Assembly: GCF_025979705.1 (NCBI RefSeq)
Contig: NZ_CP110136.1
Span: 3,968,001 to 4,032,000, forward strand
DNA length: 64,000 nt
Reading direction: 5' to 3'
DNA from: Hymenobacter sp. YIM 151858-1
Lineage (GTDB): Bacteria > Bacteroidota > Bacteroidia > Cytophagales > Hymenobacteraceae
Made by a program: the position numbers and the translations under genes. Positions 1 through 64,000 of this stretch are shown here, one piece after another. Numbering within the stretch: position 1 is the first letter of the stretch; each line of letters begins with the position of its first letter. Below the pieces are notes generated by a model. The model had not been told where the DNA came from, did not search any database, and was given only the letters and a program-made list of their open reading frames with translations.

Positions 1-2484
1 CCGGAAGCTTAGGCTATCGGGCATAGCGCCCGGGCCGGCGTTGCGCAGCACAAAGCGCGCCGTGTTGCCGGCTTGCACCTGCCCCGTAATGGCTACCGAG
101 GCTTTAACCCAATTGGGCGGGGCCGGGTAGGTGTTGGCTGGCGTAATCCAGGCGCGGGTGCACACCGTGCGGCCGCGCACCTCGGGGTTGTTGCAAGCCA
201 CCGAGTCTTGGATAACGATGCTGCCGCCCGCGTTGGCGGGCAGCGTACCTAGGGCAAACACGTAGCGGCCGGCTGCGTCGCGGGTGTAGGGCGCGCTGGC
301 CCGTACCAGCACTACCTCGGGCGGCAGCGCCACCGTTACGGCCGCGTTGGGCGCGGCGGCAAAGCCGCTGTTGGCGTAGCTTACGGTGGTGGTGTTGCGG
401 AAGCAGCGCCGGCGCCGGTCGGAGGCTACCTCCACGCGCAAGTAAGGCGCCGTGCTCACGTGGTGCGCAAAGTTGATACCGCTCGTGGCGTTGCCGTAGC
501 TGCGGAACACCACGGGCGTCTGCGGGGCGCAGGGCAGGGGCGTAATGGTGCGGCCCACCTCGCCCACGGGCAGCAGCGGGCGCACGGTGTAGCGGCCCGT
601 ATCCACGGCCATAAAATAGTGGCCGCTTTCGTCGGTGAGGCCGTAGTAGTCGCCGGGCTCGGCCACCACGGCAATGCCCGGCAAGGGCTCCTCGCCGGCG
701 TCGAACACGCAATTGTTGTTGGCGTCGTAGTACAATTGGCCCGAGAGCAGGTTGTGCGGCGGGCGCTGGCCCGCCGCGTAAAAGCGCACCACGTCGTTGG
801 CGTAGATCATGGAGAGCAGGCGGCTACCGTCGCGCGATACCGATACGCGGCTGCCGTACGCGGGCATGGGCCGCTCGGCGCTGCCGTCGGCGGCATAAAT
901 AATGCCCCCGTGCACCGAGCTGACGAGGTACACGTTGCCGCGGCCGTCCACGTCGAGGTCGGCCTCGCACACGGTTACGGTGGGGTTGCCGGGCCAGGGG
1001 TACGAGGGACCGTACTGCTTCAGCAACCGCCCCGCGGGGTCGAACTTCTGCACCCGGCGGCCGTCGTAGTCGGCTACGTACACGTTGCCGCGCAAATCAA
1101 CCGCTACCGCCTTGGGCGCCAGCACCTGCCCGTTGCCGGTGCCCCGCGTGGCAATGGTGCCCAGGGGCAGGCCCTGGGCGCTGAGCTTGCGCACCGTGCC
1201 GCCGTAGTAGTCGGCAATGTACAGGTTACCGGCAGCGTCGACGGCCAGGCCCGAAAAGCGTACATAGCCCCCGCCCGGCCCAAACGAAGTGATTTTGGAG
1301 ACAAAGCGGCCCCGGGCGTCGAACTTCTGCAGCCTGGATTGCGAATCGGAGGTTTCGAGCACGTAGATGTTGCCGAGCGCATCTACGGCAAAGCCGCCGA
1401 TGTATTGGCTGAACTGCCCGTCGCCGGTGCCTTGGCTGCCGAACTCCAGCACCAGCTCGCCGGCGGCGTTGTACTTGCGCACTTTGCCCCCGAATTCCTC
1501 TACGATGTACACGTTGCCGCTTTCGTCTTGCCGCACGTGCGAGTAGCGCGCGAGGTTGCCCCAGCGCCGCACCACGCGGCCGTCGGCCTCCAGCTGGTAA
1601 AGGTGGTCGGAGAGCACCTGGTGGGTAAACACGGTGGCGTACATGCGGCCGCCCCGGCCGCGCGCCAGCGCCGTGCGCGTGCTGCTCGTGAAATCGTAGG
1701 GCCCGGCCAGCGCCGTGAGGTACTGGCCCGTGGCGCTGAAGCGCATGGCCTGCATCTGCGAGCCGCTTACCACCAGCTCGCCCCGGGCCGTTACCAGCAA
1801 GTGGCTGGTGCGGTAGTAGCTCACCCACGGGCTGCCGCTCGGCGCGCCCAGCGGAAACTCGCTGAGCAGCTGGCCCGTAGCGGCCGACAGCTTGATGATG
1901 GCAAAATCCTGCCGCAGCACGTACAGCGCGCCGCTGGCGTCCACGTCTACATCGGTCAGGCCGCCGTTGTAGGGCAGGTTGGCGGCTTTGTATGCGAAGC
2001 GCAGGCGACCGTTCGGGTCGAAGCTTTGCACCCGCTGCGTGTAGCTGTCGATGGCGTACACGTTGCCGACGGCATCAACGCACAACGACTCGATTTGCTC
2101 GAACTGCCCCGGGCCGCTGCCCGGCCCGCCAAACTCCAGCACCAGCTGCCCGGCCGGGTCGTACTTCCGGATGATGGTGCCCGTGGAGCGGTACGAGCCC
2201 ACGTAGAGGTTGCCGGCGGCATCGGCGCCCAGGCAGCTGCCGTACACCGCCTGGCCGGTGCTGGTGCGCAGCGCAATGGTGGCCAGGTGGCGCCCCGTCG
2301 AGTCGAGCTTTTCCACGTCGCCCCGGTTAAGCACGTACACGTAGCCGCGGCCGTCGGTGGCTACGTCGAACGGCCCGTCGATGGGCGTGCCCATCAATTT
2401 TTCGAAGCGGTACGCGGGCCCAAACTGGGCCAGGCCCGGCAAGGCGCCCAGCAGCAAGGCTAGTGCGAGTAATAGTTTTTGCAT
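1..2484 (-). CDS. Secreted NHL-repeat beta-propeller protein with SdrB-like domain, 3' end cut by window
   Basis: The frame opens at an ATG (2484) and stays open for 828 codons to the left edge, so the C-terminus is missing. Residues 1-19 form a signal peptide ending GLAQ. Residues about 20-570 are many NHL-type repeats of the pattern DxxGNxYVxD followed by KFDxxG, an extracellular beta-propeller fold. Near residue 580 there is a YYDANNNCVFDAGE motif of SdrB-like or carboxypeptidase-regulatory domains, followed by a PGDYYG turn and DUF11-like beta-rich sequence. In Bacteroidota such proteins usually end in a type IX secretion sorting domain, which would lie outside the window. Function is unknown; extracellular or cell-surface location is inferred. 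Overlapping open frames on the other strand lack any family signal. Confidence 0.88.
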   Translation of the reverse strand, partial: MQKLLLALALLLGALPGLAQFGPAYRFEKLMGTPIDGPFDVATDGRGYVYVLNRGDVEKLDSTGRHLATIALRTSTGQAVYGSCLGADAAGNLYVGSYRSTGTIIRKYDPAGQLVLEFGGPGSGPGQFEQIESLCVDAVGNVYAIDSYTQRVQSFDPNGRLRFAYKAANLPYNGGLTDVDVDASGALYVLRQDFAIIKLSAATGQLLSEFPLGAPSGSPWVSYYRTSHLLVTARGELVVSGSQMQAMRFSATGQYLTALAGPYDFTSSTRTALARGRGGRMYATVFTHQVLSDHLYQLEADGRVVRRWGNLARYSHVRQDESGNVYIVEEFGGKVRKYNAAGELVLEFGSQGTGDGQFSQYIGGFAVDALGNIYVLETSDSQSRLQKFDARGRFVSKITSFGPGGGYVRFSGLAVDAAGNLYIADYYGGTVRKLSAQGLPLGTIATRGTGNGQVLAPKAVAVDLRGNVYVADYDGRRVQKFDPAGRLLKQYGPSYPWPGNPTVTVCEADLDVDGRGNVYLVSSVHGGIIYAADGSAERPMPAYGSRVSVSRDGSRLLSMIYANDVVRFYAAGQRPPHNLLSGQLYYDANNNCVFDAGEEPLPGIAVVAEPGDYYGLTDESGHYFMAVDTGRYTVRPLLPVGEVGRTITPLPCAPQTPVVFRSYGNATSGINFAHHVSTAPYLRVEVASDRRRRCFRNTTTVSYANSGFAAAPNAAVTVALPPEVVLVRASAPYTRDAAGRYVFALGTLPANAGGSIVIQDSVACNNPEVRGRTVCTRAWITPANTYPAPPNWVKASVAITGQVQAGNTARFVLRNAGPGAMPDSLSFR

Positions 2485-2669
2485 CGGCAGGCAACGAGGA
2501 TAGCTAACAGGCATTTAGCCCAATCAAAGCCTGAAAGTACGGCCCCACCCGCACGAAAACGCCAACGTGATAGGACTTTTTGAAGCTGATTTGCTTCCCG
2601 GGGCCTCGCTGCCAGCTCCCATGCCCGGCTCCGGCTCAGGCCACCTAGGGCGCGCGGGTTGGGTACGTA

Positions 2670-2711
2670 GCCAAACAGCCACCCGGCCCGGGGGCTAGGT
2701 GGCTGTTTGGC
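2670..2711. terminator. Hairpin between the DUF2383 gene and the NHL gene
   Basis: A perfect 14-bp inverted repeat (2670-2683 with 2698-2711) surrounds a GC-rich loop, 45 bases past the stop of the minus-strand DUF2383 gene. There is no U-tract, so termination is plausible but not proven. The remaining bases between 2485 and 2755 hold one CCTAGG word (2644) and the weak start region of the NHL gene; I see nothing else there. Confidence 0.5.
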
Positions 2712-2755
2712 GGTGAGCGGTGAGAGGCACTTTGGGCAGCGCGCGGCCGCGGTGG

Positions 2756-3529
2756 CTACGCCGGGTGTTGGGCGTGCAGCTGCTGCAGCCGGGCGTGGGT
2801 TTGGCGGGCGTGGGCGTACTGCCGCTCAATTTCGGCACCCAAGGCACCTAGGAGCGCAGGCTCGCGCAGGGCTTTTTCGTAGGCTTTCAGGGCCCACTCT
2901 TCGCCGTAAATGTTGTCGGCCAGAATGGCCTTTTCGCCGTGGCCGGTAAGGGCGGCTTTGGCCTGCATCCAGCCGCGGTACAGCTTGCCTTTGCGGGTGG
3001 TGCCGTGCTCGTACTCGGCGGCTTTATCGCGCAGGTAAGTATTTAGGCGTGTGGCAAACTCGTGGCTTTTGCCCGCCAGCTCGTGGTAGTAGCCGCGCAG
3101 TTCGGCGTCGCGGCTTTCGTGGTGGGCGCGGCGGTAGCCATCCACGCGGTCGTTCACAAACAACAGCAACTCGTGTAGGGCTTTGGCCTGCTTGCGGCTG
3201 CGTTTCTGCACGCGCTTGGCGGCTTTGGCCTTGCCGCCCCCGCGCAGCAGCAGCCAGCCACCTAGGGCTAGGGCGCCACCAGCAAGTAGTTTTTGCGGGG
3301 TGGTCAGCTGCCGCCAGGTATCTACGGACGACTTCGTGGCCTGACGAATTAGGTCTTGGGCGTTGCCACTTTTCAGCAGGTTAGCTGCTTTGTCTAGCCA
3401 TGGCTGCCCGGCAGCATTTGCCTCCTGTCCTGAGCTGCTTTGCGGAGCACCTAGGGAAGAGGCTCCTTGGTTAGCAACTGGCTGGCTGGTAGCGTCGTCT
3501 GGCAAACGGTTATCGGTAGGCTGGTTCAT
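2756..3529 (-). CDS. DUF2383 / PA2169-family four-helix-bundle protein with membrane anchor
   Basis: The 257-residue protein has a Ser/Gln/Ala-rich disordered N-terminus (1-45), a hydrophobic segment at about 81-96 and a long helical domain from about 115 to 240. That domain resembles the ferritin-like DUF2383 family, with a repeated pattern around NDRVDGYRRA, AGKSHEFATRLNTYLR and GTTRKGKLYRGWMQ. Family members are often stress-associated, but no reaction is established. The N-terminal hydrophobic piece suggests tethering to the inner membrane. A near-consensus -7 element (AACCTTTG on the minus strand, about 3585-3592) lies some 55 bases upstream. It appears to be a single-gene unit. Confidence 0.75.
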   Translation of the reverse strand: MNQPTDNRLPDDATSQPVANQGASSLGAPQSSSGQEANAAGQPWLDKAANLLKSGNAQDLIRQATKSSVDTWRQLTTPQKLLAGGALALGGWLLLRGGGKAKAAKRVQKRSRKQAKALHELLLFVNDRVDGYRRAHHESRDAELRGYYHELAGKSHEFATRLNTYLRDKAAEYEHGTTRKGKLYRGWMQAKAALTGHGEKAILADNIYGEEWALKAYEKALREPALLGALGAEIERQYAHARQTHARLQQLHAQHPA

Positions 3530-3720
3530 GGTGCACGGTTTAGGAAGCTGTCGAATGGAGCTTTCTAAATCGCAGGAGGTGGTGCAAAGGTTACGGGGTG
3601 GCCACTTGGCTGTAACTGATTCAACCCGGGTATTTATCGCCGCGCCCTACTTCGTAACCCACGTAGCCAGCTGCTCCGCTGCGGGATAAGCAACAAGCAT
3701 AAATTAATAACCCAAAAGCA

Positions 3721-3756
3721 AATCAGCCACTCAGTATTGCTACTAAGTGGCTGATT
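3721..3756 (-). terminator. Intrinsic terminator of tRNA-Gly(CCC)
   Basis: A 16-bp stem (3721-3736 with 3741-3756, one G-U pair) with a 4-base loop lies directly after the tRNA on the minus strand. It is followed there by the T-rich run TTTGCTTTTG. Confidence 0.75.
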
Positions 3757-3763
3757 CTAAGTG

Positions 3764-3836
3764 AGCGGGAAACGAGGCTCGAACTCGCGACCCTCAGCTT
3801 GGGAAGCTGATGCTCTACCAACTGAGCTACTCCCGC
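3764..3836 (-). tRNA. tRNA-Gly (anticodon CCC)
   Basis: The cloverleaf is complete: acceptor GCGGGAG pairs with TTCCCGC, the D-arm is GCTC/GAGC, the anticodon stem is TCAGC/GCTGA with loop TTCCCAA, and the T-arm contains GTTCGAG. The anticodon is CCC, reading GGG. The 3' CCA is not encoded. The stretch 3530-3720 upstream of the terminator holds nothing else that I recognise. Confidence 0.95.
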
Positions 3837-3850
3837 TGATGATGGTAAAA

Positions 3851-3880
3851 CAAAAATACGGGGTTAAATCAGATTCGCAA
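3851..3880 (-). promoter_or_regulatory. Promoter of tRNA-Gly(CCC)
   Basis: On the minus strand TTG (3878-3880), 19 bases and TATTTTTG (3851-3858) match the Bacteroidota housekeeping promoter exactly. It ends 14 bases before the tRNA. Confidence 0.8.
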
Positions 3881-3924
3881 CTGCGAGGTGGCGCGTATAA
3901 GCAGCAAACTAGTTGTTTTGCTGC

Positions 3925-4194
3925 ATGCCTACTTCGCGCTTAAAGCCTGGTTCTCGCCGCCTCGTCGGCTTGTTGTTGATTGTAGCCGGCGGGTTGCTGG
4001 TAATTGCGCAAGTGCTCCGGTTTGGGGTGGTGGCCAGCGAGTGGAACGGGGCGGGCTGGGCAGGCGTGAACACGACGTACCTCATCATGTCGGTGCTGAT
4101 GCTGGTGGTAGCGGTGTTGCTGATTCGCTTTGGCTGGCGCATGCGGCGCGATGGGCACGTATCGGATGAGCCCGGCGATGGTGCCATCACCTAG
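3925..4194 (+). CDS. Small two-helix membrane protein, unknown function
   Basis: The 89-residue protein has two clear membrane helices, about residues 11-33 (GLLLIVAGGLLVIAQV) and 49-70 (TYLIMSVLMLVVAVLLI), with basic residues at the N-terminus and after helix 2 (RFGWRMRRD) and an acidic tail. The ATG at 3925 is preferred over one at 3913 because it precedes the basic pre-helix segment, and a near-consensus -7 element (TTGTTTTG) ends four bases before it. The stop codon TAG lies inside a CCTAGG word. I do not recognise a family. Confidence 0.6.
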   Translation: MPTSRLKPGSRRLVGLLLIVAGGLLVIAQVLRFGVVASEWNGAGWAGVNTTYLIMSVLMLVVAVLLIRFGWRMRRDGHVSDEPGDGAIT

Positions 4195-4283
4195 GGAATT
4201 TTGCTTCGATTTGGAGCTGCCATGCCACTAATGGGTGCCGGTTTTGCGCTGCTACCGGCCAGGGCTGCCTAACTTGCCGTGCT

Positions 4284-4820
4284 ATGTCGTCACCTCTCCG
4301 CATCACTACTGCCAAACGCAATGCTGCCACTGCTGCGCAGCTGGCCATTTTGGGCCGTCGTACGTTTCACGAGGCCTTTGCTGCCCAAAACAAGCCCGAG
4401 GACATGGCCGAGTACCTCGAGCAAACTTTCAGCCCCGATAAACAGCTGGCCGAGTTGCAGGCGCCCAATTCTTTCTTCTTTCTGGCGATGATGCAACAGG
4501 AGGTGGTGGGGTACGCCAAGCTCATCATTCCGTCGGCCCTAGGTGCCGAGCCGGGCACCGACGTAAGCACCCGGGCCGAAATTCAGCGCCTGTACGTGCT
4601 GGAAGACTGGATTGGCACCGGCCTGGGCGCAGCCCTGATGCGGCGCTGCATTGAGGAAGCGCGGGAGCGGGGCTGCCGCTCGGTGGTGCTGGGCGTGTGG
4701 GAGAAAAACGAGCGCGCCATAGAGTTCTACCGCCGTTTTGGCTTCAAACACATTGGCGGCATCGACTTTAAGCTGGGCCAGGACGTGCAGCACGACCTGA
4801 TTCTGCGCAAGGGGCTGTAA
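4284..4820 (+). CDS. GNAT-family N-acetyltransferase, PaiA-like
   Basis: The 178-residue protein shows the GNAT fold: strand beta4 IQRLYVLEDW, the acetyl-CoA pyrophosphate-binding loop IGTGLGAAL at about 110-118, and the C-terminal NERAIEFYRRFGF motif. The overall pattern, including TFHEAFAAQN near the N-terminus and VLGVWEKNERAIEFY, resembles the spermidine/spermine acetyltransferase PaiA of Bacillus. A polyamine or small-amine substrate is therefore an inference. It stands alone, with about 100 bases to the next gene. Confidence 0.85.
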   Translation: MSSPLRITTAKRNAATAAQLAILGRRTFHEAFAAQNKPEDMAEYLEQTFSPDKQLAELQAPNSFFFLAMMQQEVVGYAKLIIPSALGAEPGTDVSTRAEIQRLYVLEDWIGTGLGAALMRRCIEEARERGCRSVVLGVWEKNERAIEFYRRFGFKHIGGIDFKLGQDVQHDLILRKGL

Positions 4821-4921
4821 TACCGCGGGCCGGGCTTCGTTGGCAGCAGGTGCCTACATTTGGCAGCAGCTACTGCACCTAGGAGGTAGTAGCTGCATAC
4901 AGGAACACTGAACGCGCGCTT

Positions 4922-6310
4922 ATGCTTTTCTGCCAACGCCTGCGGGCGCTGCTGATGCTTACCGGCTGCTGGGCCCTGATTTCCCTAGGTGGGTGTTCGT
5001 CGAAGGATCAGCAAACCGAGGTGGCACCCCCCACCGGCCACTACGAGGGCACCCTTACCGCCAACGGTACGCCCTTGCGCGTGGTGCTCGATGTGCGGCA
5101 GGACACCACGCAGGCGCTGCAGGCCGAGGTGTACTTCCCGGAATGGCAACTGCTGGGCTTTCCGGCCGAGCAATTGCGCTACGAGCACCCGCAGCTGCTA
5201 TTTGTGCACCGCCAGCCCGAGGGCCGCGCCATACAATTCAGCCTGCGGCACGAGGGCAACTTCCTGCAAGGCGCATTCAAAACCGATTCGGTGCAGGCCG
5301 AGGTGCTGCTGATTCGGCGCGACCAGGCACCTGCCAAGCCGTACCGCGAAGTAGCCCTGCGCTGGCAAACGGCCGCTGGCCCCGCTGCAGGTACCTTGCT
5401 GGTGCCCAACGATACCGTGCTGCAACACCCCGCCGTGGTACTGTTACACGGCAGCACCACGCCGCACCGGCACGAGCTAAGCCCCTACGCTACCTGGCTG
5501 GCCCGCCACGGCATTGCCACGTTGGTGTTCGACCGGCGCGATGCCCGCGCAGCCAAAAACCAGCCGCAGCAGTATGGTTTGCAGGATTTGGCTGCCGATG
5601 CCGCCGCTGCTCTGCGCAAGCTCAAGCAAAATCCCGAAATCGATTCGACGCGCGTAGGCTTGTGGGGCATCAGCCAAGGCGCTACGGTTGCCGCCCTGGT
5701 AGCCGGGCAACCAAGCCGGCCCGCTGCTTTTGTGGTGGGCGTATCGGCGCCGGGCATGTCGTTGGCCGATGTGGTGCAGTACCAAAACGAAGAAGCCCTG
5801 GCAAAGCAAGGCGCCACCAAAGCCGAGCAGGCGCAGGCGTGGCGCACCTTTGAGGCGCTGGAACGCTACGTGCGCCGGCCCACCAGCAAAACCGAAACCG
5901 CCAAAGCCACCGAGCTGCTGAGCAATGCCTTGCAGCAACCGTGGGCGCGCTTTACCACCTTGCCCCAACAGCTGCCCGATACGGCCGCCATCCGGACCAA
6001 CTTTTACTGGCGCACGCTGAACTACGACCCGCGCGATGCCTGGCAGGATGTGCGCGTGCCGGTACTGCTGCAATACGGCACCCACGATGAGCGCCTCGAT
6101 GCCCGCGCCAGTGCCGAGCGGCTGCGCTTGGCGGCCGGCCGGCGCGGCAGCTCGCTGGTGCGCGTGTACGCCGGCGCCAACCACGAGCTGATCCTGCCCG
6201 CCACCACCGTGGCTGAAGGCGAAGCCGGCCAGCAGTGGCAGTGGCCCCGCCCCGTGCCCGGTTACCTCGAAGAGCAGCTCGAGTGGCTGCAGGCGCGTAT
6301 CAGCAAGTAG
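4922..6310 (+). CDS. Alpha/beta-hydrolase lipoprotein (dienelactone-hydrolase/S9-like)
   Basis: The 462-residue protein begins with a lipoprotein signal peptide whose lipobox SLGGC puts the lipidated Cys at 25. Residues about 35-130 form a beta-rich N-terminal domain. The alpha/beta-hydrolase domain follows with the oxyanion motif VVLLHGS, nucleophile elbow WGISQGA (Ser251), likely acid Asp389 (YGTHDERLD) and His421 (GANHEL). The family hydrolyses ester or peptide bonds; the substrate is unknown, and a periplasmic-facing membrane location is expected. Its TAG stop is the first three bases of a 39-bp inverted-repeat arm. Confidence 0.85.
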   Translation: MLFCQRLRALLMLTGCWALISLGGCSSKDQQTEVAPPTGHYEGTLTANGTPLRVVLDVRQDTTQALQAEVYFPEWQLLGFPAEQLRYEHPQLLFVHRQPEGRAIQFSLRHEGNFLQGAFKTDSVQAEVLLIRRDQAPAKPYREVALRWQTAAGPAAGTLLVPNDTVLQHPAVVLLHGSTTPHRHELSPYATWLARHGIATLVFDRRDARAAKNQPQQYGLQDLAADAAAALRKLKQNPEIDSTRVGLWGISQGATVAALVAGQPSRPAAFVVGVSAPGMSLADVVQYQNEEALAKQGATKAEQAQAWRTFEALERYVRRPTSKTETAKATELLSNALQQPWARFTTLPQQLPDTAAIRTNFYWRTLNYDPRDAWQDVRVPVLLQYGTHDERLDARASAERLRLAAGRRGSSLVRVYAGANHELILPATTVAEGEAGQQWQWPRPVPGYLEEQLEWLQARISK

Positions 6311-6437
6311 CGCGGCTGTAGCGCGGACTTTGTAGTCCGCGTCCCCAGATAGCATCATCAATCGTTGACCTAGGGCCTGAAGGTTAAGGTTACTATCCGG
6401 GGACGCGGACTACAAAGTCCGCGCTACAGCCGCGCTA
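6308..6437. repeat. Long inverted repeat (39-bp perfect arms) between convergent genes
   Basis: Arms 6308-6346 and 6399-6437 are perfect reverse complements. Each arm also carries its own imperfect palindrome (CGCGGAC, 6 bases, GTCCGCG), so the element can fold at two levels. It fills the space between the hydrolase (+) and radical SAM (-) genes and could act as a two-way terminator. Size and structure also fit a palindromic mobile element (REP or MITE type). One ACCTAGGG word lies in the central spacer. Confidence 0.8.
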
Positions 6438-6457
6438 CCGCATTCTTTCCTAGGTAG

Positions 6458-8800
6458 CTACACCAGCAACAAGCCCTTTTCGCGCAACAGCAGCCACTGC
6501 GGCGAAATCATAAACGCCTCGAAGCTCAGGCCGGCCTCGGCGGCGGGGTAGGTAGCGGCTACTTCCTTTAGCAGGCGCTTGGTATCGTAATCGAAACTGA
6601 GCTCACCTAGGAGTTGGTGCAGCCACCGGCCGATTACGGGCGTGGTCTTCAGCTCAAAATCCTCGGCTTGTTCGTAGAAAGTCAGGACGGCCTGCTCAAT
6701 TTGGCGACCTTTCTTCTGGCGCGTTTCGAAGCGGATTTCCGGCGCGTTGCCCAGCCAAAACACGCGCATGTTTTGCTTGGCCGAATCAGGCTTGCCGGGC
6801 TCCGTAAGGGCCGACTCGATCAGGTTGCGGGGTACCGTGGTACGCGGCACCCGGAAATCAAACCAGAACTGCAGCGGCTCGTCGAGGGCTACGCCGTGCA
6901 TGTAGTTGTACAGCGCCTTGGCGAGGCCCGGCCCAAACTGCTCGTGGTCGGCGCCGGTGGGGTCGTCGTGCCACAGGTCGTTCCAGGCAAAGCCCTCGAA
7001 CGCGGGGCCGATTTGCCGCACCTGGTACTTCGCGGGGTTTTTGCCCACGGGCGAGTGGGCCGTCATGGCAAAGCGGTGCCAGAAACCCGATTGCACCACG
7101 CCCGCCGCCAGCAGTTGCCGCACCACCTCCAGCGAGTCAATGGTTTCCTGGGCGGTTTCGGTGGGGAAGCCGTACATTAGGTAGGCGTGCACCATAATGC
7201 CGGCTTGCGTGAAGCCGTCCGTCACGCGGGCTACCTGGGCAATGCTCACGCCTTTCTCCATGAGCGCCAATAGGCGGTCGGAGGCAACCTCCAGGCCACC
7301 CGATACGGCAATGCAGCCCGAGGCCGCGAGCAGGCGGCAGAGGTCGGGCGAAAAGGTTTTCTCGAAGCGGATGTTGCCCCACCACGTGATGCTCACGCGG
7401 CGCTTCAGCAGCTCAATGGCCAAATCGCGCAGGGCCAGCGGCGGCGCGGCTTCATCCACGAAGTGAAAGCCGGTTTGGCCGGTTTGCCGCACAATCTGCT
7501 CGATGCGGTCGACGAGCAAGGTAGCCGGCGCGGTTTCGTAGCGGCTGATGTAATCGAGCGTTACGTCGCAGAAGGAGCAACGCTTCCAGTAGCAGCCGTG
7601 CGCCACCGTCAGCTTGTTCCAGCGGCCGTCGCTCCAGAGGCGGTGCATGGGGTTCAGCACCTCAATTACCGAAAGGTACTCCGTCAGGGGCAAGCCGTCG
7701 TAATCGGGGGTGCCTACCTCGGTGTGCGGGATGTTGGCATCCTGGCAGCCGTTGAGGTACTCCACCTGACCTAGGGCATTGCGGTGGAAAGTGCGCTGGA
7801 ATTGGGTTGCCAGGGGTGAGTTGTCAGTTGTCAGTTGCGCGTTGCCAGTGGGGTTGTCGACGGTGGCGGCTTCGGCGGTTTGGTACGCAACGTTCTCCTG
7901 ACAACTCGCAACTGACAACTGACAACTCTCAAGCGGCAACTGGCACCTGAAAAACTCCAACAGTTTCAGCCACGGGCCTTCGCCGTCGTCGAGGGTGAGG
8001 TAATCGATGTAGTCGAAGAACCGGGGCTCCTGTATCTGGCGCAGCTCGGTGTTGGGGTAGCCGCCGCCCATCAGGGTTTTTACTTCGGGCCGCAGTTGCT
8101 TGAAGTGCTTGGCCAGCCGCAAAGCGCCGTAGAGGTTGCCGGGAAAGGGCACCGTAAAGCCCACTACATCGGGCTGCTCGCGCTCCAGCACCGCCGTGCC
8201 CAACTCCAGCAGCATTTCATCAACCAGGTTCGGGGCCTGTTGCAGGGCCGTGTGCAGGGGCTCAAATGAAGTAGCCGTAAGCCCCAGGTGCTCGGCGTAG
8301 CGGCTCAGGCCAAACTGCGGCCCCACGGTTTCCTTGATGAGGTCGTTGAGGTCTTCGAGGTACAGCGTGGCCAGGTGCCGGGCCTGATCGGTGAGGCCCA
8401 TGGTGCCAAAGGCGGTTTCGAGGTCGGCCACCTGGTCGAAGCGCGCGGCCTCGGGCAGGTAGCGGCCGTGGCAGATGCGCGAAGCCAGCGTCAGGTCTTT
8501 GTTCTGCAGAAAGCGAATGACCGGCTCGATGGTCATTTCGTAGCGCCGGCGCAGGCGCAGCATGCGGCGGGCGTTGTCGCTCAGCTCGAACGCGCCCTGC
8601 TCCACGGCATCGAACACGCGCCGCAGCCCCGCCGCCGAAAACAGCTTCAGCACCAGCTCAATGCCTAGGTCGGCTTGCGCTACCTGAAAGCCTTGACCCC
8701 GCAGAAAGCCGGTAATGTAGGCCGTGGCAGGGTAGGGGGTATTGAGCTGCGTGAGCGGCGGCGTAATGAGGAGGATGCGGGGCGTAGAATTCGTCGGCAC
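6458..8800 (-). CDS. B12-binding-domain radical SAM protein
   Basis: The 780-residue protein has an N-terminal cobalamin-binding-like domain (PRILLITPP at the start, DVVGFTVPFPGNLYGAL and MGGGYPNTE within 1-270). A radical SAM domain follows, whose cluster motif GCYWKRCSFC places cysteines at about 403, 408 and 411. The family uses a 4Fe-4S cluster and SAM for radical chemistry; the substrate is unknown. The GTG at 8800 is preferred because the in-frame TTG at 8827 would sit only nine bases after the -7 element TACCTTTG (8836-8843), near the expected transcript start. Residues about 284-332 are a low-complexity insert made by an inverted repeat. The cysteine spacing is CX4CX2C rather than the common CX3CX2C. 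Confidence 0.85.
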   Translation of the reverse strand: MPTNSTPRILLITPPLTQLNTPYPATAYITGFLRGQGFQVAQADLGIELVLKLFSAAGLRRVFDAVEQGAFELSDNARRMLRLRRRYEMTIEPVIRFLQNKDLTLASRICHGRYLPEAARFDQVADLETAFGTMGLTDQARHLATLYLEDLNDLIKETVGPQFGLSRYAEHLGLTATSFEPLHTALQQAPNLVDEMLLELGTAVLEREQPDVVGFTVPFPGNLYGALRLAKHFKQLRPEVKTLMGGGYPNTELRQIQEPRFFDYIDYLTLDDGEGPWLKLLEFFRCQLPLESCQLSVASCQENVAYQTAEAATVDNPTGNAQLTTDNSPLATQFQRTFHRNALGQVEYLNGCQDANIPHTEVGTPDYDGLPLTEYLSVIEVLNPMHRLWSDGRWNKLTVAHGCYWKRCSFCDVTLDYISRYETAPATLLVDRIEQIVRQTGQTGFHFVDEAAPPLALRDLAIELLKRRVSITWWGNIRFEKTFSPDLCRLLAASGCIAVSGGLEVASDRLLALMEKGVSIAQVARVTDGFTQAGIMVHAYLMYGFPTETAQETIDSLEVVRQLLAAGVVQSGFWHRFAMTAHSPVGKNPAKYQVRQIGPAFEGFAWNDLWHDDPTGADHEQFGPGLAKALYNYMHGVALDEPLQFWFDFRVPRTTVPRNLIESALTEPGKPDSAKQNMRVFWLGNAPEIRFETRQKKGRQIEQAVLTFYEQAEDFELKTTPVIGRWLHQLLGELSFDYDTKRLLKEVAATYPAAEAGLSFEAFMISPQWLLLREKGLLLV
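7818..7928. repeat. Inverted repeat inserted in frame in the radical SAM gene
   Basis: Arms 7818-7839 and 7907-7928 are perfect 22-bp reverse complements, built on tandem copies of GTCAGTT and AACTGAC. The translated segment is Ser/Gln/Thr/Asn-rich and separates the two conserved parts LLEFF and FQRTFHRNALGQ, so it looks like an insertion that kept the frame open. Confidence 0.8.
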
Positions 8801-8835
8801 GGGGCAACAACCGCCAAACGGCGGCAAAGGTGCCG

Positions 8836-8843
8836 CAAAGGTA
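8836..8843 (-). promoter_or_regulatory. -7 element of the radical SAM gene
   Basis: TACCTTTG on the minus strand matches TAnnTTTG exactly. No TTG is visible 19 bases further upstream. It fixes the start codon choice of the gene. Confidence 0.55.
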
Positions 8844-8867
8844 CGGCGCGGCCATTAGTGCGTTAGG

Positions 8868-9431
8868 CTACGCTATCCGATCGAGCGAAGTGCGCTGGGG
8901 GTTGGCTTTGTACTCCGTTACGGTTTGGCCTGTAACCTGCCGGAACTGCGTGCTCAGGTGCTGCGAGCTGCTGTAGCGCAGCTCGTCGGCTATTTCGGCC
9001 AGGGTTTTCTCGCCGTAGCTGAGGAGCTCCTTCACGCGCTCAATTTTCAGGCGGATGAGGTATTTCTCGAGCGTAATGCCCACTACCCGCGAAAACAGCT
9101 TGCTCAGGTGCGCGTACGAGGCCTCGAACCGCTCGGCCAGGAAAGCCGAGGTGGTAAGCGGCACGCGGGCCGTGCGCAGGTGCTCCAGGTACTCGGCCAG
9201 GGCGGTTTTCACCTGCTCCACCACCTGCTCGTCTTTGCTCTTGAGCAGCTCGAAACCCTCGGCTTGCAGCAGCGGCTGCAGTTGCGCGTGGTCGGCGGGG
9301 GTATTGTCGTCGAGCACCACATGGCCCAGGGTTACCGCCAGCGGGTGCAGGCCTGCTTGCTCCAACACCGCTTTCACCGTGCTGATGCAGCGCGGGCAAA
9401 CCATGTTTTTGATGTGTAGTTCGGTACTCAC
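8868..9431 (-). CDS. HMA-like metal-binding domain fused to AraC-type regulator
   Basis: The 187-residue protein starts with a heavy-metal-associated-like ferredoxin fold (residues 1-65) carrying MVCPRC, cysteines 12 and 15. The second half is an AraC-type double helix-turn-helix (about 85-180: AHLSKLFSRVVGITLEKYL and IADELRYSSSQHLSTQFRQVTGQT). The layout implies a transcription factor that senses a metal ion or thiol-reactive signal; the ligand is not known. It starts at a GTG that overlaps the TGA stop of the upstream membrane-protein gene (GTGA), so the two are translationally coupled. Confidence 0.85.
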   Translation of the reverse strand: MSTELHIKNMVCPRCISTVKAVLEQAGLHPLAVTLGHVVLDDNTPADHAQLQPLLQAEGFELLKSKDEQVVEQVKTALAEYLEHLRTARVPLTTSAFLAERFEASYAHLSKLFSRVVGITLEKYLIRLKIERVKELLSYGEKTLAEIADELRYSSSQHLSTQFRQVTGQTVTEYKANPQRTSLDRIA

Positions 9432-9787
9432 GCGGTGGGGTTGTTGCGGGGCGGGCGGGCTGCGGCGGGCTCGGCCGACCTAGGGGCCGCCGGGCGGCTA
9501 TGGCGCTTGGGTTGCGGCGTGGGCGCCTCGGCCCAGGTGCGGCCAAACCAGTTGTCGGCGGCCCAGTTCACAAACGGTACCACCGCCAAAAAAGTGACAC
9601 TCAGCAGAATGAACCACACGAAGGTGGCCCCGGCCAAGCGGCCGAAGAAACTGCTGTCGAGCCCAAACAAATACGCAACCAGGGCAAACGATAGTACCAC
9701 ACTAATGCCCAGCAGCAAGCCAGCCCGCCGGAGCAAGGGGCGGTACGCAAACGCAGCAGGCGACGAACGACGACGGGGAGCAGCCAT
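9428..9787 (-). CDS. Small membrane protein upstream of the HMA-AraC regulator
   Basis: The 119-residue protein has a basic N-terminus, two membrane helices (about 22-42, LLLGISVVLSFALVAYLFG, and 52-73, TFVWFILLSVTFLAVVPFV) and a Pro/Ala/Arg-rich tail. It overlaps the regulator by four bases, forming one operon. The -7 element TATCTTTG ends four bases before its ATG, so the mRNA may be leaderless. No family is recognised; a link to metal stress is inferred only from the neighbour. Confidence 0.65.
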   Translation of the reverse strand: MAAPRRRSSPAAFAYRPLLRRAGLLLGISVVLSFALVAYLFGLDSSFFGRLAGATFVWFILLSVTFLAVVPFVNWAADNWFGRTWAEAPTPQPKRHSRPAAPRSAEPAAARPPRNNPTA

Positions 9788-9791
9788 GACG

Positions 9792-9799
9792 CAAAGATA
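9792..9799 (-). promoter_or_regulatory. -7 element directly before the ATG of the membrane-protein gene
   Basis: TATCTTTG, then four bases, then ATG on the minus strand. The start site would fall at or next to the A of the start codon. No TTG is seen at the usual -33 distance. Confidence 0.55.
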
Positions 9800-9907
9800 T
9801 TAGCTGGCAGCCGCGCGCACCTAGGGCCCAGCAACCAGGCGGCGTAGGTAGCCAAGGACTGCAAAACCAGCTACATAACCAATCCACCGAAAGGACGTTT
9901 GTGCTAG

Positions 9908-9941
9908 CATGGCGTTACCGCTGGCATGGCGTTACCGCTGG
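9908..9941. repeat. 17-bp perfect tandem duplication
   Basis: The 17-bp unit CATGGCGTTACCGCTGG occurs twice back to back (9908-9924, 9925-9941) in the divergent intergenic region upstream of the small lipoprotein gene. Confidence 0.85.
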
Positions 9942-9994
9942 GCTTAGCGGTTGCGTATATTGCCCCGACACTATTTATCTACTCCCTCACTGCC

Positions 9995-10273
9995 ATGAAC
10001 ACCTCCTCCAACCTGCTGCGCCCCTTCCGGTACCTGGGCGCGGCGCTGCTGCTGGCCGCAGGCCTTGCAGCCTGCAGCACCGGCACCGAATCGGGCGACA
10101 CGAACGTGGAGCGCGGCCACGAAAAAGAAGCCCTCGACCCCGGCGCCGGCCACCCCTCGGGTGGCGTGGATAGCGCCCGCCTGCAACGCGACACCGCCAC
10201 CAGCCTGCGCGAGCGGCAATACCAGCAGGCCCGCCAAGCCAAAGACCGCAACAACGACGGCCGCGCCGACTAA
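9995..10273 (+). CDS. Small lipoprotein, unknown function
   Basis: The 92-residue protein has a lipoprotein signal with lipobox LAAC (Cys27) followed by a highly charged, probably disordered mature part ending in KDRNNDGRAD. The start at 9995 is chosen over an upstream in-frame ATG (9926) because it gives a normal signal peptide. The gene is monocistronic and ends at a strong two-way terminator. No family is recognised. Confidence 0.7.
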   Translation: MNTSSNLLRPFRYLGAALLLAAGLAACSTGTESGDTNVERGHEKEALDPGAGHPSGGVDSARLQRDTATSLRERQYQQARQAKDRNNDGRAD

Positions 10274-10296
10274 CCCGCCGCCCTTGCTGCCAAGCA

Positions 10297-10337
10297 CAAC
10301 AAGGCCCCGCTACCACCTAGGGAGCGGGGCCTTGTTG
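10297..10337. terminator. Bidirectional terminator between convergent genes
   Basis: A 15-bp perfect GC-rich stem (10297-10311 with 10323-10337) lies between the lipoprotein (+) and BtuG-like (-) genes. Its loop contains the word ACCTAGGG. Confidence 0.8.
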
Positions 10338-10362
10338 CGTGCAGGCGGATGTGCCGCGAGGC

Positions 10363-11442
10363 TTAGCGGAACGAAATGTCGCCCGGAATCAGGCCTACGC
10401 TAAACGAGTCGATGGCCGTGCCGGAGCTGTTGTAGCGGATGGCCCGGCCATCGGCCGTGTACGAGCCCACCGTGCCGTACAGCTCGCCGTCGGTCGGATC
10501 GACGTTGATGGCCATAAAGCTGCGGCGGACAAACGGTGCCGTGGGCAGGGCCGTGGCCGTGCTGGGCAGGCGGTACACGGCGCCGCCGTAGCGGTAGTAC
10601 AGCTGCGCGCCGTTGGGCGAGGTGCTCAGGTCGGCGGCGCCGCTCGAGGCGAAGGTGAAGCTACGGTGCAAGGCCGGCGTAGCGGGTGCAAAGCGGTGCA
10701 GCGCGGCCGGCGTTTTGGAAAGCACCGGGTAGTTGGGCGCGCCGCCGTAGCGGGTAATGCCACCGCACAGCACCCAAAGGTTGCCGTCTACATCCTTCAC
10801 CAGGTTCTGGGGGCCATCGGAAAAAACAAGGGTGGCCTCGGCGGCGTCGGTAGCGGTGTTGATGACGGTTACGGTGTTCTCATCGGAGTTGGGCACGTAC
10901 AGCTTGCCGTTGGCCAGCAGTGGCTGCTCGGGGTTGCGGCCTACGGTAATGGTTTTGGTTACCTGGTTGGTCGTCAGGTCGATAACCGACACGCGCCCGG
11001 CGGTGTAGTTGGGGTAGCTGCCTTGCCACTCGGTGAGGTAGGCCTTGTTGGCGGGGCCGGCCACCACGTAGCGCGGCTGCGAGAGGTTGCTGATTTGCGC
11101 TACCGAGCGGAAGTCGGCCGCATTCACAATCTCCACCTTGCCGCTGTTGTTGGCCACGATGTAGAGCTTGTCGCCGATAGCCGTTACGGACTGCACCACG
11201 TCGCCGGCGGCGCGGCCGTTGGCGCGCCGGAAGGGGTCTTTGTCGGCTTGCTTACTGGGCTTGTCGTAGGCCGTAACCGAGCCGCTGGGCGTGCCAAAGT
11301 TGCCTTGGTTGGCCACGTACACCGCTTTGGTTACCTGCGGGGCGGGTTGCTCGTCTTCTTTTTCGGAGGGGTTGCAGGCCCCCAGCACAAGGGCCGTTAC
11401 GGCCAGGGCGGGTAGCCACGGGCGGCGCATCAGAAGTTGCAT
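10363..11442 (-). CDS. BtuG-like beta-propeller lipoprotein (DUF5074/YncE), B12 capture
   Basis: The 359-residue lipoprotein (lipobox LGAC, Cys23) carries YncE-like propeller repeats and the DUF5074 signature VYVANQGNFGTPSGSVTAYD near its N-terminus. In Bacteroides the surface lipoprotein BtuG, with the same domain make-up, sits on BtuB and binds vitamin B12 very tightly. Here the gene lies 51 bases after a BtuB-like receptor under a cobalamin riboswitch, which supports the same role. It should be lipid-anchored on the outer membrane facing outward. A general YncE-type protein is the alternative if the riboswitch did not read through. Confidence 0.8.
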   Translation of the reverse strand: MQLLMRRPWLPALAVTALVLGACNPSEKEDEQPAPQVTKAVYVANQGNFGTPSGSVTAYDKPSKQADKDPFRRANGRAAGDVVQSVTAIGDKLYIVANNSGKVEIVNAADFRSVAQISNLSQPRYVVAGPANKAYLTEWQGSYPNYTAGRVSVIDLTTNQVTKTITVGRNPEQPLLANGKLYVPNSDENTVTVINTATDAAEATLVFSDGPQNLVKDVDGNLWVLCGGITRYGGAPNYPVLSKTPAALHRFAPATPALHRSFTFASSGAADLSTSPNGAQLYYRYGGAVYRLPSTATALPTAPFVRRSFMAINVDPTDGELYGTVGSYTADGRAIRYNSSGTAIDSFSVGLIPGDISFR

Positions 11443-11493
11443 AATAGCAGAGTAAGGGTAATGAATGAGAAGAAGGATTTCGGCAGAAAGTAC

Positions 11494-13452
11494 CTAGTGC
11501 CAGCCCAGGCGCAGGCTTACCATGCCCGAGCGGCCCGGCATGGCCCGGCCGGCGTAGTTCTGGTAGCTTTGGTTGGTGAGGTTGTAGCCTTGCACCAGGC
11601 CTGTGAGGGTGTAGCGCCCTAGGTGCACGGTGCGGCCGGCGCTGGCATGCAGCAAGGCATAGCCCGGCAGGTAGTCGTCGGCCGAGGCCGTGGTGTAGCG
11701 GTACCCCGTAAACACGCCGTTGAGGGCCAGCTGCCAGTTGCGCCACCCGTGCTGCGTACCCACCGCGGCCGAGTGCAGCGGCACGTAGCGTAGCTGGTTG
11801 CCCACGGGGTCGAGGTCGGCCGCGTAGCCGCTCACCTTGCGGGCTTGCGTGTAGGCGTAGGCCGCCGTAGCACTCAGCCGGTAAGCCCCCAGGCGCAGCT
11901 GGGCCTGCGTGCTGGCCTCGATGCCGCGGCTCCGCACCCGCCGCACGTTGCGCGGGGCCAGCACGCCGCCCGCCGGAATCCACTCTACCCAGTTATCAAC
12001 CAGTAAGTGGTAGGCCGTAAGGTCGGCTTGCACAGCCACGGGCAGCCGGGTGCCCAGCTGGCCTTCGTAGTGCAAGCCGCTTTCGTAGCCCACGCCGGTT
12101 TCGGGCCGCAAATCGGGGCGCGCTACGCCGCCCCAGTACCGTTCGTTCAGGGTGGGGGCGCGGTAGCTGCGGGCCGCATTGGCCTTCAGCCACAGCTGCT
12201 GATGCTGCGTACGCCACAACTGGTATTCGGTACCTAGGGTAGGGGCCAAAGGGGCGCGCCGGCCGGGCAGCACGGCCTGGCGGGCATTCAGGGTAAGGCG
12301 CAGGCGGGCCGTGGGGTCGTAGCGCAGCAGGGCGATGCCGGCGTAGCGCTGCTCGGTAATGTGCCGCCGGTAGCCATCCACATCGGCCACAAAGTGCTGG
12401 GCCTCGGCCCCCAGGCGCAGGCTGGCGTTGGGCCGCCACTGCAGGGTGTGCTCGGCCTGGGCCTGCCACACCGCCGTAGCCGAGTTGCTGGGCTGCACCT
12501 GGTCGTTGTAGTAGCGAATGTTGTCGGCGAAGCGGGCGGCGCGCACGGCGGTTTCGCTGCGGGCGCCGCGCCGGCGGTACCCCAGTACCAGGCGGCCGCT
12601 TTCGTCTTGCTGCCGGGCGTGCGCATCGGCCGAGCCGATGGCGGGCTGAATCTGGCGGTCGGAGCGCGTAAACCAGGCCGAGGCCGTCAGCTCCGACGTT
12701 GGGCTGAGCTGCACATTCAGCTGCTGCGTGAAGCTGCTCTGCTGCAAGGCCGCGCTGGCTTGCCGGTGCCGCACCGGCCCCCCGAAATCGAGGGCCGTGT
12801 ACGGGAAGTTGTTTTCGGCCGAGCGCACCAGCAAGCTGGTTTGCACGGCCACGTGCGCGTCGCGGTGGCTGCCCTCGAAGCTAACTGCGCCGTAGCCGAA
12901 GCTGCCGGCCTCCAAGGTGGCGCTTACCTGCTGGCCCAGCCGGGGCGCGGCCGGGCCCAGCACCACGGCCCCGCCCATAGCACCAGTGCCGTACAGCGCG
13001 GCGGCGGGCCCGTGCTGCACGCTCACCTGGCCCACCGAGGCCACCGGCAACAGCGCCATATCGGCCTCGCCGAGGGTCGGGAAGTTTACGCTGAAGCCGT
13101 TCCAGAGCACCGCGGTATGCCGACCCGAAGTGCCCCGAATAGATAAAGTAGCCAACTGCCCCGGCCCGTAGGTGCGCAGGTACAGCGGCGTGCGGGCCGA
13201 CAGGGCATCGGCCACCGAGGCCGACTTAAACGGCACCAGCGCGGCCGAATCGAGCACGGTAAAGCGGCTGCCGGCGGCGTAGCGCGTGGGGCGCTGGGCC
13301 TGCACCTGCACTGCGGGCAGCACGTGCCGGGCGGTATCGGGCGGGGCAGCAGGGGCGGGCCGCTGCGCCTGCGCCGCAGCCGAGGCGCCGAGCCACAAGG
13401 CCACCGTAGCCCAGCCGCCGCCCAGCCGCCGGAAAAGGGTAAAAGCGTACAT
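11494..13452 (-). CDS. btuB: TonB-dependent receptor, BtuB-like cobalamin transporter
   Basis: The 652-residue outer-membrane receptor has a signal peptide ending AAAQAQ and a plug domain (about 50-165) with LPAVQVQAQR, ATLSIRGTSGRHTAVLWNGF and VQHGPAAALYGTGAMGG. The 22-strand barrel ends in the aromatic-flanked SGMVSLRLGWH typical of such porins. The ATG at 13452 is preferred to an in-frame TTG at 13461. The transcript begins with a cobalamin riboswitch, so cobalamin or another corrinoid is the expected cargo. The BtuG-like lipoprotein gene follows in the same unit. The inner-membrane transporter (btuFCD) is not in this window. Confidence 0.87.
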   Translation of the reverse strand: MYAFTLFRRLGGGWATVALWLGASAAAQAQRPAPAAPPDTARHVLPAVQVQAQRPTRYAAGSRFTVLDSAALVPFKSASVADALSARTPLYLRTYGPGQLATLSIRGTSGRHTAVLWNGFSVNFPTLGEADMALLPVASVGQVSVQHGPAAALYGTGAMGGAVVLGPAAPRLGQQVSATLEAGSFGYGAVSFEGSHRDAHVAVQTSLLVRSAENNFPYTALDFGGPVRHRQASAALQQSSFTQQLNVQLSPTSELTASAWFTRSDRQIQPAIGSADAHARQQDESGRLVLGYRRRGARSETAVRAARFADNIRYYNDQVQPSNSATAVWQAQAEHTLQWRPNASLRLGAEAQHFVADVDGYRRHITEQRYAGIALLRYDPTARLRLTLNARQAVLPGRRAPLAPTLGTEYQLWRTQHQQLWLKANAARSYRAPTLNERYWGGVARPDLRPETGVGYESGLHYEGQLGTRLPVAVQADLTAYHLLVDNWVEWIPAGGVLAPRNVRRVRSRGIEASTQAQLRLGAYRLSATAAYAYTQARKVSGYAADLDPVGNQLRYVPLHSAAVGTQHGWRNWQLALNGVFTGYRYTTASADDYLPGYALLHASAGRTVHLGRYTLTGLVQGYNLTNQSYQNYAGRAMPGRSGMVSLRLGWH

Positions 13453-13539
13453 CCGAACCAAAATTTTCGGGGTCGAAAAATTCGGTTCAGAACCCTGCGC
13501 GCCGCCGGTAAGGCCCCGCGCAAAGCCGAGTCAGAATCA

Positions 13540-13568
13540 GGAAAAAGAGCCCGTTGCGGCAACGCGGG
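13540..13568 (-). terminator. Possible terminator of the riboswitch expression platform
   Basis: On the minus strand a short stem CGTTGC/GCAACG, extended by CC/GG around a G-G mismatch, is followed by CTCTTTTTCC. It lies about 50 bases after the aptamer and 90 before btuB, so it could end transcription when cobalamin is bound. The pairing that would form the alternative state has not been worked out. Confidence 0.45.
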
Positions 13569-13618
13569 GCCGAAATCGATTCATTCTCCGCCCGTCCTCC
13601 GCAGGCGCCGAACACTAA

Positions 13619-13822
13619 GAGTTGCGCGGGCAGGTCTCCTGACTTGCTTCGGCGCCGGGCGGCCTTCCCATTCCTCGGGCCCTAAGTGGCCGTCGTAGGA
13701 ACAGTGGCGAAGAGGCTCGGCGCGGGTACGGTGAAGCTCACAGTTGCGGGGACAGTCGCCGAATTTCACGGCATTCCCTTTTCAGCCGCGCCCCCCAATC
13801 GGGGTTTGGCCACCCATGCACC
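13619..13822 (-). promoter_or_regulatory. Cobalamin (B12) riboswitch
   Basis: Reading the minus strand, the element contains in order GGTGCA at the 5' side, GAAAAGGGAA, the GACTGTCCCCGCAACTGT segment, GCCACTG, GGGAAGG, and the closing GTCAGGAGACCTGCC. Together these are the B12-box and core of the cobalamin aptamer. It lies between a TATCTTTG promoter and the BtuB-like gene, so it should repress receptor synthesis when cobalamin is plentiful. Ends are approximate. Confidence 0.93.
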
Positions 13823-13824
13823 GG

Positions 13825-13832
13825 CAAAGATA
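13825..13832 (-). promoter_or_regulatory. -7 promoter element of the B12 uptake operon
   Basis: TATCTTTG on the minus strand ends two bases before the start of the aptamer, so transcription begins right at the riboswitch. No TTG is seen at the expected distance. Confidence 0.6.
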
Positions 13833-13937
13833 CGCAGCGTTTCGGATTTGCTTGATTACGCGGTTTTCTTGCACCCCTGCGGTATTGCCGAGGTGCCGGT
13901 GGCCGCCGCCCGGCCCGGGCTGCGCGTATAGCCCCGC

Positions 13938-14537
13938 ATGAAGCTCCTGCACGACTACTACCGCCAACCCGATGTGGTGGCCCTGGCCCGCGACCTGCTC
14001 GGCAAATACCTGTTCACTTGCATCGATGGGGTGCTCACGGGCGGCCGCATCGTCGAAACCGAGGCCTACGCCCACGTGGGCGACCAGGCCTGCCACTCGC
14101 ACCTAGGGCGGTTTACCAAGCGCACCAGCGTGATGTACGAGGCCGGCGGCGTGGCCTACGTGTACCTGATTTACGGCCGCTACGCCTTGTTCAACATCAT
14201 CACCAACGAAGCCGGCAAAGCCGATGCCGTGCTGATTCGGGGCCTCGAACCCACTGAGGGCGTGGCTGAAATGCAGCTGCGCCGCGGCCTCGCCGCCGTT
14301 ACGCCCAAGCTCACGGCCGGCCCTGGCTTGCTCACGCAGGCCCTGGGCATCAGCACCAGGCACTACGGCACCGACCTCACGGGCAACCTCATCTGGCTCG
14401 AAGACCTAGGGGAGACGGTGCCCGACGAGCAAGTGCTAGCCAGCCCGCGCGTCGGCATCGATTACGCGGGTGACGATGCCGCGCTGCCGTGGCGCTTCCG
14501 CATCAGGGGCAATAAATGGACGAGCCCGGCCAAGTAG
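13938..14537 (+). CDS. mpg: DNA-3-methyladenine glycosylase (AAG/MPG family)
   Basis: The 199-residue enzyme removes alkylated purines from DNA as the first step of base-excision repair. Family marks are visible in order: LLGKYL near the start, RIVETEAY with the catalytic Glu, YVYLIYGRYALFNI, GPGLLTQALGI and PRVGIDYAGD followed by PWRF. Length is normal for the bacterial family. It stands alone, divergent from the B12 uptake operon, and is followed by a purine-rich inverted repeat. Confidence 0.92.
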   Translation: MKLLHDYYRQPDVVALARDLLGKYLFTCIDGVLTGGRIVETEAYAHVGDQACHSHLGRFTKRTSVMYEAGGVAYVYLIYGRYALFNIITNEAGKADAVLIRGLEPTEGVAEMQLRRGLAAVTPKLTAGPGLLTQALGISTRHYGTDLTGNLIWLEDLGETVPDEQVLASPRVGIDYAGDDAALPWRFRIRGNKWTSPAK

Positions 14538-14658
14538 AAGGAGGAAGGAAGAATGAAGAAGGACGATGCGCCTAGGTTTCAGATGAAGGAAGAAGGAGGA
14601 ATGAGGAAGGACGAACCAGATTGCCAATTCGTCCTTCCTCATTCCTCCTTCTTCCTTC
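14538..14658. repeat. Purine-rich repeat with 31-bp perfect inverted arms
   Basis: Arms 14585-14615 and 14628-14658 are perfect reverse complements based on GAAGGAGGAATGAGGAAGG. A degenerate direct copy of the left arm lies at 14538-14566. The element fills the space between the convergent mpg and methyltransferase genes; a GCCTAGGT word lies between the copies. It may terminate transcription from both sides, but its low complexity suggests a lineage-specific repeat. Confidence 0.8.
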
Positions 14659-14661
14659 ACC

Positions 14662-15864
14662 CTAGCTCGTGTGGTTCAGCCTATCACAAACCAGTACGAT
14701 GAGGCGGTTGCGCAAATCGGTGGTGGCCAGCAGGTACGTGGTGCCGCCCTCCCGAATGCCCGTGCGGTAGCGGAAATCGGCCACCGAGTCGGGGAAGTTA
14801 CGCACGGTTACGTGGGCGCGCTGGTCGGCTTCGAGGTGGGCCAGCAGCTCTTTCTTATCGTACTTGCACACGGCCCGGCACTGGAATACGCGGCCGGGGA
14901 AATCCTCGCGTAGGGTGTGCGAGGTGTAGAGGTGGCTGTGCTGGTGCAGTTTCAGCAGGTTGTAGCTGGTGCCGATGCTCTTGAAGCCGCCGGCCTTGAG
15001 CACGGCCACGTTTGGCTCGTAAATGTACGTCTGGGGCTCGGCGTAGCGCGGCGTGGCCTTAGCTTCGCGGGTGCGGTTGGTCCGGAAGGTTTGCTCGCGC
15101 CCGTCGCGCAGCAGGTTCACGGTAAGTCGCTCCGGGTCGATGGCCGCTTCCTGGCCCAGCTCGTAGAGCACCTCTTTGCACTCGTTGTCCACGGCTACTA
15201 CCCACAGCCGGCGCACGCGGCCCAGCTCCTGCAGGGCCTGCTCCACATCGAGCATGGGCGAAGTTTTCAGCAGCACGCGCTCGGCCTTGCGCAGCAGCAA
15301 GGGCAGCAGGCGCAGCACGTCGGGCTCGCAGTCGGCCAGCCGAAAGATCTTCTTGTCGGCGGTGTCGCGGCGGGCCGGGTCGAGGTAAATCCAATCGAAA
15401 TAGCCGTCGGGCTGCTCGCGCAGCCACGCGGCGGCGTCGCCCGTGTGCACCTGCACGTTGCCGATACCTAGGGTGCCCAGGTTGTGGCGCACCACTTCGG
15501 CCAGCTGCGCGTTGCGCTCCACGTAGTGCACCTCGGCCACGTGCTGGGCAAAATGGCTGGCATCCACCCCAAAGCCACCGGTAAGGTCGGCAATGCGGGC
15601 GCCCGATACCAGCTCGGCCTTAAATGCGGCCGTTCGCGCCGACGAAGCCTGCTCTACCGACAACGCCGGCGGAAATACCAAATCGGGGTTGGCGGCCCAG
15701 GCGGGCAGTTTGGCTTTGGCTTTCTGGCGGGCCTGAATCTGCTGCACCAACTCACGTACGGGCAGATCGGGGTAGCGCCGGGCCTGCAAAGCCAGCGTAG
15801 CGGGGTCATCGTGCAGATGCTCGGCTACGTACTGCCGAGCCGCTGCCGACAGCGTTACATCCAT
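14662..15864 (-). CDS. Class I SAM-dependent methyltransferase with THUMP-like C-terminal domain
   Basis: The 400-residue protein has a helical N-terminal part (1-75), a Rossmann methyltransferase core with SAM motif I ADLTGGFGVD (about 93-102) and the catalytic-loop motif IYLDPARRD. Its C-terminal THUMP-like region includes VFQCRAVCKYDKKEL and HVTVRNFPDSV. The combination is typical of Bacteroidota proteins presumed to modify RNA; the target is unknown. The ATG at 15864 is used; a GTG lies one codon upstream. Confidence 0.82.
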   Translation of the reverse strand: MDVTLSAAARQYVAEHLHDDPATLALQARRYPDLPVRELVQQIQARQKAKAKLPAWAANPDLVFPPALSVEQASSARTAAFKAELVSGARIADLTGGFGVDASHFAQHVAEVHYVERNAQLAEVVRHNLGTLGIGNVQVHTGDAAAWLREQPDGYFDWIYLDPARRDTADKKIFRLADCEPDVLRLLPLLLRKAERVLLKTSPMLDVEQALQELGRVRRLWVVAVDNECKEVLYELGQEAAIDPERLTVNLLRDGREQTFRTNRTREAKATPRYAEPQTYIYEPNVAVLKAGGFKSIGTSYNLLKLHQHSHLYTSHTLREDFPGRVFQCRAVCKYDKKELLAHLEADQRAHVTVRNFPDSVADFRYRTGIREGGTTYLLATTDLRNRLIVLVCDRLNHTS

Positions 15865-15911
15865 CACAATCGAAAATGCGCTTGTACGGCGCTAAGGTAA
15901 AGGAGCCTGGG

Positions 15912-16529
15912 TTAGCGCAGCGTCCAGCCAACGAGCAGCTGCGGGCGGCCCGTCGGAGCCGTCACGCCCAGCACATCGGGCTTGGCCTGCATAAAGCCCA
16001 TACGGCGCGCCGTGGGTAAGGTGGCGTTGTGTGCCTCTACCGCCCGAATAAAATGCTCGTTGGTGCGGTGGGTAATTAGCGCGTTGCTGAGCAGGCTGCC
16101 CAGGGCTACGCCAATGGCTACCTTTTGGGTGTTGTTGAAATATTGTTGCTCGTCGCCGCTCAGTACCTGCTGGGCGTACACGCCCACCGCGCCTGCAAAC
16201 ACGGCCCGCTCGCCCAGCAGCATCCACTTCTGGCGGCGGTAGCGGTTGAGGCTGGCCAACGCTTCGGCATCGTGCGCTACGTAGGGGCGCAGACGCTGGC
16301 CAAAGAAGCCCGCGTTCTGGTAATCCTCGGTGTTGCCCGTTGCAAACCAGAAGTTTTTCTGGCGGCCGTTCAGCCCGCGGTCCTGGTCTTCGGGGCTTAG
16401 CTTGATGTACTGCACCGGCTTTTTGGGCACTTGCGCATGTGCAACACCCGCCAGGCCCAATGCCAGCGGCAACGACAAAGCAAAACAGCGGCTTTTAGGT
16501 GCGAAAGCCAGCGAAAGGGAGAGGAGCAT
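15912..16529 (-). CDS. Secreted or membrane-associated protein, unknown function
   Basis: The 205-residue protein has a long N-terminal hydrophobic signal ending GVAHAQ (residue 33) and later hydrophobic stretches (GERAVFAGAVGVYAQQVL, VAIGVALGSLLSNALI). I recognise no family. A perfect -7 element, TACCTTTG, ends four bases before the ATG at 16529. Either the mRNA is leaderless or the true start lies a little downstream (TTG codons in the signal region). Confidence 0.6.
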   Translation of the reverse strand: MLLSLSLAFAPKSRCFALSLPLALGLAGVAHAQVPKKPVQYIKLSPEDQDRGLNGRQKNFWFATGNTEDYQNAGFFGQRLRPYVAHDAEALASLNRYRRQKWMLLGERAVFAGAVGVYAQQVLSGDEQQYFNNTQKVAIGVALGSLLSNALITHRTNEHFIRAVEAHNATLPTARRMGFMQAKPDVLGVTAPTGRPQLLVGWTLR

Positions 16530-16533
16530 GGTA

Positions 16534-16541
16534 CAAAGGTA
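16534..16541 (-). promoter_or_regulatory. -7 element next to the ATG of the secreted protein
   Basis: TACCTTTG, four bases (TACC), then ATG on the minus strand. A TTA rather than TTG sits 19 bases upstream of it. Confidence 0.55.
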
Positions 16542-16801
16542 GGTGGCAATTACCCAGAAATAATCATATCTCCGGATATAATCCGCTCAACACCAGCCCG
16601 CCCCGATACGTTCGGCAACTCCGAAGTTTACCTAGGGTAATTGCAGCTGCCGGGCCTGGCTGCCCCGCACCGCTACGTGCCACCTGCCAACGAACCAACG
16701 CATTATTAACGCAGCTGACACACGCTTTATTGCCGCCCTGTTACAGCTGAGCTGCTCTGGATGCCTGCCTGTTGTTTACTGGAAAAGGCCAACAAATTGG
16801 C

Positions 16802-16809
16802 TACCTTTG
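16802..16809 (+). promoter_or_regulatory. -7 promoter element of ahcY
   Basis: TACCTTTG matches TAnnTTTG exactly and ends 27 bases before the ATG of ahcY. The rest of the 307-base region between the divergent genes (16530-16836) holds one ACCTAGGG word (16630-16637) and nothing else that I recognise. Confidence 0.6.
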
Positions 16810-16836
16810 TGGTTGGATTGCGAAAATTCCAATATT

Positions 16837-18147
16837 ATGGTTGAGACGACCTACCTACCCTACAAGGTAAAAGACATTTCGCTGGCCGAATGGGGCCGCA
16901 AGGAAATCCGTTTGGCCGAGGCCGAAATGCCGGGTCTGATGGCCTTGCGCGCGCAGTACGGCGCCAGCAAGCCGCTGCAGGGCGCCCGCATCGCCGGCTG
17001 CCTGCACATGACGATCCAGACGGCCGTGCTCATCGAGACGCTGCAGGCCCTAGGTGCTGATGTAACCTGGTCGTCGTGCAATATCTTCTCGACGCAGGAC
17101 CACGCCGCTGCCGCTATTGCTGCTGCCGGTACGCCTGTGTACGCCTGGAAGGGCATGAACGAAGAGGAGTTCAACTGGTGCATCGAGCAAACGCTGTTCT
17201 TCGGCGAAGAGCGCCAGCCCCTGAACATGATCCTCGACGACGGCGGCGACCTCACCAACATGGTACTCGACCGCTACCCCGAGCTGGTGCCCGGCATCCG
17301 TGGTATTTCGGAAGAAACCACCACCGGCGTGCTGCGCCTCGTGGAGCGCATGAAGGCTGGCAAACTGCCCCTGCCCGCTATCAACATCAACGACTCGGTT
17401 ACCAAGTCGAAGTTCGATAACAAGTACGGCTGCAAAGAGTCGGCCGTGGATGCTATCCGCCGCGCTACCGACATCATGATGGCCGGCAAAGTGGCTGTGG
17501 TAGCCGGTTACGGCGACGTTGGAAAAGGCACTGCAGCCTCGCTGCAAGGTGCTGGTGCCCGCGTAATCGTGACGGAAATCGACCCGATTTGCGCCCTGCA
17601 GGCTGCCATGGACGGCTTCGCGGTGAAGAAGATGAGCAACGCCATCAAGGAAGCCGACATCGTCATCACCACCACCGGCAACTGCGACATCGTAACGGAG
17701 GAGCACTTCCGGGCCTTGAAGGACAAGGCCATCGTCTGCAACATCGGCCACTTCGACGACGAAATTGACATGGCCTGGTTGAACAAGAACTACGGCCACA
17801 CGAAAGACACCATTAAGCCCCAGGTTGACCTCTACACCATCGACGGCAAAGAGGTAATCGTTTTGGCCGAAGGTCGCTTGGTGAACCTGGGCTGCGCCAC
17901 CGGCCACCCCTCGTTCGTAATGTCGAACTCATTCACGAATCAGACGCTGGCGCAGCTGGAGCTGTGGCAGAACCACGACAGCTACGAAAACAAGGTGTAC
18001 ACTCTGCCCAAGCACCTCGACGAGATGGTAGCCCGTCTGCACCTGGCCAAAATCGGCGTGGAGCTCGACGAGCTGAACGAGAAGCAGGCCAAGTACATCG
18101 GCGTAGCCGTGGAAGGCCCGTTCAAGTCGGACCTGTACCGCTACTAA
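16837..18147 (+). CDS. ahcY: Adenosylhomocysteinase (S-adenosyl-L-homocysteine hydrolase)
   Basis: The 436-residue enzyme splits S-adenosylhomocysteine into adenosine and homocysteine, closing the methyl cycle. Visible marks are the substrate-domain [15 protein letters not shown], the NAD-binding [11 protein letters not shown] near residue 221, GHFDDEIDM, and the C-terminal [15 protein letters not shown] with the terminal Lys-Tyr-rich tail. The ATG at 16837 is chosen because an in-frame TTG at 16807 lies inside the -7 element. It is a single-gene unit ending at a strong terminator, and is close in sequence to family norms. Confidence 0.96.
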
Positions 18148-18164
18148 GAGCAGCTTACATCAGC

Positions 18165-18203
18165 AAAAAGCCCCGCCTGAATCGTCAGGCGGGGCTTTTT
18201 TTA
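18165..18203. terminator. Bidirectional terminator after ahcY
   Basis: A perfect 16-bp stem (18165-18180 with 18185-18200, loop ATCG) is flanked by A- and T-runs. It serves ahcY and also the convergent gene, whose stop codon lies at its edge. Confidence 0.92.
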
Positions 18204-19412
18204 TTCGGCTATCGTGTACCAGGGTATGTTCAGTTTGCCCGGCCACAGCATCATCCTGATACGTTGGCCGGGCTCCACTTGCTCGTAATAATCGGCTGAT
18301 ACGGTTACGTTGTGCGACTCGGCCCTAGGTCCCCAGGCTTCGAGCGTAAGGTGGTAGGTCGGTTTGTTTCCGCCGCCTATGTGTTTGCTTACCACTTGCA
18401 CATCATACGTCGTCGGCTGTGCTGTATCAAAGGCAAAATTGTAGGCAGTGGTGGCGCTGTAGCCGTAAAGAGCTGCGAACAGCACGATGCTTACTGCGGT
18501 TGTGAGGCGGGCAGTGCCACGCAACAAAAAGTGCCGGTTACCAATCATCAGTAACAGCAGCAACCCCACCGATACCGTAATAAAAGCCGGCCACACGGAA
18601 GTATAGTCGAGCAGTGCATGATCGAAAGCAGACCGCGCCATTAAACCCAACGACGGCTGAAGCAGTGCAGGCCATGCTACCGGGCAGCCGCTGTTTTTGT
18701 TCTCGAGGATGCTTAGGGTTTTGGGATATACCCACAGCGCAATCAGGCAAAGCACAGGCACTGCTAGGCCAACTGCAATTGCCCATTGGTAAGGAACAGG
18801 TCGGAAGCTGAGCCAGATCATGCAAACGAAGCCTAAAATGTTGAGCGTCACGCTCGCTTTTCTGGCTGAGAGCAGCTGGTTTGCTCGTTCTGTCTCGTTC
18901 GAGCCTAAGCCAGCATCGTCGAGCAGAATACCTAGGGCTTCTTGTTGCTCCAGCATATCCAGGTTGGGAAACCGCTCCGCCAGCCAATGCAGCAACTCGG
19001 CAAACGACTCGGTAGAGGTGCCAATCTTGATCTTGGGCTGACCTGCCTGCCGCGGCACCACAAGAACGTAGTGGTTGTGCTCGATACGAAAGCCACGGAT
19101 ATCGGCAAACGCCAGCGCTTTGGTTTTGAGCGTGCCCACGCTAATCAGCTTGTCCTCGGTAACGATGAGACGCCAACGAGCAGCTTCGAACACGCAATAG
19201 CTAAAGAAAGCTGCCAAACCCAGACACACCGCCGACACAACGAGCACAAACGCTAACGGCAGTTTCTCTTCGTCATTCTCCAGCCAAATAAGCGCCGGAG
19301 AACACAGAAATGCTGCAATCATAGGTGCTGCAAGTATGTAGGAGAAGATGCGCCAACCTTTTGCGTAGCGGTATTCTTTGCTGGGGGCTTCCTGGTGCAG
19401 CGCTGTAGGCAT
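18201..19412 (-). CDS. Multi-pass membrane protein with PH-like segment, unknown function
   Basis: The 403-residue protein has two membrane helices near the N-terminus (about 20-70), then a soluble beta-rich segment (RWRLIVTEDKLISVGTLKTKALAFADIRGFRI) that looks like a bacterial PH domain. About four more helices and a C-terminal extracytoplasmic beta-region follow. The start at 19412 is preferred over upstream codons because the sequence before it has no conserved look. No enzymatic motif is seen. Confidence 0.6.
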   Translation of the reverse strand: MPTALHQEAPSKEYRYAKGWRIFSYILAAPMIAAFLCSPALIWLENDEEKLPLAFVLVVSAVCLGLAAFFSYCVFEAARWRLIVTEDKLISVGTLKTKALAFADIRGFRIEHNHYVLVVPRQAGQPKIKIGTSTESFAELLHWLAERFPNLDMLEQQEALGILLDDAGLGSNETERANQLLSARKASVTLNILGFVCMIWLSFRPVPYQWAIAVGLAVPVLCLIALWVYPKTLSILENKNSGCPVAWPALLQPSLGLMARSAFDHALLDYTSVWPAFITVSVGLLLLLMIGNRHFLLRGTARLTTAVSIVLFAALYGYSATTAYNFAFDTAQPTTYDVQVVSKHIGGGNKPTYHLTLEAWGPRAESHNVTVSADYYEQVEPGQRIRMMLWPGKLNIPWYTIAE

Positions 19413-19552
19413 AGCGGATAGGGTAGAGAGGAATGCAAAAAGAGTAGCAGCCTGGGTAGTTGGAAGTGAGGCGCACCAAGGCAGGGCTAAATTACCGCCT
19501 GGAGCGCACCAAGCCAATTTGCCGCAGGCAATTGCGGATATTTGCCGCCGCT

Positions 19553-20326
19553 ATGCCCACCGTCCCGCTTTCCGTCGTCATCATCACGTTCAATGAAGAA
19601 GCCAACATCGGCCGTTGCCTGGCGGCCCTAGGTGATGTGGCCGACGACGTAGTGGTGGTCGACTCGGGCTCGACGGACCGCACCGTGGCTATCTGCCAGG
19701 AGCACGGTGCCTGCGTGGTGCATCATCCCTTTGCGGGCTACGTGCAGCAAAAGAACTTCGCCACCGCGCAGGCCCGCTACGACCACGTGCTGCAGCTCGA
19801 CGCCGACGAAGTGCTGACCGACGAGCTACGAGCAGAAATCCAGCAGATCAAAGCAAACTGGCAGGCGGCCGGCTACACCTTGCCACGCCTTACCAACTAC
19901 TGCGGCCACTGGGTGCGCTACGGCGGTTGGTACCCCGACCGCAAGCTGCGCCTCTACGACCGGCGCCTAGGGAGCTGGCAGGGCCACCTGCTGCACGAGC
20001 GGTACGAAGTAGCGGCCGGCCAGTCGGTGCACGCCTTGCGCCACGATTTACTGCATTACTCCTACGGCTCCATCGAGCAGCACCTGGCGCAGTTCAACCG
20101 CTTCAGCACCATTGGGGCCCAGGAGTTGGCGGCCAAGGGCAAGCGCACGGCCACGTGGCAGCTGTGGCTGAAGCCCGCCTGGAAGTTTGTGCACATGTAC
20201 TTTTTGCGCCTAGGTATGCTCGATGGCTTTGCGGGCCTGAGCATCGCGTACCTCTCGGCTTGCAGCGTGTTCGTGAAGTATGCCAAGCTGCGCGTTATCA
20301 ATCAGCAAGCTGCTGCCCGCCCATGA
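19553..20326 (+). CDS. Family 2 glycosyltransferase (WaaE/KdtX-like, LPS core)
   Basis: The 257-residue enzyme starts with LSVVIITFNEEANIGRCL and carries VVVDSGSTDRT and the metal-binding LQLDADEVL of GT-A glycosyltransferases. The middle part, CGHWVRYGGWYPDRKLRLYDRR, matches the WaaE branch that adds glucose to the lipopolysaccharide inner core; the exact sugar is inferred. The start is set at 19553 before the first strand. Its stop overlaps the next gene (ATGA), so the two are coupled. Confidence 0.87.
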   Translation: MPTVPLSVVIITFNEEANIGRCLAALGDVADDVVVVDSGSTDRTVAICQEHGACVVHHPFAGYVQQKNFATAQARYDHVLQLDADEVLTDELRAEIQQIKANWQAAGYTLPRLTNYCGHWVRYGGWYPDRKLRLYDRRLGSWQGHLLHERYEVAAGQSVHALRHDLLHYSYGSIEQHLAQFNRFSTIGAQELAAKGKRTATWQLWLKPAWKFVHMYFLRLGMLDGFAGLSIAYLSACSVFVKYAKLRVINQQAAARP

Positions 20327-21354
20327 AAACGTTTATCATCAGCCGCACCGATGCCATTGGCGACGTGGTGCTGACACTGCCCTTGTGTGGCTGGCTGAAG
20401 CAGCAATACCCCGGCTGCCGCGTGGTTCTGTTAGGCCGCAGCTACACGCAGGCGGTAGCCGCTGCCTGCCCGGCGGTTGATGCGTTTTTGAACGACGACG
20501 AGCTGCGCCAATTACCCGAAGCCGAGCAGGTTGCCGCGTTGCAACAAGTGCAGGCCGATGCCATAGTACACGTGTTTCCGAACCGTCGCCTGGCTTCCTT
20601 GGCGCGTAAGGCCGGCATCAGCCACCGCATCGGCACGCGTAGCCGCTGGTTTCATTGGCTTACGTGCAACCGGTTGGTGGCACTCAGCCGCCGACACTCG
20701 CCGCTGCACGAGGCGCAGCTCAACTGCCAGCTGCTGCGCCCGCTTGGGCTGAACCACACGCCTGAGTTAGCCGACCTGCAGCCCCTAGGTAAGCTAAGGC
20801 CCGATGAGCCAGTGCCAGCCGACATTGCCGCCCTACTCGAGCGCGGCAGCAGCCAGCAACGCAACGTGGTGCTGCACCCCGGCTCGCGCGGCAGCGGCCG
20901 CGATTGGCCGCTCGAATTCTACGGCCAGCTCGCGCGCTTGCTGCATGCCCAGGGCCATCGGGTATTTATTACCGGCACCGCTGCCGAGGGCCAGCAGCTG
21001 CAGTCCTGGCTGCAGGAGCACGCTGCCTATTGCATCAACCTTACTGGCCGGCTTTCCCTAGGTCAGCTTATCGGGTTCATTGCTTGGGCCGATGGTTTGG
21101 TGGCAGCCAGTACCGGGCCAGTGCACCTGGCTGCTGCGCTTGGGAGGCATGCCCTAGGGTTGTTTGTGCCGATGCGCCCCATGCACCCCGGCCGTTGGGC
21201 ACCGCTCGGCCCGCGGGCCGAATACCTCGTGCTCGATAAACCCGATTGCAATACCTGCCGGCACGATGCCTCGGTGTGCAGTTGTATCAGAACCATAGCG
21301 CCCGCAGCGGTGGCAGCACGTATTGAGGCTTGGCAGCCGCTCGCCGCGCAGTAG
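20323..21354 (+). CDS. Family 9 glycosyltransferase (heptosyltransferase-like)
   Basis: The 343-residue protein begins ISRTDAIGDVVLTLPL, the typical start of ADP-heptose:LPS heptosyltransferases. It contains VVLHPGSRGSGRDWP and the nucleotide-sugar-binding GLVAASTGPVHLAAALG. It likely adds heptose or a related sugar to the lipopolysaccharide core in the cytoplasm. The start ATG at 20323 overlaps the stop of the GT2 gene. The 3' end carries a complete promoter for the next gene, and its TAG stop codon forms the first bases of the -7 element. Confidence 0.9.
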   Translation: MKTFIISRTDAIGDVVLTLPLCGWLKQQYPGCRVVLLGRSYTQAVAAACPAVDAFLNDDELRQLPEAEQVAALQQVQADAIVHVFPNRRLASLARKAGISHRIGTRSRWFHWLTCNRLVALSRRHSPLHEAQLNCQLLRPLGLNHTPELADLQPLGKLRPDEPVPADIAALLERGSSQQRNVVLHPGSRGSGRDWPLEFYGQLARLLHAQGHRVFITGTAAEGQQLQSWLQEHAAYCINLTGRLSLGQLIGFIAWADGLVAASTGPVHLAAALGRHALGLFVPMRPMHPGRWAPLGPRAEYLVLDKPDCNTCRHDASVCSCIRTIAPAAVAARIEAWQPLAAQ

Positions 21355-21359
21355 CTTTG
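21330..21359 (+). promoter_or_regulatory. Promoter inside the 3' end of the GT9 gene
   Basis: TTG (21330-21332), exactly 19 bases, TAGCTTTG (21352-21359), then five bases and the ATG of the O-antigen ligase gene. This is a full consensus match, and the spacing predicts a start site at or next to the ATG. Confidence 0.65.
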
Positions 21360-21364
21360 GGCTG

Positions 21365-22660
21365 ATGTTGTTTTCGGAGCTGCGCTCACCATCCATTGCC
21401 TCTGTGCTTGCCCGTTGGTACCGCAACGGCTACCTGTCGCAGTATCTGCTGCTGGTTGCCTGCGTGGGCGGCGTTGTGGGCTTGCTGTTTACGGCGCGGG
21501 CCTTTGTGGCCTTGGCACCCGTGGCGGCCGTGGTGGCTGCTGGCCTCAACCCCAACATTCGCCGCGAAGTACCTAGGTGGCTGCGCAACCGCGCTGCCTT
21601 GCGCTTGGCCGTTTTGTATGCATTGATGCCGCTTTCGTGGTGGTACACGCAGGATTGGCCGGTATGGCGCCACGAAGTGTACCGCCAGCTGCCGCTTATT
21701 GGCGTACCGCTGGCCTTTTGCCTGGCAGTGCCACTAAGCCGGCGGCAGCGCGTGGGCATCGGCGTGTTTTTTGTGCTGACCACGGCCCTGCTAGGAGCTG
21801 CCACCGTCGGGCGCTACCTGCTCAATCAGCAAGCGGCGCAAGACCTGATCCGGGTAGGGCAGAATGTGCCTTCCGTTTCGGGCATCTTCCACATCCACTT
21901 CGGTATTCTGCTGGCGCTGGCTGCTTTCCTGGCGGTACCGCTGAGCCGCTTGCCCGAGCTGCGCAAAGGCCCTAGGTGGTTGCTGCTGGCCGCCGGAGCC
22001 ACAGCCGTAAGCAGCCTGCACATACTCGCCTATCGTACCGGCCTGATGGCTTTTTACCTGGCCCTTGTGGCTGTGGTGCTACTGTTGTTGCGGCGCCGGC
22101 CCCTGCTGGCATTGGGCATGGTGGCCCTAGGTGCCGCGCTGGCCCTGGGGGCCTATTACGGCCTGGCATCGGTGCAGGAGCGTGTAGCCAGCACCCTCTA
22201 CGATCTGGAGCAGTACCAGCTGGGGCACGACATCAACCACTTTTCGCTGTCGCGGCGGCTGGCTGCCTGGCACAATGCCCTCGACATTGTGGCCCGGCAC
22301 CCGTGGCTTGGCGTGGCCCCGGCCGATGTGCGCCACGCCCTGATGGAGCAATTTGCCGTGCGCACCTACGGCCTCGCGCCCGAAAACCGCGTGATGGTGC
22401 ACAACCAATACTTGCACTACCTGGTAGGTGGGGGCGTAGTTGGCTTGGCCGTGTGGCTGTGGGTGCTTATTACGCCGCTGGTGCAACCCTCTTTGCGCCG
22501 CAATCCGTACGTGAGGTATTTCCTGCTGACTTTTGGCGCGGCGGCCCTGGCCGATTCGCTGCTGGAGCTGCAAATCGGGTTCAATTTGTTCGTCTTCCTC
22601 TACGGCTTTCTGGTAGTGGCGGCGGAGCGCCGGGCCCAACACCCTGACGCAACCCTCTGA
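21365..22660 (+). CDS. O-antigen ligase family membrane protein (Wzy/WaaL type)
   Basis: The 431-residue protein has about ten to twelve membrane helices and a large external loop before the signature HNQYLHYLVGGGVVGLAVW. This loop (SRRLAAWHNALDIVARHPWLGVAPADV) matches the O-antigen ligase/polymerase superfamily. It should ligate or polymerise glycans on a lipid carrier or lipid A core at the periplasmic face. It follows GT2 and GT9, forming a core/O-antigen cluster. The start is set at 21365, preceded by a promoter with very short spacing. Confidence 0.82.
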   Translation: MLFSELRSPSIASVLARWYRNGYLSQYLLLVACVGGVVGLLFTARAFVALAPVAAVVAAGLNPNIRREVPRWLRNRAALRLAVLYALMPLSWWYTQDWPVWRHEVYRQLPLIGVPLAFCLAVPLSRRQRVGIGVFFVLTTALLGAATVGRYLLNQQAAQDLIRVGQNVPSVSGIFHIHFGILLALAAFLAVPLSRLPELRKGPRWLLLAAGATAVSSLHILAYRTGLMAFYLALVAVVLLLLRRRPLLALGMVALGAALALGAYYGLASVQERVASTLYDLEQYQLGHDINHFSLSRRLAAWHNALDIVARHPWLGVAPADVRHALMEQFAVRTYGLAPENRVMVHNQYLHYLVGGGVVGLAVWLWVLITPLVQPSLRRNPYVRYFLLTFGAAALADSLLELQIGFNLFVFLYGFLVVAAERRAQHPDATL

Positions 22661-22725
22661 GCCCTTCCTTTCGTTACATTTATCCGCGGCACTACCGCCG
22701 TGCGCTTGCCCGAATACTCCCTTTT

Positions 22726-23376
22726 ATGAGCGACACTCCCGAACGGGTACCCAAACTGAGCAAGGAGGAGAAAGACCGCCGATTCCAGGCCGAGCTACTG
22801 CCCGTGCTGGATTCGCTGTACAACTTTGCCTACCGTCTCACCCTCGACGAGGACGATGCCAACGACCTCGTGCAGGAGACTTATCTGAAGGCCTACCGCT
22901 TCTTCGAGTACTTTGAGCCGGGAACCAACGCCAAAGCGTGGCTGTTTCGCATCCTGAAAAACTCGTTCATCAACGACTTCCGGAAGAAGAGTAAGCAACC
23001 CGCCAAGGTCGACTACAGCGAGATTGAGGGCTACTACAACACCGAGGAAGTTGATGCCGAAGGCGACACGGGTTCTACCTCGCCCGACTTGCGCCAGCAG
23101 GCCACCCGCGACCTGATCGGCGACGAAGTAGCCAGTGCCTTGAATTCGCTGCCGGTGGATTTTCGCACCGTTATCATTCTCTGCGACCTGGAAGGTTTTA
23201 CCTACGAGGAGATGGCTAAAGTGCTGGACATTCCGATTGGAACGGTTCGCTCGCGTTTGCACCGTGCCCGTAATTTCCTCAAGGACAAGCTCGAACGCTA
23301 CGCAAAAAAAATGGGCTACGGCAACGATTCCGGCGAAGTCGATGTTGCCGAAGCGTACGACGAAGATGAAGACTAA
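22726..23376 (+). CDS. ECF sigma factor (sigma-70 family)
   Basis: The 216-residue protein has a sigma region 2 (DANDLVQETYLKAYRFFEYF, then NAKAWLFRILKNSFINDFRKK), an acidic linker and region 4 (LPVDFRTVIILCDLEGFTYEEMAKVLDIPIGTVRSRLHRAR). It ends in a longer than usual acidic tail (VDVAEAYDEDED). It should direct RNA polymerase to stress-type promoters under control of the zinc-motif protein encoded next. A near-consensus -7 element, TACATTTA (22675-22682), lies 43 bases upstream. Confidence 0.92.
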   Translation: MSDTPERVPKLSKEEKDRRFQAELLPVLDSLYNFAYRLTLDEDDANDLVQETYLKAYRFFEYFEPGTNAKAWLFRILKNSFINDFRKKSKQPAKVDYSEIEGYYNTEEVDAEGDTGSTSPDLRQQATRDLIGDEVASALNSLPVDFRTVIILCDLEGFTYEEMAKVLDIPIGTVRSRLHRARNFLKDKLERYAKKMGYGNDSGEVDVAEAYDEDED

Positions 23377-23416
23377 GTACATTTAACCCTCTCCTCCACC
23401 ACATTACTCCTCTGTT

Positions 23417-23707
23417 ATGGCCACGAAGTCTACACCCAACCAACTAGGCGCTGCTGCCGCTACTGCCACCGGCGCCGACTGTGAGCGTGTGAATACTATT
23501 CTCGATCAAATCATCGTGGGCCAGGAGCCCAACGTGGAAGACGAGGAATACTTCGTTAACCATGCAGAAGATTGCTCGCCGTGCTTCGATAGCATTGACA
23601 AGCAGCGTGTTTTCGTCGACTTCCTGAACCAGTACGTAGGCCGCAAAGGAGTGCCCGCTGGTCTTTCTGCAAACATTCTAGCGCGAGTGCAGTCCGAAAA
23701 GGTCTAA
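23417..23707 (+). CDS. Putative zinc-binding anti-sigma factor
   Basis: The 96-residue protein carries HAEDCSPC, a HX3CX2C motif (His49, Cys53, Cys56) as in ZAS-type anti-sigma factors. It lies 40 bases after the ECF sigma gene, which is the usual pairing. No membrane helix follows, so it would act in the cytoplasm, perhaps as a redox or zinc sensor. Its TAA stop doubles as the first bases of a TAATTTTG element just before gmk. Confidence 0.82.
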   Translation: MATKSTPNQLGAAAATATGADCERVNTILDQIIVGQEPNVEDEEYFVNHAEDCSPCFDSIDKQRVFVDFLNQYVGRKGVPAGLSANILARVQSEKV

Positions 23708-23712
23708 TTTTG
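23705..23712 (+). promoter_or_regulatory. -7 element overlapping the anti-sigma stop codon, before gmk
   Basis: TAATTTTG, four bases (CCCC), then the ATG of gmk. The first three bases are the stop codon of the anti-sigma gene. No TTG lies at the -33 distance, so its strength is uncertain. Confidence 0.45.
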
Positions 23713-23716
23713 CCCC

Positions 23717-24301
23717 ATGCAGGGGAAGATTATCGCCTTTTCGGCGCCGTCAGGCGCTGGTAAAACCACCATCGTCCATCGGCTCATGGAGCGAATTCCG
23801 GAGCTGAGCTTTTCCATCTCGGCGTGCACGCGCGACCGGCGCGGCCGCACCGAGCAGAACGGCAAGGACTACTACTTCATTACGGTTCAGGAGTTTCAGG
23901 AGAAAATCCGCCACGATGAGTTCGTGGAGTGGGAGGAAGTCTACGAAGGCTCCTACTACGGAACCCTGAAGTCCGAAATCGAGCGCATCTGGGGCGGCGG
24001 CAAGCACGCCATCCTCGATATCGATGTAAAAGGAGGCTTAAGCGTAAAGGAGTTTTACAAAGACCGCGCGCTGTGCATCTTCGTAAAGCCCCCGTCGTTG
24101 GAGGTGCTGGAGCAGCGCCTGAAAGCGCGCGCCACCGATTCGGCTTCAAGCATTTCGGCCCGCCTCTACAAAGCTAATTTCGAGCTGACGTTTGAAGACC
24201 GGTTTGATGCCGTCATCGTGAACGACGACCTGGACCAAGCCACCGCGCAAGCCGAAAAGCTGGTGCGCGACTTCATTACGGCTGAGCTGGCTATTGTGTG
24301 A
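23717..24301 (+). CDS. gmk: Guanylate kinase
   Basis: The 194-residue enzyme phosphorylates GMP to GDP with ATP. The P-loop APSGAGKT is at residues 10-17, followed by the GMP-binding SISACTRDRRGR, GKDYYF, EVYEGSYYGT and ILDIDVKGG. Length is normal. It starts ten bases after the anti-sigma gene and overlaps nadD by one base (TGATG), making a four-gene run with the sigma pair. Confidence 0.95.
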   Translation: MQGKIIAFSAPSGAGKTTIVHRLMERIPELSFSISACTRDRRGRTEQNGKDYYFITVQEFQEKIRHDEFVEWEEVYEGSYYGTLKSEIERIWGGGKHAILDIDVKGGLSVKEFYKDRALCIFVKPPSLEVLEQRLKARATDSASSISARLYKANFELTFEDRFDAVIVNDDLDQATAQAEKLVRDFITAELAIV

Positions 24302-24882
24302 TGAGCACTCCGCGGCGCGTAGGCTTGCTTTTTGGGTCGTTCAACCCCATCCATATCGGGCACCTGATCCTGGCTAATTACATGGCTACCCAAACCGACC
24401 TCGATGCGGTTTGGCTGGTGGTGTCGCCGCAGAGCCCGTTTAAAGTAGGGGAGGAGCTACTGCCCGAGCAGGAGCGTTTGGCTTTGGTAAACCTCGCCAT
24501 TGCCGGCAATCCGCAGCTGCAAGCCTCCGATGTGGAGTTCGGCATGCCCCGCCCAAGCTACACCATTGATACTCTCGACGAACTGCGTGCCCGCCATCCG
24601 GGCACGCAGTTTGTGCTTTTGATGGGTGGCGACAACCTGCCCGGCCTTCCTAGGTGGAAAGCGGCCGAGCGGCTGCTCTCGGAGGTCGACATTTACGTGT
24701 ACCCCCGGCCCGGAGCAGATTTACCGGCCGAGTTGCCTGCCAACGTGCGCCTGGTACCGGCCCCGTTGCTCGATATTTCCGCTACGTTCATCCGCGCTAC
24801 CGTGCGGGCAGGCAAATCGATTCGTTACCTGGTGCCCGATGCCGTGCTGCAACGCATCCGGGAGGCCCGGCACTGGGCATAA
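24301..24882 (+). CDS. nadD: Nicotinate-nucleotide adenylyltransferase
   Basis: The 193-residue enzyme adenylates nicotinate mononucleotide in NAD synthesis. The nucleotidyltransferase motif GSFNPIHIGH is at residues 12-21, LLMGGDNL lies in the middle and ISATFIR near the C-terminus. The ATG at 24301 shares its first base with the gmk stop codon; a GTG one codon upstream is less likely. A strong terminator follows. Confidence 0.95.
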   Translation: MSTPRRVGLLFGSFNPIHIGHLILANYMATQTDLDAVWLVVSPQSPFKVGEELLPEQERLALVNLAIAGNPQLQASDVEFGMPRPSYTIDTLDELRARHPGTQFVLLMGGDNLPGLPRWKAAERLLSEVDIYVYPRPGADLPAELPANVRLVPAPLLDISATFIRATVRAGKSIRYLVPDAVLQRIREARHWA

Positions 24883-24910
24883 GTGTAAACCAGTATTAAC
24901 AACTCCTAAT

Positions 24911-24956
24911 AACACGAAGGCCCGGCTGCGACAGCAACCGGGCCTTCGTGTTTTTT
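24911..24956. terminator. Bidirectional terminator between nadD and frr
   Basis: A perfect 15-bp GC-rich stem (24911-24925 with 24938-24952) ends in a run of six T. It serves both converging operons. Confidence 0.92.
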
Positions 24957-24971
24957 GCAGCAACGAAGTGC

Positions 24972-25535
24972 TTAGATCGTCATGATCTCGGCTTCCTTCT
25001 TGCTCATCAGCTCATCGATTTTTACGATGTAGCTGTCGGTGTATTTCTGCACTTTGGCTTCCGCGTCCTTCACCGAATCCTCCGCAGCGCCGTCTTTCAG
25101 CAGCTTGCGCAACGAGTCGTTTACATCCTTGCGGATGCCGCGGATACGGATTTTGCCGTTTTCAGCTTCGTTCTTCACCTGCTTCACTAGGTCGCGGCGG
25201 CGCTCCTCGGTCATGGGGGGCAAATTCAGGCGCACCGAATCAGCGTCCATCACCGGGTTCAGGCCCAGGTCGCTGTTCTTAATGGCTTTCGAAATCTCGC
25301 CCAGCATGTTTTTCTCCCACGGCCGGATTACCAGCGAGCGGGCATCGGGGGCCGATACGTTGGCCACCTGCGCCACGGGGGTAGGCGTGCCGTAGTAGTC
25401 CACACGCAACGAATCGAGCATGGTAGGGGTGGCCTTACCGGCCCGAATGCGCGACAGCTCGGTACTGGTGTGCTGCAGTGCTTTGCTCATCGACTCCTCG
25501 GCGTCGCTCAGGTACAGCTGAATTTCTTCGTCCAC
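24972..25535 (-). CDS. frr: Ribosome recycling factor
   Basis: The 187-residue protein separates ribosomes from mRNA after termination, together with EF-G. The family pattern is clear: LSRIRAGKATPTMLDSLRVDYYGT, ARSLVIRPWEK, DLGLNPVMDADSVRLNLPPMTEERR and the C-terminal helix with KIDELMSKKEAEIM. It lies 72 bases after pyrH in the common pyrH-frr order. Confidence 0.97.
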   Translation of the reverse strand: MDEEIQLYLSDAEESMSKALQHTSTELSRIRAGKATPTMLDSLRVDYYGTPTPVAQVANVSAPDARSLVIRPWEKNMLGEISKAIKNSDLGLNPVMDADSVRLNLPPMTEERRRDLVKQVKNEAENGKIRIRGIRKDVNDSLRKLLKDGAAEDSVKDAEAKVQKYTDSYIVKIDELMSKKEAEIMTI

Positions 25536-25607
25536 TTCTGAAAAATTAAATGTTAAAAGTTGAGAGCTGCGTGCCGCAGCTGCTTAAGGCTTTGTTGTGG
25601 CCGGCAC

Positions 25608-26402
25608 CTAGGCTTGTTCAGCTTGCTGCGTCGAAGCGCGCTTCAGGTCCGAAGCCAGGCTGGTGCCGGGCTGAGCGCCGGCCGCTTGGTTGCCGTTCAT
25701 CGTAACCAACGTGCCTACGGTTTCGCCTTGGGCCAGCTTGAGCAAATTGCCCCCTTTGTTCATGTCGAACACAATAATGGGCAAATTATTCTCCTTGCAG
25801 AGCGTAAAGGCCGTCATGTCCATCACGTTCAGGTTCTTCTCCATCACCTCGTCGAAGGTAATCTGCGGATAGCGGGTGGCCGAAGGGTCTTTCTCGGGGT
25901 CGGCGGTGTAAATGCCGTCAACGCGGGTGCCTTTCAGTACCACATCGGCTTCTACCTCAATGGCCCGCAACGAAGCAGCCGAATCGGTGGTGAAGTAGGG
26001 CGAGCCGATGCCCGCGCCAAAAATTACCACGCGGCCTTTCTCGAGGTGGCGCAAAGCCCGCCGCCGAATGTAAGGCTCGCACACGCGCTGGATGGTAACG
26101 CCCGAAAGCAGGCGCGTAGGGATGCCCAGCTTCTCCAGAGCACTTTGCAGGGCCATGGAGTTGATAACCGTGGCCAGCATACCCATGTAGTCGCCCTGCA
26201 CCCGGTCGAGGCCGAAAGCTTCGGCCTGTACGCCCCGGAAGATATTGCCGCCGCCGATAACCACAGCTACTTGCACGCCCAGCTGCGCCACAGCCCGGAT
26301 TTCCTCGGCGTACTGCATCAGGCGCTCGGCATCGATGCCGTATTGTTGCCGGCCCATGAGGGCCTCGCCGCTCAGCTTTAGCAGAATTCGGTTGTACTTC
26401 AA
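25608..26402 (-). CDS. pyrH: UMP kinase
   Basis: The 264-residue amino-acid-kinase-family enzyme makes UDP from UMP. Marks are [60 protein letters not shown] and [11 protein letters not shown]. The C-terminus has an extra low-complexity tail of about 25 residues ([20 protein letters not shown]) not found in typical members. It is followed by frr. No clear promoter was found in the 69 bases upstream. Confidence 0.96.
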
Positions 26403-26471
26403 CGTTCTCAGATTAGGTTGTTTAACTTTTGCTAAGCGACACGGGCCTAGGTAGTAATAGCGGGCAGCCGG

Positions 26472-26972
26472 TTAGGCAAACAGCACCAGCACCTGGCCTT
26501 TGGTTACGTTGTCGCGCAGGCTCACTTTTACGGCGCTTACCACCCCATCGCCGGGCGACTTCAGGATGTTTTCCATCTTCATGGCTTCCAGTACCAGCAA
26601 AGCGTCGCCTTTTTGCACGGCTTGGCCAGGCGTCACCCGGATGTCGACAATCAGGCCAGGCATGGGGGCTTTCACCTCGTTGATTTTGTTGCTGGCAGCC
26701 TCGCTCATGCCTAGCTTTTCGAGCAACAGATCGAAGCGGTCTTTGACTTGCAGGTCAAAGCGTTGCCCGTTCAGTTTCAAGCTAACCTGCTTGCTCGCCG
26801 CATCCATTTCCAGGAGCTCGGCAGAGTAGGAGCGCCCCTCCCACAGCAAGTGGTAGCGGCCCGCACCTAGGCTTACCAAGTCCCAGCCGAACGGCTCGCC
26901 ATCAACGCTGATTTCGTTTGGTTTGAAATCGATATTCCAAGACTGTTGGGAGCCGGTACGGACCTGTAGCAT
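26472..26972 (-). CDS. Biotinyl/lipoyl-domain carrier protein
   Basis: The 166-residue protein ends in a biotinyl domain with EAMKM, the modified lysine being Lys132, preceded by VKAPMPGLIVDIRV. The N-terminal part (1-90) is beta-rich and resembles the region found with carboxylase carrier subunits of Bacteroidota, such as acyl-CoA carboxylases. The partner carboxylase is not in the window. A near-consensus -7 element TATCTTTA (27013-27020, minus) lies 40 bases upstream. Confidence 0.85.
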   Translation of the reverse strand: MLQVRTGSQQSWNIDFKPNEISVDGEPFGWDLVSLGAGRYHLLWEGRSYSAELLEMDAASKQVSLKLNGQRFDLQVKDRFDLLLEKLGMSEAASNKINEVKAPMPGLIVDIRVTPGQAVQKGDALLVLEAMKMENILKSPGDGVVSAVKVSLRDNVTKGQVLVLFA

Positions 26973-27078
26973 GCGGGTGAAAATGTGGGGTGGAAAGCAG
27001 CGGAAAAGGGCTTAAAGATAGGCGTAATCTGAAATTATTTCGGAACTTCAACCCCCAGATTACCCCAAATTCCGCGCA

Positions 27079-29658
27079 ATGAAATACCCGGCACTCGGTG
27101 CTCTTGTTTTGGCTATTGCGTTGCCCTTCAGTGCACTGGGGCAAACCAGTAAGCCCGGAACGGCCAAGAAGAACGCCGCGAACAAGCCCGCGTCTACCGA
27201 AACACCCGGCCAGCCGCAATCCTCGTCGCAGTCCATCCTGATCGTTCCCAACTGGCTGCCACCGATCAATCCCATTCAGCCAGCAGCCACCCTGTTGCAC
27301 GACCTAGTCGATACCAAACTTGACGTTCGTTTCGACTGGGCTAAGCAGTGGTTGCTGGGAGTGGCTACCGTAACGGTACGCCCGCACTTTTACCCCCAAA
27401 CGCAGCTCGTGCTCGATGCTAAGGGCTTCGAAGTCAAGAGCGTAAAACTGATTTCGGGCGGCAAGGAAAAAAGCCTGAACTACCAGTACGATAAAAAGCG
27501 GCTGGCCATTACGCTCGACAAAGCCTACACGCGTACCGAGCCTTACCAGGTTCGCATTCAATACATTGCCAAGCCCAACGAATTAGCGGCAGGGGGTAGC
27601 GCCGCCATTTCTTCGGACAAAGGATTGTATTTCATCAATCCCCTAGGTGCCGAGAAGAACAAGCCGAAGCAGATCTGGACGCAAGGCGAAACGGAGGCCA
27701 GCTCCTGCTGGTTTCCGACTATCGACCGGCCGAACCAGCGCATGACGCAGGAAATCAGCATGACGGTGGAGCAGCAATTCAAAACGCTGTCGAACGGCCT
27801 GCTGATTGCCTCCAAGAAAAACAACGACGGCACCCGCACCGATACCTGGAAGCAGAGCATCCCGCACGCCCCTTACCTGGCCATGATGGCCGTGGGCGAT
27901 TATGCAGTGGTTAGCGACACCTGGCGAGGCAAAGCTGTCGATTATTACGTGGAGCCGCAGTACGCCGCTCACGCCAAGGCTATTTTCGGGAAGACGCCCG
28001 AAATGATGGAGTTCTTTTCGAAGAAGCTGGGTGTTGATTTCCCTTGGGAAAAATATGCCCAGGTAGTGGTGCGCGATTACGTTTCGGGCGCAATGGAGAA
28101 CACCACGGCCACGGTGCACGGCGACTTCGTGCAGAAAACCCGTCGGCAGCTTATCGACGGCAACGATGAAGGCGTTATTGCCCACGAACTATTTCACCAG
28201 TGGTTCGGCGATTACGTAACCACCGAGTCGTGGTCGAATCTACCGCTGAACGAATCCTTCGCGGATTACTCGGAATACCTCTGGACGGAGTATAAGTACG
28301 GCAAAGAAGCGGCCGACCTCCTAGGTCATCGTCAGGCCAACTTGTACCTGGAGGAAGCCCAATCGAAGCGCGAGCCCCTGATTCGCTACCGCTACGCCGA
28401 CAAAGAAGACATGTTTGACCGCCACTCCTACGAAAAGGGTGGCAGGGTGCTGCACATGTTGCGCAACTACATCGGCGACGAGGCCTTTTTTGCAGCCCTC
28501 AACAAATACCTGACTACGAATAAGCTCTCAGCCGTAGAGGTGGCCGAGCTGCGTATGGCGTTTGAAGACGTGACGGGCGAAGACCTGATGTGGTTCTTCG
28601 ATCAGTGGTTTATGCAACGCGGCCATCCCACCATCAATGTATCGCACACTTATGCCGACGGCAAGGTGACGCTGCAAGTGGTGCAAAAGCAGGATACCAC
28701 TTATCAGCCGGTGTACCGATTGCCGGTTACCGTAACTACCTGGGTTAACAACCAGCCGACGGACCACCGAATCGTTGTCAGCAAAGCCAGGCAAACCTTT
28801 CAGCTGGCCGTAAATCAGCGCCCCAGCCTGGTTCATTTTGATTCTGACAAAGTGCTGCTGGCTGAGCTGACCGAAGAGAAAAGCCAGGAGGAGCTGCTGT
28901 ATCAATATTACCACGCGCGCAATTTCCTGTCGAAAACCCAAGCCATTGAGGCACTCCGGCCTAAAGTAGGCGACTTAGCTGTGAGCGGAATGATGCGGCA
29001 TGCCTTGGCTGACCCCTTTTGGGGCGTTCGGGCAACGGCGGCAGAGGCACTGCGGCGCTACCGTGGGCCAGAGGGCGGCGCCATTCGGAAAGAGCTGGAG
29101 CGGGTAGCTACCACGGATAAGGACAGCCGGGTACGTGCAACGGGGATAGGAGCGCTGGCCTCCTTCCAGAACGAAGACTTTGGTGCCTTGTACGCTAGGT
29201 CGCTAAAAGACAGTTCCTACGCAGTGTTGGGTGCCGCTATTAGCGCACTGGCTAAATCGCCGGCCGCAACTGCTCAGCAATCCATCGAAGCACTGCGGAG
29301 CGAGAAAAACCCCGTGATAGTTGCAGCATTATCAAACTACTTCGCTCTGAACGGTACCCTCGATCATTACCAGTGGTACCTAGCACAGATGGATGATGCC
29401 GATGCTGCCACGTTGTACCAGATGCTGCAAGACCTAGGCAGCTTCATGCTTCGGATTCCGGCTGTAGAACGCGACAAGGCCGTTCGGAAAATGGAAATAA
29501 TGGCCCGCACCAACCCTAGGTATGAAGTTCGGTTGGGAGCATATAAAGGGCTGAGCACTCTTGCCGGAAACATGCCCACACTAAAAACTACGCTGGCTGA
29601 CATACGCAGCAAGGAAAAAGATGAGCGGTTGATCGGTATCTATAACCTGCTGCAATAG
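27079..29658 (+). CDS. M1-family zinc aminopeptidase, secreted, with HEAT-like C-terminus
   Basis: The 859-residue protein has a signal peptide (to about residue 21, ALGQ). The M1 catalytic domain has the substrate-binding GAMEN motif and HELFHQWFGDY, where His369, Glu370 and His373 with Glu392 bind zinc. The C-terminal 250 residues are helical repeats of HEAT type (DPFWGVRATAAEALRRY, DSRVRATGIGALASF). It removes N-terminal residues from peptides in the periplasm or outside the cell. It stands alone before the tRNA-tuf unit. Confidence 0.93.
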   Translation: MKYPALGALVLAIALPFSALGQTSKPGTAKKNAANKPASTETPGQPQSSSQSILIVPNWLPPINPIQPAATLLHDLVDTKLDVRFDWAKQWLLGVATVTVRPHFYPQTQLVLDAKGFEVKSVKLISGGKEKSLNYQYDKKRLAITLDKAYTRTEPYQVRIQYIAKPNELAAGGSAAISSDKGLYFINPLGAEKNKPKQIWTQGETEASSCWFPTIDRPNQRMTQEISMTVEQQFKTLSNGLLIASKKNNDGTRTDTWKQSIPHAPYLAMMAVGDYAVVSDTWRGKAVDYYVEPQYAAHAKAIFGKTPEMMEFFSKKLGVDFPWEKYAQVVVRDYVSGAMENTTATVHGDFVQKTRRQLIDGNDEGVIAHELFHQWFGDYVTTESWSNLPLNESFADYSEYLWTEYKYGKEAADLLGHRQANLYLEEAQSKREPLIRYRYADKEDMFDRHSYEKGGRVLHMLRNYIGDEAFFAALNKYLTTNKLSAVEVAELRMAFEDVTGEDLMWFFDQWFMQRGHPTINVSHTYADGKVTLQVVQKQDTTYQPVYRLPVTVTTWVNNQPTDHRIVVSKARQTFQLAVNQRPSLVHFDSDKVLLAELTEEKSQEELLYQYYHARNFLSKTQAIEALRPKVGDLAVSGMMRHALADPFWGVRATAAEALRRYRGPEGGAIRKELERVATTDKDSRVRATGIGALASFQNEDFGALYARSLKDSSYAVLGAAISALAKSPAATAQQSIEALRSEKNPVIVAALSNYFALNGTLDHYQWYLAQMDDADAATLYQMLQDLGSFMLRIPAVERDKAVRKMEIMARTNPRYEVRLGAYKGLSTLAGNMPTLKTTLADIRSKEKDERLIGIYNLLQ

Positions 29659-29722
29659 CGCACTTTATCCAAAATGGGAGTTGGACATCAAAAAAAATGA
29701 TTCGCTTTTTTTGACCGACTGC

Positions 29723-29752
29723 TTGACTTGCATCCGAAAGCATCTAATTTTG
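29723..29752 (+). promoter_or_regulatory. Promoter of the tRNA-Tyr-Gly-Thr-tuf operon
   Basis: TTG (29723-29725), exactly 19 bases, TAATTTTG (29745-29752): a full consensus match about 85 bases before tRNA-Tyr. Confidence 0.85.
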
Positions 29753-29836
29753 CGTCTCCATTCAGCAATCGAGCTGCACACGCCGGTTCTTGAACGGGAG
29801 ATGGTGTAGGCAAACGGCCAGCACCAAAGCAAAAAA

Positions 29837-29919
29837 GGGGGGATTCCAGAGCGGCCAAATGGGACGGACTGTAAATCCGTTGTCTTACGACTTCGAAGGT
29901 TCGAATCCTTCTCCCCCCA
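29837..29919 (+). tRNA. tRNA-Tyr (anticodon GTA)
   Basis: An 83-base class II tRNA with acceptor GGGGGGA/TCCCCCC, anticodon stem ACGGA/TCCGT around CTGTAAA, a long variable arm and T-arm GAAGG/CCTTC. CCA is not encoded. Confidence 0.96.
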
Positions 29920-29946
29920 CACCCTTTTTTATGCCATTGCCCTTAC

Positions 29947-30019
29947 GCGGGAGTAGCTCAGTTGGTAGAGCGGCAGCCTTCCAAGCTGCAGGTCGCGGGT
30001 TCGAACCTCGTCTCCCGCT
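29947..30019 (+). tRNA. tRNA-Gly (anticodon TCC)
   Basis: A 73-base cloverleaf with acceptor GCGGGAG/CTCCCGC and anticodon loop CTTCCAA, reading GGA/GGG. It closely resembles the tRNA-Gly(CCC) at 3764-3836, consistent with a common origin. CCA is not encoded. Confidence 0.96.
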
Positions 30020-30054
30020 CATCTGCTTAAACTGAGCAATGACATAAAATACCA

Positions 30055-30126
<72 letters not shown>

Positions 30127-30289
30127 CAAGAGTGATACCAACGGGGCAGCGCGCCTGCCGCCGTATGGCCTGCAGCAAGCGACGTGCAGTTTTTCCTAGG
30201 GAGAAGTCTGCGTTTCGCTTTCTTGCAGTATACACGCAGCGCGTTTCGCATCCTCTTTTTCCTCAAAATTTCTTCCCAATCTCCTTACA

Positions 30290-31477
30290 ATGGCTAAAGA
30301 AAGTTTTGACCGGTCCAAGCCGCACGTAAACATCGGCACGATCGGTCACGTGGACCACGGCAAAACGACCCTGACCGCCGCCATCACTACCGTGTTGGCA
30401 AACAAAGGTCTGGCTGCTAAGCGTGACTTCTCCTCGATCGACAACGCTCCTGAGGAAAAAGAGCGCGGTATCACCATCAACACCGCTCACGTAGAGTACG
30501 CTACCGCCAACCGTCACTACGCTCACGTTGACTGCCCTGGTCACGCTGACTATGTGAAGAACATGGTAACCGGTGCTGCTCAGATGGACGGCGCTATCCT
30601 CGTGGTAGCTGCTACCGACGGCCCGATGCCCCAGACCCGCGAACACATCCTGCTTGCTCGCCAGGTAGGTGTACCGCAGCTGGTTGTGTTCATGAACAAA
30701 GTGGACATGGTTGACGACCCCGAGCTGCTCGAACTCGTTGAGATGGAAATCCGCGAGCTGCTGTCGTTCTACGACTTCGACGGTGACAACATCCCGGTTA
30801 TCCAAGGTTCGGCCCTAGGTGGTCTGAACGGCGATGCCAAGTGGGTAGGCACCATCGAGGCTCTGATGGATGCTGTTGATAACTTCATTCCGATTCCTCC
30901 CCGTCTGACCGACCAGCCCTTCCTGATGCCGGTAGAAGACGTGTTCTCGATTACCGGTCGTGGCACTGTAGCTACGGGTCGTATCGAGCGCGGCGTAATC
31001 AACTCGGGTGAGCCGGTAGAAATCCTCGGTATGGGTGCTGAGAACCTCAAGTCGGTAGTAACCGGTGTTGAGATGTTCCGCAAGATCCTTGACCGTGGCG
31101 AAGCTGGTGACAACGTAGGTCTGCTGCTCCGCGGTATTGAAAAAGAAGCCATCCGTCGCGGTATGGTTATCTGCAAACCCGGCTCGGTAACTCCCCACAA
31201 AAAGTTCAAGGCTGAGGTTTACGTACTGTCGAAGGAAGAAGGTGGCCGTCACACGCCGTTCTTCAACAACTACCGTCCGCAGTTCTACTTCCGTACCACC
31301 GACGTTACGGGCATCATCTCGCTGGCTGAAGGCGTAGAAATGGTAATGCCTGGCGACAACGTAACTATCACGGTTGAGCTGATCAACTCGGTAGCTATGG
31401 AAAAAGGTCTCCGTTTCGCTATCCGCGAAGGTGGCCGTACGGTAGGTGCCGGTCAGGTAACCGAAATCCTCGACTAA
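30290..31477 (+). CDS. tuf: Elongation factor Tu
   Basis: The 395-residue GTPase brings aminoacyl-tRNA to the ribosome. G1 is [11 protein letters not shown]3 [12 protein letters not shown] and G4 [10 protein letters not shown], and domains 2 and 3 follow with [18 protein letters not shown]. Codons are strongly biased to highly expressed forms (CGT, GCT, GGT). It is co-transcribed with the three tRNAs upstream, about 160 bases away. One CCCTAGGT word encodes its Leu-Gly pair near 30813. Confidence 0.98.
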
Positions 31478-31495
31478 CCGTCGAAAGATCAATGC

Positions 31496-31530
31496 AATCC
31501 GCCCGCGAAATTTTCGCGGGCGGATTTGTT
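31496..31530 (+). terminator. Terminator after tuf
   Basis: A nearly perfect palindrome of 2 x 15 bases (31496-31510 with 31512-31526) is followed by TTGTTTTG. The -33 TTG of the next promoter lies in its tail. Confidence 0.88.
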
Positions 31531-31555
31531 TTGTCTGGAACCTTCACTACATTTG
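31526..31555 (+). promoter_or_regulatory. Promoter of tRNA-Trp-secE-nusG-rplKAJL
   Basis: TTG (31526-31528), exactly 19 bases, TACATTTG (31548-31555), overlapping the end of the tuf terminator and 39 bases before tRNA-Trp. Confidence 0.85.
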
Positions 31556-31594
31556 CACTCCCATTCAGAGCATCCGGCGCTGATCGGGCAATAC

Positions 31595-31665
31595 ACGGGC
31601 GTAGTTCAAGGGTAGAATAGAGGTCTCCAAAACCTTTGATGGGAGTTCGAATCTCTCCGCCCGTG
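31595..31665 (+). tRNA. tRNA-Trp (anticodon CCA)
   Basis: A 71-base cloverleaf with acceptor ACGGGCG/CGCCCGT, anticodon loop CTCCAAA and T-arm GGGAG/CTCTC with one wobble pair. It lies directly upstream of secE, as in many bacteria. Confidence 0.95.
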
Positions 31666-31680
31666 CTGATTAAAACCAGA

Positions 31681-31710
31681 AGCCGGCCGCTGCAGAAGCG
31701 GCCGGCTTTG
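31681..31710 (+). terminator. Strong hairpin between tRNA-Trp and secE
   Basis: An 11-bp perfect GC-rich stem (31681-31691 with 31697-31707, loop GCAGA) followed by TTG. It may attenuate read-through into secE or protect the tRNA 3' end; the T-run is short. Confidence 0.55.
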
Positions 31711-31735
31711 CCTTACCGCCAACCGGCCACCCTAC

Positions 31736-31930
31736 ATGGATAAGTTGTCGAAATACTTCCGCGATACCGTCGAGGAGATGCGTTATAAGGTAACGTGGCC
31801 TTCTTTTGACGAGCTGCAGAAGAGCGCCGGCCTGGTGCTCATCGGCTCCATCGTGTTTGCCATTGTGGTTGGCCTGATGGACGTGACGTTCGAGTCACTG
31901 CTGAAGGCATTCTACAACTCGTTCCGCTAA
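31736..31930 (+). CDS. secE: Preprotein translocase subunit SecE
   Basis: The 64-residue protein is the short, single-helix form of SecE. The conserved amphipathic segment VEEMRYKVTWPSFDELQKS precedes one membrane helix (AGLVLIGSIVFAIVVGLMDV). It clamps SecY in the inner membrane. It is 26 bases upstream of nusG in the usual secE-nusG order. Confidence 0.96.
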   Translation: MDKLSKYFRDTVEEMRYKVTWPSFDELQKSAGLVLIGSIVFAIVVGLMDVTFESLLKAFYNSFR

Positions 31931-31956
31931 GTCTCACCTGTTTTCTAGTAGCTAAA

Positions 31957-32517
31957 ATGGGAGAATTGAAGTGGTACGTGGTTCGTTCGGTGAGCGGCCA
32001 AGAGAAAAAAGCAAAACAGTACCTCGAAACCGAAATTCACCGCCACGGCCTTGATGAGCTTGTGCCTCAAGTGCTGATTCCGGCTGAAAAAGTGTACGAG
32101 ATGCGGAATGGTAAGAAGCGAGTGCGTGAGCGCAGCTTTTTCCCCGGGTACATCCTGATTCACGCAGATCTGTCGCACGGCGAGGTAGACCACATTATCA
32201 CCACTACTCCCGGCGTGCTGGGCTTCTTGAGTGATAAGGAAGGCAAGGCAGCCAATGCCAAGCCAGTACCGCTGCGCATGAGCGAAGTAAACCGCATCCT
32301 TGGCATCGTTGACGAAACGGAGGAGCAGCCGGCAGCGCTGGAAGTACCTTTCGTGGTTAACGAAACCGTGAAGGTAATAGATGGTCCGTTCAACGGCTTC
32401 TCGGGCACTGTAAACGAAGTATTCGAAGAGCGCAAGAAGCTGAACGTAATCGTCAAGATTTTCGGCCGTGCTCAGCCAGTAGAGCTGAGCTACACGCAGG
32501 TCGAAAAGGAACAATAA
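31957..32517 (+). CDS. nusG: Transcription termination/antitermination protein NusG
   Basis: The 186-residue protein has the NGN domain (KWYVVRSVSGQEKKAKQYL, then SFFPGYILIHADL and TPGVLGFL) and a C-terminal KOW domain (VKVIDGPFNGFSGTVNEVFEERKKLNV). It binds RNA polymerase and couples transcription to translation or Rho. The following 114 bases before rplK contain no recognised site. Confidence 0.97.
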   Translation: MGELKWYVVRSVSGQEKKAKQYLETEIHRHGLDELVPQVLIPAEKVYEMRNGKKRVRERSFFPGYILIHADLSHGEVDHIITTTPGVLGFLSDKEGKAANAKPVPLRMSEVNRILGIVDETEEQPAALEVPFVVNETVKVIDGPFNGFSGTVNEVFEERKKLNVIVKIFGRAQPVELSYTQVEKEQ

Positions 32518-32631
32518 GAACTGTTACAGTTGGGCTACCGGTCGTCCGCTCCGGACTGGTGGTCGCTTCCAATAGGAGCATTTTTCACAACGGCATTAGG
32601 AGCCACCTGATGCCGAAGTTCAACAAACCGA

Positions 32632-33075
32632 ATGGCCAAGGAAATCAAAGGTTACCTGAAGCTTCAGGTAAAGGGAGGTGCGGCTAACCCAGCCCCGCCG
32701 ATTGGACCTGCGCTTGGTTCGAAGGGCTTGAACATCATGGAGTTTTGCAAGCAGTTCAACGCTCGCACCCAGGATAAAGCCGGCCAAGTGTTACCTGTTC
32801 TCATCACCATGTACACCGATAAGTCGTTTGACTTTGTGGTGAAGACGCCGCCTGCGCCGATTCTGCTCATGGAAGCAGCTAAGATTCAGAGCGGGTCGAA
32901 AGAGCCGAACCGTAACAAGGTTGGCTCGGTGACCTGGGACCAAGTCCGCCAAATCGCCGAAACGAAAATGCCCGACTTGAACGCTTTCAAGATTGAGTCG
33001 GCCATGAAGCTCGTAGCTGGCACCGCTCGCAGCATGGGCCTCACCATCACGGGTGAAAACCCCCTCACCAAGTAA
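32632..33075 (+). CDS. rplK: Ribosomal protein L11
   Basis: The 147-residue protein of the GTPase-associated centre binds 23S rRNA. The family start [20 protein letters not shown] and the middle [12 protein letters not shown] are intact, as is the C-terminal TARSMGLTI. It is followed 12 bases later by rplA, the normal L11 operon order. The AGGAG upstream of rplA is one of few Shine-Dalgarno-like sequences here. Confidence 0.98.
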
Positions 33076-33087
33076 TTAGGAGAGACC

Positions 33088-33786
33088 ATGGCAAAAGTGA
33101 GCAAAAAGCGCAAGGACGCCCTTGCCAAATTCGATCTGACGGAAGTACGGTCGCTGCAGGACGCTGCCAAAGTGGTGAAGGAAATTACCTACACCAAGTT
33201 TGACGCTTCGGTAGATATCGACGTACGCCTGGGTGTTGACCCCCGCAAAGCTGACCAAATGGTACGCGGCGTAGCTACGCTGCCCCACGGCACAGGTAAG
33301 ACGGTTCGTGTACTGGCACTCGTAACCCCGGACAAAGAAGCCGAAGCTACGGCTGCTGGCGCCGATTACGTAGGTCTTGATGATTACATCTCCAAGATCG
33401 AAAAAGGCTGGACCGATATCGACGTGATCATCACCATGCCGGCTGTTATGGCCAAAGTGGGCCGCCTAGGTCGTGTACTGGGTCCCCGTGGCCTGATGCC
33501 GAACCCCAAGTCGGGTACTGTAACTACGGACGTAGCTAAAGCTGTACAGGAAGTGAAAGCTGGTAAAATTGACTTCAAAGTCGATAAGACCGGTATCATT
33601 CACACCTCGGTTGGCAAGGTGTCTTTCAGCGAAGAGAAACTTGCTGAAAACGCTTTCGAACTGATCCAGACTCTGCAGCGTCTGAAGCCTTCGTCGGCTA
33701 AAGGGACTTACATCAAGAGCATCACGCTCTCGAGCACGATGAGCCCTGGCGTACCGGTAGACACTGCTGTTACTTCCGCCAAATAA
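33088..33786 (+). CDS. rplA: Ribosomal protein L1
   Basis: The 232-residue stalk protein shows [34 protein letters not shown] and the RNA-binding [16 protein letters not shown]. In many bacteria L1 also represses its own operon by binding the mRNA; no such site was identified. A GCCTAGGT word encodes the Leu-Gly of GRLGRVLG. Confidence 0.98.
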
Positions 33787-33801
33787 GCAATACGCCTAAT
33801 C

Positions 33802-34356
33802 ATGACGAAGGAAGAAAAATACGCCCTCGTAGATGAGTTGGCCGGTAAGTTCGGCGAATACAGCTTCTTCTACATCACGGATGCTTCGGGCATGACCGTG
33901 GCTAAGATCAACGAATTCCGCCGCCTCTGCTACAACCGGGGCATGGAGTACAAGGTCTACAAAAACACGCTGATCCGTAAGGCGCTGGATCGTTTGTCGG
34001 GGGATACCTCGGCAATGGATGCTGCCCTGAAAGGCCAGTCGGGCATCCTGTTCTCGCAGGAGTCCGGTTCGGCTCCGGCTAAGCTGCTGAAAGACTTTTA
34101 CAAGTCGCAGAACTACGGCCGCGGCGTTGAGCCCAAGCCGGTGTTCAAAGGTGCTTACCTGGACAGCGATGTGTACGTTGGTGCTAACCAGCTCGACACG
34201 CTCAGCACGATTAAAGGCAAGCAGGAACTCATCGGTGACATCATCGGTCTGCTCCAGTCGCCCGCCAAAAACGTTATCAGCGCTCTGTCGAGCGGTGGCA
34301 ACAAGCTGGCTGGCATCCTCAAAACCCTTTCGGAAAAAGAAGAGGCCGCAGGCTAA
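33802..34356 (+). CDS. rplJ: Ribosomal protein L10
   Basis: The 184-residue protein anchors L7/L12 dimers to the ribosome. It starts TKEEKYALVDELAGKF, contains FRRLCYNRGMEYKVYKNTLIRKAL, and ends in a helical stretch (SSGGNKLAGILKTLSEKEE) that carries the L7/L12 binding site. Length is normal for Bacteroidota. It is 60 bases before rplL. Confidence 0.97.
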   Translation: MTKEEKYALVDELAGKFGEYSFFYITDASGMTVAKINEFRRLCYNRGMEYKVYKNTLIRKALDRLSGDTSAMDAALKGQSGILFSQESGSAPAKLLKDFYKSQNYGRGVEPKPVFKGAYLDSDVYVGANQLDTLSTIKGKQELIGDIIGLLQSPAKNVISALSSGGNKLAGILKTLSEKEEAAG

Positions 34357-34416
34357 CCGCTGCTCTCTTTCTCTCTCAATTCATCGTTTACAACAACACC
34401 CCAAATTTTTTGCAAA

Positions 34417-34797
34417 ATGGCAGATCTGAAAGCATTTGCAGAGCAGCTTGTTAGCCTGACCGTTAAAGAAGTTAACGAACTGGCCACGATTCTGAAGGAC
34501 GAGTACGGCATCGAGCCGGCAGCTGCTGCTCCGGTAATGATGGCTGGTGGTGGCGCTGGCGCTGCTGCTGACGCTCCCGAAGAGAAGACTTCGTTCGACG
34601 TGATCCTGAAGTCGGGTGGTGCTCAGAAACTGGCTGTTGTTAAGCTGGTGAAAGACCTGACCGGCCTGGGCCTGAAAGAAGCCAAAGAACTGGTTGACGG
34701 CGCTCCGAAGCCCCTGAAAGAAGGTGTTGCTAAGGATGAGGCTGAAGGCCTGAAGAAGCAACTGGAAGAAGCTGGTGCTGAAGTAGAGGTTAAGTAA
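34417..34797 (+). CDS. rplL: Ribosomal protein L7/L12
   Basis: The 126-residue acidic stalk protein has an N-terminal dimerisation helix, an Ala/Gly-rich hinge ([18 protein letters not shown]) and the C-terminal domain [20 protein letters not shown] with [15 protein letters not shown]. The codons are strongly biased. It is the last gene before a partial terminator and the 345-base gap to rpoB. Confidence 0.98.
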
Positions 34798-34901
34798 TTA
34801 ACCTCTCTCACCTACCTGCTTTAACCGGACTGATTAGAAAGAAACAGGATACGGTCTATTCCATTTGCCGCACCTGTTTCCAAGTCCGACAAGCATGGAT
34901 T

Positions 34902-34928
34902 AGACCTGGCAACTAAGTCAGGTCTTTT
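34902..34928 (+). terminator. Weak attenuator hairpin between rplL and rpoB
   Basis: A 7-bp stem (34902-34908 with 34919-34925) followed by TTTT. Its modest strength would allow partial read-through, as known for the rplL-rpoB junction in other bacteria. The rest of 34798-35142 holds a second hairpin (35029-35035 with 35057-35063) with CCCTAGGG in its loop; no consensus promoter is seen. Confidence 0.5.
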
Positions 34929-35142
34929 CCTGTTTGTAGCCTGCAAACTTTGCTATTGGCCGTTTCTACGCTCTGGGAGCGTTTTTCGGCGAAACGGTAG
35001 CGCGAACCCACCACAGCTGCATGTTATTGAAGAACGTTTTTCTTGCCCCTAGGGTTGTTCTTCGATGCGTGAGTGGTTGGCTCGCGCTACTGGCATGGTT
35101 TGAAGATTCCATCCTCCCAGTGTCATTTTAATTCTTAACACG

Positions 35143-39027
<3,885 letters not shown>

Positions 39028-39043
39028 TTAAAAGCTGCTAACA

Positions 39044-39080
39044 GAATGGTTGTCGGTGCCTCGGTACCGGCAACCATTTT
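39044..39080 (+). terminator. Terminator-like hairpin between rpoB and rpoC
   Basis: A 14-bp stem (39044-39057 with 39066-39079, two G-U pairs) with an 8-base loop, ending in TTTT. It lies 17 bases after the rpoB stop. Confidence 0.65.
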
Positions 39081-39422
39081 GCGCATCCTGCCCTAGGTCG
39101 ACTCGTCGGTTAAACAGGGTAGGGGCCAGGCAAGCAAACAGCATAGTACGAGCGGCTTTGCGACATGCTTTTCGGCCGTTGTTCCGAGATATGGTCAGGA
39201 CAACATTAACCGGCAGAAAGGTCATCAACAAGCTGGTCGAGTGGAGCCGACGAGGCTTCGACCCAGACCCGATAAAATCTACTGCGCGGCGTACCTATCC
39301 GACCCGCAGAGCACTTTTACGTGAGTCGAGCTGTTAGGAATTTCTGCGGTGAGGCCTCCCTAGGTCAGATGCAAGAGTCAGAGCAGTAAACAGCAACAAG
39401 CTAAAGCTTAAACACAAGCAAC
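39081..39422 (+). other. Gene-poor gap before rpoC
   Basis: These 342 bases separate the rpoB terminator from rpoC. Short open frames here have no family look, and no exact TAnnTTTG element is visible. Two CCCTAGGT words lie in the rpoB-rpoC spacer in the same orientation (39091 and 39358). A promoter or leader for rpoC must be assumed but is not identified. Confidence 0.5.
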
Positions 39423-42400
39423 ATGGCGTTTGCAAAAACGAAAAAGCTGGTTCAGGACTTCTCGAAAGTCACCATCTCGCTCGCCTCTCCGGAAGCTATT
39501 CTGGAGCGCTCGAACGGGGAAGTGGTGAAGCCCGAGACGATCAACTACCGCACGTACAAGCCCGAGATGGGCGGCTTGTTCTGCGAGCGGATCTTCGGAC
39601 CGGTAAAAGACTGGGAGTGCCACTGCGGCAAATACAAGCGCATTCGCTACAAAGGCATCATCTGCGACCGTTGCGGCGTGGAGGTGACCGAGAAGAAGGT
39701 GCGCCGCGAGCGGATGGGCCACATCGAACTGGTGGTGCCCGTCGCGCACATCTGGTACTTCAAGTCGCTGCCCAACAAAATTGGTTACCTGCTGGGCCTG
39801 CCCACCAAGAAGCTCGATCAGATCATCTACTACGAGCGTTACGTAGTGGTGCAGCCGGGCTTGCTGGAAGCGGAAGGCGTACAGCAACTCGACTTCCTGA
39901 CGGAAGACGAATACCTGGACATCATCGACAAGCTCCCGCGCGAGAACCAGATGCTGCCCAACGAGGACCCGCAGAAGTTCATCGCCAAGATGGGCGCCGA
40001 CGCGTTGTACATGCTGCTCGAGCGCCTGAACCTAGACGAACTGAGCTACTCGCTGCGTGACTCGGCCGCCCACGAAACTTCGCAGCAGCGTAAGGCTGAA
40101 GCTTTGAAGCGTCTGCGTGTAGTAGAGGCTTTCCGCGAAGCTAACGGCCGCATCGAAAACCGCCCCGAGTGGATGGTGATTCGCATGGTGCCAGTGATTC
40201 CGCCGGAACTGCGTCCGCTCGTGCCGTTGGATGGTGGCCGTTTCGCTACCTCTGACTTGAACGACCTGTACCGTCGCGTTATCATTCGCAATAACCGCCT
40301 CAAGCGCCTGATCGAAATCAAGGCTCCGGAGGTGATTCTGCGTAACGAGAAGCGCATGCTGCAGGAAGCCGTAGACTCGCTCTTCGACAACTCGCGTAAG
40401 GTGAATGCCGTGCGCGCCGAAGGCAACCGCGCCCTAAAGTCGCTGTCCGATATGCTGAAAGGCAAGCAGGGCCGCTTCCGTCAGAACCTGCTCGGTAAGC
40501 GCGTCGACTACTCGGGCCGTTCGGTTATCGTGGTAGGTCCGGAGCTGAAGCTGCACGAGTGCGGTCTGCCCAAGAACATGGCAGCCGAGCTGTTCAAGCC
40601 GTTCATCATCCGCAAGCTCATCGAGCGCGGCATCGTGAAGACGGTGAAGTCGGCTAAGAAGATCGTAGACCGTAAGGACGCCGTGGTGTGGGATATCCTC
40701 GAGAACGTACTCAAGGGTCACCCGGTACTGCTGAACCGTGCTCCTACGCTTCACCGCCTCGGTATCCAGGCGTTCCAGCCGCGTCTCATCGAGGGTAAGG
40801 CTATTCAGTTGCACCCGTTGGTGTGTACCGCCTTCAACGCTGACTTTGACGGTGACCAGATGGCTGTGCACGTACCCCTAGGTCCGGCCGCTGTACTGGA
40901 AGCCTCGATGCTCATGCTGGCGTCGCACAACATCCTGAACCCGGCCAACGGCGCTCCGATTGCGGTACCGTCGCAGGACATGGTTCTGGGCTTGTACTAC
41001 GTAACGAAAGGCAAGCGCACCACCGAAGAAGAAGTAGTTGTAGGCGAAGGCCGCACCTTCTACTCGGCTGAGGAGGTAGTTATTGCTATCAACGAAGGCC
41101 AGCTCTCGAAGCACGCCTACATCAAGGTGCGTACGAAAGTGCGCGACGAAGAAGACAATCTCGTAACCAAGGTTATCGAGACGGTTGCTGGGCGTGTGCT
41201 GTTCAACCTGCACGTACCCGAGGAAGTAGGTTTCGTGGATGAGCTGCTGACCAAGAAGAAGCTGCAGCAGATCATCTCGATGGTGTTCAAGCGTACGGGC
41301 ATGGCCCGCACGGCACAGTTCCTCGACGACATCAAGACGCTGGGTTTCCAGTCGGCTTACAAAGGTGGTCTGTCGATGGGCCTAGGTGACATCCAGATTC
41401 CGGTTGAAAAAGACCAGCTGATTGCCCAGGCCCAGAACGACGTGAAGGCGGTAACCCAGAACTACCAGATGGGTCTGATTACCGACAACGAGCGTTACAA
41501 CCAGGTTATCGACATCTGGACGCGTATCAACAACCAGATTACCGAGACGCTCATGTCGCGTTTGGAGAAGGAGAAGCAAGGCTTCAACTCCATCTACATG
41601 ATGATGCACTCCGGTGCTCGTGGTTCGCGCGAGCAGATCCGTCAGCTCGGCGGTATGCGTGGTCTGATGGCCAAGCCGCAGAAGTCGCTGCAAGGTTCGG
41701 TTGGCGAGATTATCGAAAACCCGATCCTGTCTAACTTCAAAGAAGGTCTGGACGTTATCGAGTACTTCATCTCGACGCACGGTGCCCGTAAGGGTCTGGC
41801 CGATACCGCTCTGAAAACGGCTGACGCTGGCTACCTGACCCGCCGTCTGGTAGACGTGTCGCAAGACGTTATCGTGAATGACGTTGACTGCGGTACGCTG
41901 CGTGGCATCGAGACCTTTGCCCTGAAGGATAACGAGGACATCGTGGAGCCGCTGGCCGAGCGTATCCTAGGTCGCGTGGCTGTTCACGACATCGTGGACC
42001 CGCTGACCGACGAAGTTATTCTGCCTGCCGGCGACGAAATCACCGAAGAGGTGACCCGTCGTATCGACCAGACCAGCATTGAATCGGTGGAAATCCGTTC
42101 GGTACTGACCTGCGAAGCCAAGCGTGGTATCTGCGCCCGTTGCTACGGCCGCAACCTCTCCACTGGCCGCATGGTACAGAAAGGTGAGGCTGTGGGTGTA
42201 ATCGCCGCTCAGTCGATCGGTGAGCCTGGCACCCAGCTGACGCTGCGTACCTTCCACGTGGGTGGTACTGCATCGAACATTGCCGTAGAAGCCAGCATCC
42301 GCGCCAAATTTGCCGGCGTAGTCGAGTTCGAAGACGTGCGTACCGTTGATTCGGTGAATGCGGAAGGCGAACCGGTGAAAGTGGTAATGGGCCGCTCGGG

Positions 42401-43766
42401 TGAAGTACGTATCGTGGAGAAAGGCACCGGCAAGGTGTTTATCTCGAACCACGTTCCGTATGGCTCGTTCCTGCTAGTAGAGGAAGGTCAGGAAGTTGAA
42501 AAGGGCCAGGAGCTCAACAACTGGGACCCCTACAACGCCGTAATTCTGGCCGAATTCGATGGTACCGTCAACTACGAGGGCATCAAAGAAGGCGTAACCT
42601 ACCGCGAGGAGTCGGACGAACAGACCGGCTACCGTGAGAAAGTGGTTATCGAGTCGAAAGACAAGACCCTGGCTCCGGCGCTGGTTATCAAGGCCGGCAA
42701 GAAAGGTGGCGACGAAACCCAGAAGGCGTACAACATCCCCGTAGGCTCGCACATCAACGTGGAGAACGGTGAGAAGATCAAGGCCGGTCACATTCTGGCT
42801 AAGATCCCGCGCGCCGTTGGCAAGACCCGCGACATTACCGGTGGTCTGCCCCGCGTTACCGAGCTGTTCGAAGCCCGTAACCCGTCGAACCCAGCGGTTG
42901 TGTCGGAAATCGACGGTGTGGTAACCTACGGTACGGTGAAGCGTGGTAACCGCGAAATCTTCGTCGAGTCGAAAGACGGCGTACGCAAGAAGTACATGGT
43001 GCCGCTGTCGAAGCACATTCTCGTGCAGGACAACGACTTCATCCGTGCCGGTGCGCCGCTGTCGGATGGTGCCATTACGCCGACCGACATCCTGAACATT
43101 CAGGGCCCCGGTGCCGTGCAGGAGTACCTCGTGAACGAGATTCAGGAAGTGTACCGCTTGCAGGGTGTGAAAATCAACGATAAGCACATCGAGGTGGTAG
43201 TACGCCAGATGATGCAGAAGGTGGTTATCATGGACCCGGGCGATACGTCGTTCCTCGAGCACCAGACCGTGGACAAGATCACGTTCATGGAAGAGAACGA
43301 TGCCATCATCGACATGAAGGTGGTAACGGACGAAGGTGACTCGACGATCCTGAAGCGTGGTCAGATCGTGACGGCTCGTAAGCTGCGCGACGAGAACTCC
43401 TCGCTGCGTCGCCGCGACCTGAAGCTGGTAGAAGTGCGCGACGCTTCGCCGGCCGTATCGCGCCCTACGCTGCAGGGTATCACGCAGGCCTCGCTGGGCA
43501 CGCAGTCGTTCATCTCGGCTGCTTCGTTCCAGGAAACGACCAAGGTGCTGTCGGAAGCTGCCATCCGTGGCAAGGCCGACGAACTCCTAGGTCTGAAGGA
43601 GAACGTAATCGTTGGTCACCTCATTCCGGCCGGTACCGGCTTGCGCGAGTACACGCGCATTCAGGTTGGCTCGACGGATGAGCCGGAAGTGGCACCCGCT
43701 GCTCCGGCCGCCAGCGAAGCGAAGCCCCGCGCTAGCCGCAGCAAGCGCGAAGTATCGGCTGAGTAA
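39423..43766 (+). CDS. rpoC: RNA polymerase subunit beta-prime
   Basis: The 1447-residue subunit has the N-terminal zinc motif (ECHCGKYKR and ICDRCGVEV), the catalytic NADFDGDQM, the second zinc site ([20 protein letters not shown]) and the bridge/trigger region [20 protein letters not shown]. The last 30 residues are a Pro/Ala/Lys-rich tail. It follows a gap of nearly 400 bases and is closed by a strong terminator. At least one CCCTAGGT and three other CCTAGGT words occur as Leu-Gly codons. Confidence 0.98.
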
Positions 43767-43784
43767 TTAGCTGATTGCATAAGG

Positions 43785-43820
43785 AAGTCCGCCGGAAGCA
43801 ATTCCGGCGGACTTTTCTTT
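43785..43820 (+). terminator. Terminator after rpoC
   Basis: A perfect 13-bp stem (43785-43797 with 43802-43814) is followed by TTCTTTTTT. Confidence 0.93.
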
Positions 43821-43905
43821 TTTGGCTACCTTAGCTCAAAGGAGCAGCGAGCATGCTGCATCTGCATTACACCACTGAAATGCGCGGTTTTTCTGCGCTA
43901 TGTAC

Positions 43906-44235
43906 ATGGCTCAACAACCACCTGTTCCGGCACCCGAAGACCAACAAATTAACATTGAGCTATCGGAGGACATCGCCGAAGGCGAATACGCCAACCTAGC
44001 GATGATTGCCCATTCGAGTAGCGAGTTTGTAATCGACTTTATTCGCCTGATGCCTGGTTTGCCCAAAGCCAAGGTGAAAGCACGCATTGTAATCACCCCC
44101 GAGCACGCCAAGCGGCTTTTGTCGGCTTTGTCCGACAATATCGAGCGGTATGAGCGCAGTTTTGGCACGATCAAAACCCAGGAAGACATGCCGAACTTCC
44201 CGATGAACTTTGGCGGCACAATGGGCGAGGCGTAG
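43906..44235 (+). CDS. DUF3467 protein
   Basis: The 109-residue protein shows the DUF3467 pattern throughout: INIELSEDIAEGEYANLAMIAHSSSEFVIDFIRLMPGLPKAKVK in short conserved pieces, and ITPEHAKRLLSALSDNIERYE. The family is common in Bacteroidota next to rpoC and has no known function. The second ATG (43906) is used; an ATG two codons upstream is possible. It ends at its own terminator. Confidence 0.88.
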   Translation: MAQQPPVPAPEDQQINIELSEDIAEGEYANLAMIAHSSSEFVIDFIRLMPGLPKAKVKARIVITPEHAKRLLSALSDNIERYERSFGTIKTQEDMPNFPMNFGGTMGEA

Positions 44236-44267
44236 TATTGGTCAGCCGCACGAAAGCAATTACCTAG

Positions 44268-44300
44268 GAGCCGCGGTATAACACGCGGCTCTTTTAATTT
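44268..44300 (+). terminator. Terminator after the DUF3467 gene
   Basis: An 8-bp GC-rich stem (44268-44275 with 44284-44291) is followed by TTTTAATTT. An ACCTAGGA word overlaps its 5' edge. Confidence 0.8.
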
Positions 44301-44306
44301 AAGGGT

Positions 44307-45053
44307 ATGCCTCCGATTGATCGTTTCTCCAAGCATGCCGAACAGTACGCGCAATTCCGTATTACCTATCCTGCCGCGTTATATGATTACTTGCTTTCCA
44401 GAACCCTAGGTCGGGACGCAGCTTGGGACTCAGGCACCGGCAACGGGCAGGTTGCCGTCGATGTAGCTGCTCATTTCAGCAGGGTAGAGGCAACCGATAT
44501 CAGCCAGAAGCAACTGGCGCAAGCCTCTCATGTGCCCAACATTAGGTACAGTATCAGCCCGGCTGAGCATACACCTTTTGCTGATAGCACTTTTGATCTG
44601 ATTACGACCGCCCAAGCCCTGCACTGGTTCGATGCGGCGGCTTTTCATCGTGAGGGCAGAAGGGTTGCGAAACGAGGAGGAGTTATTGCCGAATGGGGTT
44701 ACGGTCTGGTCAGGGTGAACCAGCAGCCGATTGACGCGCTGATTCGGCATTTCTATTCCGATATTGTTGGGCCGTTTTGGGACGAAAACCGCCGACATAT
44801 CGACGACGAGTTTGCGCGTATTCCGTTCCCCTTTGCCGCGGTTGAGCACCGGCGCTTCGAGGAGCGGCAGAACTGGGACGCCGAACGGTTTATGGGTTAC
44901 CTAAATACGTGGAGCAGCGTGCAGCGCTACCAACAGACAGTAAGAGAGGGGCCGCTGCGGCACATAGAACAACCTCTGAAGGAACTATGGGGAGCAAGAC
45001 AGAGAGAGGTTTGCTTCCCGATATTTCTACGAACCGGCAGAATTGATAAGTAG
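44307..45053 (+). CDS. Class I SAM-dependent methyltransferase (type 11)
   Basis: The 248-residue protein has FSKHAEQYAQFRITYP near the start, SAM motif I AAWDSGTGNGQVAVDVA (motif usually DxGxGxG), and the later FDLITTAQALHWFD and LNTWSSVQRY. This is the set found in small-molecule methyltransferases related to trans-aconitate methyltransferase. The substrate is unknown. Codon use is less biased than in the neighbouring polymerase genes. Confidence 0.87.
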   Translation: MPPIDRFSKHAEQYAQFRITYPAALYDYLLSRTLGRDAAWDSGTGNGQVAVDVAAHFSRVEATDISQKQLAQASHVPNIRYSISPAEHTPFADSTFDLITTAQALHWFDAAAFHREGRRVAKRGGVIAEWGYGLVRVNQQPIDALIRHFYSDIVGPFWDENRRHIDDEFARIPFPFAAVEHRRFEERQNWDAERFMGYLNTWSSVQRYQQTVREGPLRHIEQPLKELWGARQREVCFPIFLRTGRIDK

Positions 45054-45121
45054 TAAACAACGCTACTGAATTATCTTACTAGTAAACTAGCTTACCAAAC
45101 GTACCAATGTGCCTACTGCAA

Positions 45122-45400
45122 ATGGGCTATGAATATCGCATCGTTTGCACGTTGACTACCGAGCAGACCAAAAGCATCCTTACCAGCGCACCGCATTTTG
45201 ACATTTGCGACGAGCTAGGGCGCTACGAGTACCGCAATTCTTGTAGCCTGACTAGTATGCCTGATGCAGAAGCACAACGTGCCGAGTACGGCCTTTACTT
45301 CTGCGGTTACACCCGTAGCCGAACGAGTTTGGAAGTGCTGGGCTACGTGCTCAGCCGCTGTGCCGACCTAGGGCCCGTTGCCTTGCACGTAGCAAACTGA
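45122..45400 (+). CDS. Small protein, unknown function
   Basis: The 92-residue protein (GYEYRIVCTLTTEQTKSIL at the start, mixed alpha/beta pattern, five cysteines) matches no family I know. The start at 45122 is preferred over the ATG at 45107 because the conserved-looking sequence begins there. It is not clearly linked to either neighbour. One ACCTAGGG word lies near its 3' end. Confidence 0.5.
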   Translation: MGYEYRIVCTLTTEQTKSILTSAPHFDICDELGRYEYRNSCSLTSMPDAEAQRAEYGLYFCGYTRSRTSLEVLGYVLSRCADLGPVALHVAN

Positions 45401-45534
45401 GGTGATGCGCCATACTCAGCACGGACCGAAAGCCCTGCAGGCTAGGACCTATCTTCGGGATGTTCAACTTTGCGGAGTGCAAAGCCATTGATAATGAGCT
45501 TATGCCCATGCCCAGGTTAAGTTATAACACCCGT

Positions 45535-45565
45535 TTGCTATTGTAAATCAGACTATCTACCTTTG
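45535..45565 (+). promoter_or_regulatory. Promoter of the rpsL-rpsG-fusA-rpsJ operon
   Basis: TTG (45535-45537), 20 bases, TACCTTTG (45558-45565), leaving a 49-base leader before rpsL. Confidence 0.78.
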
Positions 45566-45614
45566 CCAGCCTAATTTTTTGGGAGAAGACCCTCCCGGAC
45601 AAAACGCTCAATAG

Positions 45615-46031
45615 ATGCCAACCATCAACCAACTAGTGCGCAAAGGCCGCGAGAAGTTGACGACTAAATCGAAGTCGCCGGCACTCGATTCCTGCCCGCA
45701 GCGCCGTGGTGTGTGCACCCGTGTGTACACCACCACGCCCAAGAAGCCGAACTCGGCTATGCGTAAAGTAGCTCGCGTACGCCTGACCAACGGCAAAGAA
45801 GTTAACGCTTACATCCCTGGCGAAGGCCACAACCTGCAGGAGCACAGCATCGTGCTAATCCGCGGTGGTCGTGTGAAAGACCTTCCCGGTGTGCGTTACC
45901 ACATCATCCGCGGTGCCCTGGATACCGCTGGCGTTAACGGTCGTCTGCAGCGCCGTTCGAAGTATGGTGCCAAGCGTCCGAAGCCGGGTCAACCGGCCGC
46001 AGCAGCTGGCAAAGGCGGTAAGAAAAAGTAA
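45615..46031 (+). CDS. rpsL: Ribosomal protein S12
   Basis: The 138-residue decoding-centre protein shows [34 protein letters not shown] with the streptomycin-linked lysine region, and [14 protein letters not shown]. The C-terminus has a basic Ala/Gly/Lys tail. It opens the str operon. Confidence 0.98.
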
Positions 46032-46137
46032 TTAGGTAGTAAGGGGCTGAATAACGGCCACGGGTCTGAGTAATACGCTTTGAAGCGTGTGAAGCTAGGC
46101 CGTAAGACATTTCAGCCCACGAGACTCCTCATATACC

Positions 46138-46605
46138 ATGAGAAAAGCAAAACCGAAAAAGCGTATCCTCCTGCCGGACCCCAAGTTCGGCGAGACGCTG
46201 GTAACCCGTTTCGTAAACTACCTGATGTACGACGGCAAGAAGAGCCTGGCGTACAACATCTTTTACGATGCCCTGGAGCAGGTAGAAGCTCGCACCAAGG
46301 AGAACGGCCTGGAGCAGTGGCGCAAAGCCCTGAACAACGTGATGCCGACTGTGGAAGTAAAGAGCCGCCGCGTAGGTGGTGCTACCTTCCAGGTTCCCAC
46401 GGAAGTTCGCCCCGACCGTCGCATCGCCGTTGGCTCGAAGTGGCTGATTCAGTTCTCGCGTCGTCGAGGCGAGAAAACGATGAAAGACAAGTTGGCCGGC
46501 GAAATCATTGCTGCTGCTAAAGGTGAAGGTGCTGCCGTTAAGAAAAAAGACGACACCCACCGGATGGCTGAAGCCAACAAGGCCTTCTCGCACTTCCGAT
46601 TCTAA
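46138..46605 (+). CDS. rpsG: Ribosomal protein S7
   Basis: The 155-residue primary 16S-binding protein shows [42 protein letters not shown] and the C-terminal [13 protein letters not shown]. It follows rpsL after about 100 bases and precedes fusA with an inverted repeat in between. Confidence 0.98.
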
Positions 46606-46620
46606 ATAGGAATTTGGGGT

Positions 46621-46682
46621 CTTGGGGACTTTGGAGCTTGGTTTTTTGTTCAGTCAGAATACCAAGTCCCTAAGTCCCCAAG
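46621..46682. repeat. Imperfect inverted repeat between rpsG and fusA
   Basis: Arms 46621-46641 and 46662-46682 are related as reverse complements (about 17 of 21 bases), built on the word CTTGGGGACTT. It does not end in a useful T-run for the plus strand and must be read through to express fusA, or could tune it. Confidence 0.65.
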
Positions 46683-46703
46683 TTCCTAAGACCCAACACT
46701 GAC

Positions 46704-48839
46704 ATGGCCGTCAACGAAAACCTGAAGTACCTCCGTAACATTGGGATTATGGCGCACATCGACGCCGGTAAGACCACGACGTCGGAGCGCATTCTCTACT
46801 ACACGGGTAAAACTCACAAAATCGGGGAAGTGCACGAAGGTGCTGCCACGATGGACTGGATGGAGCAGGAGCAGGAGCGTGGTATCACCATCACCTCGGC
46901 TGCTACTACTACCTTCTGGAACTACCCCACGGTGCAAGGCGAATCGACGCCTGAGACCAAGCAGTACAAAATCAACCTGATCGACACCCCTGGCCACGTT
47001 GACTTCACCGTAGAAGTTGAACGTTCGCTGCGTGTGCTCGACGGTGCCGTCGCTCTGTTTTGCGCCGTATCGGGCGTAGAGCCGCAGTCGGAAACCGTAT
47101 GGCGTCAGGCCGACAAATACAAAGTACCGCGCATCTGCTTCGTCAATAAGATGGACCGCGCTGGTGCTGACTTCTTCAAGGCTGTAACGGAAATCAAAGA
47201 TAAGCTGGGCGCTAACCCCGTGCCGCTGCAGATTCCGATCGGTGCTGAAGACACCTTCAAGGGTGTGGTTGACCTGCTGACTGGCAAAGCCATCGTGTGG
47301 GACGATGCCACTCAGGGTAAGACCTACAAGGAAGTTCCGGTTCCCGAAGACCTCGTGGACACCGTGCAGGAGTGGCGTGAGAAGCTCGTAGAAAGCGTTG
47401 CTGAATACGACGACACACTCATGGAGAAGTTCTTTGAAGATCCGGACAGCATCACCCGCGAGGAGATGATGGACGTGATCCGCAAAGCAGTTATCGACAT
47501 GAAGTTCTCGCCGGTAATGTGCGGCTCGGCCTTCAAAAATAAGGGCGTTCAGGCTATGCTGGATGCCGTTATGGCCTACCTGCCCTCGCCGCTCGACATG
47601 CCCGCCATCATCGGTACCAACCCCGACACCGGCGAGGAAGTTGAGCGTCACCCCGACAACGAGGAGCCCTTCACTGCTCTGGCGTTCAAAATCGCTACCG
47701 ACCCCTTCGTAGGTCGTCTGTGCTTCTTCCGCTGCTACTCGGGTCAGCTGGAGTCGGGTTCGTACGTGTTCAACAACCGTACGGGCAAGAAAGAGCGCAT
47801 CTCGCGTTTGATGCAGATGCACTCCAACAAGCAGAACCCGATCGACAAGATCCAAGCTGGTGACATTGCTGCCGGCGTTGGTTTCAAAGACATCAAAACC
47901 GGTGACACGCTGACGGAAGAGAAAGACCGCCTCGTTCTCGAGTCGATGTCGTTCCCCGAGCCTGTAATCGGCTACGCTATCGAGCCTAAGACCCAGGCCG
48001 ACGTAGACAAAATGGGTATGGCTATTGCCAAGCTCGTTGAAGAAGACCCCACGCTGACGGTATTTACGGACCCCGAAACGGGCCAGACTGTACTGCGCGG
48101 CATGGGTGAGCTTCACTTGGAAATCATCATCGACCGTATGCGTCGCGAGTTCAAGGTTGAAATCAACCAAGGTGCTCCGCAGGTAGCTTACAAGGAGATG
48201 ATTACCAAGAAAATCGAGCACCGCGAAGTCTACAAGAAGCAAACGGGTGGTCGTGGTAAATTCGCTCACATCGAGTTTGAGCTGGGCCCGAAAGAAACCG
48301 AGCCGGAGAAACCCGGTCTGGAATTCGTAAACGGCATCACCGGTGGTGTTATTCCGAAGGAATTCATTGCTCCGATCCAGAAAGGCTTCGAAGAAGCTAT
48401 GAAGAGTGGCGTACTCGCCGGCTTCCCGCTGGACTCCATGCGCGTTAAGATCTACCACGGTTCGTACCACGATGTGGACTCGGACGCTCTGTCGTTCGAA
48501 ATGGCTGCTCGCCTCGGCTACAAGGAAGCAGCTCCCCGCTGCGCTCCGAAGCTGCTCGAGCCCATCATGGCCGTTGAGGTAGTTTCGCCGGATGAGTACA
48601 CGGGCCCGGTAACGGGTGACCTGAACCGCCGTCGTGGCATCATGAAAGGCATGGACACGAAGGCTGGCGCTCAGGTTATCAAGGCTGACGTTCCGCTGTC
48701 GGAACTGTTCGGCTACGTAACCGACCTGCGTACCATTTCTTCGGGTCGCGCTTCGGCTTCGCTGACCTTCTCGCACTACGAGCAGGTACCGCAGAACCTC
48801 GCCGAGGGCATCATCGCCAAAGTAAAAGGCGGTAAGTAA
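46704..48839 (+). CDS. fusA: Elongation factor G
   Basis: The 711-residue translocase has G1 [20 protein letters not shown]2 [14 protein letters not shown]3 [22 protein letters not shown]4 [10 protein letters not shown] and the domain IV-V region ending [17 protein letters not shown]. Length is normal for EF-G1. It lies in the usual str order. A long antisense open frame over it is a codon-bias artefact. Confidence 0.98.
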
Positions 48840-48863
48840 TACTTGCTTTCACAAGCTGACATC

Positions 48864-49169
48864 ATGAACCAGAAAATTCGCATCAAACTGAAGTCTTACG
48901 ATCATAATCTCGTCGACAAGTCGTCGGAGAAGATCGTAAAGGCGGTGAAAGCAACGGGTGCCATCGTAAGCGGCCCGATTCCTTTGCCGACGGAAAAAGA
49001 AAAGTTCACCGTTCTCCGTTCGCCCCACGTGAACAAGAAGTCGCGTGAGCAATTCCAGCTCTGCACCTATAAGCGTCTCGTTGACATCTACTCGACTTCA
49101 TCGAAGACGGTAGACGCTCTGATGAAGCTCGAATTGCCGAGCGGCGTTGACGTAGAAATCAAAGTCTGA
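48864..49169 (+). CDS. rpsJ: Ribosomal protein S10
   Basis: The 101-residue protein ([19 protein letters not shown], then [26 protein letters not shown]) also serves as NusE in antitermination. The start at 48864 is chosen by alignment; an ATG-less upstream extension from 48843 is rejected. Here S10 closes the str unit with a terminator instead of running on into rplC. Confidence 0.97.
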
Positions 49170-49186
49170 GTAAACCCACTCAGTAT

Positions 49187-49222
49187 AAAAGCCCCACCAA
49201 CAGCTGTTGGTGGGGCTTTTTG
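49187..49222 (+). terminator. Terminator after rpsJ
   Basis: A fully palindromic 34-base sequence (49187-49220), A-rich on one side and ending in TTTTTG on the other. It separates rpsJ from the S10 genes that normally follow. Confidence 0.93.
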
Positions 49223-49302
49223 TTTTGGCACTTTCCAAGGGTAACACACCTATCATCGTTGGGTATGTTTATCAGGGGTGGTTCGAAATAAGTAACTTGC
49301 GT

Positions 49303-50646
49303 ATGTTCTGGCGTGCAGCCACGGGCCAGCTTTCAACGTCTGTGAATATTTCTGTCGCTTCAAATACATCCGTTTGGATATCAAAGGACCGCATCCAACT
49401 GGCCACTGCAGTAAGTTGTAGCATGGTCATAGCGGGTCTTTACACGATACCTTTCTTCAGGGTGCTGGCCAGCATCGGTCAAATCTGTCTGGCCTTATCA
49501 GCTATTATGTATTTGCTGACCCACAGGCAGGTTGGGCAACGGCAGAAGTGGCACGTGTACCTAGGGTTTGTAATTATCTACCTTATGCACTTTGGTGCAG
49601 GACTTATCACTAACTCGGGCAATAGCAAAGAATACTGGCGCGACCTTGTGCTGCAGCTGCCTTTTCTGGTGTTGCCCCTCGCATTCTGGGTACTTCCCCC
49701 GCTGCCCGTGAAGTACCTCAGTCGATTGTACAAATTGTTGTTAGGGCTGACCACACTCTCAGCTGTGGGAAGCACCTTCTACTACCTTCAGCATAGCGAG
49801 GCGATAAACGAGTTATACACCCGATCCAAAGTAATGCCGACAGTACCCGATCATATCCGGTTTAGCTTGCTTGTTGCGCTATCAATCGCGGTAGGCGCGG
49901 TACTCCTCAACCGCGAAGCATTGCGGGGCTGGCGTCGGGGAGTTGTCCTGGGAATAACCGTGTTTCTGGCGGGGTATCTGCACTTATTGGCAGTGAGAAG
50001 TGGTTTGTTAGCGCTTTATGTACTGGGGGTAGTTGCGATTGGGTATCTGCTGTGGCGAAGAGCATGGCGCAAAGCGTTAGTGCTAGCTGTTACCCTCGTG
50101 GTATTGCCCATAGCAAGCTATTTCTTGCTGCCTACGTTTTACAATAAGTACCATAACACGCGCGATGACGCCAGCAGGGTTGACCAGACTCATTCTGCTA
50201 ACAGCTACTCATTGGTAGGAAGGGTATACTCCTATCAAACGGCGATAAGTGTGTGGCGCGACAACCCAGTCTTTGGGGTGGGAAAGGCAGACTTACAAGA
50301 TGAAATGTCGCACTACTACCGTAGACATTTCCCGCAAATAGATGATGAGCACCACATCCAGCCGCATAACCAGTTTTTGTTTTATCTGGTGTCATTTGGA
50401 GGGTTGGGAGTGCTGGTCTTTGCACTGGCGTTCTACTTCCCGCTGTGGTGGTCGCGGCATCGGCATGCTCCTTTGCTTATCTCCCAATACATCATCGTAA
50501 CGCTCTCCTTCTTGGTAGAGCCAACCCTAGAAACCCAAACGGGGCTGACGTTCGCCCTTTTCTTCCTGCTGCTGCCTTTGAGCAGTGTAACCAATGATGG
50601 TAGGGAAGAGGTCATAAAAAAAGGCCTCGAATGGAGACCTGCCTGA
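49303..50646 (+). CDS. Second O-antigen ligase family protein, inside the ribosomal cluster
   Basis: The 447-residue protein has about ten to twelve membrane helices and the O-antigen ligase pattern: the loop with VGRVYSYQTAISVWRDNPVFGVG, then PHNQFLFYLVSFGGLGVLVF. It is distantly similar in layout to the ligase at 21365-22660. Start choice is uncertain: the frame is open from 49207 inside the terminator, so the ATG at 49303 is preferred. Codon use is plainly less biased and lower in GC than its ribosomal neighbours, which suggests insertion. A capsule, LPS or wall-polymer substrate is possible. Confidence 0.75.
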   Translation: MFWRAATGQLSTSVNISVASNTSVWISKDRIQLATAVSCSMVIAGLYTIPFFRVLASIGQICLALSAIMYLLTHRQVGQRQKWHVYLGFVIIYLMHFGAGLITNSGNSKEYWRDLVLQLPFLVLPLAFWVLPPLPVKYLSRLYKLLLGLTTLSAVGSTFYYLQHSEAINELYTRSKVMPTVPDHIRFSLLVALSIAVGAVLLNREALRGWRRGVVLGITVFLAGYLHLLAVRSGLLALYVLGVVAIGYLLWRRAWRKALVLAVTLVVLPIASYFLLPTFYNKYHNTRDDASRVDQTHSANSYSLVGRVYSYQTAISVWRDNPVFGVGKADLQDEMSHYYRRHFPQIDDEHHIQPHNQFLFYLVSFGGLGVLVFALAFYFPLWWSRHRHAPLLISQYIIVTLSFLVEPTLETQTGLTFALFFLLLPLSSVTNDGREEVIKKGLEWRPA

Positions 50647-50790
50647 GCATATTATCGGGTGAAAAACCTAGGCAAACGCTCTAGCAAATTACTGACCATT
50701 TCCACCATAAGCCCTAGGTGAAGGAAGAGCGGTTTAGCCAAAGGCTTAAGGGAAGTGCTTGAGTTAGAGAAGCAAGGGGCAATACGCAGG

Positions 50791-50807
50791 TTTGAAATTA
50801 TTTCAAA
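50791..50807. promoter_or_regulatory. AT-rich palindrome upstream of the rplC promoter
   Basis: TTTGAAAT-T-ATTTCAAA is a perfect 17-base odd palindrome just upstream of the -33 region of the rplC promoter. The 12-base core TGAAATTATTTC occurs again at 27030-27041. It could be an operator or an upstream promoter element. Confidence 0.4.
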
Positions 50808-50812
50808 CCCAG

Positions 50813-50845
50813 TTGCAAAATTGTCTAAGCAATATTGTAGCTTTG
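50813..50845 (+). promoter_or_regulatory. Promoter of the rplC ribosomal operon
   Basis: TAGCTTTG (50838-50845) matches the -7 consensus; a TTG lies 22 bases upstream (50813-50815), slightly longer than ideal. It starts a leader of about 60 bases before rplC. The 260 bases between the O-antigen ligase and rplC hold two CCTAGG words (50667, 50713) and the palindrome listed separately. Confidence 0.7.
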
Positions 50846-50909
50846 CACTCCCTTTCCGAAAACGCTATTCGGGCGTTTTCACTGTGTCTTTTCATAAACC
50901 CCAATTCGA

Positions 50910-51530
50910 ATGCCTGGCATTATCGGTAAAAAAATCGGTATGACAAGCCTCTTCACTGCGGACGGTCGGAACGTGCCTTGCACGCTCATCCAAGCTGGTC
51001 CGTGCGTAGTGACGCAGGTGAAAACGCTCGAGACCGACGGCTACACTGCCGTTCAGCTCGGGTACGGCGAAAAGAAGGCCAAGAACACCAACAAGCCGTT
51101 GGCTGGCCACTTCGCTAAGGCGGGAGTTACCCCCCGTAAAAAGCTCGTTGAGTTCCGCACCGAGGACGTGGCTTCGTACACGCTCGGCGCTGAGGTTAAA
51201 GCTGATTACTTCGCCGAAGGTGACTTCGTAGACGTAGTTGGTACCTCGAAGGGCAAGGGCTTCCAAGGCGTTGTAAAGCGCCACAACTTCGCCGGTGTTG
51301 GCGGCCAGACTCACGGTCAGCACAACCGCGGCCGTCACCCTGGCTCGATCGGTGCCTGCTCCTGGCCTTCGCGCGTGTTCAAGGGCATGCGTATGGCTGG
51401 CCGCATGGGCGGTGACCGTGTAAAGATCCAAAACCTGAAGGTGCTGCGCGTGATGAACGAGCAAAACCTGATCCTGGTTAGCGGCTCGGTACCCGGTGCT
51501 AAAAACGGTTACGTGATTCTGGAGAAATAG
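50910..51530 (+). CDS. rplC: Ribosomal protein L3
   Basis: The 206-residue protein begins [19 protein letters not shown] and has the RNA-binding [18 protein letters not shown] and [18 protein letters not shown]. It opens this part of the S10 operon; rpsJ is separated from it here. Confidence 0.98.
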
Positions 51531-51535
51531 GCGCG

Positions 51536-52174
51536 ATGGAACTCTCTGTATTGACGATCAAAGGCGAGGACACCGGCCGCAAGGTGACGCTGTCCGACGC
51601 AATCTTCGGGCTGGAGCCGAACGAGCACGCCATGTACCTCGACGTGAAGCTGTACTTGGCTAACCAACGCCAAGGCACGCACAAGTCGAAGGAGCGCGCT
51701 GAAATTGCCCGCACGACCAAAAAACTGAAGAAGCAGAAAGGCACCGGTGGTGCCCGTGCTGGTTCGATGAAGTCGCCGGTATTCATCGGCGGTGGCCGCG
51801 TTTTCGGTCCTAAGCCGCGTGACTACGGCTTCAAAGTGAACAAGAAGACCAAGCAGTTGGCCCGCCTGTCGGCCCTGTCGGTTCTTGCTCGCGAAAACCG
51901 TCTGGCCCTGGTGGAGAACTTCTCTCTGGAAGGCCCCAAGACGAAAGACTTCCTGAACATCCTGAGCGGCCTGAACCTGAACAACGGCAAGAAGACTTTG
52001 CTGGTAACCGGTTCGGTTGACAAAAACGTGGTACTGTCGGCCCGCAACATCCAAAAGGTGAAGGTGGCTGTTCCCACGGCCCTGAACACCCACGACTTGC
52101 TGAACACCGACACGCTGCTGCTGTCGGAGGCTGGCCTGGAGTCGCTCACCCAACTTTATACGGCCGCTGAGTAA
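51536..52174 (+). CDS. rplD: Ribosomal protein L4
   Basis: The 212-residue protein carries the extended loop RQGTHKSKERAEIARTTKK and GTGGARAGSMKSPVFIGGGRVFGPKPRDY. In some bacteria L4 represses the S10 operon; no leader target was identified. Its TAA shares a base with the rplW ATG. Confidence 0.97.
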   Translation: MELSVLTIKGEDTGRKVTLSDAIFGLEPNEHAMYLDVKLYLANQRQGTHKSKERAEIARTTKKLKKQKGTGGARAGSMKSPVFIGGGRVFGPKPRDYGFKVNKKTKQLARLSALSVLARENRLALVENFSLEGPKTKDFLNILSGLNLNNGKKTLLVTGSVDKNVVLSARNIQKVKVAVPTALNTHDLLNTDTLLLSEAGLESLTQLYTAAE

Positions 52175-52461
52175 TGAGCATCATCAAGAAGCCCATCGTG
52201 ACCGAGAAAGCAACGTCGCTGAACGAGAAAGGCCAGTACGCCTTTGAAGTTGAGCGCACCGCTAACAAGGTTGAAATCAAAAAAGAAATCGAGAAGCTCT
52301 ACGGGGTGACTGTGGTGGGCATTAGCACCATCCGTACCCAAGGCAAGCTCAAGTCGCGGTTTACCAAAACCGGTGCTGTTACAGGCCGTCGCCCCAACGG
52401 GAAGAAGGCAATCGTAACGGTAAAGGAAGGCGACGTAATCGACTTCTACAGCGGCATCTAA
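52174..52461 (+). CDS. rplW: Ribosomal protein L23
   Basis: The 95-residue exit-tunnel protein (IIKKPIVTEKATSLNEKGQ, then VEIKKEIEKLYGVTVVGI) is a docking site for trigger factor and SRP. The start overlaps the rplD stop by one base, implying coupling. Confidence 0.97.
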   Translation: MSIIKKPIVTEKATSLNEKGQYAFEVERTANKVEIKKEIEKLYGVTVVGISTIRTQGKLKSRFTKTGAVTGRRPNGKKAIVTVKEGDVIDFYSGI

Positions 52462-52512
52462 CGCAGCTGAATTTTCGAACGAGGCCCCTCTCTAGAGCAT
52501 TTTCGCTATAAA

Positions 52513-53340
52513 ATGGCACTCAAAAAACTAAGACCAACATCACCGGGTCAGCGCTTCCGCATCGCCCCGGCTTTCGACGAGATTACGACGTCGACGCCGG
52601 AGAAGTCGCTGTTGGCACCCAAGAAAAAATCCGGTGGCCGGAATGATTCCGGAAAAATGACCAACCGTTACATCGGTGGTGGTCACAAACAGCAGTATCG
52701 TATTATCGACTTCAAGCGCAGCAAGCATAGCGTGCCTGCCACTGTTAAGGAGATTGAATACGATCCGAACCGTACGGCTCGCATCGCTTTGATCAGCTAC
52801 GCTGATGGCGAAAAGGCGTACATCATTGCACCTGCTGGCCTGCAAGTAGGCGCTACCGTAGTAGCAGGGCCTGGCGTAGCACCCGAGTTGGGCAACGCCC
52901 TTCCGCTGCGCGATATGCCCCTAGGTACCATTGTTCATAACATTGAACTGATGCCTGGTGGTGGTGCTGTTCTTGCCCGTTCGGCTGGTACTTACGCACA
53001 GCTTGTTGCCCGCGAAGACAAGTACGCAACCCTAAAGTTGCCCTCCGGTGAAATGCGAATGGTACTTGTTACCTGCATGGCCACAGTAGGCACCGTGTCG
53101 AACGCTGACCACATGAACGTACGTCTCGGCAAAGCCGGTCGTCACCGTTGGTTGGGTTACCGTCCGCGCGTACGTGGTGTTGCTATGAACCCCGTTGATC
53201 ACCCGATGGGTGGTGGCGAGGGCCGCTCGAGCGGTGGTCACCCGCGCAGCCGCAAAGGCCTGCTCGCGAAAGGTGCCAAGACTCGCAACAAGAACAAGTA
53301 CTCTGAAAACCTCATCGTTTCGCGTAAAGGCAAGAAGTAA
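52513..53340 (+). CDS. rplB: Ribosomal protein L2
   Basis: The 275-residue protein of the peptidyl-transferase region has [20 protein letters not shown] near the N-terminus and the highly conserved [20 protein letters not shown] with the functional histidine. Its TAA shares a base with the rpsS ATG. A CCCTAGGT word encodes Leu-Gly near 52919. Confidence 0.98.
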
Positions 53341-53618
53341 TGGCACGTTCGCTTAAAAAAGGCCCGTACATCGACTTCCGTCTGGAGCGGAAGGTGCAGG
53401 TGATGGAGGAAAGCGGCAAGAAATCGGTGGTGAAGACTTGGTCGCGCCGCTCGATGATTTCGCCGGACTTCGTAGGGCACACCTTCGCCGTGCACAACGG
53501 CAATAAGTTCATCCCGGTGTATGTAACCGAAAACATGGTAGGGCACAAGCTGGGCGAATTCGCCCCGACGCGCAACTTCCGTGGTCACATCGCCAAGAAA
53601 GACAAAGGCAAGCGCTAA
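53340..53618 (+). CDS. rpsS: Ribosomal protein S19
   Basis: The 92-residue protein ([54 protein letters not shown]) lies in the head of the small subunit. It overlaps rplB by one base and is three bases from rplV. Confidence 0.98.
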
Positions 53619-53621
53619 GAC

Positions 53622-54119
53622 ATGGAAGCAGTAGCCAAACTCCGTAACGTACCGACCTCGCCGCGCAAGATGCGCCTCGTGGCCGGCCTAGTACGCGGTA
53701 AGAGCGTTACCCGTGCCTTGGGCTTGTTGAAGTTCGAGGCAAACTCAGGTGCCGAGAAAATCGAGAAACTGCTTCTGTCGGCTCTGGCCAACTGGCAGCA
53801 GAAGAACGAAGACGAGCGCATCGAAGACGCCAACCTCTATATCAAAGAGATTTTCGTTGATGAAGGTCGCCAGCTGAAGCGCCTGCGCCCCGCCCCTCAG
53901 GGTCGCGGTCACCGCATCCGCAAGCGCAGCAACCACGTGACGATTATCATCGACTCGAAGGTGGAAGCCATTGGCAGCCGCCAAGGTCTGAAAGATGCCG
54001 CTGCTAAGCTGGAAACTGCTCCGGCCGCCGCTACTCCGTCTGCTGAAGAAGCACCGAAGAAGACGCGTCGTTCGACCAAGAAAGCTGACACCCAAAACGC
54101 GGCTGACGCCACCGAATAA
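53622..54119 (+). CDS. rplV: Ribosomal protein L22 with extended C-terminus
   Basis: The 165-residue protein has the usual core ([21 protein letters not shown], then [20 protein letters not shown]) and an extra C-terminal tail of about 40 residues rich in Ala, Lys, Glu and Thr. The core binds 23S rRNA at the exit tunnel; the tail is likely disordered. Confidence 0.96.
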
Positions 54120-54124
54120 TTACC

Positions 54125-55018
54125 ATGGGACAGAAAGTTAATCCGGTTGGCCTCCGCCTGGGTATCGTTAAAGGCTGGGACTCTAACTGGTACGGCGGCA
54201 AAGACTTCGCCGACAAGCTGGTAGAGGACGAAAAGATCCGCAAGTACATTCTGGCACGCATTCCTAAGGGCGGCATCTCGAAGATCATCATCGAGCGTAC
54301 CCTTAAGCGCATTACTATCACCATCAACACTGCTCGTCCGGGCGTTGTAATCGGTAAAGGTGGCCAGGAAGTAGACAAGATTAAGGATGAACTGAAGCGT
54401 CTCACTAACAAAGACGTTCAGATCAACATCTTCGAGATTAAGCGTCCGGAACTAGACGCCAAGCTGGTAGGCGAGAGCATCGCTCAGCAGCTGCAGGCTC
54501 GTATTTCGTTCCGTCGTGCGATGAAGCAAGCCATTCAGGGTGCACTCCGTGTGGGTGCTGAAGGTATCAAGGTGCAGTGCGGCGGCCGCCTCGGCGGTGC
54601 TGAAATTGCCCGTTCAGAACAGTATAAGGAAGGCCGCACTCCGCTGCATACCCTCCGTGCTGATATCGACTACGCTTTGTCTGAAGCTCAGACGGTGTAT
54701 GGCAAGATTGGTATTAAGGTATGGATCATGCGCGGTGAAGTATTCGGCAAGCCCGATCTTTCGCCTAACCAGTTGCTGAGCCAGCAACAAGGTGCCGCCG
54801 GAAATGACCGTAACGATCGTGGTCCTCGCGGTGAGCGCGGCGACCGTGGTGATCGGGGCGGCCGAGGTGGTGACCGTGGTGGTCGTGGTGGTGACCGTGG
54901 CCCACGTGGTGGCGGTGACAACCGTGGCGGCTTTGGCGGCGGTAACAACCGTGGTGGCCAAGGCGGCGGCAATCGTGGCGGTCAAGGCGGCGGTGCAAAC
55001 CGTGGCCCACGTCGCTAG
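54125..55018 (+). CDS. rpsC: Ribosomal protein S3 with RGG-rich C-terminal extension
   Basis: The 297-residue protein has the normal S3 core: [19 protein letters not shown], the KH domain motif [18 protein letters not shown] and [20 protein letters not shown]. At about residue 227 a tail of 71 residues begins, made of Arg-Gly, Asp-Arg-Gly and Gly-Gly-Asn-Arg repeats. This resembles RGG RNA-binding segments, which E. coli S3 (233 residues) lacks. The reading frame is continuous and the stop is followed directly by rplP. Confidence 0.96.
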
Positions 55019-55054
55019 TCCTTCTTCCTTCCATTCTTTTTCGAGAACTAGAAC

Positions 55055-55477
55055 ATGTTACAACCGAAAAGAACCAAGTATCGGAAGATGCAGAAGGGCC
55101 GCGTGAACGGCCTCGCCTACCGCGGCAGCTCGCTCGACTTCGGTTCGTTTGGCATTAAGTCGCTGGAAGCCGCTTGGATTACCGCGCGTCAAATCGAAGC
55201 TGCTCGTATCGCCATGACTCGCGCTATGAAGCGTGAGGGTCAGGTGTGGATCCGCATCTTCCCAGACAAGCCCATTACGAAGAAGCCTGCCGAGGTACGT
55301 ATGGGTAAGGGTAAAGGCTCGCCCGAGTATTGGGTAGCCATTGTGAAGCCTGGTACGATTCTGTTTGAGTCGGACGGCGTTTCGCTGGAACTTGCACAGG
55401 AGTCGCTGCGTTTGGCGGCTCAGAAGTTGCCAGTTCGAACCAAGTTTGTTGTTCGTCGCGACTACGTTGAGGCATAA
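55055..55477 (+). CDS. rplP: Ribosomal protein L16
   Basis: The 140-residue protein ([20 protein letters not shown], then [14 protein letters not shown]-like region and [19 protein letters not shown]) organises the A- and P-sites of the large subunit. It follows rpsC and precedes rpmC by five bases. Confidence 0.97.
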
Positions 55478-55482
55478 GCAAA

Positions 55483-55683
55483 ATGAAAAACGCTGAAATC
55501 CGCGCCCTTTCGATCGAGGATCTGAAAGAGCAAATCAACAAGGAGCAGTCGAACGCACAAACTTTGCGTTTCGCACACGCTATTTCACCGCTCGAAAACC
55601 CGACCCGCATCAAGCATGGCCGTCGGAACATCGCACGCTTGCTCACTGAGCTGAAGCGCCGCGAGCAGGAGCAAAACTCGTAG
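55483..55683 (+). CDS. rpmC: Ribosomal protein L29
   Basis: The 66-residue helical hairpin protein (LSIEDLKEQINKEQSNAQTLRFAH, NPTRIKHGRRNIARLLTEL) sits near the exit tunnel. Length and position between rplP and rpsQ are typical. Confidence 0.95.
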   Translation: MKNAEIRALSIEDLKEQINKEQSNAQTLRFAHAISPLENPTRIKHGRRNIARLLTELKRREQEQNS

Positions 55684-55699
55684 TCCCCGCTGATAAACA

Positions 55700-55990
55700 A
55701 TGGCAAACAACGCAGAACAGCAGGGCGCCGCTACGGTAGAGCGTAACCTGCGCAAAGAGCGTATCGGCCGCGTGGTAAGCAACAAGATGGATAAAACCAT
55801 CACTGTTGTGGTCGAAAGCAAAATGAAGCACCCGATTTACGGCAAATTCGTGTCGAAATCGACCAAATTCGTCGCCCACGACGAAAATAACGAGTGTGGC
55901 GAAGGAGATACGGTGCGCATCATGGAAACCCGCCCGCTGAGCAAGCGCAAGCGGTGGCGTTTGGTAGAAATCGTAGAGCGAGCCAAGTAA
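55700..55990 (+). CDS. rpsQ: Ribosomal protein S17
   Basis: The 96-residue OB-fold protein has [20 protein letters not shown] and [19 protein letters not shown], ending in [13 protein letters not shown]. The first 12 residues are an extra acidic leader. It is one base from rplN. Confidence 0.96.
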
Positions 55991-55991
55991 G

Positions 55992-56360
55992 ATGATCCAG
56001 CAAGAATCCCGTCTGACGGTAGCCGACAACAGCGGCGCCAAGGAAGTACTTTGCATCCGTGTCCTTGGCGGCACAGGTAAAAAGTATGCTACGGTAGGTG
56101 ACAAGATCGTCGTGGCTATCAAATCGGCCATTCCTTCAGGTAATGCTAAGAAGGGTGCCGTGTCGAAAGCCGTGGTAGTTCGCACGAAGAAAGAAATTCG
56201 TCGCAAAGACGGTTCGTACATTCGCTTCGACGATAACGCCGCCGTTTTGCTAAATAACAACGACGAGCCTCGCGGCACGCGTATCTTCGGTCCTGTGGCC
56301 CGCGAACTGCGCGAAAAGCAGTTTATGAAGATCGTTTCGCTGGCTCCTGAAGTTCTCTAA
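55992..56360 (+). CDS. rplN: Ribosomal protein L14
   Basis: The 122-residue protein ([20 protein letters not shown], then [22 protein letters not shown] and [14 protein letters not shown]) is one of the most conserved large-subunit proteins. It is complete and of standard length. Confidence 0.98.
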
Positions 56361-56364
56361 GCTA

Positions 56365-56631
56365 ATGGCACTGAAAACCAAAGAAGCAAAGCCCGCGAAG
56401 CTGCACGTGAAAACTGGTGATACCGTTCTGGTAATCGCCGGCGACGAGCGCGGCAAGACTGGCGTCATCAAATCGGTGAACCGCCAGACTCAGCGCATCA
56501 TCATCGAAGGCCTGAACCTGGTGACCAAGCACTCGAAGCCGAGCGCTAAGAATCCTCAGGGAGGTATCTCGAAGATCGAAGCACCGATTCACGTCAGCAA
56601 TGTCAAACTTGTTAGCACGGCTAACGCCTAA
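56365..56631 (+). CDS. rplX: Ribosomal protein L24
   Basis: The 88-residue protein has a KOW motif ([20 protein letters not shown]) and the following [21 protein letters not shown]. It initiates large-subunit assembly. It is somewhat shorter than the E. coli form. Confidence 0.97.
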
Positions 56632-56645
56632 TCAAGTCCACGACA

Positions 56646-57194
56646 ATGGCTCGACTAAAAGAGATTTATAATAAGGAGATTCGCCAGCAACTGCAGGAGA
56701 AATTCCAGTTTAAGAGCACCATGCAGGTGCCGCGCATTACTAAGATCTGCATCAACCGCGGTATTGGTAAAGCGGTAGCTGATAAAAAGCTCGTTGACAA
56801 CGGCGTAGAAGAGCTGACGACTATAACTGGTCAGAAAGCTGTTCCGACCATCGCTAAGCGTTCGGTATCGAACTTTAAGCTGCGCGAAGGTATGCCGATC
56901 GGTGCCCGCGTTACTTTGCGCGGTGAGCAGATGTACGAGTTCCTCGACCGTCTGCTGACGATAGCTCTGCCCCGCGTACGCGACTTCAAGGGCATCAGCG
57001 ATAAAGGCTTTGATGGGCGTGGTAATTACACGCTGGGCATCAAAGAGCAAATCATCTTCCCGGAAATTTCGATCGATAAGATTAAGGAAATCTCCGGTAT
57101 GGATATCACCTTCGTGACGACGGCTGAGAACGACGAGCAGAGCTACGAATTGCTCCGCGCCTTCGGTATGCCGTTCGCCAACGCCAAGAAATAA
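56646..57194 (+). CDS. rplE: Ribosomal protein L5
   Basis: The 182-residue 5S rRNA-binding protein shows the [17 protein letters not shown] start, [22 protein letters not shown], and [19 protein letters not shown] near the C-terminus. It precedes rpsN by eight bases. Confidence 0.98.
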
Positions 57195-57202
57195 GCTGAC
57201 TC

Positions 57203-57472
57203 ATGGCTAAAGAATCCATCAAAGCAAGAGAGCGGAAGCGCGAAGCCCTGGTAGCTCGTTTCGCTGAAAAGCGTAAAGCTCTGAAGGCTGCTGGCGACTA
57301 CGAAGCGCTGGACAAACTACCCCGCAACGCTTCGCCCGTACGTCTGCACAACCGCTGCAAACTAACCGGTCGTCCGCGTGGCTACATGCGCAAGTTTGGC
57401 ATCAGCCGCGTAACGTTCCGGGAAATGGCTTCGGCCGGCAAAATTCCCGGCGTAACAAAAGCCAGCTGGTAG
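57203..57472 (+). CDS. rpsN: Ribosomal protein S14 (zinc-free long form)
   Basis: The 89-residue protein is the long C-minus type: it has [20 protein letters not shown] but not the CX2C pairs of the short zinc-binding form. It is the last gene before the gap of about 810 bases that separates the first half of the spc genes from rpsH. Confidence 0.97.
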
Positions 57473-57477
57473 TTCAC

Positions 57478-57565
57478 TACCGCAAGCAACGCTAAGCAAA
57501 ACTGCTCAGCTGGAACTCTCTCGGGAGTTTTGGCTGAGCAGTTTTGCTTAGCGTTGCTTGCGGTA
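57478..57565. repeat. Perfect 33-bp inverted repeat after rpsN
   Basis: Arms 57478-57510 and 57533-57565 are perfect reverse complements, with a loop that itself contains AACTC/GAGTT. There is no T-run after it. The 13-base word GGCTGAGCAGTTT from the right arm recurs at 57706-57718. It may stop transcription after rpsN, but its size suits a palindromic repeat element. Confidence 0.85.
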
Positions 57566-58073
57566 AGTCGGCACTTATGTTGCGTACATCCTTTAACTGC
57601 GTCTCCTACGTGTCGTATGGGTTGATTTATAAGAAAGCTTTGTACCTCGTTAAGGCAAACATTCAAGGCGCATCACATATAATGAATGTATGAATTTGAA
57701 AGTCAGGCTGAGCAGTTTCTGAACTATATCTGGAGGATCCGAGTTTCCGCACCTAGCTTGTTTAGGAATACTTAATAATGTCGAGCATAAGCGTGCTCCA
57801 GTTAAGTTTGCCTTGTCAGCTTTCGGCTTGGTCGTTGGGTTGTAAGTACTATCGATATTGTAACAACAAATAACTTTCATTTTACAAAGGCCCAAAGGCT
57901 ACACAGAGCTTTAGGCGGACATAGTTTTTGGGGAAGTCGTGTTGGCAACTCTTCCTATGAAGAAGAGACCTAGGCTGGTAATTAGTTTGATTAGAAGTTG
58001 CCTTGCTTGATTTCACTAGAACTTTGTACCAATTAAGCACTTACGTCTATTGCTTTTGTATTGAGCATAAGTG

Positions 58074-58081
58074 TATCTTTG
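58074..58081 (+). promoter_or_regulatory. Distal promoter of the rpsH operon (-7 element)
   Basis: TATCTTTG matches the -7 consensus; a TTG lies 21 bases upstream (58050-58052). It would give a leader of about 200 bases. Confidence 0.6.
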
Positions 58082-58238
58082 CAGCCCTAACGCTCTAGGG
58101 CAGTGGAGGACGCTCCACACATTTGGCAGGTTGCCACAAGAAACCATTGGCTGCGGCAGGAATGCTGTGGATGCCAAGTAGTCTTAACCGAGGATTTCGC
58201 CGTCATAGGTAGACTATACTATGGCTGCGAAATTTTCC

Positions 58239-58246
58239 TACCTTTG
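58239..58246 (+). promoter_or_regulatory. Proximal promoter of the rpsH operon (-7 element)
   Basis: TACCTTTG matches the -7 consensus and lies 39 bases before rpsH. No TTG is seen at the -33 distance. Confidence 0.55.
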
Positions 58247-58285
58247 CGGCTCCCTTAACCACGGGGTGCCCTTCTAAACATCCAA

Positions 58286-58684
58286 ATGAACACAGATCCG
58301 ATTGCCGACTACCTGACCCGGGTACGCAACGCCATCAAGGCCAACCACCGGGTAGTTGAGATTCCGGCCAACAAAATCAAAAAGGAAATCACGAAAGTAC
58401 TCTACGAGAAAGGGTACATTCAGAGCTACCGTTTTGATGACTCGGCAGTACAGGGCACGATCAAAATCGCGCTGAAGTACCACCCCGTGACGAAGAAGCC
58501 CGCCATCCAGAAGCTGGAGCGGATTAGCACCCCGGGCCTGCGCACGTACGCCCACGTTGAAAACCTGCCGCGCGTGCTGAGCGGTCTGGGCATTGCCATC
58601 CTGTCGACCTCGAAAGGGGTAATGACGGAGAAGGAAGCTCGCACCCAGAACGTAGGCGGCGAGGTGCTGTGCTACGTGTACTAA
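58286..58684 (+). CDS. rpsH: Ribosomal protein S8
   Basis: The 132-residue 16S-binding protein shows DPIADYLTRVRNAIKANH, then RISTPGLRTYAHVENLPRVL and GLGIAILSTSKGVMTEKEA. In E. coli S8 represses the spc operon; whether the long leader here plays that role is unknown. It opens the second half of the spc genes. Confidence 0.98.
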   Translation: MNTDPIADYLTRVRNAIKANHRVVEIPANKIKKEITKVLYEKGYIQSYRFDDSAVQGTIKIALKYHPVTKKPAIQKLERISTPGLRTYAHVENLPRVLSGLGIAILSTSKGVMTEKEARTQNVGGEVLCYVY

Positions 58685-58713
58685 GCTCAACGCAGCAGTA
58701 AACTCCCGACAAT

Positions 58714-59268
58714 ATGTCCCGCATTGGTAAACTCCCGATCAGCCTGCCCTCGGGCGTGCAGGTATCGGTTGATAACGACAACACCATCACGGTTAAGGGC
58801 CCCAAAGGGGAACTGAAAACCGCTGTCGACCGCGACATCACGGTACGCTCCGAAGATAACACCGTAGTCGTAGAACGTCCTACCGAGCAAAAGCGTCACA
58901 AGGCCATGCACGGCCTCTACCGCGCCCTGCTCAACAACATGGTAACCGGTGTGAGCACCGGCTACACGCACCAGCTGGAACTGGTGGGCGTAGGTTTCAA
59001 GGCTACCGCTACCGGCTCGACGCTGGAGTTGGCCCTGGGATACTCGCACAACATCTTCCTGGCGCTGCCGAAAGAAGTAACCGCCACGGCCGTTACCGAA
59101 AAAGGTAAGAACCCGATCATCACCCTGACCAGCATCGACAAGGAACTCATCGGCCAAGTAGCCGCTAAGATCCGTTCGCTGCGCAAGGTTGAGCCCTACA
59201 AAGGCAAAGGTGTGCGCTTCGTTGGTGAGCAGATTCGTCGTAAGGCTGGTAAGACTGCCTCGAAATAA
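58714..59268 (+). CDS. rplF: Ribosomal protein L6
   Basis: The 184-residue protein has two similar halves; the start SRIGKLPISLPSGVQVSVD and the second-domain RKVEPYKGKGVRFVGEQIRR are typical. It follows rpsH after 29 bases and precedes rplR by nine. Confidence 0.98.
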   Translation: MSRIGKLPISLPSGVQVSVDNDNTITVKGPKGELKTAVDRDITVRSEDNTVVVERPTEQKRHKAMHGLYRALLNNMVTGVSTGYTHQLELVGVGFKATATGSTLELALGYSHNIFLALPKEVTATAVTEKGKNPIITLTSIDKELIGQVAAKIRSLRKVEPYKGKGVRFVGEQIRRKAGKTASK

Positions 59269-59277
59269 CCGAGCATC

Positions 59278-59625
59278 ATGGCTTTTAATAAAACTGAGAG
59301 AAGACTCCGGATCAAGCGCCATATCCGCACGAAAGTGTCGGGTACCGCTGAGCGCCCCCGCCTGTCGGTGTTCCGCAGCAACAAGGGCATCTATGCCCAG
59401 ATTATCGACGACACGGCTGGCCGTACGCTGGTAGCTGCTTCGTCGAAGAACGTGACGGCTGGCGACTCGCCGGTAGCTACGGCTGCTGCCGTAGGCAAAG
59501 AGCTGGCCACGCGGGCCACGGCTGCCGGCATCACGTCGGTAGTATTCGACCGCTCGGGTTACCTCTACCACGGTCGTGTTAAATCATTGGCAGAAGGTGC
59601 CCGCGAAGGCGGCCTGAATTTCTAA
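59278..59625 (+). CDS. rplR: Ribosomal protein L18
   Basis: The 115-residue 5S rRNA-binding protein shows [36 protein letters not shown] and [20 protein letters not shown]. Length is standard. Confidence 0.98.
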
Positions 59626-59631
59626 GCAGCT

Positions 59632-60150
59632 ATGCGCGAGCAAAATAAACCCACGGCGAAGACCACGGAGTCGGACCTAAAGGAAAAAGTAGTTGCCATC
59701 AACCGCGTAGCGAAGGTGGTAAAAGGTGGTCGTCGCTTTAGCTTCTCGGCCATCGTAGTAGTAGGTGACGGCGCTGGTACGGTAGGCTACGGCCTAGGCA
59801 AAGCCAACGAAGTTACGGACGCCATTGCTAAAGCCATTGACGATGCCAAGAAGAACCTGGTGAAGGTGCCGCTGTACAAGCACACTGTTCCTCACGTGAT
59901 GGAAGGCAAGTACTCTGGTGGCTACGTGCTGGTTCAGCCAGCTGCTGCTGGTACGGGCGTAATTGCCGGTGGTGCTATGCGTGCCGTGTTCGAAAGCGCC
60001 GGCATTAAAGACGTATTAGCTAAATCGAAAGGTTCGTCAAACCCCCACAACGTGGTTAAGGCTACTTTCGATGCCCTAAACAAGATGCGCGACCCGATGC
60101 AGATTGCACAGCAGCGCGGCATCTCTCTCGCCAAAGTATTCAACGGCTAA
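59632..60150 (+). CDS. rpsE: Ribosomal protein S5
   Basis: The 172-residue protein has [37 protein letters not shown] and the later [20 protein letters not shown]. It helps decoding fidelity. A GCCTAGGC word encodes Leu-Gly in the GLGKA motif. Confidence 0.98.
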
Positions 60151-60156
60151 GCGACG

Positions 60157-60336
60157 ATGGCACGGATCCAAATCAAGCAAGTGCGCAGCATTATTGACCG
60201 CCCTGAGCGTCAGAAGCGCACCATGCAGGCCCTTGGCCTGAACAAGATCGGCGCAGTACGTGAGGTTGAAAATACCCCTGCTATTGCCGGCATGGTAGCC
60301 AAAGTTGGCCACCTGATTGAAGTAACCGAACTGTAG
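60157..60336 (+). CDS. rpmD: Ribosomal protein L30
   Basis: A 59-residue protein starting ARIQIKQVRSIIDRPERQKR and containing TMQALGLNKIGAVREVENTP, the L30 fold. It is small and easily missed but lies exactly between rpsE and rplO, its normal place; six bases separate it from rpsE. Confidence 0.96.
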   Translation: MARIQIKQVRSIIDRPERQKRTMQALGLNKIGAVREVENTPAIAGMVAKVGHLIEVTEL

Positions 60337-60350
60337 ACCTTACCTACATC

Positions 60351-60797
60351 ATGAATCTCAGCAATCTTAAGCCCGCTGAAGGCTCGGTACGCAATAACAA
60401 GCGTCTGGGCCGTGGTGAAGGCTCGACCCGTGGCGGTACTTCGACGCGTGGCCACAAGGGCGCCAAGTCGCGTTCGGGCTTCTCTAAGAAGATCGGCTTC
60501 GAAGGCGGCCAAATGCCCCTGCAGCGCCGTGTACCGAAGTTTGGCTTCAAGAACATCAACCGCGTAGAGTATAAGGGCATCAACCTTGATGTACTCCAGG
60601 CACTGAACGAGAAATCGTCGGCAGCTACGATGGATGTTGCTTACTTCGTTCAACACGGTCTGGTGTCGAAAAACGCCAAGATCAAAGTTCTCGGCCGTGG
60701 CGAATTGACCGCTGCTGTAGAAGTACACGCTCATGCTTTCTCCCAATCGGCTATTGAAGCCATTGAGAAGGCAGGTGGCAAAGCTGTGACCCTGTAA
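60351..60797 (+). CDS. rplO: Ribosomal protein L15
   Basis: The 148-residue protein has the glycine/arginine-rich N-terminus (NKRLGRGEGSTRGGTSTRGH, then KSRSGFSKKIGFEGGQMPLQ) and a C-terminal alpha/beta part. It lies 17 bases before secY. Confidence 0.98.
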   Translation: MNLSNLKPAEGSVRNNKRLGRGEGSTRGGTSTRGHKGAKSRSGFSKKIGFEGGQMPLQRRVPKFGFKNINRVEYKGINLDVLQALNEKSSAATMDVAYFVQHGLVSKNAKIKVLGRGELTAAVEVHAHAFSQSAIEAIEKAGGKAVTL

Positions 60798-60814
60798 GTT
60801 CAAGCACGCCGGCG

Positions 60815-62131
60815 ATGAACAAGTTTATCACGACGATTAAGAACATTTTTGCGATTGAGGATCTGCGTACGCGGATTCTCAATACGCTTTTTTTCATCGC
60901 CATTTACCGGCTGGGTTCTTACGTTGTGCTGCCGGGCGTTGATCCGTCCCGTCTCGACAATAAGTCGGGCGGGATTTTCGGCATACTCGATACCCTGCTT
61001 GGTGGTGCGTTCAGTCACGCATCGATCTTCGCTTTGGGGATCATGCCTTATATCTCTGCTTCGATCGTATTGCAACTGCTAACAATTGCAGTGCCTTACT
61101 TTCAGAAATTGCAGAAGGAGGGAGAGTCTGGACGCAAAAAGATCAACCAATACACGCGCTTGCTCACAATTCCTATTGTGATGGCACAGTCTATTGGCTT
61201 TATCGCCACCATCAATCAGGATGCGCTCGTCAATCCGGGAATGTTCTTCACGGTTTCGACGATGATAATTCTCACCGCTGGCACACTCTTTTGTATGTGG
61301 CTCGGTGAAAAAATCACTGATAAAGGAATTGGCAACGGTATTTCCATGATCATTATGATCGGTATCGTTTCCCGTTTTCCTGGCGCCATTCTGGGTGAGG
61401 CTGCAGCCAAGGGCATGCGCGGCTCATTGATTTTCCTGATTGAGCTTGCTGTCCTGTTCTTTGTTGTGATGGGTGTTATCATCCTAACGCAGGCAGTTCG
61501 GCGCATACCTGTTCAATATGCCAAGCAAGTAGGCGGTGTTAGCCAGCTCAATGCTCAACGCCAGTTCATTCCTCTCAAGGTGAATGCAGCGGGGGTAATG
61601 CCGATCATCTTTGCTCAATCATTGATGTTCATTCCTGCTATCGTTGCTTCAGCTTGGCAACAGGACAGCGAAACAGCGACGTACATCGGTCAAAAGTTTT
61701 CGGACTATACCTCCTGGCAGTACAATCTGGTGTTCGGAATTCTAATAGTTCTGTTCACTTATTTCTATACTGCCATCAGCGTAAATCCGAAACAAATAGC
61801 CGACGATTTGAAGCGTAGTGGCGGTTTTGTCCCGGGTGTGAAGCCAGGCGACGCTACCTCTGAATACATCGACGAGGTGTTAACGCACATTACTCTTCCT
61901 GGTGCGCTGGCATTGGCTCTGATAGCAATCTTTCCGGCTATTGCATTGCTGTTTGGAGTTACTCGCCCCTTCTCTGCTTTTTACGGTGGCACTTCTCTTA
62001 TCATCATGGTAGGTGTTGTGCTTGATACCATGAATCAGATAGAAAGCTATTTGCTCATGCGTCACTATGATGGTATGATGAAGACTGGCAAGCTGAAAGG
62101 TCGCACGCAAAACATTGCGTTGGCTTCCTAA
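60815..62131 (+). CDS. secY: Preprotein translocase subunit SecY
   Basis: The 438-residue channel protein has ten membrane helices, starting IRTRIL-like (LRTRILNTLFFIAIYRLGSY), with GIMPYISASIVLQLL, the plug region and the cytoplasmic loop VRRIPVQYAKQ. Codon bias is weaker than in the ribosomal genes around it. It works with the SecE encoded at 31736. Confidence 0.98.
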   Translation: MNKFITTIKNIFAIEDLRTRILNTLFFIAIYRLGSYVVLPGVDPSRLDNKSGGIFGILDTLLGGAFSHASIFALGIMPYISASIVLQLLTIAVPYFQKLQKEGESGRKKINQYTRLLTIPIVMAQSIGFIATINQDALVNPGMFFTVSTMIILTAGTLFCMWLGEKITDKGIGNGISMIIMIGIVSRFPGAILGEAAAKGMRGSLIFLIELAVLFFVVMGVIILTQAVRRIPVQYAKQVGGVSQLNAQRQFIPLKVNAAGVMPIIFAQSLMFIPAIVASAWQQDSETATYIGQKFSDYTSWQYNLVFGILIVLFTYFYTAISVNPKQIADDLKRSGGFVPGVKPGDATSEYIDEVLTHITLPGALALALIAIFPAIALLFGVTRPFSAFYGGTSLIIMVGVVLDTMNQIESYLLMRHYDGMMKTGKLKGRTQNIALAS

Positions 62132-62133
62132 GC

Positions 62134-62940
62134 ATGATACTCTACAAGACCGAAGAGGAAATTGAAATGATTCGAGCCAGCGCTGATGTGCTGGCTCGAA
62201 CTCATGGAGAAATTGCGGGCATGATCCGCGAAGGAATTACTACGCGCGAACTTGACCGTCGCGCCGAAGAGTTCATTCGGGACCATGGCGCGCTACCTTC
62301 ATTTAAGGGGTACAATGACTTCCCGTTTAGCTTGTGCATCTCGCCGAACTCGGTGGTGGTGCACGGCTTTCCTGGCGACCATGTGCTCAAAAGTGGCGAT
62401 GTTATCTCGGTAGACTGTGGCGTAAAGCTTAACGGTTATCATAGTGACAGCGCTTACACCTACCCGGTAGGGGAGGTTAAACCGGAAGTAACGGCTCTGC
62501 TCGAAGCCACCAAGCAATCATTGTATGAGGGCATAGAGCAGGCAGTAGCTGGCAACCGAATGGGTGATGTTGGCTACGCTATCCAGAACTACGTTGAAAA
62601 GCGCGGCTTTTCGGTGGTAAGGGAACTTGTAGGACACGGCATTGGTAAGAGCCTGCACGAGCGTCCGGAAGTCCCTAACTACGGCAAACGTGGGGCTGGC
62701 CTGAAACTGCAGAGCGGCCTGGTTATCGCGATTGAACCAATGGTGAATCTAGGAACCAAGTTTGTGGTGCAGGAAAAGGACGGCTGGACAATCCGGACCA
62801 AAGACCGGCAACCCTCGGCGCACTTCGAGCATACCGTGGTGGTTCGCCAAAACAAAGCGGAGATTTTAACCTCTTTCGCATACATAGAAAAAGCGTTACA
62901 GCAGACCTCGCAGCCTTATGGCCAAACAATCATCGATTGA
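62134..62940 (+). CDS. map: Methionine aminopeptidase, type I
   Basis: The 268-residue metalloenzyme removes the initiator Met. The five metal ligands are visible: Asp in ISVDCGV, Asp in YHSDSAYT, His in LVGHGIG, Glu in IAIEPMV and Glu in AHFEHTV. It starts three bases after secY and its last 23 bases overlap infA. Confidence 0.97.
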
Positions 62941-63136
62941 GCAGGACGGTACCATCCTGGAAGCTTTGTCAAACGCCATGTTTCGTGTGGAACTGGAAAA
63001 CGGGCACCAGGTAATTGCGCACATTTCCGGTAAAATGCGCATGCACTACATCAAGATTCTGCCTGGCGATAAGGTGAAGCTCGAAATGTCGCCCTACGAT
63101 TTGTCGAAGGGCCGAATAGTTTACCGTTACAAATAA
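62918..63136 (+). CDS. infA: Translation initiation factor IF-1
   Basis: The 72-residue OB-fold factor shows [40 protein letters not shown] and the end GRIVYRYK. The ATG at 62918 is required for the full family length, so the gene overlaps map by 23 bases, suggesting translational coupling. Confidence 0.96.
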
Positions 63137-63145
63137 ACCCCGGAC

Positions 63146-63262
63146 ATGAAAGTCAAAGCATCGGTTAAAAAGCGCAGCGCCGACTGCAAAGTGATCCGCC
63201 GTAAAGGGAAGCTTTACGTGATCAACAAGAAGAACCCCCGCTACAAGCAGCGTCAGGGTTAA
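63146..63262 (+). CDS. rpmJ: Ribosomal protein L36 (zinc-free form)
   Basis: The 38-residue protein starts [20 protein letters not shown] and ends YKQRQG. Of the four zinc ligands of the E. coli form only Cys14 remains; positions 11, 27 and 33 are Ser, Asn and Tyr. It is too short for most gene finders but sits in its usual place between infA and rpsM. Confidence 0.95.
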
Positions 63263-63284
63263 GCAACACAAGCAATAGAAGAAC

Positions 63285-63662
63285 ATGGCACGTATTGCAG
63301 GGGTAGATATCCCGGACAAAAAGCGCGGCGAAATCGCCCTTACCTACATCTTTGGCATCGGTCGTTCGTCGGCTGCCGCTATCCTTACGAAAGCAGGTAT
63401 TGACCTGAACAAGAAGGTAAGCGAGTGGACGGAAGCTGAGTCGGGTGAGATTCGTAGCATCATTGCTGCGGAGTACAAGACCGAAGGTGTGCTGCGCTCG
63501 GAAGTACAGCTCAACATCAAGCGTCTGATGGATATCGGTTGCTACCGTGGCCTCCGTCACCGCAAAGGGCTGCCGGTTCGGGGTCAGCGTACGAAGAACA
63601 ATTCGCGCACCCGCAAAGGCAAACGGAAGACCGTTGCCGGCAAGAAGAAGGCTACCAAATAA
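63285..63662 (+). CDS. rpsM: Ribosomal protein S13
   Basis: The 125-residue protein has [33 protein letters not shown] and the C-terminal [20 protein letters not shown] with a basic tail. It contacts the P-site tRNA. About 80 bases separate it from rpsK. Confidence 0.98.
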
Positions 63663-63741
63663 ATTTTAGCGGAAATCGGCAGCGGGCCTTCTCATTAATC
63701 CACTGCTGCCAACACCTTCCGCTCTTTTTTGCGATAACCAA

Positions 63742-64000
63742 ATGGCACAAAAAAGAAAAGACAAAGCCAAGAAGCGCATCGTCCAGGTTGAAGCAACCGG
63801 TCAGGTGCACATCAAGGCTTCGTTCAACAACATCATCATCTCGGTTACGAACAACAACGGCCAGGTGATTTCGTGGGCTTCGGCCGGCAAAATGGGTTTC
63901 CGCGGTTCTAAAAAGAACACTCCCTATGCTGCCCAAACCGCTGCTCAGGACTGCGGTAAAGTAGCCTACGACCTAGGCATGCGCAAGTGCGAGGTATTCG
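63742..64000 (+). CDS. rpsK: Ribosomal protein S11, 3' end cut by window
   Basis: The first 86 codons are present: [39 protein letters not shown] and [20 protein letters not shown] are S11 signatures. The gene runs off the right edge. rpsD, rpoA and rplQ would be expected next. A CCTAGGC word encodes Leu-Gly at 63972. Confidence 0.97.

Follow-up and report, generated by a model that had tools for sequence, protein, structure and literature searches.

The 64-kb window from Hymenobacter (Hymenobacteraceae, Bacteroidota), by which we mean the whole stretch of DNA analysed, contains 66 CCTAGG sites where base composition predicts 19.8. These are the figures of the earlier sequence-only reading, which had counted 66 by eye against about 20 expected. 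That reading had also described 39 directional sites and about three symmetric forms, and exact counting returned 21 CCCTAGGT and 18 ACCTAGGG (39 together), 1 ACCTAGGT and 2 CCCTAGGG. Pfam searches identified all five genes named as carriers, namely tuf (30814..30820), rplA (33465..33471), rpoB (37437..37443 and 38466..38472), rpoC (40877..40883) and rplB (52920..52926), in each of which CCTAGGT lies on the plus strand and reads Leu-Gly; another Leu-Gly copy lies in a gene on the minus strand at 247..253. Pro-Arg is read in genes at 9478..9484 (minus strand), at 18324..18330, 21971..21977, 24649..24655 and 29515..29521 (plus strand), and at the palindromic ACCTAGGT (21571..21578). Further genic copies of CCTAGGT occupy 4538..4544, 4984..4990, 8664..8670, 11618..11624, 17049..17055, 19627..19633, 20209..20215, 20784..20790, 21057..21063, 22126..22132, 27642..27648 and 28320..28326 on the plus strand, and 3260..3266, 6605..6611, 7769..7775, 14101..14107, 14404..14410, 15466..15472, 18930..18936 and 63971..63977 on the minus strand.

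Spacer copies of CCTAGGT were found at 9819..9825, 16630..16636, 25606..25612 and 57968..57974 on the minus strand, and on the plus strand at 6449..6455, 14571..14577, 26446..26452, 50713..50719 and, between rpoB and rpoC, 39359..39365. The site noted at 10316 (10315..10321, minus strand) does fall within a hairpin loop, the hairpin being perfect and terminator-like, and at the site noted at 4190 (4189..4195, minus strand) a called gene (3976-4194) uses the TAG of the word as its stop codon. Four copies have no called gene at the site: 44262..44268 and 45366..45372 (minus strand), 44405..44411 (plus strand, with an open reading frame at 44307-45053) and 49559..49565 (minus strand, with an open reading frame at 49207-50646). 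Some sites depart from CCTAGGT: one in a gene lacks the T flank (19966..19971), and CCTAGG also lies within CCCTAGGG in a gene (21153..21158) and a spacer (35048..35053), within TCCTAGGG in a spacer (30195..30200) and within GCCTAGGC in a gene (59793..59798).

By the gene caller, 44 of the 66 sites are genic and the other 22 lie in spacers, for which the earlier reading had given about 18. In-gene words had been said to encode Leu-Gly nearly always; in the window most do and the remainder read Pro-Arg, and a larger count gave Leu-Gly for 523 of 579. The earlier reading had named equal use of CTA before other residues and Markov-level genome counts as outcomes that would refute it, and neither was observed. 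CTA makes up 601 of 1,997 Leu codons where Gly follows, against 716 of 22,169 elsewhere. Since copies also occur in spacers and as Pro-Arg codons, CTA-encoded Leu-Gly results from the word and does not cause it. Word density is 1.89 per kb in spacers versus 0.87 per kb in genes; other words can share this bias, as the control CCTAGCT shows a spacer excess too (18 versus 14 in genes). The proposed switch of orientation near 19 kb is real within the window (5 CCCTAGGT and 16 ACCTAGGG before it, 16 and 2 after), and, as suggested, orientation partly follows gene direction, with the coding strand switching at about the same point. It does not extend to a genome-wide trend. In 824 kb of sampled chromosome, the 568 CCCTAGGT (approximately 1 per 1.45 kb) divide into 292 forward and 276 reverse, and we saw no strand polarity between chromosome halves (forward/reverse counts of 338/294 in the first and 149/164 in the second), a weak test in which the origin was not located.

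Genome-wide, the overrepresentation is real and larger than the window alone could show. The genome holds 3,106 CCCTAGGT. Using an order-3 Markov model on a 464-kb genome sample, we found 327 CCCTAGGT against 11.5 expected, far above the Markov level, and 1,120 CCTAGG against 199 expected with both strands counted. A maximal-order model trained inside the 64-kb window alone predicts 53.9 CCTAGG, since the word's constituent 5-mers are also enriched. Spacing between words is random (coefficient of variation 0.99, 355 gaps). The prevalence of Leu-Gly among in-gene words might suggest an artefact of composition, codon usage or a protein motif. This explanation is refuted by the counts and can be virtually discounted: the order-3 excess is large, CTA is frequent before Gly only, the word is denser in spacers than in genes, and close relatives with the same proteins lack it.

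Comparison of variants placed the true core at CCTAGGT, with [C/G]CCTAGGT as the better form. CCTAGG, CCCTAGGG and ACCTAGGT are palindromes; CCTAGGT, the selected word, is not. The asymmetry is marked in genome G000, at 689 CCCTAGGT versus 41 ACCTAGGT per Mb of two-strand counts. The core is sharp, in that variants within CCTAGGT occur at about the level of word-free genus mates, with the exception of CCCTAGGG (39 versus 0 per Mb in those mates). A degenerate partner, GGSASC, lies at a fixed +29 to +34 from the core and may serve as an optional second contact; in summed counts, a partner score of at least 5/6 was reached at 203 of 944 CCTAGGT sites versus 148 of 2,561 single-mismatch cores. 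In the window, the score is 6/6 in spacers at 2643..2649 and 4877..4883 and in a gene at 29432..29438 (all minus strand). It is 5 in genes at 2846..2852, 3449..3455, 12232..12238 and 26865..26871 (minus strand), in rpoC, identified by Pfam, at 41381..41387, 41966..41972 and 43586..43592 (plus strand), and in spacers at 6368..6374 and 50666..50672 (minus strand) and, between rpoB and rpoC, at 39092..39098 (plus strand). Genome G004 also shows the partner (GGCA at 31 of 325 sites, 2.4 expected), G005 has an equal peak at +32 beside that at +29, and none was seen at +29 in G088, G104 or G072. The commonest non-overlapping spacing is that of fully inverted pairs at exactly 32 bp (6 in G000, 4 in G004), which sit in or at spacers. 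Flanks are near background outside -2 to +9 and +29 to +34, with no extended conserved repeat of the REP or dispersed-repeat type.

Across the family, 13 of 204 genomes are rich in a word with a CTAG core. In an rpoB-rpoC tree, 9 of these 13 form three clades, each with its own dialect and a support of 100: NCCTAGGT in G000/G004/G005, CCTAGG or CCTAGGG in G088/G104/G072, and ASCTAGST in G030/G036/G123. A fourth, non-palindromic dialect, CTAGGCCA, was first read from a 20-kb sample of one genome and then counted across the 204 genomes, giving 2,587-4,554 copies in G041, G043, G137 and G129 and at most 544 in each of the other 200. The clade-specific dialects share a CTAG core, and clade dialects around a common core are likewise a trait of DUS/USS-type words.

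Between G000 and G004, 99 of 149 words are intact versus 3,274 of 7,352 8-mers of the same composition and 36 of 179 other CTAG 8-mers. Spacer copies are also kept beyond control (41 of 71 intact versus 0.39). Five of the eight genomes of the genus itself lack the word, and none of 84 aligned words is intact in these five mates, whose rpoB-rpoC DNA is 86-92% identical. On these alignments, the word appears to be rapidly gained or lost within the genus. Predecessors at the aligned positions of the word-free mates vary and often differ from the word by several substitutions (CGCTGGGT, CCCTCGGC, CTCTGGGC). Sequence alignable to G004 (231 words in 202,718 bases) and unaligned sequence (64 in 57,282) are equally dense in the word. 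The plasmid-like contigs C2 and C3 together hold 2 words in 240,856 bases, against 166 expected.

The type IV pilus motor is absent, PF00437 (PilB/PilT-type ATPase) being found in 0 of 27 genomes and in 14 of 14 control genomes. ComEC (PF03772) is encoded by 203 of the 204 genomes and does not discriminate word-rich from word-free ones, which carry it as well. DUF5689 was considered as a lead gene and rejected, its neighbours in two scanned loci being SusD-like; with that lead gone, no Riemerella-specific surface protein was matched in Hymenobacteraceae. The three methyltransferase families searched in the nine CCTAGG-rich genomes occur in 4 (PF01555), 2 (PF00145) and 8 (PF02384) of the nine. 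None is common to all nine. Genus mates without the word carry each of the three as well (PF02384 in 5 of 5). The literature searched held no demonstration of natural transformation in these strains.

It is quite possible, on our analysis, that [C/G]CCTAGGT with its optional GGSASC is a lineage-specific, uptake-sequence-like word for self-recognition, acting in the manner of the DNA uptake sequences of Neisseriaceae. The word would probably be used in pilus-free transformation. A putative double-stranded-DNA-binding receptor would favour fragments bearing the word, and imported conspecific fragments would recombine into the chromosome. Such recombination would spread new copies and keep old ones (molecular drive). 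Plasmids exempt from recombination with these fragments would stay word-free, and a clade whose receptor drifted in specificity would come to use another dialect, with the CTAG core unchanged. We propose an import step that is pilus-free, as in Riemerella, because the type IV pilus motor is absent. Neither a reader protein nor any other gene tracking with the word was found, so the role in DNA uptake and recombination, and the making of copies by transformation, are the part that we infer. With somewhat greater reserve, we suggest a Bacteroidota DNA uptake word system of at least four CTAG dialects with a putative pilus-independent double-stranded-DNA receptor that would contact two inverted half-sites approximately 26 bp apart, which may be gained and lost so fast that sister species more than 90% identical in rpoB-rpoC differ in having the word. 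Several observations weigh against an uptake word. Young imports might be poorer in words, which the equal density in unaligned DNA does not show, and the word-poor plasmids may simply be recent arrivals. The lack of a tracking gene, the presence of ComEC in word-free genomes, the random spacing, the partner unseen at +29 in three genomes and the spacer excess of the control word also count against it.

The sequence-only reading had left the choice between uptake sequences, Chi/KOPS-type signals and an HIP1-like palindrome open. Uptake-like behaviour fits best because of the density, the directionality, the contrast between chromosome and plasmids, and the clade dialects with a shared core. 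An HIP1-like origin, in which a palindrome with a CTAG core is the target of a methyltransferase and neighbouring sequences are ratcheted towards it by methyl-directed or very-short-patch repair, leaving the word as a by-product of repair, would account for the palindromic CCTAGG, CCCTAGGG and ACCTAGGT. All nine CCTAGG-rich genomes match at least one of the three methyltransferase families, and the density of about 1 per kb, the alternate palindromes by lineage and the deviations at outer positions agree with Elhai's description of HIP1 in its available excerpts (PMC4390886). The asymmetric form of the word in G000, its one-sided +29 partner, a contact unexplained by a short methylation site, and the non-palindromic CTAGGCCA weaken the case for a strict palindrome of this kind. 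Plasmid-like contigs of the same cell lack the word, and no tested family is shared by all nine genomes or confined to word-bearing ones. We regard this origin as unlikely.

The words could also be sites (of the Chi, KOPS or SMC-loading type) at which a protein of the nucleoid, of segregation or of recombination acts on the chromosome only. The chromosome-specific density, a bipartite, dyad-like footprint of the kind that DNA-binding dimers typically leave, and the inverted 32-bp pairs in or at spacers all accord with this. A KOPS/Chi-type function is weakened by the absence of strand polarity across the chromosome halves, although the origin was not mapped. Signals of these types are usually conserved within a genus, whereas this word is missing from five of eight genomes and its dialects differ between clades, and we consider such a function improbable. 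The thousands of unrelated positions, in genes and spacers alike, and the diverse predecessors could reflect a lineage-specific mutational or gene-conversion process, such as a selfish nuclease or a repair enzyme, that writes the word without benefit. These predecessors often lie several substitutions from the word, and a single base change therefore does not produce it; copies already present are retained above control levels, in spacers too, and plasmid-like contigs escape. Such writing is very unlikely.

If the uptake reading is true, a phylum that lacks type IV pili also has sequence-specific DNA self-recognition, and species that carry the word, lack it or use other dialects form a natural set for watching its origin, drift and loss. 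The bipartite footprint offers a concrete bait for pulling out the reader. If a methyltransferase or nucleoid protein is responsible instead, HIP1-like behaviour would extend beyond cyanobacteria, and the experimental handles would be the same. In both cases, the genus-level on/off contrast makes the acquisition of thousands of word copies, a long-standing question, directly testable.

Among known systems, the uptake signal sequences of Pasteurellaceae have a core and, at a fixed distance downstream of it, a degenerate part with AT tracts. The present word shares their density and this bipartite plan, but has a different core, GGSASC in place of AT tracts, and no pilus. Cyanobacterial HIP1 is described in the available passages as occurring about once per kb, with alternate palindromes in other lineages and deviations mainly at outer positions (PMC4390886). 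Density, lineage alternates around a tetranucleotide core and lax outer positions are common to both, whereas the word here is asymmetric, one dialect is non-palindromic and none of three tested methyltransferase families is common to the word-rich genomes. In the same phylum, Riemerella transforms without a pilus (PMC8459023) and R. columbina favours its own DNA (PMC7965970); the excerpts of these reports mention no uptake word. Riemerella matches the present case in absent pilus genes and ComEC, and the own-DNA preference of R. columbina parallels the self-recognition proposed here. The DNA uptake sequences of Neisseriaceae belong to Betaproteobacteria and not Bacteroidota, and Hymenobacteraceae differ in lacking the pilus motor (27 genomes searched) and a known ComP-like receptor, and in having the second contact at +29. 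In the portions available, that system is described as dialects with a common CTG core whose distribution follows phylogeny (PMC3630211), and the likeness is broad: a short directional word present thousands of times in a genome, some family genomes without any word, and clade dialects that follow phylogeny around an invariant short core, CTG there and CTAG here.

The excess of CCTAGG proposed by the sequence-only reading was upheld by exact counting: the window (bases 3,968,001–4,032,000 of the 4.36-Mb contig C1), which contains tuf, rplA, rpoB, rpoC and rplB, holds exactly 66 sites. The directional forms CCCTAGGT/ACCTAGGG account for 39 and the symmetric forms for 3, in agreement with the directionality also claimed there. 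The excess extends across the genome, as we found 327 copies of CCCTAGGT in 464 kb of Hymenobacter sp. YIM 151858-1 (G000) compared with 11.5 expected under an order-3 Markov model. The complete genome (4.62 Mb, three contigs) contains 1,551 forward and 1,555 reverse copies. It belongs to Hymenobacteraceae (Bacteroidota), judging by its RpoB, which shares 90% identity with the proteins of Hymenobacter jeongseonensis and of a Rufibacter isolate. A reversed-word control gave 2 matches genome-wide; since this string includes GATC, which is itself depleted (O/E 0.44), we relied on the Markov expectation instead. In the open-access literature, including the matches listed for the string CCCTAGGT (20 of 240 papers), we found no description of such a word in Hymenobacter.

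Sampling 824 kb of the chromosome yielded 568 copies of CCCTAGGT and 945 of the core CCTAGGT. Using gene calls from a simple trained caller (coding fraction 0.811), we placed 579 of the latter in genes, 294 in spacers and 72 across gene edges, with densities of 1.89 per kb in spacers versus 0.87 per kb in genes. Control words gave spacer/gene ratios of 0.36 to 1.31, with CTAG-containing CCTAGCT as an outlier (5.5; 33 sites); thus, the spacer excess may be due in part to CTAG being generally costly within genes. Genic sites were read as Leu-Gly (523) or Pro-Arg (56), and CTA makes up 30.1% of Leu codons preceding Gly but 3.2% elsewhere, both in line with the Leu-Gly usage noted from the window. 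CCTAGG also contains 14 of 266 TAG stop codons. Even spacing was not seen, the coefficient of variation (0.99) being that of random placement.

The strict core in the G000 sample is CCTAGGT, preceded by C, G, T and A at frequencies of 0.60, 0.28, 0.08 and 0.04. Core-internal variants drop to about the counts of word-free genus mates, the main exception being CCCTAGGG (39 versus 0 per Mb). A second, degenerate block (GGSASC) lies at +29 to +34 from the core: GGCA occurs at +29 at 72 of 936 G000 sites (7.3 expected) and at 31 of 325 sites in the relative G004 (2.4 expected). Partner scores of ≥5/6 accompany 203 of 944 exact cores versus 148 of 2,561 single-mismatch cores, a sum in which many CCTAGGG and CCTAGGC are the same sites on the opposite strand. 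The block is found at sense, antisense and spacer sites alike. In a third word-rich genome, G005, the +29 peak (10/54) is equalled by one at +32, and the partner is absent from samples of G088, G104 and G072, which are CCTAGG-rich genomes with other dialects.

The +29 block approximates the reverse complement of the GGTGCC side of the core. Fully inverted pairs with a start-to-start distance of 32 bp number 6 in the G000 sample and 4 in that of G004; if overlapping palindromes are set aside, this is the most frequent spacing. The sequences inside the six G000 pairs are unrelated to one another. Spacers contain five of these pairs entirely, and the sixth extends five bases into the end of a gene. 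An origin of the partner in hairpins or base pairing was rejected, as the expected pairs lack covariation ((7,31), z 0.8; (8,30), z 1.1); the highest of 15 pairs were (8,29) (z 3.0) and (9,29) (z 2.8), with Watson–Crick fractions at or below expectation. From their arrangement, we infer that the block and inverted pairs may together form a footprint on double-stranded DNA, with contacts at two inverted positions. Scanning viral contigs for the complete inverted pair returned one 5.4-kb contig, with two CCTAGG.

Between G000 and G004, 99 of 149 CCCTAGGT sites are intact. Retention is lower for 8-mers of the same composition (44.5%), for near-words (14/52) and for other 8-mers with CTAG (36/179). 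This excess retention holds within genes (126/173 vs 0.49) and within spacers (41/71 vs 0.39). In five word-free genus mates, whose rpoB–rpoC are 86–92% identical to those of G000, none of the 84 aligned words is intact (14, 13, 13, 22 and 22 sites) and CCTAGG is intact at 8 of 171 sites; the sequences at these positions in the mates are diverse. Samples of one of these mates, G002 (L033–L035), have k-mers dominated by a tandem-like repeat of ACTGACAACT.

Among 204 Hymenobacteraceae genomes, nine carry >300 copies of CCCTAGGT and all others ≤90. CCTAGG numbers 5,325–8,806 in the same nine, 1,209–2,331 in four and ≤888 in the other 191. On the basis of k-mer statistics on samples, the dialect is NCCTAGGT in G000, G004 and G005, CCTAGG with G or T in G088 and G104, CCTAGGG in G072, and ASCTAGST in G030, G036 and G123. 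In an rpoB+rpoC tree of 22 taxa, the nine form three clades (ultrafast bootstrap 100 each), with word-poor genomes placed between them. A 20-kb sample of G041 pointed to CTAGGCC(A), and a subsequent scan found 4,554 copies of CTAGGCCA in G041, with 4,306, 4,381 and 2,587 in the previously unsampled G043, G137 and G129, and ≤544 elsewhere; these are the four genomes with intermediate CCTAGG counts. Word positions common across genera gave mixed results (G104, 6/11 vs 8/27; G036, 1/10 vs 13/26), so the word may have been gained several times, or it may be ancestral and have been lost many times. Besides CCCTAGGG, the G072 samples (L187, L197–L199) contain a longer dispersed repeat with AAGCATCTCT and GTCATGCTGA (17–20 copies in 80 kb). 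A sample of G044 (L207) showed mild enrichment of CTACCCCC and CCTACCCC, possibly another word, although its 20 kb is little sequence.

The plasmid-like contigs C2 and C3 of G000 together carry 2 CCCTAGGT, compared with 166 predicted from chromosome density (140,000 of 158,200 bases of C2 and all 100,856 of C3 covered). C3 matches Hymenobacter plasmids, and C2 matches weakly. Within the chromosome, core and accessory DNA do not differ, with 1.12 words per kb in DNA lacking an alignment to G004 and 1.14 in aligned DNA. This equality argues against a simple explanation by young DNA and, in part, against an uptake-like role. The stretch at C1 3,000,001–3,020,000 (L024) is word-poor (3 sites in 20 kb), has lower GC and resembles a recent island. 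The gene for a cytosine methyltransferase follows shortly after it, at 3,021,030.

ComEC was found in 203 of 204 genomes and the PilB/PilT family in 0 of 27 (controls positive, 14/14). Riemerella, also of the Bacteroidota, transforms without pilus genes and requires ComEC, DprA, ComF and new proteins, according to PMC8459023; in equal-dose competition (PMC7965970), R. columbina DNA competes, while R. anatipestifer and E. coli DNA do not. DUF5689 (PF18942), a surface domain of a Riemerella transformation protein, seemed word-associated, matching short proteins in five of six CCTAGG-rich genus-g4 genomes and in G041; G004 and G005 gave weak matches, scoring under the curated threshold. It was rejected as the protein recognizing the word: G000 and G072 have no match, at least 11 genomes with such matches lack abundant CCTAGG, SusD-like neighbours occur at both of the g4 loci scanned, and the G004 protein (329 aa, phosphatase-N/fn3 match) adjoins a mutS2-like gene.

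No cytosine or adenine methyltransferase common to the word-rich genomes emerged from a search of three Pfam families, none of which occurs in all nine (PF01555, 4/9; PF00145, 2/9; PF02384, 8/9, missing from G005; 21 to 24 genomes searched). Each of the nine has at least one match in these families, as do word-free genomes; a lineage-specific methyltransferase may therefore lie behind the word. GATC is wholly absent from the samples of G088 (60 kb), G104 (60 kb) and G072 (80 kb) and from L107 (23.9 kb), and GGATCC occurs ≤30 times per genome in 43 of 120 genus-g4 genomes, independently of the CTAG word.

Signals of the KOPS or Chi type are disfavoured by the lack of strand polarity in the sampled chromosome (292 vs 276; by halves, 338/294 and 149/164). 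A plain equivalent of HIP1, the iterated palindrome of cyanobacteria, is opposed by the asymmetry of the word and by a non-palindromic dialect (PMC4390886). By analogy with the DNA uptake sequences (DUS) of Neisseriaceae, an uptake-like role has, in our judgement, slightly less than an even chance. Because pilus machinery, a feature of DUS, was searched for (PilB/PilT family, 27 genomes) and not found, we liken the word to DUS in its working and claim no membership. DUS biology (PMC3630211) is the closest match to the word in its distribution, its dialects with a common core and its restriction to the chromosome.
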